Source: Bacteroidales bacterium
Lineage (GTDB): Bacteria; Bacteroidota; Bacteroidia; Bacteroidales; UBA932
Direction of reading: 5' to 3'
Assembly (NCBI GenBank): GCA_017465225.1
Contig: JAFTWQ010000018.1
Coordinates: 1 to 34,863, forward strand
Length of the DNA: 34,863 nucleotides
Position 1 is the first letter of the stretch. Each line of letters opens with the position of its first letter. Position numbers and translations under genes: made by a program. Shown here piece by piece: positions 1 through 34,863 of this stretch. The notes under the pieces are model-generated. The model was not told the origin of the DNA. It did not search any database and worked only from the letters and a program-made list of their open reading frames with translations.

Positions 1-1146
1 CTTTTCGTTTACCTCGCGTGGGTTAAGTTCTGTGTTTTCGTATGTCAGTTCGTCAGGGATGTATGCGCTGATGAAGAAGTTCGGGGTGAAATTGTACCCT
101 TCAGTGAGCGTATCTCTATAGCCGGAAGTTTCCAGTTTGCCATTGAAGTGGTACTGGATGATGTTCTTGGCGTAGGTGAACTGCTTGTATATGGATTCGT
201 CACCAATCTCAGCACCAATAGCATAGTATTTACTATCTCCGATGTAGAAAATGTCTTTTCCATCAATAGGAGAGTGGTACCTGAAGATATGGTCGATGAT
301 TTTTCCGTCGTCCATTGACTTTATGCCGCTAAGGTCGGGGTCACCGATGAGGGCATCAATCATTGACTCGAACACTATCTCAAATGACCCTATCATAAGA
401 AAATCAGAAATGCCGTTTGATGATTGTATGCCGGAGGTTTTCTGGAAGAATGCGTAGCACAGATTCCAGAGTATAAGGTCTTTGTCGGAAAAATATTTGT
501 ATTTGATGGCGTTAAGGCGGGTTTCACCCAAGCCCTCCATATATGCTTCGAATTGGGCTCCTGTGATAAGATCGTAATTGCACTCTACAGGAATTATAAT
601 GCCAAGGTTGCCGGATATGTAATTCAAGATAGAGTAGAAGATTACCATCAGTTCCTCGTCGAAGTTGATCTTTTTCTTCCGGTTAATAACGTCAACATAG
701 ATGGGGGTTCCGTCCTGAAGGATAGGGGGTTTATGCGAGATTGTTTTGCGCCAGTTGATTCTATCATAACCGCTATGGAGGTTCTTTATGATGTACATAA
801 AGTAGTCTTTATTGCGGTTGTAAAACTCTATGATAGCGAAAATCACATCAAGCAAAGTCCCTGACACGGAATCTTCAGAATTAGAGAATGCCGAGGAGTC
901 ACTTCTGCAGACAATGGAACTATCAGCGTTGAGTCGGGCAAAAGTGGAAATTGTGCGATATGACCATAGACTGAAGTTCTTAACGAAGTCTCTTTGCGTG
1001 TCGTTCAGACGACTTTCTGATGAGAATGCATCAATCATATCCTCGGCTGAAAGTCCTCCAAGATATGTTGCCCTTCCGTAATCCCTTATTACCTTTGGCA
1101 GACAGATCCATCCTCGTCTGTCTGAAATAGCCACGGCGATCTCTCT
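1..1146 (-). CDS. Restriction endonuclease-like protein (LlaJI-like?), partial at both ends
   Basis: One minus-strand frame stays open from 1146 to the window edge, about 382 codons, with no stop inside the window. It has no ATG until about 1041; a GTG at 1134 is a possible start. The frame reads like protein: an early stretch [17 protein letters not shown], a middle NWRKTI and [12 protein letters not shown], and late in the window [11 protein letters not shown] followed by [15 protein letters not shown]. The D-SK arrangement resembles a PD-(D/E)XK nuclease core. The overall pattern recalls LlaJI-family restriction endonucleases, which is a judgement from memory. The frame begins exactly where the upstream methyltransferase homology ends, in another frame, so the N-terminus may have been lost in a deletion. 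AT-rich, unlike the core genes. Confidence 0.55.
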
Positions 1147-1577
1147 TTAAAGTTCGCTTCGTATGTGATTCTTGCGTTCTTATCCCATTCGCTTGCAAAC
1201 ACACACTCTCCACCTATACTTTCAATAGCATAGTGGAATCCTCCGATGCCTGCAAATAGGTCTATAAATTTAATTTCCTTTTTCTTCTTACCCATATTTC
1301 CCATACCGCTTTTTGCGATATCCAAAACGTCGTTAATAATATCCTCTTCTCCGTTAAGCAATGCAGAGACTTGATCTGCCAGCCATAATTTCAAAAGTTC
1401 TGATTCGTCAGAGCAGAGAATGTCTGCGAGGATCTTAATCTGCTCTCTTTTAATTGGCCTTTCACCTCTCTCAATACGACTATACATAGGTGTATCCACG
1501 GATAATGCTGCCGCTAGTTCACGTTGCAGCATCTTCTTCTCTTCTCGCAGAGAACGAATTTTATCAGCAAATAACAT
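1089..1577 (-). pseudogene. XRE HTH-DNA cytosine-5 methyltransferase, truncated
   Basis: The first ~70 residues are an XRE helix-turn-helix domain (LQRELAAAL, then [14 protein letters not shown]), of the kind that often precedes Bacteroidota C5 methyltransferases. A methyltransferase N-terminus follows: motif [12 protein letters not shown] at residues 104-114, then [17 protein letters not shown] at 128-143, which binds S-adenosylmethionine in intact enzymes. Homology stops at residue ~144; the last ~18 residues look like out-of-frame read-through. The catalytic Pro-Cys motif IV, motifs VI, VIII, IX and X and the target recognition domain are all missing, so it cannot methylate DNA. The XRE part might still bind DNA. 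ATG at 1577 is preceded by a good promoter at 1620-1651. Confidence 0.8.
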
Positions 1578-1619
1578 AATCTATTGAATAACCTTGCTTG
1601 TGGAGTTGTCTTTATTTGA

Positions 1620-1651
1620 CAAATGTACAAAAAGAAACAAAGTGAAACAAA
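1620..1651 (-). promoter_or_regulatory. Promoter of the XRE-methyltransferase stub
   Basis: On the minus strand a TTTG box (1651-1648) is followed by exactly 20 bases and then TACATTTG (1627-1620). This matches the Bacteroides primary sigma factor pattern TTTG-N19-21-TAnnTTTG. The expected start of transcription lies near 1614, about 37 bases before the ATG at 1577. Confidence 0.65.
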
Positions 1652-1669
1652 TGTTGCACTTTATTTCAC

Positions 1670-3091
1670 TTATCCTATATAGATTTCACATTGTTTAATA
1701 AAGTCATATGCTTCTTTCAAATAAGATTCTGCTATCTGACGATAATGATTATCATACCTTATATTGGTAATTTCCATATCCTGATGTTCGACAATAAAAT
1801 CCCTATGGCCATTCAAACACTCCATCGAATTCTCTGTATAATAAATTGGTTGGAAGGTAGGCAACCTGTTGTCTTTTACGATAATGAACGGCCAACATAG
1901 AAGGTATAATTCATGCCCGCTATATTGCTTTGCGCTCTGTTCCAGTAAGGCAGAAAGGTCGATATTAAACATTCTAGATAGAGCCCACAAATTAATCAAT
2001 TCAATTCTATCAGTTTTAATAAAAGCTCCGATGTTTGGCTGCACAAAGTAAAAGTTATCGACTATAATGGACTTTTTAAATTCGAGAAACTTCGTTTTTA
2101 TTGTTCTCAAATTCTCATTTCTTAAACTGCCATTTTTATCAAAAATCTTATCAGTTACAACTCCGATTATCGTAGGGAAATTTTCTTTGAGATTCCTCGG
2201 CAGCAACGACACCATATACTCTTTAACCCTTGATCTCAGGCTATACTGGAAGACTCCTTTTGCAACGAATTTACTCATATATCCTTTAAAGTCCGCATCC
2301 GCCCCGTACAAATGATGATATATGTTTTTGATGTTATTATAATCGCACAAAAGCAAGATTTTGTCAAAACCAAACTTATTGCGAGAGAAGTCCTCATCCA
2401 GATCATCACCCAAATGGGCCGAGAAAACATTCAAAATCCTTAAGATATGTTCCGGGTCCATACGGTCCAAGTCTTCTATCACAAGAACAACCTTTCTTGG
2501 ATTAGATGATTCCGATCCTTTTTTCCTAGCCGCTATCAAAGATGAAATCATATTAGAGATAGGATTGAACTCATATAAGCTCCCTTTATTATTTTCAAAA
2601 CTATTGAAATAATCTTTGATATGATTTCCTCCGAAACGCCATTTCTTTTTACATTTTTCAATAACTTTACATACCGCATTTACAATATTTGCCGTAGAGA
2701 TTGTGACGCCAGCAGTACCATGAACACCAATATTGATTTCAGGCAGACATGATACAATATCTTCACGACATTCAGAAATTGATTCCCAAATTATTGCAGC
2801 ATCCGTCTTGTCCATAGCATTCAGTAATTCCGGCTCTAAAGCAAGCAATGCCAACAGAATATCTCTCTTAATATATTCAAAGACATCCTTATTATCACAA
2901 ATCTGATAACCAGTAGGATATAGAGTAATGAAATCATAATCGCTACTCTTCTTTTTTATGAACTCATTAAGGAAGAAACTTTTACCTTCACCAAATGGGG
3001 CAGACAGCACGCATCTGCTATTCGCTTCAAAATACCGGTCAAAGGAGAACAACTCATCCTCCAGAGAAATCATATTGTCTTGAGTTTCCAT
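1670..3091 (-). CDS. KAP-family P-loop NTPase
   Basis: Predicted protein of 473 residues. Walker A is APFGEGKSFF (about residues 31-40) and Walker B is VVLVIEDLDRMDPEH (about 201-215); the EDLDR form and the following helix are typical of KAP NTPases, a STAND-related ATPase family that includes the F-plasmid phage exclusion protein PifA (known for the family). The part between the Walker motifs holds a mildly hydrophobic stretch near residues 120-145 but no clear transmembrane helix. A longer reading would start at a TTG at 3124, but a TATATTTG -7 box lies at 3120-3113, downstream of that codon, so ATG 3091 is the likely start. It is divergent from the DUF2971 gene and AT-rich. A defence role is inferred from family and context only. 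Confidence 0.8.
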   Translation of the reverse strand: METQDNMISLEDELFSFDRYFEANSRCVLSAPFGEGKSFFLNEFIKKKSSDYDFITLYPTGYQICDNKDVFEYIKRDILLALLALEPELLNAMDKTDAAIIWESISECREDIVSCLPEINIGVHGTAGVTISTANIVNAVCKVIEKCKKKWRFGGNHIKDYFNSFENNKGSLYEFNPISNMISSLIAARKKGSESSNPRKVVLVIEDLDRMDPEHILRILNVFSAHLGDDLDEDFSRNKFGFDKILLLCDYNNIKNIYHHLYGADADFKGYMSKFVAKGVFQYSLRSRVKEYMVSLLPRNLKENFPTIIGVVTDKIFDKNGSLRNENLRTIKTKFLEFKKSIIVDNFYFVQPNIGAFIKTDRIELINLWALSRMFNIDLSALLEQSAKQYSGHELYLLCWPFIIVKDNRLPTFQPIYYTENSMECLNGHRDFIVEHQDMEITNIRYDNHYRQIAESYLKEAYDFIKQCEIYIG

Positions 3092-3211
3092 ATCACAATT
3101 AATCTTGACATACAAATATAGCAAATGTAAAGAGTTTGCATATAAACATTTATATACAAGATTTCTCAGCTTGTCAGATAGAATAAATTTCAGAATTAAC
3201 TACAAAGTTAT

Positions 3212-3246
3212 AACGCGTATGTGCCACCTTGGGGCACATACGCGTT
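3212..3246. repeat. 14-bp perfect inverted repeat with 7-base loop
   Basis: The left arm (3212-3225, AACGCGTATGTGCC) is the exact reverse complement of the right arm (3233-3246), separated by ACCTTGG. It sits between the divergent KAP NTPase and DUF2971 genes, about 50 bases before the DUF2971 start. There is no T-run on either side long enough for an ordinary terminator. It could be an operator or a structured leader. Confidence 0.8.
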
Positions 3247-3298
3247 TGACCACTCCACGTGGTATCTTTTTTGCGTTGGCGCATCAAAAAAAATTCCT

Positions 3299-4384
3299 AT
3301 GGAAGATTTCAAAACTCAATTCGCGGATTATCTTTCGCGTACATGTATTCCAAGCAATGCTCCAAAAGAAGAAAGTGATAGCCTATGGCGGGAGATGGAT
3401 GGTCTGGTTCAGCCTAACATTCCTCAGAAGCTATATCGCTTCAGATCCTGCAGCTTAGATAACTTTATTTCTTTGGAGCAGGAGACAATACCGGTCTGCA
3501 TAGCTGGTATGTTTCACGATAAGTATGACTCGCTTGTATATGTCAGTAAGGAGCATATTTATCAACTCATTGATGATGTTTTTGATTTAGGAATTGTTGA
3601 TCAGATGTACGGAACAAAAGAAGATGAAGAATCCGTATTGTCAATAGTTGAAGAGCAATATGGAAAAGAGCTTGCAGGCGCTTTAAAAACAATCAATTCT
3701 GAATTACCGGAGGAGGTTCGCGAACAGGTGAGAAGCAAGGAGTATCTTCATTCCTTTCTAAAGGGAATTGAGCCCATAATTCAAGATCACATCACATACA
3801 TGCAGAGAGACCGTGTCACTAAAATAGCATGTTTCACTGAAGATGTCCGCGCTAAACATATGTGGGATAATTATGCCGATGGGTATTCAGGGTTTGCATT
3901 AGAATACGATATGAAAAGCTTTTTAAATGGAGGATGTGAAACCTGCCCAAACATAGGAACATGCGACAAGGCAGAAAAGAATTATTCGCATATCTTTCCT
4001 GTTATATATGGGGATAAACGTTATGATGCCACAGAGAATATCGTCAATATAATATTTAGTAATCTTTTGCATAAAATGGGATTCCCTCAAATGCTATTAC
4101 CGATAGATCAGCTGCTATGGTTTAAGTCCTATTTGTATAAATCAAGATCTTATGCGCAAGAGGCAGAGTGGAGGATGATTTGTCATTGTCCGGCAATGGA
4201 GTCAAGCGACTATGCAAATATATCGGACCGTAAAAGCGTCAAGGCAATCTATTACGGTCCTGATATAGAAGAACGATACAAATCTCATTTGAGAAAGGTA
4301 GCTCAGTTGCGTGGGTTGGAAGAATATGATGTATCGGTAGATTTGGACAACCCGAACTTCGAGCTCAAGCTGACTAAGTTATAG
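3299..4384 (+). CDS. DUF2971 family protein
   Basis: Protein of 361 residues. Near the N-terminus it has KLYRFRSCSLDN and then GMFHDKYDSLVYV, the counterpart of the FNDPYD signature of DUF2971. Further on come TKIACFTEDVRAKHMWDNYADG and FALEYD, also characteristic of this family (CF-E-----MW--YA--H-GFCLEY). Two cysteines in CETCPNIGTC lie in the middle. The molecular function of DUF2971 is not established; members often occur in mobile and defence regions. An upstream GTG at 3221 lies inside the inverted repeat at 3212-3246 and is rejected; ATG 3299 gives MEDFKTQF. Divergent from the KAP NTPase; its stop lies one base before the end of the extended HNH frame. Confidence 0.75.
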   Translation: MEDFKTQFADYLSRTCIPSNAPKEESDSLWREMDGLVQPNIPQKLYRFRSCSLDNFISLEQETIPVCIAGMFHDKYDSLVYVSKEHIYQLIDDVFDLGIVDQMYGTKEDEESVLSIVEEQYGKELAGALKTINSELPEEVREQVRSKEYLHSFLKGIEPIIQDHITYMQRDRVTKIACFTEDVRAKHMWDNYADGYSGFALEYDMKSFLNGGCETCPNIGTCDKAEKNYSHIFPVIYGDKRYDATENIVNIIFSNLLHKMGFPQMLLPIDQLLWFKSYLYKSRSYAQEAEWRMICHCPAMESSDYANISDRKSVKAIYYGPDIEERYKSHLRKVAQLRGLEEYDVSVDLDNPNFELKLTKL

Positions 4385-4473
4385 GTCAGATTTCTTCTCG
4401 TGCGACTCCCCAAGCAGTGTTACCTAACTTTCTTGAATCAGATCCATCACCCTTAGCATAAGCTACTGCATCT

Positions 4474-4947
4474 TCATCCTTTTCCTGACTTATTGTTCTT
4501 TCCTCGATAAGAATCAGTAAGTGCGTGACAATTAGGGCAGAGAAGCTGGAGATTATCTAACCGGTTGTCTTTGTTGTCTCCATTGATATGATGAAGCTCC
4601 AATGGAATGCTGGAGTCAAACCATTTTTCCAATCCGCAGCATTCACATCGATGCTCTTTCAGTCCTTCTTTTAGGAGTCTGTTTTTTAGTTTATATGATT
4701 GGTAGGAAGAGTTTTTGACGAGAATCTCTTTAATGGGTTTAGCACAAGTGGGTTGGAAGGATAAACCTACATTCCACCCTTTCCCTCTAAAATGAGATGT
4801 GTCGATCCCATGCTGTTCAATGGCATTATGCATGAGTTTATAATTGCCTCCGCATGGCTTGAGCCCTAGATTCCTGCACATTCCGGCAATGCTGAATGCT
4901 TGTTTGGCTGCGTTCTCAAATTCTTCTTTGGTCCGGTGTCTTATCAT
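4474..4947 (-). CDS. HNH endonuclease, C-terminus probably frameshifted
   Basis: 157 residues as read. The C-terminal half is a clear HNH nuclease: zinc-binding CECCG near residue 108, LELHHINGDNKDNRLDNLQ near 125-143 with the catalytic His pair and Asn, then LLCPNCHALTDSYRGK. Start: a longer frame reaches 4965, but the TATCTTTG -7 box occupies 4970-4963 and overlaps that codon, so ATG 4947 is chosen. After the stop at 4474 another frame continues with KDEDAVAYAKGDGSDSRKLG to a stop at 4386, which suggests a frameshift near the AAAA run at about 4480. It lies downstream of tRNA-Leu on the same strand. Possible roles: homing or defence nuclease; not determined. Confidence 0.8.
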   Translation of the reverse strand: MIRHRTKEEFENAAKQAFSIAGMCRNLGLKPCGGNYKLMHNAIEQHGIDTSHFRGKGWNVGLSFQPTCAKPIKEILVKNSSYQSYKLKNRLLKEGLKEHRCECCGLEKWFDSSIPLELHHINGDNKDNRLDNLQLLCPNCHALTDSYRGKNNKSGKG

Positions 4948-5002
4948 GATGTAGCTTTCGTGCAAAGATAATTACAACTTGTGCCAAAGTATGTCTATAT
5001 GC

Positions 5003-5037
5003 AAAAATCCCTCTCAGAATTACTTCCAAGAGGGATT
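5003..5037 (-). terminator. Rho-independent terminator of tRNA-Leu
   Basis: On the minus strand a 9-bp perfect stem (AATCCCTCT at 5037-5029 with AGAGGGATT at 5014-5006) with a 14-base loop runs into a T-run ending at 5003. It lies five bases after the tRNA 3' end. Confidence 0.8.
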
Positions 5038-5041
5038 GATG

Positions 5042-5390
5042 TGCTCCGGACGGGAATCGAACCCGTACGGACATTTCTGTCCACGGGATTTTCTTGCTAC
5101 TCTTGCTTTTACACAAGCCGGCTTCATCCGTAATGCTAAGCCGTTGTAGTCTGGACTATTTCTTGACCTTGCGCTTATGCGTTTAGGCCCTCCCTGTATA
5201 GTCTCTACGCCATTTATCAACCTGCAGTCGAATTTAGTGAGCCATCGCCAAAGCCTGCATTTCTGCGGGCGAGGTTTCTGTTTGTTAGGGGAGTTCTACT
5301 CTCAAGGTTTCCCTTGAGGCACTCTTTCCGAGCATCCGAAAAGGATACTCCATTAAAGTCCCGCGTGTCTACCTATTCCACCACCAGAGC
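5042..5390 (-). tRNA. tRNA-Leu(UAA), interrupted by a group I intron
   Basis: The 5' exon (5390-5356, 35 nt) starts GCTCTGGTGGTGGAATAGG and ends CGGGACTT. The 3' exon (5092-5042, 51 nt) starts AAAATCCCG and ends with the T-arm CGGGTTCGATTCCCG and CCGGAGCA. The spliced RNA is 86 nt: acceptor stem GCUCUGG/CCGGAGC (one U-G pair), anticodon stem CGGGA/UCCCG, loop CU-UAA-AA, and a long variable arm, all as expected for a class II tRNA-Leu(UAA). The CCA end is not encoded. The intron splits the anticodon after U34. A promoter lies at 5401-5431 and a terminator at 5003-5037, so it is a single-gene unit. Confidence 0.93.
5093..5355 (-). ncRNA. Group I self-splicing intron in tRNA-Leu(UAA)
   Basis: 263 nt, no open frame of its own. 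The 5' exon ends in U and the intron ends in G, as required. A possible P1 pairs the exon ACUU with intron GAGU, with a U-G pair at the splice site. The P7 helix is visible as GACTAT (5203-5198, in AGAGACTATACAG) pairing with ATAGTC (5159-5154, in AAGAAATAGTCC); these match the conserved R and S elements of group IC3 introns. Size and insertion point (between U34 and A35) equal those of the well-known cyanobacterial and plastid tRNA-Leu intron. Confidence 0.9.
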
Positions 5391-5400
5391 GATCCGGGTG

Positions 5401-5431
5401 CAAAGATAGTGAAAAATCGTAATTAAACAAG
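5401..5431 (-). promoter_or_regulatory. Promoter of tRNA-Leu
   Basis: TATCTTTG (5408-5401) lies 10 bases before the tRNA 5' end at 5390. CTTG (5431-5428), one mismatch from TTTG, lies 19 bases further up. This fits the Bacteroidota consensus. Confidence 0.65.
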
Positions 5432-5435
5432 AATG

Positions 5436-6539
5436 CTACCAGAACCATGCGGAGCTCCAGCCGACAACGGCGGTGTTGAGCCATGGGTGGACCGGTGAAA
5501 TATTAATGGACTCGAAGTCGGCGAAGGCCTTGAACTTGAAGTTGGAGTCGGTGATGATGCTGAGGGAGATGCCGGCGGCGAGGTCGATGCCGGAGCCGGA
5601 ATATGATACAGATGAGCTGCTGCCTGTCATCCATGCATAGCCGGCCATGACATGGGTCTGGAATTCGAGGATGCGTGCGAAATGGAAGTTCCAGAAGCCT
5701 CCGGCCAAGGTGCTGTACATCGGTGCGATGTCTCCGTTTGCGTATGTCATCGAGCTTGCAGATGCGCGGGCGGTGAGGCCCATGCCCGGTTTCAGCGGGA
5801 TGTCGGCGGATATTCCGGCAAGTCCTCCGCGGATCGGCAGCGAACCCATTTCCTTCAGACCTTCCGCTCCGATTATGTACCTGCGTCCGAACAGAAGTTC
5901 GGCGACATAATGCTTGACGGTCGGGTCATAATAGAACGATGGACGCACATATTCGGATGACAGTCCCTTGCCCTTGAAGATCTTGTCGGAAAGGAAGTAT
6001 CCAAGGTGGACCGATCCGATGCCGATGGCTGCGCCGGCCATGACGTCAGTCATCCAATGTCTGTTGTTCATGATGCGTGAAACGCCGGTCAGGGCTGCGG
6101 CAGAATAGCCTCCGATGCTGAACCAGGGGCTTCTCCAGCCGTATTCCTTATGGAGCATGGTGGCTGTCATGAAGGCGGTCGCGGTGTGCCCTGACGGGAA
6201 TGAATTGTGCCTGCTGCCGTCGGGCCTGAGCCTGCCGACGGAGTATTTGACTCCATTGACCGCTATGGCCATTACTCCAGCGGAGATGGCATCCGAGGTG
6301 AGCATCCTGCCCCATGAGCTTCGGCTTTCATATCCTGCGGCCTTGAGGCCGATTGTGAGGGCGGCGGGACTGTACTGAAGCCAGTCGTCGTAAGTGTAAT
6401 GGAAGCCGGGGATGATGGAGCTGCGGATAGCGTGGATGTCCGTGTCGAAGCTGTATCTGGTCTGGGCATGGGAAGGACATGCCGCCCCTGAAATGAAGAG
6501 TGCCAGAACGAGCGTTATATGTCCTAAAATGCGCTTCAT
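5436..6539 (-). CDS. Phosphatase PAP2 family protein, exported
   Basis: 367 residues from ATG 6539; the frame is open further upstream, but the signal sequence MKRILGHITLVLALFISGAA begins here and a TATTTTTG -7 box lies just upstream at 6560-6553. The PAP2 (lipid phosphatase) triad is complete: K98-YSVGRL-RP106, PSGH at 115-118, and SR154-155 with H161 and D165 in SRIMNNRHWMTD. These residues form and hydrolyse the phospho-histidine intermediate in the family. The C-terminal ~130 residues are a beta-rich extension, possibly outer-membrane associated. The protein may be a lipoprotein (Cys21) or be cut after SHAQ. Substrate unknown; lipid or undecaprenyl phosphates are typical. Confidence 0.88.
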   Translation of the reverse strand: MKRILGHITLVLALFISGAACPSHAQTRYSFDTDIHAIRSSIIPGFHYTYDDWLQYSPAALTIGLKAAGYESRSSWGRMLTSDAISAGVMAIAVNGVKYSVGRLRPDGSRHNSFPSGHTATAFMTATMLHKEYGWRSPWFSIGGYSAAALTGVSRIMNNRHWMTDVMAGAAIGIGSVHLGYFLSDKIFKGKGLSSEYVRPSFYYDPTVKHYVAELLFGRRYIIGAEGLKEMGSLPIRGGLAGISADIPLKPGMGLTARASASSMTYANGDIAPMYSTLAGGFWNFHFARILEFQTHVMAGYAWMTGSSSSVSYSGSGIDLAAGISLSIITDSNFKFKAFADFESINISPVHPWLNTAVVGWSSAWFW

Positions 6540-6590
6540 GATTGCCGAAAGACAAAAATAAGCTAAATTTGCGTGAAATCTGTCGGACGC

Positions 6591-6821
6591 ATGAAGAAAT
6601 ATAAGGACTATAAAGCGAAGAAGAGGGTGGTTGAGGTTCACGACCTCAGCTTCCTGAGCGACCGTAACCATAGCTACGGCTGGATCAGAAGGCATTATCG
6701 TCACCACAAGCTCCGCCGTGCCTTGAAGAAGGCGGAAAAGATCATCGCAACCAATCCTAAAGCTGCGAATGATATTGTCCGTTATTATTTCGTCCCGAGG
6801 GAGAAGATAATTCTCAAATAA
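6591..6821 (+). CDS. Small basic protein, unknown
   Basis: 76 residues from ATG 6591 (a GTG 18 bases upstream is less likely). Very rich in Lys, Arg and His, with a YGWIRRHYRHHKLRRALKKA segment that is probably helical and could bind nucleic acid; no family recognised. A TAAATTTG -7 box at 6564-6571 lies 20 bases upstream, divergent from the PAP2 promoter. Length, start context and the clean stop before a 166-bp gap support a real gene. Confidence 0.6.
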   Translation: MKKYKDYKAKKRVVEVHDLSFLSDRNHSYGWIRRHYRHHKLRRALKKAEKIIATNPKAANDIVRYYFVPREKIILK

Positions 6822-6987
6822 TCACGTTTCCACATATCCCGGTGTGGCTGTTACCAATGCCAAACGTTCTGACGTATGATATTACATATGTCCGGTCTTT
6901 GAAGGGATGTCTGTTTTTAGATCTGCGACAATGTCGTTGATAATTGCCTTTGTGTACACAGGAAGGGGTGTTCTGGTGGACAGGCTG

Positions 6988-7920
6988 TTAAGGAAAGAGT
7001 TCCTCCAGGATTGACAGATCCATCCGAAGCATTCTTCTGAGCTGCTGGTTGGAGGCGTTGTAGCCAAAATGCATATGACGGGCGGTGTCGATCTTTTGTT
7101 GGGCGCTGAGTTGTGAGGGTGCCTTGACTGAGTATTCTTTGTTAATATGAGAGCAGATAACCGAGTAGAGTTCGTCGTCGGTGAGGAAGATGGAGTCTTT
7201 CAACCTTGATGCGATCTGGCTGAATGCTTCGGCGTTGCGGGTGAGTGAATTGAAATAACTTCGTGCATCCCTGAACATACTTTCTCCAAGACTGATGTGA
7301 CAGAATGATGGGATGAAAGGCATTAAGCTGATTACTCTTAAATCTGCGTATGGAGATATGTCTCTTGTGTGCAGCAATGCTCTTTGGGTTAAGATTGGCA
7401 GTCTTTCGAATGGTGATGTGATCAGATGTTTAAGCCAAGGACTGAAATATGCGCAGCCACCTCCCCAGGGGTATGAGTCCGGTGTGTATGCCGGGTTAGC
7501 TACAAAAGCATTGCGGTTGGCGTAGATGATTTCGTTGCGCAGTGCCTGGAGACTTTCTATAGGAAGGATGTCCATTTTGAACTGGCTCCAGTCGATAGTC
7601 CGTTGTCTTTTTGGAAACGCCAGTCTGAGTCTCGCTGCAAACAGATCAAATGCCTTGATGCAATTTCCCCGTTGACCAGCTATAATCAGGTGTACGTGGT
7701 TGGTCATCAATTCAAATGTGAGCGCCCGTACCTCTTTGCTCAAATGCAGTGAGGCTGCAAGAGCCCACATCCCGGTTGCGAAGTCTTCCTCACTGCAGAA
7801 GATGTTCTGCATCCTGGTGCCGTCAGTGTAAATATGCCAATATGGCCCGTTAGCGATAAATACACTCTCACAAATCCTCTCTTTCTCCGAAAAACTCAGA
7901 GCACTAAAATCCTTTTTCAT
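6988..7920 (-). CDS. REP-associated tyrosine transposase-like protein (RAYT, Y1_Tnp)
   Basis: 310 residues. The HUH metal site is visible as NHVHLII at residues 74-80 (His75 and His77), and the nucleophile Tyr133 sits in IIYANRNAF, matching the Y-x-x-RN signature of TnpA-REP proteins. The C-terminal ~150 residues contain a helical part resembling the regulatory region found in Bacteroidota members. RAYTs are single-strand DNA transposases tied to REP palindromes and are usually single-copy, domesticated genes. Two imperfect palindromes lie directly upstream at 7944-8026, which supports this call. Confidence 0.85.
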   Translation of the reverse strand: MKKDFSALSFSEKERICESVFIANGPYWHIYTDGTRMQNIFCSEEDFATGMWALAASLHLSKEVRALTFELMTNHVHLIIAGQRGNCIKAFDLFAARLRLAFPKRQRTIDWSQFKMDILPIESLQALRNEIIYANRNAFVANPAYTPDSYPWGGGCAYFSPWLKHLITSPFERLPILTQRALLHTRDISPYADLRVISLMPFIPSFCHISLGESMFRDARSYFNSLTRNAEAFSQIASRLKDSIFLTDDELYSVICSHINKEYSVKAPSQLSAQQKIDTARHMHFGYNASNQQLRRMLRMDLSILEELFP

Positions 7921-7943
7921 ATATAAAGATCACTTAATTGTTT

Positions 7944-8026
7944 AACTTCCAGAAAAAAGCCCCTTTGCTTGGAAGTGCACATCAAAATGCCGTCAACTTC
8001 CAGAAACAGGGCTCTTTTCTTGGAAG
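7944..8026. repeat. Two REP-like palindromes next to the RAYT gene
   Basis: Copies at 7944-7975 and 7995-8026 (32 bases each, 27 identical, 51-base period). Each starts AACTTCCAGAAA and ends CTTGGAAG, so CTTCCA pairs with TGGAAG in a short hairpin. They lie between comF and the RAYT start, the usual place for REP elements recognised by a RAYT. Confidence 0.75.
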
Positions 8027-8059
8027 CCAGCGATTTCCGTAATGTTAAAAGCAGCAACC

Positions 8060-8821
8060 CTAAGTCCCTCCCACAAACCCCAGAGTCGCGACGCTGATTC
8101 TGACATGAGGGGGAAAGACCTCGCGCAGGGCCCTGAAGCATGACCCGAGAGTAGAGCCGGTAGTGAATACGTCATCCAGAAGGACGATATGCCTGACGGA
8201 ACCTCCGTCTTTGAATATGATAGCAGCGTCTTGCCGGACCGTGAATGCACCGGATACATTGCGGGCCTTTCCTTCTATGTCGAGCTTGATCTGGGTCCTT
8301 GTGCGTCGCTTTCGCATAAGAATATCGGTACGAACGGGCACTCCGAGGGCTTCGGCTGCCGCCCTTGCGATGACCTCGGCCTGATTGTAGCCTCGTTTCC
8401 ATTGCCTTGCCCAGTGCAGGGGGACGGGGATGATCATGTCTACGTCGCCCCAGAGCCCGCCGGAGGCCATCTTCTTCCCGAGAAGCATTCCGAAATACTC
8501 ACCGGCTTCAAGGTTCCCATGATACTTGATCTGATAAGGTATGTGCCTGTATCCGGCCTCGCTGTGGTAGAAGAACAGTGCGCATGCATATGCATAACGC
8601 TCATGCCCGAGGGCCGGGTCAAGGCCTTTCTGCACGACCTCGTTGAACCGGTCGGCCATGGGATTGTGCGACCTTTCCCAATACCGCGTCAGCGGCATGT
8701 CCATCATGCACCCGAGGCAAAGATGCCTTTCATTCATCAGCAGCCTTTCCCCACATGCGATGCATACCCTCGGCAGGAAGAGGTCCATCACCCCTTCCGC
8801 CCCTTTCTTCAATATTCCCAT
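8060..8821 (-). CDS. comF: ComF family protein (phosphoribosyltransferase fold)
   Basis: 253 residues from ATG 8821, or 256 from ATG 8830; the promoter-like box at 8842-8835 would place the transcription start near 8830, favouring 8821. An N-terminal zinc finger has paired cysteines (CIAC, CLGC, residues ~20-38). The type I phosphoribosyltransferase PRPP-binding motif HIVLLDDVFTTGSTL lies near residues 212-226, and IIPVPLHWARQWKRGYNQ is the classic ComF stretch. ComFC helps import DNA during natural transformation in competent bacteria; in Bacteroidota the role is unproven. Its upstream region is a diverged copy of the three-copy element. Confidence 0.9.
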   Translation of the reverse strand: MGILKKGAEGVMDLFLPRVCIACGERLLMNERHLCLGCMMDMPLTRYWERSHNPMADRFNEVVQKGLDPALGHERYAYACALFFYHSEAGYRHIPYQIKYHGNLEAGEYFGMLLGKKMASGGLWGDVDMIIPVPLHWARQWKRGYNQAEVIARAAAEALGVPVRTDILMRKRRTRTQIKLDIEGKARNVSGAFTVRQDAAIIFKDGGSVRHIVLLDDVFTTGSTLGSCFRALREVFPPHVRISVATLGFVGGT

Positions 8822-8831
8822 AATGCTCATG

Positions 8832-8953
8832 GGACAAATGTCCGGACATTTATCCGTTGAATGAAATTGTCAACGGATAAATAGGAAAATCGCCGTTGCA
8901 GCGGCCTGTAAACCCATATCCGACCAGAAAATTTATCTGATTTTTGATAAAAA
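8832..8953 (-). repeat. Diverged copy of the three-copy promoter/hairpin/palindrome element
   Basis: Read on the minus strand it holds, in order: TTTTTATCAAAAATCAGATAA plus ATTTTC, a hairpin GCCG-CTGCAA-CGGC followed by GATTTT, a 31-base palindrome (11-base arms TTATCCGTTGA and TCAACGGATAA, centre CAATTTCAT; 8880-8850), then TGTCCGGACATTTG with the box GACATTTG at 8842-8835. The palindrome is identical to those at 25298-25328 and 25825-25855; the rest is similar but diverged. It fills the space between the fabG terminator and comF. Confidence 0.75.
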
Positions 8954-8989
8954 TAATGTGTCCCGGACGGTTCGCACCGGCCGGGACAC
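8944..8989 (-). terminator. Rho-independent terminator of fabG
   Basis: On the minus strand GTGTCCCGGCCGG pairs with CCGTCCGGGACAC (8989-8958, one bulge) around a short loop, followed by ATTATTTTTATC. It begins 54 bases after the fabG stop. Confidence 0.8.
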
Positions 8990-9042
8990 GTTGGTTTAGG
9001 TTTTTGCAAATACGATGTGTGTTGTGTGTTAAGAATCTTTGT

Positions 9043-9789
9043 CTAGCAGTTCATTCCGCCACAGCAGTTTATCACCTGACCGGTGACATATCCTGCGAGG
9101 TCGCTTGCGAGGAAGAGGGCTACATTCGCCACATCTTCCGGCGTTCCTCCTCGGCGCATAGGGATCTGCTTCTCCCATTCCTGGCGCACGTTTTCAGGCA
9201 GCGCGCCTGTCATATCTGTCGCGATGAAGCCCGGTGCTATGCAGTTTGCACGGATGCCGCGAGGGCCCATCTCCTTGGCGATTGATTTGGTGAGGCCGAT
9301 AAGGCCGGCCTTCGATGCAGAATAGTTGCACTGTCCTGCATTTCCTGATACTCCCACTACAGACGACATGCTTATGATGCTTCCGCCTCTCTGTCTTGCC
9401 ATGATCGGGGTGCATGCATGGATGAAGTTGAATGCCGACTTGAGGTTTGTGTCGATCACAGCGTCCCACTGCGCCTCGTCCATCCTCATCATGAGTCCGT
9501 CCTTTGTGATGCCGGCATTGTTTACCAGCACATCTATCTTCCCGAACTCGGCCTTTACATCCTCTACAACCTTATGCGCGTCTTCGAAGGATGCGGCATC
9601 CGATGTATATGCCTTCGCACGTACGCCCATGGCCTCGATCTCCGCAACAAGCGACTGTGCCGCCTCATGCTGTGACCTGTATGTGAAGGCTACATCCGCG
9701 CCTTCCGAAGCATATTTCAAAGCTATTGCCCTTCCGATGCCTCGTGTGGCACCTGTGACGAGGGCTGTTTTGCCTGTAAGAAGTCCCAT
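9043..9789 (-). CDS. fabG: 3-oxoacyl-[acyl-carrier-protein] reductase FabG
   Basis: 248 residues. Short-chain dehydrogenase: NAD(P)-binding TGATRGIG at 12-19, NNAG at 90-93, catalytic Asn115, Ser142, Tyr156 and Lys160 (YSASK). The protein ends GGMNC, with the C-terminal sequence VTGQVINCCGGMN typical of FabG. It reduces 3-oxoacyl-ACP in each cycle of fatty acid elongation in the cytoplasm. Start ATG 9789 is preferred over an in-frame codon at 9822, because the promoter (9840-9810) overlaps that codon. Transcribed alone: own promoter and own terminator. Divergent from ahcY. Other SDR functions cannot be fully excluded. Confidence 0.9.
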   Translation of the reverse strand: MGLLTGKTALVTGATRGIGRAIALKYASEGADVAFTYRSQHEAAQSLVAEIEAMGVRAKAYTSDAASFEDAHKVVEDVKAEFGKIDVLVNNAGITKDGLMMRMDEAQWDAVIDTNLKSAFNFIHACTPIMARQRGGSIISMSSVVGVSGNAGQCNYSASKAGLIGLTKSIAKEMGPRGIRANCIAPGFIATDMTGALPENVRQEWEKQIPMRRGGTPEDVANVALFLASDLAGYVTGQVINCCGGMNC

Positions 9790-9809
9790 GTCCGTTCTGT
9801 TTGACTCTG

Positions 9810-9840
9810 CAAAAGTATCCAACTCTTTTCAATTGCCAAA
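9810..9840 (-). promoter_or_regulatory. Promoter of fabG
   Basis: TTTG (9840-9837), a 19-base spacer, then TACTTTTG (9817-9810): a full match to the Bacteroides promoter pattern. Transcription would start near 9805, about 15 bases before the ATG at 9789. Confidence 0.7.
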
Positions 9841-9950
9841 AAATATTCAGTCACAATTGGCTAAAAGGGGTTGATTGTGGTCAAATGTCGTCTTTTGTGG
9901 CTAAAAATCCCTATCTTTGCGGCCGATTCAATAGAAAAACAACAGAAAAC

Positions 9951-11204
9951 ATGGCAAGCGAAATCAGAAATCCACAGCTTTGGCAGGACGGCAGACTCAA
10001 GATAGAATGGGTAAGACACCATATGCCTCTCCTTAACGGACTCGAGGAAGAGTTCCGTCAGACCCTCCCTTTCAAGGGAAAGAAAGTCGCTCTTTCGGTT
10101 CATCTCGAAGCAAAGACCGCATATCTCTGTGAGGTGCTCGCGGCTGGCGGCGCCGAGATGTATGTGACCGGAAGCAACCCGCTTTCTACGCAGGATGATG
10201 TGGCTGCGGCTCTCGTCGAGGCTGGATTGAATGTGTTCGCTTGGTATGATGCTACTCCAGAGGAATATGAGGCCCATATCAGAAGAGTCCTCGAGGTGGG
10301 ACCGAACATCATCATCGATGACGGCGGCGACCTCGTGAATCTCATGCATACCGAATACACAGACCTCATCCCAGGTGTGATCGGAGGCTGCGAGGAGACC
10401 ACAACAGGCATCCTCAGGCTCATCCAGCTCAATAATGCAAGGGCTCTCAAGTTCCCGATGATGCTTGTGAACAATGCTGACTGCAAGCATCTCTTCGACA
10501 ATCGCTACGGCACAGGCCAGTCGGTATGGGACGGAATCAACCGCACTACCAACCTCATCGTTGCAGGCAAGAATGTCGTTGTAGCCGGTTACGGATGGTG
10601 CGGAAAGGGCGTTGCGATGCGTGCAAAGGGTCTTGGTGCGGAGGTCATCGTGACCGAAGTGGATCCGATCAAGGCCATGGAGGCTGTGATGGACGGATTC
10701 AAGGTGATGAAGATGGAGCAGGCTGCGGAGCTTGGTGACATCTTCGTGACCGTTACAGGTTGCGACGGAGTCATCGTGAAGGAGCATTTCCTGAAGATGA
10801 AGGACGGTGCTATCTGCTGCAATGCGGGCCATTTCGACTGCGAAGTGGATGTTGCTGGTCTTCGTGAGATTGCTGTAGATGTAAAGCCGGCAAGAAAGAA
10901 CATCACAGGCTATAAGCTTGCAAATGGCAATAAGGTATACATCATCGCGGAAGGCCGTCTTGTGAATCTTGCAGCCGGTGACGGACACCCTGCCGAGATC
11001 ATGGACATGTCATTCGCTATCCAGGCACTCAGCGCCAAGTATCTTGCCGAGAATGCAGAGACCATCTGCCGTGAACCTGGTCATATGGTTAACGATGTTC
11101 CGCTCGAAATCGATCAGGAAGTCGCTCGCCGCAAACTCTCATACTGGGGCTGCGAGATCGACACCCTCACCCCAGAACAGCATAGATACCTGTTCGGAGA
11201 ATAA
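9951..11204 (+). CDS. ahcY: Adenosylhomocysteinase (S-adenosylhomocysteine hydrolase)
   Basis: 417 residues. Hydrolyses S-adenosylhomocysteine to adenosine and homocysteine with tightly bound NAD, closing the methyl cycle. Visible signatures: VHLEAKTAYL near 50-59 (substrate site), GGCEETTTG near 149, KHLFDNRYGTGQS, and the NAD-binding VVVAGYGWCGKG. The C-terminal region has GDGHPAEIMDMSF and ends in the usual short tail YLFGE. It is the short form, lacking the ~40-residue insertion of many bacterial enzymes. ATG 9951 is 31 bases after a TATCTTTG -7 box (9912-9919); no TTTG at the right distance is seen. Its stop abuts the rodA stop with no space. Confidence 0.95.
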   Translation: MASEIRNPQLWQDGRLKIEWVRHHMPLLNGLEEEFRQTLPFKGKKVALSVHLEAKTAYLCEVLAAGGAEMYVTGSNPLSTQDDVAAALVEAGLNVFAWYDATPEEYEAHIRRVLEVGPNIIIDDGGDLVNLMHTEYTDLIPGVIGGCEETTTGILRLIQLNNARALKFPMMLVNNADCKHLFDNRYGTGQSVWDGINRTTNLIVAGKNVVVAGYGWCGKGVAMRAKGLGAEVIVTEVDPIKAMEAVMDGFKVMKMEQAAELGDIFVTVTGCDGVIVKEHFLKMKDGAICCNAGHFDCEVDVAGLREIAVDVKPARKNITGYKLANGNKVYIIAEGRLVNLAAGDGHPAEIMDMSFAIQALSAKYLAENAETICREPGHMVNDVPLEIDQEVARRKLSYWGCEIDTLTPEQHRYLFGE

Positions 11205-12731
11205 TTAGAAATACTTCTTCTCGTTGCGGTCCAATGCAATGAAGATGAACAGCAGGGCGGTGAAGCCCCAGAGGGACGAACCTCCGTAGCTGACGAACGG
11301 AAGCGGGATACCGATCACCGGCATCAGGCCGATGGTCATTCCTATATTGATGAAGAGGTGCATGAATATACAGCATGCCACGCAATAGCCGTATATTCGT
11401 GTGAATGCCTCTCGGCTTCGTTCGGCATTCCTGATGATCCTCCATATCAGGAAGACATAAAGCATGATCACGAAAGCCGATCCCATGAAGCCCCATTCCT
11501 CTCCGACTGTACAGAAAATGAAGTCGGTACTCTGCTCTGGAACGAAGCCGTATGTGGTCTGGGTGCCGTTGAGATAGCCTTTTCCGAAGAGTCCGCCCGA
11601 ACCGATCGCAATCATGGACTGATTCACGTTGTAACCGACTCCGGTCGGGTCTTCTTTCATACCCAGAAGCACTTCGATACGCTTTCTCTGATGGTCCTGA
11701 AGCACTTCGTTGAAGATGAAGTCGGCCGAGAACACCAGAACGATGCCTGCTATCATCGACAGCAGCGACAGGTGTGTGAAGATGCTTCTTTCACGATATC
11801 CCAGATAAGCTACAAACGGTGTCGTCAGTCCCAGTACGCCCAGCAGGATGTAGAGAGGCTTGACCTTCATTGTCCATGGCTCCGCTATTCCTGCGGCTGC
11901 GAAATCACCTTCCGCTGCGGCGAGGGCTTCAAGGCCTTCAGGGCCGATGATGCTGTTGGTCCATGCATTCATGATGGCCGGCACGCATGCCATCAATATT
12001 ATGAGAGGCACACATGCGATAAGCCAGAATCTGAATCTTCCCGAATAAAGGCAGATGCACAATGAAGCTACTGCTGCTATGACGAGGATCGCCGTGAAAG
12101 GGGATGCCGTCAGGGTCAGGATGAACGAAAGTATGGCCATTCCGACAAGGAATATGAGCCATCCGGATAGTCCTTCCCTGTAGAGCATGAATATGAATCC
12201 TACATACACGAGGGCCGAGCCGGTCTCGCTCTGGAGGACTATGATCAGCATCGGGAGAAGGATAATCAATGCGGTGATTATGAAGTCTTTAGCCCTGCCG
12301 ATCCTGTATCCTTGCTGGCTCATGAACGTAGCCAGCAGCAGGGACGTGGATATCTTTGATATCTCGGCCGGCTGGAACCGGACAGGTCCGAATGCGAACC
12401 ATGACCTTGAACCCTTTACCTCGATTCCAAGGAATATCACGGCTATCAGGAGGGCGACTACGAAAATGTATATCGGCACAGACAGACCTTCGTAGATACG
12501 GGGACTGAGCGCGAACAGAATGATCGCGGCTATGCAGAGGGCCGTCACTATCCATACAAACTGCTTACCGCTGCGGCTGTCGAAATCGAATATCGATGCC
12601 GGCTCGGAAGAGTGTATGGATGCATAGATGTTCGCCCATCCGATAAGCACCAGAAGCAGGTAACATATCACCAGCTTCCAGTCTATGCTCTTGGCGAGTC
12701 CTCTTCCTCTATGTCCTCCTGTATCTCTCAT
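11205..12731 (-). CDS. rodA: Rod shape-determining protein RodA (SEDS glycosyltransferase)
   Basis: 508 residues, with about ten hydrophobic segments typical of SEDS proteins. RodA polymerises lipid II into glycan strands during elongation, working with PBP2 in the inner membrane. Signatures: GSRSWFAFGPVRFQPAE near residues 110-127, QSETGSALVYVG, VGYNVNQSMIAIGSGGLFGKG, QSTDFIFCTVGEEWGF, and near the C-terminus GIPLPFVSYGGSS. A soluble insert near 255-275 (EGLEALAAAEGDFAAAGIAE) looks lineage-specific. Last gene of the mre operon; its ATG is six bases after the mrdA stop. It converges on ahcY without a gap or visible terminator. Confidence 0.95.
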   Translation of the reverse strand: MRDTGGHRGRGLAKSIDWKLVICYLLLVLIGWANIYASIHSSEPASIFDFDSRSGKQFVWIVTALCIAAIILFALSPRIYEGLSVPIYIFVVALLIAVIFLGIEVKGSRSWFAFGPVRFQPAEISKISTSLLLATFMSQQGYRIGRAKDFIITALIILLPMLIIVLQSETGSALVYVGFIFMLYREGLSGWLIFLVGMAILSFILTLTASPFTAILVIAAVASLCICLYSGRFRFWLIACVPLIILMACVPAIMNAWTNSIIGPEGLEALAAAEGDFAAAGIAEPWTMKVKPLYILLGVLGLTTPFVAYLGYRERSIFTHLSLLSMIAGIVLVFSADFIFNEVLQDHQRKRIEVLLGMKEDPTGVGYNVNQSMIAIGSGGLFGKGYLNGTQTTYGFVPEQSTDFIFCTVGEEWGFMGSAFVIMLYVFLIWRIIRNAERSREAFTRIYGYCVACCIFMHLFINIGMTIGLMPVIGIPLPFVSYGGSSLWGFTALLFIFIALDRNEKKYF

Positions 12732-12737
12732 TTCTGA

Positions 12738-14582
12738 TCATTTCTTTACTCTTACCCTGTCCATCAGGTCGCCCTGAAGGATTCTTGCTTCAAGATTCTT
12801 CCTGTCCTTGCTGATCTCTCCTGTAAGGTACATCTCTGTCAGGAGGGATGCGATAGGAGCCGCCCATGTGGCTCCGAATCCGCCGTTCTCGACATATGCG
12901 GCTACTGCGATCTTCGGGTTGTCCCTCGGAGCGAAGCAGATGAACACCGAATGGTCCGATCCATGCGGGTTCTGCGCCGTTCCTGTCTTTCCGCAGATGT
13001 CAAGTCCTTCCACGGCTGCAACGCTGGCCGTACCTCCCGAGCCGTATCCGCTGTTCACGGCCCTGTACATTCCTCCCACGACCTTCGGGAAATGAGTGGT
13101 GTCGACCATCGTGTAGTGCTTCTCCTTGTATTTAGGATCGATCGTCACATGCTCTGAGTCCTTGATGATATGAGGCGTGTAGTAGAAGCCTCGGTTGGCT
13201 ATCGTTGCGCAGAGGTTTGCAAGGTGGAGAGGCGTACAGCCGATCTCTCCCTGTCCGATGGAGAGTGAGATTACTGTCGTAGCCTTCCATCCGCCCTTGC
13301 GGTAATATCTGTTGTAGTATTTCGAGTCCGGAATGAAGCCTCCGAGCTCAGAAGGGAAGTCGCTGCCCAGCTTCTGTCCGAAGCCGAAGCTCATCACATA
13401 TTCCCTCCATTTGTCCAAAGCCTCGTCAATCTCCTTGTATTTCGGATTTTCGAGGAGGTCGCGCAGGATGTAGCAGTAATATGCGTTGCACGACATCATT
13501 ATCGACTCTTCAAAATTGATAGGAGATTTATGTGCATGGCATCCGAGCTTGCTCTTTCCGAAATGGTATCCCATGCTGCACGGGTACATCGTGTTCGGCG
13601 TGAGGACGCCTTCCTCGAGTCCGATGAGGCCGTTCACAAGCTTGAATACTGATCCCGGAGGATATGATGCCTGCACAGCTCTGTTGAACATAGGCTTGTA
13701 CGGATTGGTAGATATCTCCTTGTAATGCTGTCCGATGTCGGCGAGCATGTCCACATCGATTCCGGGGCTCGATACCATTGTCAGGATCTCTCCTGTGGAC
13801 GGTTCTATTGCCACGAGACTGCCGACCTTGTTCGCCATGAGCATCTGTCCGTAGTGCTGGAGCTCGGCGTCGATGGTCGTGGTGATGTCATTGCCAGGTA
13901 CGGCCTCCTTGTCGAATTCTCCGTCCCTGTATCTCGACTCTATCTTGTTGCGTGAGTTCCTTAGCCAGATGTTGTAGCCCTTCTCTCCGCGGAGCTCTTC
14001 CTCTCTAGCCGCCTCGATTCCGGTCTTGCCGGCGTAGTCTCCTGACTTGTATTCGTCAGGATGCTTCGCCAGAAAGGCTGCGTCCACTTCCGAAACATAG
14101 CCGAGGAGGTTTCCTCCGGCATTGAACGGATATTCGCGGATGCTTCGGGCCTGCCCTCTGAATCCCGGGAACTTGTATGCCACTTCGGCGAATTTCATGT
14201 ATGTCTCCGGAGGCAGCTGCTTGATCATGATTACGGACTGGTATCCGATGCGTCTGCGGTTCCTGTAGAATTCCTGCATCTTCTCACGGACGAACTCCGG
14301 CGTCACATCCAACACTTCGCAGAAGGCCAGTGTGTCGAAGTCCTCTACTTCCTTCGGCGTAACGAGCAGGTCATATGCGACCTTGTTTCCTACAAGGATG
14401 TTTCCGTTCCTGTCGTGGATGATGCCTCGGGTAGGGTAGATGGTAGAGTATACCATGGAGTTGTTTTCAGCGTCCATCTTGTACTTGTCGTCAAGAATCT
14501 GGATGCTGAAAAGTTTAGCAATCAGTATGGCTGCAGCCGTACAGAGGCCTATTATGAGCTTGTTCTCCCTGTTCAGTTTCAT
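12738..14582 (-). CDS. mrdA: Penicillin-binding protein 2 (transpeptidase of the elongasome)
   Basis: 614 residues. One N-terminal membrane anchor (about residues 8-28), a dimerisation/pedestal domain with RGIIHDRNGNILV (52-64), and a transpeptidase domain with all active-site motifs: SVFK at 311-314, SCN at 364-366 and KTG at 532-534. It cross-links new peptidoglycan in the periplasm as partner of RodA. The gene begins 9 bases after the mreD stop and ends 6 bases before the rodA ATG, so mreD-mrdA-rodA are translated from one message. Length is normal for the family. Confidence 0.95.
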   Translation of the reverse strand: MKLNRENKLIIGLCTAAAILIAKLFSIQILDDKYKMDAENNSMVYSTIYPTRGIIHDRNGNILVGNKVAYDLLVTPKEVEDFDTLAFCEVLDVTPEFVREKMQEFYRNRRRIGYQSVIMIKQLPPETYMKFAEVAYKFPGFRGQARSIREYPFNAGGNLLGYVSEVDAAFLAKHPDEYKSGDYAGKTGIEAAREEELRGEKGYNIWLRNSRNKIESRYRDGEFDKEAVPGNDITTTIDAELQHYGQMLMANKVGSLVAIEPSTGEILTMVSSPGIDVDMLADIGQHYKEISTNPYKPMFNRAVQASYPPGSVFKLVNGLIGLEEGVLTPNTMYPCSMGYHFGKSKLGCHAHKSPINFEESIMMSCNAYYCYILRDLLENPKYKEIDEALDKWREYVMSFGFGQKLGSDFPSELGGFIPDSKYYNRYYRKGGWKATTVISLSIGQGEIGCTPLHLANLCATIANRGFYYTPHIIKDSEHVTIDPKYKEKHYTMVDTTHFPKVVGGMYRAVNSGYGSGGTASVAAVEGLDICGKTGTAQNPHGSDHSVFICFAPRDNPKIAVAAYVENGGFGATWAAPIASLLTEMYLTGEISKDRKNLEARILQGDLMDRVRVKK

Positions 14583-14591
14583 CGTGGCCTC

Positions 14592-15107
14592 CTATTTTCT
14601 GTCATCAGGTGTGAGGAGATGGGTCACGAGAAGCGCCAGAATCCAGTTGCAGAGCAGAGAAGCTCCGAAATAGGCGAGATTGAACCACATCGGGCGTGTT
14701 CCTGCACCGTCAAGAATGACGTAGAACAGCAGGAATACCGCTATCGAGGACATCAGGGCTGCGGATACCTTTGCGGTTCCGTACTTGTTGACGGAGAAGC
14801 TGTCTCCGCGTGTGATCAGGTCTTCTCCGAAGAATATCCTGACGATCGATTTCCTTGCAAGGGCCACCGGAACGAGCGAAGCCGCATTGATTCCGATGAG
14901 TCCTTCGGAAAGCCAGTCTACTGCAAGTCCGCTTCCGAACGCAATGATCATGCAGGCTGCCGTGCTTACGCTCATAGGAATGCAGAATATCATGGCAGGA
15001 AGCAGCGACAGCGTGATGTACGGGCCGAGAGGCGAGAAATTGCACAGCACTATCTGGCATATAAGCAGAAGGCAGTACAGAAGCTTGAAATTGTTTCCGT
15101 TCTTCAT
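14592..15107 (-). CDS. mreD: Rod shape-determining protein MreD
   Basis: 171 residues, almost entirely hydrophobic with five or six membrane spans. Sequence similarity among MreD proteins is weak, so the call rests on position between mreC and mrdA, topology and length. It is a membrane part of the elongasome that binds MreC. Its ATG overlaps the mreC stop (TAATG at 15105-15109), a sign of translational coupling. Confidence 0.88.
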   Translation of the reverse strand: MKNGNNFKLLYCLLLICQIVLCNFSPLGPYITLSLLPAMIFCIPMSVSTAACMIIAFGSGLAVDWLSEGLIGINAASLVPVALARKSIVRIFFGEDLITRGDSFSVNKYGTAKVSAALMSSIAVFLLFYVILDGAGTRPMWFNLAYFGASLLCNWILALLVTHLLTPDDRK

Positions 15108-15928
15108 TATTCTTCCTCCTCCAATGCTTTAATCTCCTCCTTGCCGAGGTTGTCGACTATTGTCACGTAGCGAAGCGCCCCGTAATCCTCGAAGAGTGTG
15201 ACTTTGATTTCATATGTGGCTCCGTTGACGATCTTGGCTTCACCGACTGTTCCAAGCGGAATGTCAGGAGGGAAGATCGATGAGTATCCGCTGGTATAGA
15301 CGGTGTCGCCAGGCTGGAATTCCACATGATGGGGAATCTCCTTCAGGACAGCTCCGGCGCTGCTGTGTCCGTCCCAGCTCATAGGACCGACCGCGCCTTC
15401 CTTTCCAAGTCTGGCGCTGATGTTCATTTCATGGTTCTTGAATGACCTTGCGTACGAATAGTTGCCGCTGACTGCATCGATGACTCCGATCGCACCCTTT
15501 CCTGTGATGACGCCGGATCCCTTGGTGATGCCGTCCTCGCTTCCCTTGCCGATGATGATGTAGTTGTGCTGGGTGTTGTTGCTGATCTTGACGATTGTGG
15601 CCGGAATATATCTGAATTCACCTGCCACGCCGTCTTCAGGCGTGCCTTTCCCTGCCTTTTCATCTCCGAGTATCGCTTCGAGTTCCGCAAGACGTACCCT
15701 GAGGTCATGATTGTCCTGGGCGAGTGCCTCGTTTCTCTTCTTGAGAGAGAAATACTGCTTCACATTCTGGGATCCGCCCCAGAATGTGCCCATCACCGCA
15801 TGGGCGCCCTTGGAAATCCATACGTTCTGCAATGTTCCGTTGTTCCGGAGCATATTCAACGCAGCTACCTCCAGAATGATGAAGATAGCTGCATTGATCA
15901 GATGATATATGACGTTGCTCTTCTGCAA
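15107..15928 (-). CDS. mreC: Rod shape-determining protein MreC
   Basis: 273 residues: a short cytoplasmic start, one membrane span near residues 10-26, a coiled coil around 62-90 (LKKRNEALAQDNHDLRVRLA), then the two beta domains of MreC. Family features are ATIVKISNNTQHNYIIIGKG, GVITGKGAIGVID and a GDTVYTSGYSSIFPPDIPLG segment. MreC links cytoplasmic MreB to periplasmic PBP2 and activates it. It begins 4 bases after the mreB stop and overlaps mreD. The acidic tail EEIKALEEEE is ordinary for Bacteroidota members. Confidence 0.94.
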   Translation of the reverse strand: MQKSNVIYHLINAAIFIILEVAALNMLRNNGTLQNVWISKGAHAVMGTFWGGSQNVKQYFSLKKRNEALAQDNHDLRVRLAELEAILGDEKAGKGTPEDGVAGEFRYIPATIVKISNNTQHNYIIIGKGSEDGITKGSGVITGKGAIGVIDAVSGNYSYARSFKNHEMNISARLGKEGAVGPMSWDGHSSAGAVLKEIPHHVEFQPGDTVYTSGYSSIFPPDIPLGTVGEAKIVNGATYEIKVTLFEDYGALRYVTIVDNLGKEEIKALEEEE

Positions 15929-15932
15929 GGCC

Positions 15933-16955
15933 TTATCTCATGAGGAATGTATAGTTCTCTGTGTTCTTGAGTGCGAGGCATGTACCGCGCGCAACCGCTC
16001 TAAGAGGGTCTTCTGCCACGTGGAACGGAATGTTGATCTTCTCTGTAAGGCGGTTTGCGAGACCTCTGAGGAGAGATCCGCCGCCTGCGAGATGGATACC
16101 GTTCTCGACGATGTCGGAGTAAAGCTCAGGAGGAGTCTGCTCGAGCACATGGATGATTCCGCTCTCGATTCTTGCCACTGACTTGTCGAGGCAGTGAGCG
16201 ATCTCCTGGTGGGTGATCGTCGCATGCACAGGGTGGGCTGTCATGAGGTTAGGACCGGTGATCTTGTATGGCTCCGGCTCTTCCTCGAGGTTAGGAAGCA
16301 CGGCTCCGATAGCGATCTTGATCTTCTCGGCAGTGATCTGTCCCACCTTGATGTTGTGCTGCTGGCGGAGATACATCTGGATGTCGTTGGTGAACACGTC
16401 ACCGGCAACCTTGATCGAATCCTGCACTACGATACCTCCGAGAGAGATCACGGCGATCTCTGTAGTACCACCTCCTATGTCCACGACCATGTTTCCCTTT
16501 GGCGCCTCCACGTCGAGGCCGATACCGAGGGCTGAAGCCATAGGCTCATAGATCAGATATACGTCACGTCCTCCTGCATGCTCTGTAGAGTCACGCACCG
16601 CACGGATCTCCACTTCGGTACTTCCCGAAGGGATGCCGACCACGATCTTGAGGTTCGGCTGGAAGAGTGACCTGCGCTTGCTGTTCACCTGCTTGATGAA
16701 TCCGCGGATCATCATCTCTGCAGCGTTGAAGTCTGCGATGACACCGTCTTTCAGAGGACGGATTGTCTTGATGCCCGGATTCTCCCTCTCCTGCATGAGC
16801 TTCGCCTTCTGTCCGAGGGCGAGAGCCTTGCCGGTGCTGTTGTCGATAGCTACGATACTTGGCTCGTCAAGCACGATCTGGTCATTCTGGAAGATGACCG
16901 TATTCGCTGTTCCGAGGTCGATCGCAAGCTCCTGTGTTAAAAATGAAAATCCCAT
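15933..16955 (-). CDS. mreB: Rod shape-determining protein MreB (actin homologue)
   Basis: 340 residues, the normal length. Actin-fold ATP-binding motifs are all present: phosphate 1 AIDLGTANT near 11-19, phosphate 2 VVDIGGGTTE near 164, and the adenosine motif GIHLAGGGSLLRGL near 291. KTIRPLKDGVIADF is another MreB signature. The N-terminal amphipathic stretch MGFSFLTQ probably binds the inner membrane. It forms filaments that guide side-wall synthesis. It is the first gene of the operon. The 121-bp space up to ispD holds both divergent promoters; the mreB side has AT-rich runs but no complete consensus. Confidence 0.97.
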   Translation of the reverse strand: MGFSFLTQELAIDLGTANTVIFQNDQIVLDEPSIVAIDNSTGKALALGQKAKLMQERENPGIKTIRPLKDGVIADFNAAEMMIRGFIKQVNSKRRSLFQPNLKIVVGIPSGSTEVEIRAVRDSTEHAGGRDVYLIYEPMASALGIGLDVEAPKGNMVVDIGGGTTEIAVISLGGIVVQDSIKVAGDVFTNDIQMYLRQQHNIKVGQITAEKIKIAIGAVLPNLEEEPEPYKITGPNLMTAHPVHATITHQEIAHCLDKSVARIESGIIHVLEQTPPELYSDIVENGIHLAGGGSLLRGLANRLTEKINIPFHVAEDPLRAVARGTCLALKNTENYTFLMR

Positions 16956-17076
16956 ATCTTTTGTCTTTTATATTCCGGTAAATGAAATTAGCGCGTAAAA
17001 TTACAAAAAAAGTCTCAATTATTGAGGATAAATTTCCGGAAACTCTTATTATTTTTGCCAAATCGAAAATTAGTCT

Positions 17077-17772
17077 ATGGAAAGGAAGAAATATGTGATC
17101 ATTATGGCCGCAGGAAGCGGCACCAGGATGGGGGCCGGAATGCCGAAGCAGTTCCTTGAACTTGACGGCAAGGCCATACTCCACAGGACCATCGAGGTCT
17201 TTCTCGAGGCATGTCCGGGCATATCGGTGGTTACCGTCCTGCCACAGGACCATATCGGGTACTGGAGGGAGTACTGTCTGGATCACAATTTCATATGTCC
17301 GCAGATCCTTGTCCCGGGAGGCATCACACGCTTTCATTCTGTAAGGAATGCTCTCGCCAGAGTGCCTGAAGGGGCTCTTGTGGCTGTCCATGACGGTGTC
17401 CGGCCGCTCCTTACAGTAAAGTTTGCAAAGGAAATGTTCGACAAGGCGGAAGGCGTGGACGGACTCATACCGGTGACTCCGTGTACCGATACCATAAAGG
17501 TCCTCGAGAAGAACGGAGATGTGCTTTCGGCGATGCCGGGAGCTTCGGCAGACCGGTCGGTGCTTTACGGCGCCCAGACCCCGCAGGTCTTCCGCTCGGA
17601 AGTCCTGAAATCCGCATATGCGATGGCTTATGACACAGCCTTCACCGACGATGCATCGGTGGTCGAAAAGTACGGAAAAAGCCTCTCGTACGTAATCGGC
17701 GAGAGGCTCAATATAAAGATCACTACTCAGGAGGACCTTGTCCTCGCAAGAGCGGTTCTGTCTGTCAGATAA
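17077..17772 (+). CDS. ispD: 2-C-methyl-D-erythritol 4-phosphate cytidylyltransferase
   Basis: 231 residues. Third enzyme of the MEP isoprenoid pathway: transfers CMP from CTP to methylerythritol phosphate in the cytoplasm. Motifs: AAGSGTRMGAGMPKQFL at 11-27 (CTP loop, with Arg and Lys at their usual places), VAVHDGVRPL near 103, and FTDDASVVEKYG near 186. The C-terminal LNIKITTQEDLVLA is typical. A TATTTTTG -7 box lies at 17050-17057. The stop at 17772 directly abuts the convergent lrp-type gene. Confidence 0.95.
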   Translation: MERKKYVIIMAAGSGTRMGAGMPKQFLELDGKAILHRTIEVFLEACPGISVVTVLPQDHIGYWREYCLDHNFICPQILVPGGITRFHSVRNALARVPEGALVAVHDGVRPLLTVKFAKEMFDKAEGVDGLIPVTPCTDTIKVLEKNGDVLSAMPGASADRSVLYGAQTPQVFRSEVLKSAYAMAYDTAFTDDASVVEKYGKSLSYVIGERLNIKITTQEDLVLARAVLSVR

Positions 17773-18294
17773 CTACTCCTTGTGCTCCTTCTTGTTCTTC
17801 TTGATGCTGGCAGAGAAGCTGGTGTTCTGGTATTCCTTTACCCATACCTGGCGCTCGATGGCCTGGTCGAGGGAAATCTGCGTCTCGGTCTGCTGTACAT
17901 ACGGGATCTTCTGTATCGTGTTCAGAAGTATCTGCATGAGGTGGTCATGGTCAAAGCAGAAGAGCTTGATCAGAAGGGCGTGCTTTCCGGTTACGAAATG
18001 ACACTCGACGATTTCGGAAATCTTCTTGAATGACTCGATCACTTCAGGGTATTTGTTGGCCTCTGAAAGTGATACGCTTACAAATGCACATACATTGAGT
18101 CCGAGAGCCTGCGGCTTTACGAGAAGACGTGATCCCGTGATGACTCCGTTTGCTTCCAATCTCTTGACTCTCTGATGGATAGCGGCACCTGAGACTCCGC
18201 ACTCACGTGCGATCTCGAGGAAAGGCATTCTTGCGTTCTTTACAAGGAACGAAAGAATCTTCTGGTCGATCTGATCAATCTGATAGTTTGACAT
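17773..18294 (-). CDS. Lrp/AsnC family transcriptional regulator
   Basis: 173 residues. The N-terminal winged HTH reads QIDQIDQKILSFLVKNAR...LEIARECGVSGAAIHQRVKRLEANGVITG (about 6-54), and an alpha-beta AsnC ligand domain (RAM) covers about 68-145. The Lys-rich tail (IKKNKKEHKE) is common in the Bacteroidota homologues. Such regulators form octamers that respond to amino acids. The upstream inverted repeats at 18315-18371 are candidate autoregulatory sites. It lies downstream of topA on the same strand, 93 bases away, and probably has its own promoter. The target regulon cannot be read here. Confidence 0.9.
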   Translation of the reverse strand: MSNYQIDQIDQKILSFLVKNARMPFLEIARECGVSGAAIHQRVKRLEANGVITGSRLLVKPQALGLNVCAFVSVSLSEANKYPEVIESFKKISEIVECHFVTGKHALLIKLFCFDHDHLMQILLNTIQKIPYVQQTETQISLDQAIERQVWVKEYQNTSFSASIKKNKKEHKE

Positions 18295-18314
18295 AGTCTT
18301 ACGATTTATAACAG

Positions 18315-18371
18315 TTTCCGACCGCTAATTTAATGACAAAATGTAAAATGTCAAAAAATAACGGTCGGAAA
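18315..18371 (-). promoter_or_regulatory. Nested inverted repeats in the lrp upstream region
   Basis: Outer arms TTTCCGACCG (18315-18324) and CGGTCGGAAA (18362-18371) are perfectly complementary. Inside lies TGACA-N10-TGTCA (18334-18353). A weak promoter (TTTG-N19-TAAATTAG on the minus strand) overlaps the inner repeat. There is no T-run, so an operator bound by the Lrp-like protein is more likely than a topA terminator. This is inference. Confidence 0.5.
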
Positions 18372-18387
18372 TTTACATTTATTAAGA

Positions 18388-20700
18388 TTACTTGCGTCTT
18401 TTCTTACGTCCTGTAGGTTCGGTCGATGCGACTATCTCCTTACACTTTTCTTCTGTAAGCGTTGCCGGGTCTGTGCCCTTCGGTATCTTGTAGTTGCTTC
18501 CGGCATGCTTGATGTACGGACCGTAACTTCCGTCAATCACCTGAATGTCGCTGTCCTTGTACTCCGCGATGATGCCTCCGGCGGTCTTGTTGAGGCTTTC
18601 CTCGATCAGCTTGACACATGTGTCGAGATCAACCTTCAGAGGATCGGTTCCGCGTGGGAGCGAAATGTTCTTGTCTCCGTACTTCAGGTATGGGCCGAAC
18701 CTGCCCTTTGTACATATGATGTCGATCCCGTTGTGCTGACCCACTGTACGTGGAAGCTCGAAAAGCTTCAATGCCTCTTCGAGGGTGATGCTTTCGATGA
18801 GCTGTCCCGGAGCAAGACTTGCGTACTGCCTGCTGTCTCCGTCTCCCTTCTGTACATATGGTCCGTACTGGCCGAAACGTGCGGTCAGAGGCTGTCCGTC
18901 CTTAGGGTCGACGCCGAGTTCGCGGCTCACATGGCTGTACTCCTTGTTGCTGAGGGTGTCCTGCACCTTCGTATGGAAAGGACCATAGAAGTCGCTGATC
19001 ACGCTGTTCCATGCAAGCTCGCCCTCTGCGATCTGGTCGAAATCCTTCTCCACGTTGGCGGTGAATCCATAGTCGAGGATGGTCTCGAAGTTCTTCACGA
19101 GGTAGTCGGTGACGATCATTCCGATGTCCTGCGGAAGGAGACGGCCCTTCTCCGCTCCGACGGTCTCGGTCTTTGCTGCGGCCTTGATGACTCCATTCTT
19201 GAGAGAAAGGTTGGTCACGTTGTGCTTTTCGCCCGGCTTGTCGCCCTTGACGATGTATCCGCGTCCCTTTGTGAGGGTCGAGATTGTAGGGGCATATGTG
19301 GATGGACGGCCGATGCCGAGCTCTTCGAGCTTCTTCACAAGTGTAGCCTCCGAGTAGCGGGCCGGCGCTGCCGTGAACTTGCATTCAGCGGTAATGCCCT
19401 CCTCATGCATGACTGCGCCTATGTTCATTTCCGGAAGGATCACCATCTCGTCATCCTGTGACGGTTCGTCGGTGCTCTCGATGTAGAGCTTGAGGAATCC
19501 GTCGAAAAGTACCTGGCTTGCCTGTACGTTGAACTTTTCCTCACCCTTGTCCGAAGCCACCTTGATGTCGGTCCTGAGGATGCGTGCATCCGCCATCTGG
19601 GATGCTACCGTACGCTTCCAGATAAGTTCGTAAAGCTTCTTCTCCTGTGGCGTTCCTTCGATTGTAGTGTTCTCTATGTAGGTAGGACGGATGGCTTCGT
19701 GGGCTTCCTGGGCTCCCTTGGCCTTTGTCCTGTACTGCCTTACCTTCGAGTACTCTTCTCCGAAGTTCTCTCCGATGTACTTCTTCGCAGTGTTGATGGC
19801 CAGTGACGAGAGGTTGGTCGAGTCGGTACGCATGTATGTGATGAGTCCGTGCTCATAGAGCCTCTGAGCGATGCTCATTGTCTGGCTTACCGAGAGCCTG
19901 AGCTTTCTTGCAGCCTCCTGCTGGAGAGTCGAGGTCGTGAACGGAGCCGCAGGGGTGCGGGTTCCCTCCTTCTTTTCGATGCTGCTTATTGTAAAGGTAG
20001 CTCCGATATGCCTTTCGAGGTACTCGCGGGCTGACTCTATGTCCGGGAACCTTCTGTCGAGGGTGGCCTTTACGAGGGTCTTGTCCGGAGTCCCTTCGGG
20101 ATGGAACAATGCATCTACCTTATAATATGCTTCATGATTGAATCCGATGATCTCCCTTTCGCGGTCAACGACGAGGCGGAGAGCTACCGACTGGACGCGT
20201 CCTGCCGAAAGCTTCGGCTGGATCTTTCTCCAGAGCACGGGAGATAGTTCGAAACCTACGAGGCGGTCGAGTACGCGGCGTGCCTGCTGCGCATTCACAA
20301 GGCTCATGTCTATGTCGCGTGGGTTTTCGATTGCGTTGAGGATCGCTGTCTTCGTGATTTCATGGAAAACTATACGTCTGGTGTTTTCTGCCTCAAGGCC
20401 GAGAGTCTCGAAAAGGTGCCATGAGATCGCCTCTCCCTCTCGGTCCTCATCGGATGCAAGCCACACGGTCTGCGCCTCTTTTGCAGCCTTCTTCAGCTCT
20501 GCCACCACTTTCTTCTTGTCTGCCGGAATCACATATTCCGGTCTGAATCCGTCCTTTACGTCGATGCTCAGTTCGCTGTCATGCAGATCGCGGATATGTC
20601 CGAAGCTTGATTTTACTATATAGTCGTTTCCAAGAAACTTCTGAATGGTTCCGGCCTTTGCCGGAGACTCTACGATTACAAGATTTTTTCCTTCCGTCAT
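18388..20700 (-). CDS. topA: DNA topoisomerase I (type IA)
   Basis: 770 residues from ATG 20700. TOPRIM domain: NLVIVESPAKAGTIQKFLG at 6-24 with the first Glu, and the acidic motif ASDEDREGEAIS at 82-93. SAGRVQSVALRLVVDRE at 165-181 and the nucleophile Tyr289 in GLITYMRTDSTNL complete the catalytic core. The C-terminus has repeated TopoI modules (RFGQYGPYVQKGDG, FGPYLKYGDKNISLPRG, YGPYIKHAG) and a basic tail GRKKRRK; zinc fingers are absent, as usual in Bacteroidota. It relaxes negative supercoils. The frame is open up to 20787, but the promoter at 20766-20734 and the purine-rich GAGGAGGA just ahead fix the start at 20700. Confidence 0.97.
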   Translation of the reverse strand: MTEGKNLVIVESPAKAGTIQKFLGNDYIVKSSFGHIRDLHDSELSIDVKDGFRPEYVIPADKKKVVAELKKAAKEAQTVWLASDEDREGEAISWHLFETLGLEAENTRRIVFHEITKTAILNAIENPRDIDMSLVNAQQARRVLDRLVGFELSPVLWRKIQPKLSAGRVQSVALRLVVDREREIIGFNHEAYYKVDALFHPEGTPDKTLVKATLDRRFPDIESAREYLERHIGATFTISSIEKKEGTRTPAAPFTTSTLQQEAARKLRLSVSQTMSIAQRLYEHGLITYMRTDSTNLSSLAINTAKKYIGENFGEEYSKVRQYRTKAKGAQEAHEAIRPTYIENTTIEGTPQEKKLYELIWKRTVASQMADARILRTDIKVASDKGEEKFNVQASQVLFDGFLKLYIESTDEPSQDDEMVILPEMNIGAVMHEEGITAECKFTAAPARYSEATLVKKLEELGIGRPSTYAPTISTLTKGRGYIVKGDKPGEKHNVTNLSLKNGVIKAAAKTETVGAEKGRLLPQDIGMIVTDYLVKNFETILDYGFTANVEKDFDQIAEGELAWNSVISDFYGPFHTKVQDTLSNKEYSHVSRELGVDPKDGQPLTARFGQYGPYVQKGDGDSRQYASLAPGQLIESITLEEALKLFELPRTVGQHNGIDIICTKGRFGPYLKYGDKNISLPRGTDPLKVDLDTCVKLIEESLNKTAGGIIAEYKDSDIQVIDGSYGPYIKHAGSNYKIPKGTDPATLTEEKCKEIVASTEPTGRKKRRK

Positions 20701-20733
20701 GCTCTGATCCTCCTCTTTTTCAAAAAGAAAGTG

Positions 20734-20766
20734 CAAAGTAAGCGACAAACCGAGCAATTTTCCAAA
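20734..20766 (-). promoter_or_regulatory. Promoter of topA
   Basis: TTTG (20766-20763), 21 bases, then TTACTTTG (20741-20734), one mismatch from TAnnTTTG. The start of transcription would be near 20729, about 29 bases before the ATG. Confidence 0.55.
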
Positions 20767-20859
20767 TTTTGTTGCTATTTTTGTCATCTTGTACTATGAC
20801 CATATCGGGAGTTACCTAAAGGTAACATTCCGGAAAAATTTTTAAAGAAAATTCTTGAT

Positions 20860-23214
20860 ATGAAGGATAATGTAAAGAAGAAGATCGTCAGATGGTTCTG
20901 GGGACTTTTCATCGCTGGAGTACTTGCCGTTGTCGGACTTCTGGCCGCGGTATGGGCATTTGCCGACATCCCGTCTTTTGAGGAACTCGAGAACCCTGAC
21001 AGCAAGCTTGCCACACAGGTCATTTCGTCAGACGGCGAGATCCTTACCACATTCCATATAGAGAACAGGTCGTTCGTGAACTATTCCGAGCTTTCTCCGA
21101 ATCTTGTGAATGCGGCAGTAGCAACGGAGGATGTGCGTTTCTACAATCATTCCGGCATCGACTTCAAGAGTCTCGGACGTGTGATCTTCAAGACCCTTCT
21201 CGGAGGAGACTCGAGCCAGGGAGGAGGTAGTACCATCACCCAGCAGCTTGCCAAGACCCTCTATCCGCGTGAGGATGTGAGCAGCAGGATCCCGGGAGTG
21301 TCGACCCTGAAGATGGTATGGATCAAGCTCAAGGAGTGGATCACGGCTGTGAAGCTTGAGCGCAACTACACGAAGGATGAGATCATGAACATGTACATGA
21401 ATCAGATCTTCTTCGGAAGCAACGCATATGGTATCAAGGCTGCGGCTCAGACTTTCTTCGGCAAGAATCCGATCGATCTTACAGTCGAGGAGAGCGCGAC
21501 GCTTGTCGGTATGGTCAACAAGCCTACAAGATACAACCCTGCGATCAATCCTGACAAGTCGCTTACAAGAAGAAACTTCGTCATCTCGCAGATGGAGAAG
21601 GCCGGTTTCATTTCCGAGCATGAGCGTGACTCCATCCAGCAGATTCCGATCACCCTTTCTTATCAGATCCAGGACCATAATGCCGGAATCGGCCCTTATT
21701 TCAGGGACATGCTCCGCCGTACCATGAACGCGAAGGAGCCTAAGCGCTCTTCATATAATCAGTATGAGGACTACAGGGTGGATTCGCTTCTCTGGGCGGA
21801 TGATCAGCTCTACGGCTGGCTCAACAAGAACAGGAAGGCAGACGGCACATCATACAATCTTGACAAGGACGGTCTCAGGATCTATACTACCATCGATTCA
21901 CGCATGCAGAGATATGCGGAGGAGGCGGTGGCCGAACATCTTGGAAAGGATCTTCAGAAGAGCTTCTGGAGGGATCTGAAATGGAAGACCAACAAGCCTT
22001 TCTCGAACGACATCGACCAGAAGACTATCGATCAGCTCATGAGGCAGGCAAGGCGCTGGAGCGACCGTTACCGCATCATGAAGAACAACGGCGCTTCCGA
22101 GTCGGAGATCCGCAAGAGCTTCGACGAGCCAGTGCAGATGAGGGTGTTCTCATGGAACAGGAAGGGGTACATCGATACCGTGATGACTCCGAACGACTCC
22201 ATCAGGTATTATAAGTCTCATCTCCGTGCGGCCTTCATGGCGATCGAGCCGGAGACAGGACATGTGAAGGCATATGTGGGAGGACCGAACTACCGTTACT
22301 TCAAGTATGACAATGTCCGTCAGGGCAAGCGTCAGGTGGGATCTACCATCAAGCCGTTCCTTTATACTCTTGCGATGCAGGAGGGCATGAGCCCATGCGA
22401 CAAGGTCGTGAATGTGCCGCAGACCTTCATCGTCAATGAGGACGAGACATGGACACCTGCAAGTACGGACAAGGACGAATGGATCGGCCAGACAGTTACA
22501 TTGAAGTGGGGACTCACCAAGAGCTCGAACAATATCTCGGCATACCTCATGAAGCAGTATGGCCCTGAAGCCATGGTGGAGATGATGCGTAAGATGGGTA
22601 TCGGATCATATCTCGACCCTGTTAATCCGCTTTGTGTGGGTGCGGCTGACATTACTGTATATGAGATGGTTGCGGCCTACAACACATTCCCTTCTAGGGG
22701 AGTATACGTGTCTCCTCTTTTCGTTACCAGAATCGAAGACAGCATGGGCAATGTGCTCGGAGAGTTCACAAACAAGAAGCATGAGGCGGTCAGCGAATAT
22801 ACAGCATTCCTGATGGCCAACCTCATGCAGGGTGTCGTGAACAGCGGTACCGGTGTAAGGCTCCGTGCAAAATATGGCCTCAAGGGAGAGATTGCCGGTA
22901 AGACAGGTACTACGAATGACCAGTCGGACGGATGGTTCATCGGCTATACGCCTTCGCTTACAGCGGGCGTGTGGGTCGGTGCTGAAGACCGTCAGGTGCA
23001 TTTCGAGTCGCTGTCTCTCGGTGGCGGTTCCAACATGGCCCTTCCTATCTGGGGACTTTTCATGCAGAAGTGCCGCAAGGACGCTTCTCTCAAGATGGAC
23101 GAAAACGAGACTTTCATGGCTCCTCCGGGCATTTCCCTCAATCTCAATTGTGACGGAAGTGATGCGGATGCGGAGATAAAGGCAGAAGAGAGTTCGGACT
23201 ATTTCTTTGAATAG
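20860..23214 (+). CDS. Class A penicillin-binding protein 1A
   Basis: 784 residues; bifunctional peptidoglycan synthase. One N-terminal membrane anchor (about 12-34). Glycosyltransferase (GT51) domain: catalytic Glu90 in ATEDVRFYNHSGID, then GGGSTITQQLAKTLY at 121-135. Transpeptidase domain: STIK at 495-498, SSN at 555-557 and KTG at 681-683. The cytoplasmic end KKKIVRW is basic, as expected. It works beside the Rod complex whose genes lie ~4 kb away. A TATTTTTG -7 box lies at 20776-20783, so topA and this gene have closely spaced divergent promoters. 44 bases separate it from ddl, within which lies a REP-like repeat. Confidence 0.95.
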   Translation: MKDNVKKKIVRWFWGLFIAGVLAVVGLLAAVWAFADIPSFEELENPDSKLATQVISSDGEILTTFHIENRSFVNYSELSPNLVNAAVATEDVRFYNHSGIDFKSLGRVIFKTLLGGDSSQGGGSTITQQLAKTLYPREDVSSRIPGVSTLKMVWIKLKEWITAVKLERNYTKDEIMNMYMNQIFFGSNAYGIKAAAQTFFGKNPIDLTVEESATLVGMVNKPTRYNPAINPDKSLTRRNFVISQMEKAGFISEHERDSIQQIPITLSYQIQDHNAGIGPYFRDMLRRTMNAKEPKRSSYNQYEDYRVDSLLWADDQLYGWLNKNRKADGTSYNLDKDGLRIYTTIDSRMQRYAEEAVAEHLGKDLQKSFWRDLKWKTNKPFSNDIDQKTIDQLMRQARRWSDRYRIMKNNGASESEIRKSFDEPVQMRVFSWNRKGYIDTVMTPNDSIRYYKSHLRAAFMAIEPETGHVKAYVGGPNYRYFKYDNVRQGKRQVGSTIKPFLYTLAMQEGMSPCDKVVNVPQTFIVNEDETWTPASTDKDEWIGQTVTLKWGLTKSSNNISAYLMKQYGPEAMVEMMRKMGIGSYLDPVNPLCVGAADITVYEMVAAYNTFPSRGVYVSPLFVTRIEDSMGNVLGEFTNKKHEAVSEYTAFLMANLMQGVVNSGTGVRLRAKYGLKGEIAGKTGTTNDQSDGWFIGYTPSLTAGVWVGAEDRQVHFESLSLGGGSNMALPIWGLFMQKCRKDASLKMDENETFMAPPGISLNLNCDGSDADAEIKAEESSDYFFE

Positions 23215-23219
23215 TCCGG

Positions 23220-23246
23220 TGTCATCCCGAGCTTGTCGAGGGATCT
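23220..23246. repeat. Interspersed palindromic repeat (TCATCCCGAGC type)
   Basis: The 27 bases from TGTCATCCCGAG to GAGGGATCT can fold (ATCCC with GGGAT, CGA with TCG, one bulge). This kind of extragenic palindrome is widespread and often gives a CHPELVEGS-like reading when translated. The element inside prmC (24869-24895) is of the same class, as both share TGTCATCCYGAGC and GGATCT. Confidence 0.65.
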
Positions 23247-23258
23247 GATTTAAGAAAA

Positions 23259-24269
23259 ATGATGAAGAATATTGCAGTTATATATGGCAGCGACTCTTCC
23301 GAGTGGGAGGTGTCGGTGCGAAGCGGCGAGTTTACCGCTTCACAGATTGATGGTGGAAAATATAATGTGTATGAGATCTTTGCCCGTTTCGGCAGATGGT
23401 CTCTGGCAGCATACAGGACAGCAGGGGCTGAAAGGGTGGCTATAGCAGAAGAACTGCGTCCCCAGATCGACAAGTCCGACTTCTCGGTTCTTCTTGAAGG
23501 AGAAAAGGTAAAGTTCGACTATGCATACATCATGCAGCATGGAACTCCGGGCGAGAACGGCCTGATGCAGGGATATCTCGAGATGCTGGGAGTGCCTCAC
23601 AGCGGATGCAACGCTTTCGTTTCGGCCATCACATTCGACAAGTTCTCATGCAAGAGCTATCTCAAGGATGTGGATTTCGTAAAATGTGCCGATGATATCT
23701 TCCTCCGTAAAGGCGAGAGCATCGAAGGACTTGCAGAGAAGGCTGTGGAGAAGCTCGGACTTCCTATGTTCGTGAAGCCTACCGACGGTGGCAGCAGCTT
23801 CGGTGTGACCAAGGTCAAGACTGCCGATGATTTCGGCAAGGCTGTGGACTATGCATTTTCGGAGGGTAACATGCTGATTGCGGAGGCGGCGATCGTCGGC
23901 CGTGAGCTTACATGTGCCGTATATTTCAATGGAAAGGAGAATGTGGCCCTGCCGGTCATCGAGATCATTACGGAGAACGAGTTCTTCGATTATGAGGCCA
24001 AGTATCAGGGTCATAGCCGCGAGGTATGTCCTGCGCAGATTCCGGATGCCCTCAGGGATGAGATCCAGGAGGTGTCGAAGAAGATTTATGCGCATCTGGG
24101 ATGCTCGGGACTTGTCCGTGTGGATTATATCAGTTCAGAGGACGGACTTTATTTCCTTGAGGTGAATACCATCCCTGGAATGACTTCGGCTTCGCTCGTG
24201 CCGCAGATGGTGCGCGCTTCCGGCATGTCCATGACTGACTTCCTCAATACTGTAATCGAAAATTCATAA
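23259..24269 (+). CDS. ddl: D-alanine-D-alanine ligase
   Basis: 336 residues. Joins two D-alanines with ATP, giving the end of the peptidoglycan stem peptide. ATP-grasp features: N-terminal NIAVIYGSDSSEWEVSVRSG (glycine-poor variant of the usual loop), MQHGTPGENGLMQGYLEMLG near 90-109, the ATP loop KPTDGGSSFGVTKV near 171-184, and the metal-binding EVNTIPGMT near 303. Two adjacent ATGs (23259 and 23262) start it. It lies 44 bases after the PBP1A gene and its stop overlaps the prmC start (TAATG), so it is co-translated with prmC. Confidence 0.94.
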   Translation: MMKNIAVIYGSDSSEWEVSVRSGEFTASQIDGGKYNVYEIFARFGRWSLAAYRTAGAERVAIAEELRPQIDKSDFSVLLEGEKVKFDYAYIMQHGTPGENGLMQGYLEMLGVPHSGCNAFVSAITFDKFSCKSYLKDVDFVKCADDIFLRKGESIEGLAEKAVEKLGLPMFVKPTDGGSSFGVTKVKTADDFGKAVDYAFSEGNMLIAEAAIVGRELTCAVYFNGKENVALPVIEIITENEFFDYEAKYQGHSREVCPAQIPDALRDEIQEVSKKIYAHLGCSGLVRVDYISSEDGLYFLEVNTIPGMTSASLVPQMVRASGMSMTDFLNTVIENS

Positions 24270-25213
24270 TGTTGCTCAAGGGCCTCATCAAGGAAGGTAC
24301 GGACATCATCTCATCTATGTATCCCGAAAGGGAGGCGAGGGAGATGGTGTTTGCTTATCTGGAGTCGGTGATAGGTACCAGAAGGCATACTCATATCATA
24401 GAACCGGAATATCAGGTCGACGATGAGGCCGCTTCGCAGGCAGTCGAGGCATTCAGGAGAATGGCTTCCGGTGAGCCTCTGCAGTATGTTACAGGCAAGG
24501 CTTATTTCTATGGCCGTGAGTTCAATGTGACTCCGGATGTCCTCATACCTCGTCCTGAGACTGAACTCCTTTGCAGGGCTGTCATTGATTTCGTTAAAAT
24601 GAAATCCGAGGTCAGAATACTGGATTTATGCACGGGAAGCGGGTGTATTGCGTGGACTTTGGCGTTGGAGATTCCGGGAGCGCAGGTGATGGCTGTTGAT
24701 ATTTCTGAAGGAGCACTGGCGGTTGCTTCCGCGCAGGATTTCGCTGATGAGATGTCTCGTACATGTGCCGTGGCTCCGGACTTCCTCAAAGCCGATGTCC
24801 TGTCATGTCATCCTGAGCCTTCTCTTTGTCATCCTGAGCCTTCTTTATGTCATCCTGAGCCTTCTCTTTGTCATCCTGAGCGAAGCGAAGGATCTTTTCC
24901 CAGCCATTTCGACATAATCGTCAGCAATCCTCCTTATGTAATGGACTCCGAGAAGGCCCTCATGAGAAAGAATGTCCTTGACCATGAGCCTCATCTGGCG
25001 CTCTTTGTGCCGGATGATGACCCCCTGCTATTCTATCGTGCGGTCGCGCAATGGGCTTTGCAGCTGCTCAAGCCGGGAGGTTTCGGAATTGTGGAAATCA
25101 ATGAGGCATTAGGTGAGGAGACAGCAGAGATATACCGCCGGTCTGGCTTCAACGATGTGACTATAATCAAGGACCTGAACGACAAAGATCGTTTTGTCTC
25201 TTTCAGAAGATGA
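24269..25213 (+). CDS. prmC: Peptide chain release factor N5-glutamine methyltransferase, with repeat insertion
   Basis: 314 residues. Methylates the Gln of the GGQ motif in release factors. N-terminal helical domain, then SAM motif I ILDLCTGSGCIAW at 117-129 and the catalytic NPPYV at 220-224. LIPRPETELL at 92-101 is a PrmC signature. Unusual: residues 179 to about 211, just before FDIIVSNPPYV, are an in-frame insertion made of three CHPEPSL heptads and a CHPERSEGS end, encoded by repeats at 24806-24895. Normal PrmC has only a short loop there (~280 residues in all). The gene overlaps ddl by one base and is followed by a terminator at 25262-25294. Confidence 0.92.
   Translation: MLLKGLIKEGTDIISSMYPEREAREMVFAYLESVIGTRRHTHIIEPEYQVDDEAASQAVEAFRRMASGEPLQYVTGKAYFYGREFNVTPDVLIPRPETELLCRAVIDFVKMKSEVRILDLCTGSGCIAWTLALEIPGAQVMAVDISEGALAVASAQDFADEMSRTCAVAPDFLKADVLSCHPEPSLCHPEPSLCHPEPSLCHPERSEGSFPSHFDIIVSNPPYVMDSEKALMRKNVLDHEPHLALFVPDDDPLLFYRAVAQWALQLLKPGGFGIVEINEALGEETAEIYRRSGFNDVTIIKDLNDKDRFVSFRR
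24806..24895 (+). repeat. Tandem 21-base repeats plus REP-like palindrome inside prmC
   Basis: Three 21-base units start at 24806, 24827 and 24848 (TGTCATCCTGAGCCTTCTCTT with small changes). A fourth partial unit at 24869 continues as GCGAAGCGAAGGATCT, so ATCCT can pair with AGGAT. The unit length is a multiple of three, so the prmC frame is kept. Confidence 0.9.
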
Positions 25214-25221
25214 TTTTTATC

Positions 25222-25351
25222 CCACTTTTTATAAAAGTCAAATAAATTTTCGAATGATTTTCGGCCTTTCACGCTTGTGGGAGGCCGTTTTTTTAATTTA
25301 TCCGTTGACAATTTCATTCAACGGATAATTGTCTTGACCTTTGCATCGGAT
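25222..25351 (+). repeat. 130-bp element, copy 1 (between prmC and XRE gene)
   Basis: 128 of 130 positions equal copy 2, exactly 527 bases downstream. It starts 9 bases after the prmC stop. Parts in order: AT-rich TATAAAAGTCAAATAAATTTTC, a terminator hairpin (25262-25294), the 31-base palindrome (25298-25328), and TTGTCTTGACCTTTGCATCGG with a promoter-like GACCTTTG box at 25336-25343. Confidence 0.92.
25262..25294 (+). terminator. Rho-independent terminator of prmC (inside repeat copy 1)
   Basis: CGGCCTTTCAC pairs with GTGGGAGGCCG (two G-T pairs) around a GCTT loop, followed by seven T residues. It should end the PBP1A-ddl-prmC message. Confidence 0.85.
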
Positions 25352-25432
25352 GGGTTAGGAACCCTTGTTTTTCTTTTTTTGTTTACATAATTGGAAACAT
25401 TTGTTATATTTGCGATGGAGGATAATCAAAAC

Positions 25433-25735
25433 ATGAAATTATATAAGTTAGAAACAGCTGAAGATCTTCTCATCGGCAAGAAAGGCAATCAGATACGTGA
25501 TGAATATGAATCAGATCTGGAGCAGTTCTATATAGGTGAGGCTATCAAGAAGGTAAGGATTTCGAAGAATCTTACTCAGGAGGAGCTAGGGGCCAGGGTA
25601 GGGGTTCAGAGGGCCCAGATTTCCAGAATAGAGAAAGGCCATAATATAACATTGGCCAATATGTCCAAGCTATTCAGGGCTATGAAGGTGACAGTGCGGA
25701 TTGAAATACCAGACTGCGGGACTTTCATTCTATGA
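25433..25735 (+). CDS. XRE-family HTH protein, orphan antitoxin-like
   Basis: 100 residues. The C-terminal half is an HTH_3 domain (IKKVRISKNLTQEELGARVGVQRAQISRIEKGHNITLANM). The N-terminal part, LETAEDLLIGKKGNQIRDEYESDLE, is the kind found in Bacteroidota HigA-like antitoxins, which normally follow a HigB toxin gene. No toxin gene lies next to it. Two upstream in-frame starts (25391 TTG and 25415 ATG) are less likely, because a TATATTTG -7 box lies at 25405-25412. The gene is flanked by the two 130-bp repeat copies. Whether it still binds DNA cannot be told, though the HTH is intact. Confidence 0.8.
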   Translation: MKLYKLETAEDLLIGKKGNQIRDEYESDLEQFYIGEAIKKVRISKNLTQEELGARVGVQRAQISRIEKGHNITLANMSKLFRAMKVTVRIEIPDCGTFIL

Positions 25736-25748
25736 TAAAGATTTTATT

Positions 25749-25878
25749 CCACTTTTTATAAAAGTCAAATAAATTTTCGAGTGATTTTCGGCCTTTCACG
25801 CTTGTGGGAGGCCGTTTTTTTAATTTATCCGTTGACAATTTCATTCAACGGATAATTGTCTGGACCTTTGCATCGGAT
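25749..25878 (+). repeat. 130-bp element, copy 2 (between XRE and lipoprotein gene)
   Basis: Same 130 bp as copy 1, starting 14 bases after the XRE stop. It differs at two positions: CGAGTGAT for CGAATGAT, and GTCTGGACC for GTCTTGACC. Contains a terminator (25789-25821), the palindrome (25825-25855) and the GACCTTTG box at 25863-25870, 22 bases before the lipoprotein ATG. Confidence 0.92.
25789..25821 (+). terminator. Rho-independent terminator of the XRE gene (inside repeat copy 2)
   Basis: Identical hairpin and T-run to the one at 25262-25294, 54 bases after the XRE stop. Confidence 0.85.
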
Positions 25879-25891
25879 AAAATGATGAGTC

Positions 25892-27109
25892 ATGAAAAGA
25901 TTGTTGGATACTGTATTTGCGGCAATGATTATGACAGCCGCTGTTTCATGCGAGATACTGGACAATGATCCTGACAAGCATGTGAAAGATGAGGATTCTA
26001 CATATGTCGGACTGGAGGAAGTGGCGGTAATTATTTCCTTGATCCCTTTGCAAACGTCTCAACTTGATGAAGTTCACACAGCCGTCACTTCTTCTTCCGG
26101 CAATGGATATGATGAGGAATACACCATGAAGCATCTGTTTGAGAGTCCTGGTTCCGGAGTGGGTGATGAGCAGACCAGGTCGGCAGAAGCATATGACAGG
26201 CCTCTCAGGGAGCTGATCGAGGATCAGGTAAGGAAGATGAATATGACTAGATCGGGCGAGGACGGCCTTGATCCGGATCTTTTTCTGGATGAACTTATGA
26301 AATCGGATATTCAGATATACTGGCCGTTTTCGGAAAACTGGGACGGCGAGAGCCTGCCGGTGATAACATTTGATCCGGAAGACGGATCGGAAAAGAATTT
26401 CGGATACAGGATGGTAATGGAGGATGATGGTTCCCGTCGAGTGGAGGAAGTTGTGGTAGATGAGGCGATGGCAGAGGTGGAACCGGTATGGGTGATCAAC
26501 AGAAACTCTGATGCCGGGTATGCTACTTTGGAGATGTTGAGAAGAGAGCATCCGGATTGGGGCGAAGGAGGTGGAACCATCATTGTCCGTCCATCAGGAC
26601 AGGATCAGCGTGAGACTCGTGTGGAGTCCTCGGTAAAAGCATTGATACTGAAGGATTTCACTATGAACAGGAGCTATGATTCATGGTTCGCCGGTGCTTC
26701 GGAATTCTTTGTGAAGACGGGCGCGGTTGAAGACTTTACTGCATCAACGGAAGCGGAGCTCAGATTATATAGTCCCACGATTACAGATTTTCTCATAGTT
26801 GTTAAACGTAGTCAGATCGGAGAACCGCTTCCTTTCAATGCGATGCTTGTCTCTGACTGGTCCGGACAGATGACCCATTGCGCCTTCATGATCACTGAGG
26901 ATGACGGCGGTACGATCACAGAGTGGAACTGCACGGCTCTGGTGAGAGTAGCCTCGAAAAGTTATGGAGTGGAGATAAAGATTCCTTTCAACTCGCGTGA
27001 CGATGTGGTATGGAGAGGGCAGCTCTCATCACGGTGGCTCGAAGCAAACAGCAACCTTGTCGGTCATTTCGGTGATGTCGACCTGACTTTCGAGGTGGTT
27101 GAATACTAG
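25892..27109 (+). CDS. Lipoprotein of unknown function
   Basis: 405 residues. A lipoprotein signal peptide is clear: MKRLLDTVFAAMIMTAAVSC with the lipidated Cys20 in AVSC, followed by an acidic stretch EILDNDPDKHVKDED. The position after Cys (acidic residues) fits surface-exposed Bacteroidota lipoproteins. The rest is acidic and soluble with no domain I recognise. Residues ~210-240 (EMLRREHPDWGEGGGTIIVRP) and the C-terminal half look beta-rich. It follows a repeat element that may supply the promoter, and precedes the HicAB pair. No function is proposed. Confidence 0.75.
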   Translation: MKRLLDTVFAAMIMTAAVSCEILDNDPDKHVKDEDSTYVGLEEVAVIISLIPLQTSQLDEVHTAVTSSSGNGYDEEYTMKHLFESPGSGVGDEQTRSAEAYDRPLRELIEDQVRKMNMTRSGEDGLDPDLFLDELMKSDIQIYWPFSENWDGESLPVITFDPEDGSEKNFGYRMVMEDDGSRRVEEVVVDEAMAEVEPVWVINRNSDAGYATLEMLRREHPDWGEGGGTIIVRPSGQDQRETRVESSVKALILKDFTMNRSYDSWFAGASEFFVKTGAVEDFTASTEAELRLYSPTITDFLIVVKRSQIGEPLPFNAMLVSDWSGQMTHCAFMITEDDGGTITEWNCTALVRVASKSYGVEIKIPFNSRDDVVWRGQLSSRWLEANSNLVGHFGDVDLTFEVVEY

Positions 27110-27179
27110 GTATCGTAGTAAAAAGACTATGATATATAATTATAAACAATAGAATAATTGCTATATTTGCAGTGTCGGA

Positions 27180-27359
27180 GTGAAAACGACGGAATTCCAT
27201 AAGCTTGTCCGAACGAACGGTTGGAGAATAGTTCGACAGACAGGAAGCCATATTATTTATGGAAAAGGCTCAATGATTTATCCGGTGCCCTATCATGGTG
27301 CAAAGGAACTGGGTGCGGGACTTGAGAAGAAGATGAGAAAAGAAATGGGATTGAAATGA
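27180..27359 (+). CDS. hicA: HicA family toxin (mRNA interferase)
   Basis: 59 residues, GTG start. Starts VKTTEFHKLVRTNGWRIVRQ and continues TGSHIIYGKGSM; the His of GSH (residue 24) is the conserved catalytic His of HicA, with YPVPYHGAKELGAGLEKK following. The double-stranded-RNA-binding-like fold cleaves mRNA in known members. A TATATTTG -7 box lies at 27162-27169, so the message would have almost no leader. The stop overlaps the hicB ATG (ATGA at 27356-27359), the usual toxin-antitoxin arrangement. Length and motifs fit well. Confidence 0.9.
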   Translation: MKTTEFHKLVRTNGWRIVRQTGSHIIYGKGSMIYPVPYHGAKELGAGLEKKMRKEMGLK

Positions 27360-27763
27360 AACAGATAACTGCAATAATAGAGAGAGCCGAAGACGGCACC
27401 TACAGCATCTACTGCACGGATGAGATATTCTCAGGTATGGGGGATACCATAAATGATGCAAAGGCAGATATGGCCAGGCAGATGGCGGTATATAAAGAGA
27501 CTGCCTTGAAAGAAGGTTTCAGATATCCGGATTTCCTTGATGATGAATATACGATAGAATATACAATTGACGCATTAAGTCTGATGAATTATTATGTCAA
27601 GGCGGGGATATTCACGTTAGCGGCACTTGAAAAAATCACAGGAATAAATCAGAAGCAGCTGTGGGCTTATACAACAGGTACAAAACCACGCAAAGCTCAA
27701 GCTGACAAGATACGTTCAGGCTTCCTCCGTCTCTCGGAAGATCTGGCGACTGTTTTTGCCTGA
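27356..27763 (+). CDS. hicB: HicB family antitoxin
   Basis: 135 residues. N-terminal HicB fold: KQITAIIERAEDGTYSIYCTDEIFSGMGDTINDAKADM, the RNase H-like domain that binds and blocks HicA. The C-terminal part (LAALEKITGINQKQLWAYTTGTKPRKAQADKI) is an HTH, used to repress the operon. It overlaps hicA by four bases. The pair sits in the accessory patch between prmC and the U32 gene. Confidence 0.9.
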   Translation: MKQITAIIERAEDGTYSIYCTDEIFSGMGDTINDAKADMARQMAVYKETALKEGFRYPDFLDDEYTIEYTIDALSLMNYYVKAGIFTLAALEKITGINQKQLWAYTTGTKPRKAQADKIRSGFLRLSEDLATVFA

Positions 27764-27840
27764 CATGTGACATCTTTCAGAAGGATGACCATTTCCGCTG
27801 GGACCGCCCCTGAAAACGAGCAGTCAATGAAACAAGGACA

Positions 27841-29715
27841 TCAGGCTTCCGTTACTGTCATCTCGCAGTTGCGGCAGTCGAAGCCGAGGGCGAAGCGCTG
27901 GCCGTTGTTGAGGAGGAAAAGAGGCTTGCCGGGTTTTGCACCATGATATTTAGGACATATGCCGAGCTCGTATCGGATGCAGTATCGGGTTCTCATGAGT
28001 TCGGCTGAACGGATATGTGATAACTCGTATGCAGGAAGTACTGACGAGGCTCCGGACTTGATGTAGGTATCCTCTGAAAGCCTGTTGGCCACATTCGCCT
28101 TGTATGTTACATCTTTTTGAGGGATATCTTTCTGCATGACTTCTTCCGGGTCTCTCAGGAGGATGTCCTTCTTTCCGCATGGCATTGAATCGAGCATTTC
28201 TGCCAGCCTTCTTCGGATTGCATTGAGTGAAGATGCGCTCATGAAAGGAAGGGCTTCCGGTGTGTCCGTTCCCCCGGTCATGAACCTGTAGCCTGAAGCG
28301 GATTTGCTTATCTGGGTACGGATCATATCAAGCATTCTGCCGTGGTTCTCGGCTGTCTGGCTGCCCGCATCGAATGTTTCTGTCACGGATCTTCCGTCTT
28401 CACTGATGGCTGTAGCCGAGACCGTCCATGCTCCGTCTGATGACTTCATGAAATCCATGAAAACCGTGGCACGGATCTCCCTGGCGCATGCATTTCTCTC
28501 GATCTCCTTTTCAAAGGCGATGTTTATGTTTCGGAAAAGCCGGGCACCTGTGAAGAGCGACGGAGTGCTTTTGCACCTGATGGAACTTCCCTTGCAGACG
28601 TCTCCTCTGAATCCTGCGACGCTTGAGTCCTTGCATACGAACGAGAAGCCGTCACCGTTGTTGAGGACGATGTCTTTCCTGATGAGTCTGACCTCGATCG
28701 AACTCTTGTCCTTGTTCAGCCCTGTGACCTGTCCGATCTCCTCGCCCATGGACTTTGCGGCATCCATCGCGGCCCATTTCCCGCGCTTTCCGTCTATGAA
28801 GAGTTCGGTGTAGCCCCTGTTGAATGTCTTGCCGGTATCAGGCGTGAATCCTCCGGTAACCAGTCCGTAGGAGCCTCTCTCATATGATTCCGGATTCTTT
28901 CTTACAAGCTCGTCAAGGGCGATCGAATAGTCTCTGACTACATTACGGACATATGACCCGTTCTTGAGCCTGCCTTCGATCTTGAATGAGGTGATGCCTG
29001 CTTCGGCGAGGTCTGCCAGTCTGTTACGGAGATTGTAGTCCTTAAGCGAAAGGAGGGCCTTGTCCTTGACCAGCACCTTCCCGTCTGCATCCACGAGGTC
29101 ATACAGCGACCTGCAGGCCTGGATGCAGGCACCTCTGTTCGCGCTTCTTCCCGCGATCTTTTCGGACAGGTAACACTGTCCGCTGTAGCAGACGCACAAT
29201 GCTCCATGGACAAAGAATTCCAGCTCGCATGTCACTGCGTTCCTGATGGCCCTGATCTGCTCGAGAGAAAGCTCGCGCTCGAGAATGAGGCGTGAGAATC
29301 CAAGACCTTCAAGGAATGCAGCCTGCTCCGGCGTGCGGATGGCGCATTGGGTTGAAGCATGAAGAGGTATGTGGAAATCCTTGCGGATGTTTCCGATGCC
29401 GTGTCTGGCCATTTCCATCACGGCGAGATCCTGTATGATGAGGGCGTCAGCTCCCGCCTCCTGTACCTGAAGCATCTGGCTGTATGCCTCTTCAAGCTCA
29501 TCATCGAACAGGATTGTGTTGAGGGCGACGAATATCCTCGCCCCGTATTTATGTGCATGACTGCACAGCTTCCGGATGTCATCGATGGTGTTTCCGGCAG
29601 CCTGTCTTGCTCCGAACCGCGGTCCGGCTATATACACAGCATCGGCACCGCAGTCGATTGCCGCGATGCCGATATTTGCGTCTCTTGCCGGAGCAAGCAG
29701 TTCAAGCTGTCTCAT
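27841..29715 (-). CDS. Peptidase U32 family protein, RlhA-like (rRNA hydroxycytidine synthesis)
   Basis: 624 residues. The N-terminal TIM-barrel domain holds the U32 signature ELEFFVHGALCVCYSGQCYLSEKIAGRSANRGACIQACR, with Cys174, 176, 181, 197 and 201; Fe-S ligands come from such cysteines. E. coli RlhA, of similar length and with the same extra C-terminal DUF3656-type part, makes 5-hydroxycytidine in 23S rRNA, while short U32 proteins (TrhP) act on tRNA. By length this is closer to RlhA; the substrate is inferred. The C-terminal ICPKYHGAKPGKPLFLLNN with CRNC adds more cysteines. Its ATG overlaps the TPR gene's stop (TAATG), so the two are one operon. Confidence 0.82.
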   Translation of the reverse strand: MRQLELLAPARDANIGIAAIDCGADAVYIAGPRFGARQAAGNTIDDIRKLCSHAHKYGARIFVALNTILFDDELEEAYSQMLQVQEAGADALIIQDLAVMEMARHGIGNIRKDFHIPLHASTQCAIRTPEQAAFLEGLGFSRLILERELSLEQIRAIRNAVTCELEFFVHGALCVCYSGQCYLSEKIAGRSANRGACIQACRSLYDLVDADGKVLVKDKALLSLKDYNLRNRLADLAEAGITSFKIEGRLKNGSYVRNVVRDYSIALDELVRKNPESYERGSYGLVTGGFTPDTGKTFNRGYTELFIDGKRGKWAAMDAAKSMGEEIGQVTGLNKDKSSIEVRLIRKDIVLNNGDGFSFVCKDSSVAGFRGDVCKGSSIRCKSTPSLFTGARLFRNINIAFEKEIERNACAREIRATVFMDFMKSSDGAWTVSATAISEDGRSVTETFDAGSQTAENHGRMLDMIRTQISKSASGYRFMTGGTDTPEALPFMSASSLNAIRRRLAEMLDSMPCGKKDILLRDPEEVMQKDIPQKDVTYKANVANRLSEDTYIKSGASSVLPAYELSHIRSAELMRTRYCIRYELGICPKYHGAKPGKPLFLLNNGQRFALGFDCRNCEMTVTEA

Positions 29716-30656
29716 TAGAGGGTCTTAAGCTGTTCCTGTGCAGTCGCACCGAACTGTGGATCGTTCACGATCTTCTCATAGTACTCCTTAGCCTTTGCCT
29801 TGTTGCCTGCCTGCTGGTAAAGGACTGCGATTGTGCAGATGATTCCGCCAGCGTCCTTTGCGTTAGGAGTGATCTCAAGATACTTCTCGTAAGCGGCGAT
29901 GCACTCGTCGTTCTTTCCGAGCTTCTGGAGAGCGCTTGCTGTAAGCTTGTAAGCGTTACCGTTCTCGAGAGCCTCGTTTGACTTTGCAGCGAAGTCGATC
30001 ACTTCCTGATACTTCTTTGCCTTGTTTGCAGCCTGTGCCTGCTTGAGGTAGATGTTTGAAAGAAGCTTGCCTGCGTTCATCTCCTGACCGTTAGCCTTTG
30101 CTGTCTCAAGAGCTGCAACAGCCTCGTCAAACTGACCTGCGTTCATGCAAGCCTGTCCGAGCTGAACGGCTACGGCGCCGTTGGTAGGGTCGAGCTCAAG
30201 AACCTTCTTGAAGCTTGCGATAGCTGTCGCGAAATCCTTCGCCTTCATCGCAGCCTTGCCCTCTGTGTTGAACTTGAGGATGTTAGCCTGGTTAACGAGC
30301 TCGGCAGCCTCGGCAGCAACTTCAGCCTCACCATAGCCCTCGGCTACTTCCTTTGCCTGCTGGAATGCAGCGGCAGCCTCATCAAAAGCCTTTGCGTTGT
30401 AAAGGTCCTTTGCCATGCCGAGATATGCAGAGCAGATAGCCTTCTTGCAGTTTGCAACGAGTTCAGCACCTTCATCTCCAAGTGCCTCGCCCATTGTGAG
30501 AGCTGACTGGAAGTACTCGATGGCTGCATCGTTGTTGCCCATCTGAAGCTCCATAGCACCATTGTTGTAAGACTCGGTAGCCTGATTGATGTCCTGAGCA
30601 GACATAACGCCAGCTGTCATGATGACCGCTGCAAACATGAGGATAATTTTCTTCAT
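29715..30656 (-). CDS. Tetratricopeptide repeat protein, exported
   Basis: 313 residues from ATG 30656 (an earlier ATG at 30680 is less likely). Signal peptide MKKIILMFAAVIMTAGVMSAQ, with cleavage after SAQ. Then several TPR-like helical repeats, for example YNNGAMELQMGNNDAAIEYF, KAFDEAAAAFQQAKE, KDFATAIASFKKVLELDPTN and NDECIAAYEKYLEITPNAKD. TPRs are protein-protein interaction scaffolds; the partner is unknown. A TATTTTTG -7 box lies at 30714-30707. Ala and Lys rich, with few aromatic residues. Probably periplasmic. First gene of an operon with the U32 gene. Confidence 0.85.
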   Translation of the reverse strand: MKKIILMFAAVIMTAGVMSAQDINQATESYNNGAMELQMGNNDAAIEYFQSALTMGEALGDEGAELVANCKKAICSAYLGMAKDLYNAKAFDEAAAAFQQAKEVAEGYGEAEVAAEAAELVNQANILKFNTEGKAAMKAKDFATAIASFKKVLELDPTNGAVAVQLGQACMNAGQFDEAVAALETAKANGQEMNAGKLLSNIYLKQAQAANKAKKYQEVIDFAAKSNEALENGNAYKLTASALQKLGKNDECIAAYEKYLEITPNAKDAGGIICTIAVLYQQAGNKAKAKEYYEKIVNDPQFGATAQEQLKTL

Positions 30657-30756
30657 AGTGATATTCAATTTGTTTAACAATAATTATCAATAGATCGCAC
30701 GAACTGCAAAAATAGGAATTTTTGTTTTAATTTTGCAATCCAGTATGCTAAATATG

Positions 30757-33387
30757 ATGAAATCGATATATAAACAGCTATTTGCATTCGTGGCGACCCT
30801 ATGCTTTGCAATATCTGTGCCAGCCCAGGACCTTCCGAAACTGGCATCGGATCAGGCGGTAAAGCAGGGAGTGCTGCCCAATGGCATGACATATTATATT
30901 GCGGCGGACAAGTCGCAGAAGGGTACGGCGGATTTCGCTCTGGTGCAGAAGACTGGTCTCAAGACGGATTCCCTTTCTTCAAAGGCCGTGGAGGCTGCCA
31001 GGAAGGCACTTTCGTATGTACCGAGACTGAAGGGACGTTCGCCCCAGGAATTCATGACCTTTCATGGAGCGTCTGCAGGAAACGGCGGTTTCGTTGAAGT
31101 GCGTGATGATGCGACTGTATTCAAGTTTCCTGGAGTGAGGATCTCTGACGGCAAGACCGTCCTTGACTCGGCTCTTCTGGTGATCATGGATATGACAGAA
31201 AGGGTCACATGGACCGATGATGAATTTCTGAAGATATGGTATGCTCCGTCGGATCAGGCGGTGATTGTGGCCGGTGATGTAGATGCCGGGGCGGTCGCCG
31301 AGAAGCTGAAGATGCTCTCATACATGACTCCGGAGATCGGGTCTGCGGCAAGAAAGGAATATGTCTGGGAAAGCTGTCCTAGGCCTGTTATGGACTTTTC
31401 TCCTGCAGGGGTGAACGGCCTCGCACCGGTGTCCATGACATGGCGTTCTGCACGTCCTCCCCGCAGTTATATGAACACAGTCCAGCCGGAGACTTTCTCC
31501 ATGACCATGAATGTCCTAGGCTCCATTGCAAGCAGCAGGGTGCATAAGGCGCTGATGGGTAAGGGTATACCGGTTGCGGATGTGACTTACGCATACGTTG
31601 ATGCGGCTGAAGGCCCGTACGATGAGTCTTTTTCCGTGACGGCCTTTGTGGATGAGTCCGATGCGCAGGAGGCATTGCTTGTGATAGCGGAGGTCATGGC
31701 CTCGCTGGACGGTCCGGGAGCTTCTGTGAGCGAGTACAGGATGTCGCGTTCAGCATATCTTGACGGACTTTCCGATGCTGCAATCTCGGAAATCGGATCG
31801 GATGGGGAGTATGTTGACAGGTGCGTTGCAGCCTTCCTGTATAATTCCTCATTGGCTTCGACTGCCGGCAGACTGCAGTACCATGAGTCGAGAAATCTTC
31901 CGGACACTACCGGCGTAAGACTTTTCAATGACATAGTTTCGGCAATCCTGGACGGTTCGAAGGACCTTGCTGTGCGCTGTCCGGGCGTAAGCGATGAAAC
32001 ACCCTTCAAGGCAAGGCTTGATTCCGTATGGTATGTCAGTTCTTCGGCGGGACTGGTCAATTCTTCGGCTCCGAACCTCCGGGATACGGTTTCATTCCCG
32101 GGTCCGGGGGACAAGGTGAGGATAAAGTCAGGCAGGAAGGACCACCTTTCTGGCGGTACCGTATGGACTTTCTCGAACGGATTCAAGGTGGTCTATAAGA
32201 AGATGCCGTCATCAGGAAGGGTTTTCTATACATTGGCATTGAACGGAGGCTATGGAAGCATTCCCGACCTTGATACGGGAGAAGGTGCATATCTTTCTGA
32301 TTATCTGGATCTCTGCTATATCGCAGGACTGAAGGGAACGGATTTCAGGAAGCTTCTGGCAGCCGAAAGGATCGACATGCAGACCAGGGTCAACCTTTCG
32401 AATACGCTTGTGAACGGATACGCTCCGAAGGAAAAGATGGGCCTCCTGATGAAGTCTCTTGCAGCGCTTGCGCGTGACCGCAGGCCGGACGAGTCGGCTT
32501 TCAGCTATTATATGGCATGTGAGGATCTCGCATTGAAGCTCAATGAGGGCACACGGCTGGCAAGAATGACCGCAATCGACAGCATCATGTGTCCGGGTTA
32601 CAAGTATTCGTCGTACAAGTCTCCGGGCAAGCTTGACGCAGGACTGGCTGCCAAGGCGGAGAAATTCTATGCGGGGCAGTTCGCAAAGATGAATGACGGC
32701 GTGCTTGCTATAGTCGGAGATATTGAAGAGGATGCTCTGAAGAAGGTGCTGCTTGAGTATATTGGCGCATTTCCGACCAAGGAGACTGCCTTCCGCAGAC
32801 CTGTGGTCAGATATCAGCCGGTATCAGGATGGTCGACATATACTGTTGATGGTGCACGGGGAAGCATAGATGTGGTCATGTCGGCACGCATGCCTCTTAC
32901 AGCGGATAATTATGCGTCTGCCGCAGTGGCTTCCATGATTCTGGAGCAGAGGCTTGCCGAGGCTGTTGCCGGAGCCGGCATGTCCATGGACATTTCACAC
33001 AACTGCAGGATATATCCGGAGGAGAGACTTAACATGATAATCTCTGTTTCAGAGGCGCCGGAGGCTGGTTTTGCGGAAGATGTGAAGGCGATGAAGGCCA
33101 TCGATGCGCTTGACCTGATCAGGGGTGAACTGTCCGGCATGAGCGCAGAGGCGATCGATGATGCAAGGCTGACCGCATGCAAGGCATCATTGAAGAATGA
33201 GGTGTCATTGGAAATGAAGGATCCGCTCTACTGGACGAATGCCATAGCTCTCAGATACCTTGACGGAAAGGACTTTACAACCGGCAATCTGACAAGGATC
33301 GATGCCGTGAACGCAAAGAGCGTGAAGGCTGTCTTCGAGCTTCTGGAGTCCGGCAGCAAGGTGGAATATGTAATCAAAGGGGAATAA
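30757..33387 (+). CDS. Degenerate M16 family peptidase homologue (pseudoprotease)
   Basis: 876 residues from ATG 30757 (ATGs at 30745 and 30754 also possible; the TAATTTTG box at 30728-30735 rules out the TTG at 30733). Signal peptide MKSIYKQLFAFVATLCFA...VPAQ. The start of an M16 domain is recognisable: QGVLPNGMTYYIAADKSQKG and ADFALVQKTG. Where active M16 enzymes have the zinc site HxxEH followed by a Glu, this protein has AARKALSYVP and appears shorter: it jumps to EFLKIWYAPSDQAVIVAGDVD. Two further M16-like domains follow (VWTFSNGFKVVYKKMPSSG near 477; VLAIVGDIEEDALKKVL near 650). It is therefore probably not a protease and may act as a partner subunit. Divergent from the TPR gene. Confidence 0.8.
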   Translation: MKSIYKQLFAFVATLCFAISVPAQDLPKLASDQAVKQGVLPNGMTYYIAADKSQKGTADFALVQKTGLKTDSLSSKAVEAARKALSYVPRLKGRSPQEFMTFHGASAGNGGFVEVRDDATVFKFPGVRISDGKTVLDSALLVIMDMTERVTWTDDEFLKIWYAPSDQAVIVAGDVDAGAVAEKLKMLSYMTPEIGSAARKEYVWESCPRPVMDFSPAGVNGLAPVSMTWRSARPPRSYMNTVQPETFSMTMNVLGSIASSRVHKALMGKGIPVADVTYAYVDAAEGPYDESFSVTAFVDESDAQEALLVIAEVMASLDGPGASVSEYRMSRSAYLDGLSDAAISEIGSDGEYVDRCVAAFLYNSSLASTAGRLQYHESRNLPDTTGVRLFNDIVSAILDGSKDLAVRCPGVSDETPFKARLDSVWYVSSSAGLVNSSAPNLRDTVSFPGPGDKVRIKSGRKDHLSGGTVWTFSNGFKVVYKKMPSSGRVFYTLALNGGYGSIPDLDTGEGAYLSDYLDLCYIAGLKGTDFRKLLAAERIDMQTRVNLSNTLVNGYAPKEKMGLLMKSLAALARDRRPDESAFSYYMACEDLALKLNEGTRLARMTAIDSIMCPGYKYSSYKSPGKLDAGLAAKAEKFYAGQFAKMNDGVLAIVGDIEEDALKKVLLEYIGAFPTKETAFRRPVVRYQPVSGWSTYTVDGARGSIDVVMSARMPLTADNYASAAVASMILEQRLAEAVAGAGMSMDISHNCRIYPEERLNMIISVSEAPEAGFAEDVKAMKAIDALDLIRGELSGMSAEAIDDARLTACKASLKNEVSLEMKDPLYWTNAIALRYLDGKDFTTGNLTRIDAVNAKSVKAVFELLESGSKVEYVIKGE

Positions 33388-33404
33388 TCAGGGCAAGGCC
33401 CGTA

Positions 33405-34013
33405 ATGAATATTGAAATGTATCACGGAACTATAATTCAGATTGACGATTGTCTTGTGTCGGAAGAGATTCTGACAGAATATTTTGCATGTGACTACGAA
33501 AAGTGCAGGGGCTGCTGCTGCGTGATCGGCGACAGCGGTGCTCCGATGGAGGAATGTGAGGCTGAAGCCATCGAGAAGAACTACCATATCTTTTCTCCGA
33601 TAATGTCCGAGGAAGGCCGTGCTGCCGTAGCGGCGAAAGGCTTTTATGAAATAGATATCGACGGAGACATGGTCACTCCTCTGGTGCCGGGAAGCGAGGA
33701 ATGCGCATATACGCTTTTCGACGAGGAAGGCAACTGCTTCTGCTCGATGGAAAGGTGCTGGTTCCAGGGCAAGGGCGACTTCCGCAAGCCTATCTCATGC
33801 TGGCTCTATCCGATCCGCATAACCCAGCTGAGCAATGGTACAAGGGCTCTGAACCTTCACAGATGGCATATCTGCCAGGATGCATTCGCAAAGGGCAAAA
33901 AAGAAAAGGTCCGCGTATATGAATTTCTACGCGAACCTATAGAGCGCTATTTCGGCGAGGATTTCTACTCGGCCTTGTCCGAAGCAGCCAAGATGCTCAA
34001 TGCGGAATCATAG
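33405..34013 (+). CDS. DUF3109 family protein
   Basis: 202 residues, cytoplasmic, Cys-rich. FACDYEKCRGCCCVIGDSGAP near 28-48 and ECAYTLFDEEGNCFCSMERC near 99-118, then GDFRKPISCWLYPIR and HRWHICQDA, are the conserved pattern of DUF3109, where the cysteines probably bind a metal or Fe-S cluster. Function unknown; this family is widespread in Bacteroidota. It begins 18 bases after the M16 gene and is likely co-transcribed. Its last 49 bases overlap the convergent DUF2007 gene on the other strand. Confidence 0.88.
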   Translation: MNIEMYHGTIIQIDDCLVSEEILTEYFACDYEKCRGCCCVIGDSGAPMEECEAEAIEKNYHIFSPIMSEEGRAAVAAKGFYEIDIDGDMVTPLVPGSEECAYTLFDEEGNCFCSMERCWFQGKGDFRKPISCWLYPIRITQLSNGTRALNLHRWHICQDAFAKGKKEKVRVYEFLREPIERYFGEDFYSALSEAAKMLNAES

Positions 34014-34183
34014 TCTTCCGCGTTGACTTTAAGTTCGATGTTGATCTCGGCGGCATTGAAGGACGGATAAGAGGACGTTTCCCCGAAAATCTCCGCCTTG
34101 ATGCCATGGGTCTCGAGCAACCCCTGCGAGATGCTTGCAAGCATCGGATCGCCAAACTTGGCAACGGTCTTCAACTCGTCCAT
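33965..34183 (-). CDS. DUF2007 domain protein (putative signal transducing protein)
   Basis: 72 residues. A small PII-like fold protein: ELKTVAKFGDPMLASISQGLLETHGIKAEIFGE is the classic DUF2007 start, and VNAEDYDSALSIL the end. Function unknown. It overlaps the 3' end of the DUF3109 gene by 49 bases in antisense. It is 23 bases downstream of the membrane protein gene at 34207 and probably in one transcript with it. Confidence 0.85.
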   Translation of the reverse strand: MDELKTVAKFGDPMLASISQGLLETHGIKAEIFGETSSYPSFNAAEINIELKVNAEDYDSALSILAASDKAE

Positions 34184-34206
34184 AATGCAATGAGTTTAAA
34201 TGTTTA

Positions 34207-34686
34207 TCATCGTGCCTGCCCCTCGTTGTGAGGCGGCAGCCTGTATTCCAATCCGGTTGCGAATGTGATGACATCCTTCCTGAGACCTTCCATGACGAAT
34301 CCGTCATCTGTCCTTCTGACCGTGATCCTGTCTTCTCCCATCTTCGAGATCCTTGAAATGATGTCTCTTCTGCGGAAGCTGACTTCATCTCCGGTCTCGG
34401 TCTCAAGCTTGAAAGGCTTTCCACTGAAATATGTCACAGCCGCATTCCTTACGTCGTCCCATGAACCGGTCGTGTCCAGCTTCCTGCATACGAATCCGAA
34501 CTTGGGATACACTGCGGCTACCAATGCAAAAAATATGGCAATCTTCCACAAAGCGCTGTATCCGCCTTCGAAAATCGTGTCTATGCTGCCTTCGACCGCT
34601 CCGATCATCACGAGAACGAGGATTATGGCCGTTGTGAGGAATGCGAAATAGAAGAAGTATTTTACTGATCTGATGAAATATTTCAT
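34207..34686 (-). CDS. Conserved inner-membrane protein, unknown function
   Basis: 159 residues. Two hydrophobic spans near residues 10-30 and 44-62, then a soluble domain of ~95 residues (SFRRRDIISRISKMGEDRITVRRTDDGFVMEGLRKDV) on one side of the membrane. The profile resembles a hypothetical protein found widely in Bacteroidales; I do not recognise a named family. A TAAGTTTG -7 box lies at 34731-34724, 38 bases upstream of the ATG. Likely in an operon with the DUF2007 gene. Confidence 0.7.
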   Translation of the reverse strand: MKYFIRSVKYFFYFAFLTTAIILVLVMIGAVEGSIDTIFEGGYSALWKIAIFFALVAAVYPKFGFVCRKLDTTGSWDDVRNAAVTYFSGKPFKLETETGDEVSFRRRDIISRISKMGEDRITVRRTDDGFVMEGLRKDVITFATGLEYRLPPHNEGQAR

Positions 34687-34863
34687 GGCTTTGAATTTGT
34701 AGTCCTGTACATGTATGTCTTCACAAACTTACATAAAAACATTCGTTTTTACGCCCGTTAGAATAAAAATCAAGCCCACATACTATCTTTAAAGGTCAAA
34801 AGCGGTCATGACTTCTCAGCCAGCCGCACTGTATCTATGTTCAACGAGGTCTATGCCTCAAAA
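34687..34863. other. Intergenic end of window; possible start of a plus-strand gene
   Basis: After the minus-strand promoter region there is TATCTTTA at about 34783-34790 on the plus strand, and an ATG at about 34808 with an open reading to the edge (about 18 codons). Another frame reads SASRTVSMFNEVYASK and is also open. Too short to decide; no gene is called. Confidence 0.3.

Follow-up and report, generated by a model that had tools for sequence, protein, structure and literature searches.

A genome-specific palindrome around the -33 box of promoters in a gut genus of Bacteroidales, a candidate operator of unrelated genes

Primary-sigma promoters of Bacteroidota carry the -33 box TTTG and the -7 box TAnnTTTG. 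The Bacteroidetes TnpA-REP genes of subclass 2.6 are described as flanked by atypical structures and as having no GT[AG]G foot (PMC6006769). Motif divergence is known for the non-canonical LexA family of Bacteroidetes, and the motifs given for it are short, namely GGA-N5-TCC and CTAA-N5-TTAG (PMC8565304). Rpn nucleases are described as phage defence proteins (PMC10327210). Here we analyzed a contig of 34,863 nucleotides from a Bacteroidales bacterium (JAFTWQ010000018.1; the window), in which one palindrome precedes unrelated genes. A literature search by title and abstract start retrieved no report of this putative operator.

A pattern search of the window detected the exact palindrome TTATCCGTTGA-N9-TCAACGGATAA (dyad 1; 31 bases with 11-base arms and a 9-base centre) at 8850-8880 on the minus strand and at 25298-25328 and 25825-25855 on the plus strand, with 0 mismatches and no match in 100 dinucleotide shuffles. 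The first-pass annotation had described identical palindromes in three elements of shared order (AT-rich block, hairpin with T-run, palindrome, seven bases, GACMTTTG), with TTTC inside the palindrome exactly 20 bases before the box, and all of these features were recovered on the window letters. The minus-strand copy lies in the promoter of a comF-like gene (8060..8830; double zinc ribbon and PRTase, below Pfam cut-offs). Its -7 box GACATTTG (8835..8842) lies 4 bases upstream of the first ATG of comF, with the geometry of the other sites, and a short hairpin (8892..8905, by eye) separates the palindrome from an AT-rich dyad (dyad 2; 8929..8964, centre about 8947, limits by eye). The plus-strand copy after prmC lies upstream of an XRE gene (25415..25735, plus strand; its shorter form 25433-25735 matched HTH_3 with E=1.1e-13) and is accompanied by an AT-rich dyad 2 (25215..25251, centre 25231, limits by eye), a hairpin with T-run that is probably the prmC terminator (25263..25294) and the -7 box GACCTTTG (25336..25343). 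The last copy, on the other side of the XRE gene, lies in the promoter of a core lipoprotein gene (lipoPrmC; 25892..27109, plus strand), with dyad 2 at 25742..25778 (limits by eye), the hairpin with T-run at 25790..25821 and GACCTTTG at 25863..25870.

A fourth exact copy was detected elsewhere in this genome, in the interval that separates deoC (identified by eye) from a lipoprotein gene. The genome thus holds four exact palindromes, each preceding a gene. The deoC-side lipoprotein gene is followed here by a DUF3575 gene and a FimA-type operon, and in L076 a DUF3575 gene also follows it. All four elements aligned without indels from the AT-rich block through to the box. The likeness within this genome reaches beyond the dyads: compared with the first prmC-side copy, the comF copy was 75% identical over 118 bases and the fourth copy 76% over 136 bases. 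The comF copy has diverged outside an intact palindrome, as noted at first pass. The two prmC-side copies were 98% identical and look like one tandem duplication, so that three copies are indeed present but the window would hold only two ancestral ones.

Palindromes sharing this geometry, TCCGTnnn-N9-nnnACGGA, were found on promoters across one speciose gut genus of Bacteroidales, with the -33 box in the palindrome centre, nnnCTTTG 20 bases on and then a start codon. In public genomes, a degenerate pattern yielded 38 loci, of which 35 came from Bacteroidales or Bacteroidia according to their titles. The best -7-like match fell at one common offset in 30 of these 35, the strand being picked by best score and two of the 30 (L051 and L078) having a weak box. 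The composite pattern (palindrome core plus box) matched in 76 of 160 genomes, with at most 7 matches per genome and some that looked chance-like by eye (G254, G338), versus 1 match for the reversed control. Since loop letters were left free in this search, the occurrence of TTTG or TTTC at the -33 place (57/86 sites) is independent of the pattern. An open frame began within 200 bases downstream in 81 of the 84 sites examined; among the other three, that of G259 is cut by the contig end and those of G063 and G416 are not. The median distance from CTTTGC to the first suitable ATG was 14-23.5 bases across the four main target classes, and the TA of the -7 box was often replaced by GA, GT or TC. 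Sites of other species support the proposed -33/-7 promoter. The left and right half-sites varied independently (L056 has TTG on the left and TAG on the right), which fits protein contacts rather than a hairpin. This independence, together with the location of the dyad upstream of the start that is expected, led to rejection of a hairpin in the RNA.

The AT-rich block also forms a dyad. In many sites its centre lies 82 bases upstream of the palindrome centre, and its spelling is also genome-specific around a common centre (arm identity 0.471 within versus 0.288 between genomes). Only 26 of the 86 sites had their best upstream dyad at exactly -69.0. A stable hairpin with a T-run after a gene, as in intrinsic terminators, was present. 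Its mean z was -3.43 at 44 lipoprotein sites (61% below -1.5), versus -0.63 at 17 RAYT sites, -1.18 at 10 PD-(D/E)XK sites and -1.88 at 15 others. On average the hairpin is strong at sites directly following the end of prmC or deoC and weak at the others. It is mainly the terminator of these genes and not a fixed part of the element.

Within single genomes the shared dyad precedes unrelated genes, the arrangement sought in a transcription-factor regulon. The targets comprise two lipoprotein genes, a core one after prmC and a peptidase-like one after deoC, as well as HUH (Y1, RAYT-like) genes and PD-(D/E)XK nucleases. Rarer targets include radC, ORF6N, a further nuclease, comF and an XRE gene. 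The most constant target of the genus, lipoPrmC, was found in 67 of 71 genomes, and its dyad held a single syntenic position across the loci inspected. When lipoPrmC promoters were fetched by protein alone, 26 of 30 reached a dyad score of at least 15, compared with at most 14 in 90 in-gene windows and at most 15 in 30 shuffles, a value that two of the 26 merely equal. Among the four under the threshold, three had a shifted arm (by eye) and G335 had nothing. The AlphaFold model of the lipoprotein was too poor for use (pLDDT 41.7). A pilus regulon was rejected, as tblastn for DUF3575 and the FimA-type operon found neither in the other 17 deoC-side lipoprotein loci, several of which end soon after that gene.

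The presence of radC and nuclease genes among the targets, together with the motif divergence known in the family, would suit an SOS operator of a non-canonical LexA of the S24 family. However, the reported motifs are short and unlike this dyad (PMC8565304), recA, dinB and umuD are absent from the identified targets, and no S24 match was obtained for 5 of the 20 carrier genomes (G112, G256, G272, G339 and G344, each at least 90% complete), which makes this regulator highly improbable. The LytTR family was found in 19 of the 20 carrier genomes and not in G272.

The inner arms differ in spelling between species and agree within a genome. Variable-arm identity was 0.891 for different genes of the same genome (85 pairs, 18 genomes) versus 0.421 for the same gene in different genomes (670 pairs), and 500 label shuffles reached at most 0.512. 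The values were 0.884 versus 0.406 without pattern-fixed columns (shuffles at most 0.471) and 0.875 versus 0.411 when the window's own genome was also removed (shuffles at most 0.549), while the far-upstream control gave 0.263 within and 0.262 between genomes. Within genomes the loops (0.842) were less alike than the arms, and the spacer to the box (0.597) far less. The covariation sample is biased, because the pattern fixes core and box and the 60 regions were drawn from multi-site genomes. Sites of one genome agree even at asymmetric positions and in loops, an outcome that copying by gene conversion would also produce. Selection on the palindrome, suggested at first pass, is supported by the other species.

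These results also bear on two models of mobility. A mobile terminator-plus-promoter cassette, inserted before genes like a MITE, would explain the tandem 98% identical copies flanking the XRE gene, the lack of the XRE gene at this lipoprotein locus in G024 and the likeness of this genome's copies over about 118-136 bases. However, the few matches per genome, the position of nearly all sites before open frames, far flanks that are unlike and at background identity even among copies of one genome, spacers less alike than arms, the syntenic dyad of lipoPrmC promoters and the lack of any exact composite match in viral contigs largely refute this model, which we consider very unlikely; the local duplication around the XRE gene is one cassette-like case. 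Alternatively, the dyad could be a site-specific recombination site that carries a promoter by chance, with genes exchanged as cassettes. The 11-base arms, 9-base centre and accessory dyad at a fixed distance resemble such a site, as do the element-gene-element arrangements in the window, G063 and G032. The loops, where strands would be exchanged, are nevertheless less alike than the arms, promoter geometry is maintained, and the G063 pair belongs to a longer duplication extending into further flanks, so that recombination has hardly any likelihood.

RAYT-like HUH transposases could instead recognise, copy or homogenise the palindromes, the promoter copies being exapted REPs. In the window, a RAYT-like gene (6988..7920, minus strand) immediately follows comF and may share an operon with it. 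Its product gave Y1_Tnp E=0.042 (below cut-off) and a low-confidence model (pLDDT 56.5) whose first Foldseek matches were ISDra2 TnpA (E=5.9e-4), and HxH and Tyr were conserved in 8 of 8 aligned proteins. A relative of this gene in the same genome sits between arrays of a dyad family with the skeleton of the palindrome, TCCGTAAA-N9-TTTACGGA (22 copies versus 1 control). Of the 86 sites, 17 have a RAYT-like gene as their target, and the atypical structures flanking subclass 2.6 genes (PMC6006769) agree with this model. However, a RAYT search at 1e-15 found none in G013, G030, G074 (96-97% complete) and G124 (98%), all with good sites, although a more divergent RAYT may be present; RAYT as the sole cognate factor was therefore dropped. 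Furthermore, spelling tracks the genome, with two RAYT subfamilies sharing one spelling in G277 and one subfamily showing several across genomes. The copies retain promoter spacing, the spacer is less shared than the arms, and instead of the many intergenic copies off promoters expected of REPs, the four copies of this genome all precede genes. We therefore regard exapted REPs as unlikely.

Geometry, promoter position, target list and within-genome agreement can be read directly from the sequences. On this basis we predict, with a probability of about 75%, that the palindrome is an operator bracketing the -33 box of a Bacteroidota promoter and serving a small regulon of a diverging regulator, probably a repressor. 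An operator controlling unrelated genes had been proposed at first pass, and sites of other species support it. The TTTG/TTTC box lies between the half-sites TCCGTnnn and nnnACGGA, whose separation is about 19 bases, and nnnCTTTG follows at a fixed distance; a single dimeric protein may bind the two half-sites. Repression is most likely, since the site covers the -33 box, and dyad 2 probably helps through cooperative or looped binding. The predicted regulon would contain the core and peptidase-like lipoprotein genes and HUH and PD-(D/E)XK nuclease-type genes, together with comF and the XRE gene in this genome. The specificity of the regulator would diverge between species, and the operators of each genome would change along with it. 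More tentatively, and at less than even odds, one genus-wide, fast-diverging regulator may respell the operators of each species, so that incoming nuclease, HUH, toxin-antitoxin or DNA-uptake genes join by gaining the spelling in local use; HUH proteins may take part in this homogenisation as members or even as agents. The 18 genomes with at least two target classes provide a natural series of matched spellings of the operator within one genus, in which co-evolution of regulator and regulon would be directly readable and usable to find the protein.

Like Bacteroidota primary-sigma promoters, these sites have TTTG/TTTC, a 20-base gap, nnnCTTTG and an ATG soon after, but a 31-base dyad surrounds their -33 box and the -7 TA is often changed. 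Non-canonical LexA regulons, as described in PMC8565304, share palindromic promoter operators with motifs that diverge between lineages, and differ in motif length, spacing and targets and in the lack of an S24 match in 5 of 20 carriers. The REP/RAYT systems described in PMC6006769 and PMC3733652 likewise unite HUH Y1 genes with palindromes of genome-specific spelling, whereas here the copies are few, lie on promoters of unrelated genes and occur in some genomes without a RAYT match. PD-(D/E)XK transposase-family genes, to which the Rpn phage-defence nucleases can be compared, are often targets here; a shared lineage-specific operator for them does not figure in the text consulted of PMC10327210. 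HUH and PD-(D/E)XK genes, usually deemed selfish, thus appear tied to core surface genes of gut Bacteroidales.

The 31-base palindrome, two 11-base arms around a nine-base centre, was borne out as three exact copies in the window (8850-8880 on the minus strand, 25298-25328 and 25825-25855 on the plus strand), beyond chance, and the order and spacing of the element parts described in the first-pass annotation were correct on sequence check. The genome-wide search for further copies in this 2.35 Mb assembly (about 78% complete) detected one further exact copy, lying between deoC and a lipoprotein gene, and all four copies were located upstream of a same-strand gene. The names prmC, deoC and comF were assigned by eye, comF also with sub-threshold Pfam support. 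From the AT-rich block to the -7-like box, the four elements of this genome and a fifth from G024, of the same genus, could be aligned without indels. The elements at 25298 and 25825 are 98% identical to each other and enclose the XRE gene; the entire element appears to have been duplicated in tandem. The same prmC-lipoprotein locus in G024 carried a single element and no XRE gene, therefore the XRE gene was probably acquired late.

The exact 31-mer was absent from every other record of genome_contigs. When up to three mismatches were allowed, 6 of 61 genomes carried it, every one belonging to the genus of this assembly. A degenerate form was detected at 38 loci, 35 of them in records titled Bacteroidales or Bacteroidia, while the three in unrelated phyla look like chance matches; many record titles named ruminants and one horse faeces. 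The best -7-like match was at a common offset in 30 of the 35 loci, with a weak box in two of these (L051 and L078). As for the five remaining loci, the script had taken the wrong strand for two, a contig end truncated one, and inspection by eye showed CACTTCGC at the common offset in two. When the two cores and CTTTGC were combined into a composite pattern and up to two mismatches were allowed, 76 of the 160 genus genomes searched had matches, against one match for the reversed control; on inspection by eye, a few matches, such as those in G254 and G338, seem to be due to chance. With up to one mismatch, the pattern occurred in 8 of the 199 family genomes searched, and these eight belong to the own genus; no exact match was found in viral contigs.

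A total of 86 sites were analyzed, comprising 84 sites with up to two mismatches from 39 genomes and, from this genome, the sites at comF and on the deoC side. They came from 30 loci of the composite search and 60 regions of genomes chosen for several sites, and are a subset of all composite-search sites, those with three mismatches having been dropped. Mean dyad pairing peaked at +13 for the palindrome, at -25.5 for the hairpin and at -69.0 for the AT-rich dyad, which puts 82 bases between the two outer dyad centres. Among individual sites, 26/86 had their best upstream dyad at precisely -69.0, and 24/86 their best hairpin at precisely -25.5. The hairpin was strong on average at the 44 lipoprotein sites (mean z -3.43) and weaker at the 10 PD-(D/E)XK (-1.18), 17 RAYT (-0.63) and 15 other sites (-1.88), thus it is for the most part a prmC or deoC terminator. 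Bacteroidota promoters follow a -33/-7 consensus. The palindrome centre was TTTG or TTTC in 57 of the 86 sites, 20 bases 5' of nnnCTTTG; the core CCGT...ACGG was almost invariant, but the search pattern itself required it. An open frame started within 200 bases in 81 of 84 sites, and the ATG followed CTTTGC at a median distance of 22 bases for the lipoprotein gene after prmC, 23 for that after deoC, 14 for RAYT and 23.5 for PD-(D/E)XK genes. At comF only 4 bases separate the -7 box from the first ATG (8821-8842), which would leave the transcript without a leader unless translation began at the next ATG. A second -7-like box (TATATTTG, 25405-25417) lies immediately 5' of the XRE gene ATG, so this gene may be independent of the putative operator promoter.

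The arms, compared at five inner positions each, were spelled alike within a genome. Their identity was 0.891 before different genes of one genome (85 pairs, 18 genomes), but 0.421 before the same gene of different genomes (670 pairs; 500 label shuffles reached at most 0.512). Without the two columns restricted by the search pattern, the values were 0.884 and 0.406 (shuffles up to 0.471), and with the own genome also excluded 0.875 and 0.411 (shuffles up to 0.549). Per-genome means ranged from 0.67 upwards in the 18 genomes, with a mean of 0.885. The loop (0.842 within versus 0.670 between genomes) and the arms of the AT-rich dyad (0.471 versus 0.288) followed the same direction, while the contrast was smaller in the spacer (0.597 versus 0.483), little in the hairpin (0.510 versus 0.439) and at background far upstream (0.263 versus 0.262). 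Examples are CCGCGTAAA in G366 and CCGTCTGT in G094, each before unlinked genes. The same arm asymmetry recurred at several loci of one genome in G272, G230 and G277 (3/4 sites), a pattern not accounted for by a simple homodimer.

The targets were lipoprotein genes after prmC (28) or deoC (16), RAYT-like genes (17), PD-(D/E)XK genes (10), XRE (1), comF (1) and others (13). Among further targets, PDDEXK_2 was identified in 4 of 10 scanned proteins, and Pfam also named ORF6N, Exo_endo_phos_3, RadC and DUF4160. The lipoprotein gene after prmC is a core gene, present in 67 of 71 genomes at E 1e-20. Among the promoters of its 30 best-scoring loci, picked by protein alone, 26 had a dyad score of at least 15, compared with at most 14 in 90 in-gene windows and at most 15 in 30 shuffles, the latter level with two of the 26; the G335 promoter had no site. 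HicB-like and AbrB/PIN-like small genes were seen by eye directly 3' of this gene (L220, L228, L232 and window 27356-27763), as if the place collected toxin-antitoxin genes. Also by eye, an apparently truncated frame at 1089-1577 of the window reads an XRE domain and then a cytosine-5 methyltransferase start (DLFAGIGGF). On contig C56 of this genome (L009:1299-7094), genes encoding DUF3575, a TPR protein, a FimA-type fimbrilin and a small protein without Pfam match come after the deoC-side lipoprotein gene; therefore, a pilus operon may be under the putative operator in this genome.

Since the dyad covers the -33 box, we favour a repressor as the putative trans factor. RAYT-like proteins were present in 335 of 400 genomes. 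No RAYT match at 1e-15 was found in G013, G030 and G074, which carry composite sites, or in G124, with a site at the lipoprotein promoter, single absences being weakened by assembly gaps. One spelling was common to two RAYT subfamilies within one genome, and one subfamily occurred with different spellings in different genomes. With the same weakness of single absences, S24 was without match in 5 of 20 carrier genomes and LytTR in 1 of 20. None of the three remains as a clear candidate.

The window encodes a divergent Y1/HUH protein (6988-7920) with HxH and Tyr kept, a Y1_Tnp match below the Pfam cut-off (E=0.042) and a helical C-terminal domain, possibly HTH; the first Foldseek matches of its low-confidence model (pLDDT 56.5) were ISDra2 TnpA. 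A separate dyad family, TCCGTAAA-N9-TTTACGGA, had 22 copies in this genome against 1 for the control; 20 copies were grouped as pairs or triplets with a step of exactly 51 bases. Its REP-like arrays were located on contigs C80 (54935-56378, 96278-96404), C49 (77647-77773), C53 (41572-41647), C57 (19591-19666), C31 (280-355) and C81 (84562-84637), and two triplets flank a partial RAYT-like relative of the HUH gene with one in-frame TGA. This family has the same skeleton as the promoter operator, and the main alternative is that REP and operator may share an origin. For the promoter operator itself, no description of this kind was found in a literature search; the nearest systems described were the Bacteroidetes TnpA-REP subclasses (PMC6006769) and the non-canonical LexA (PMC8565304).
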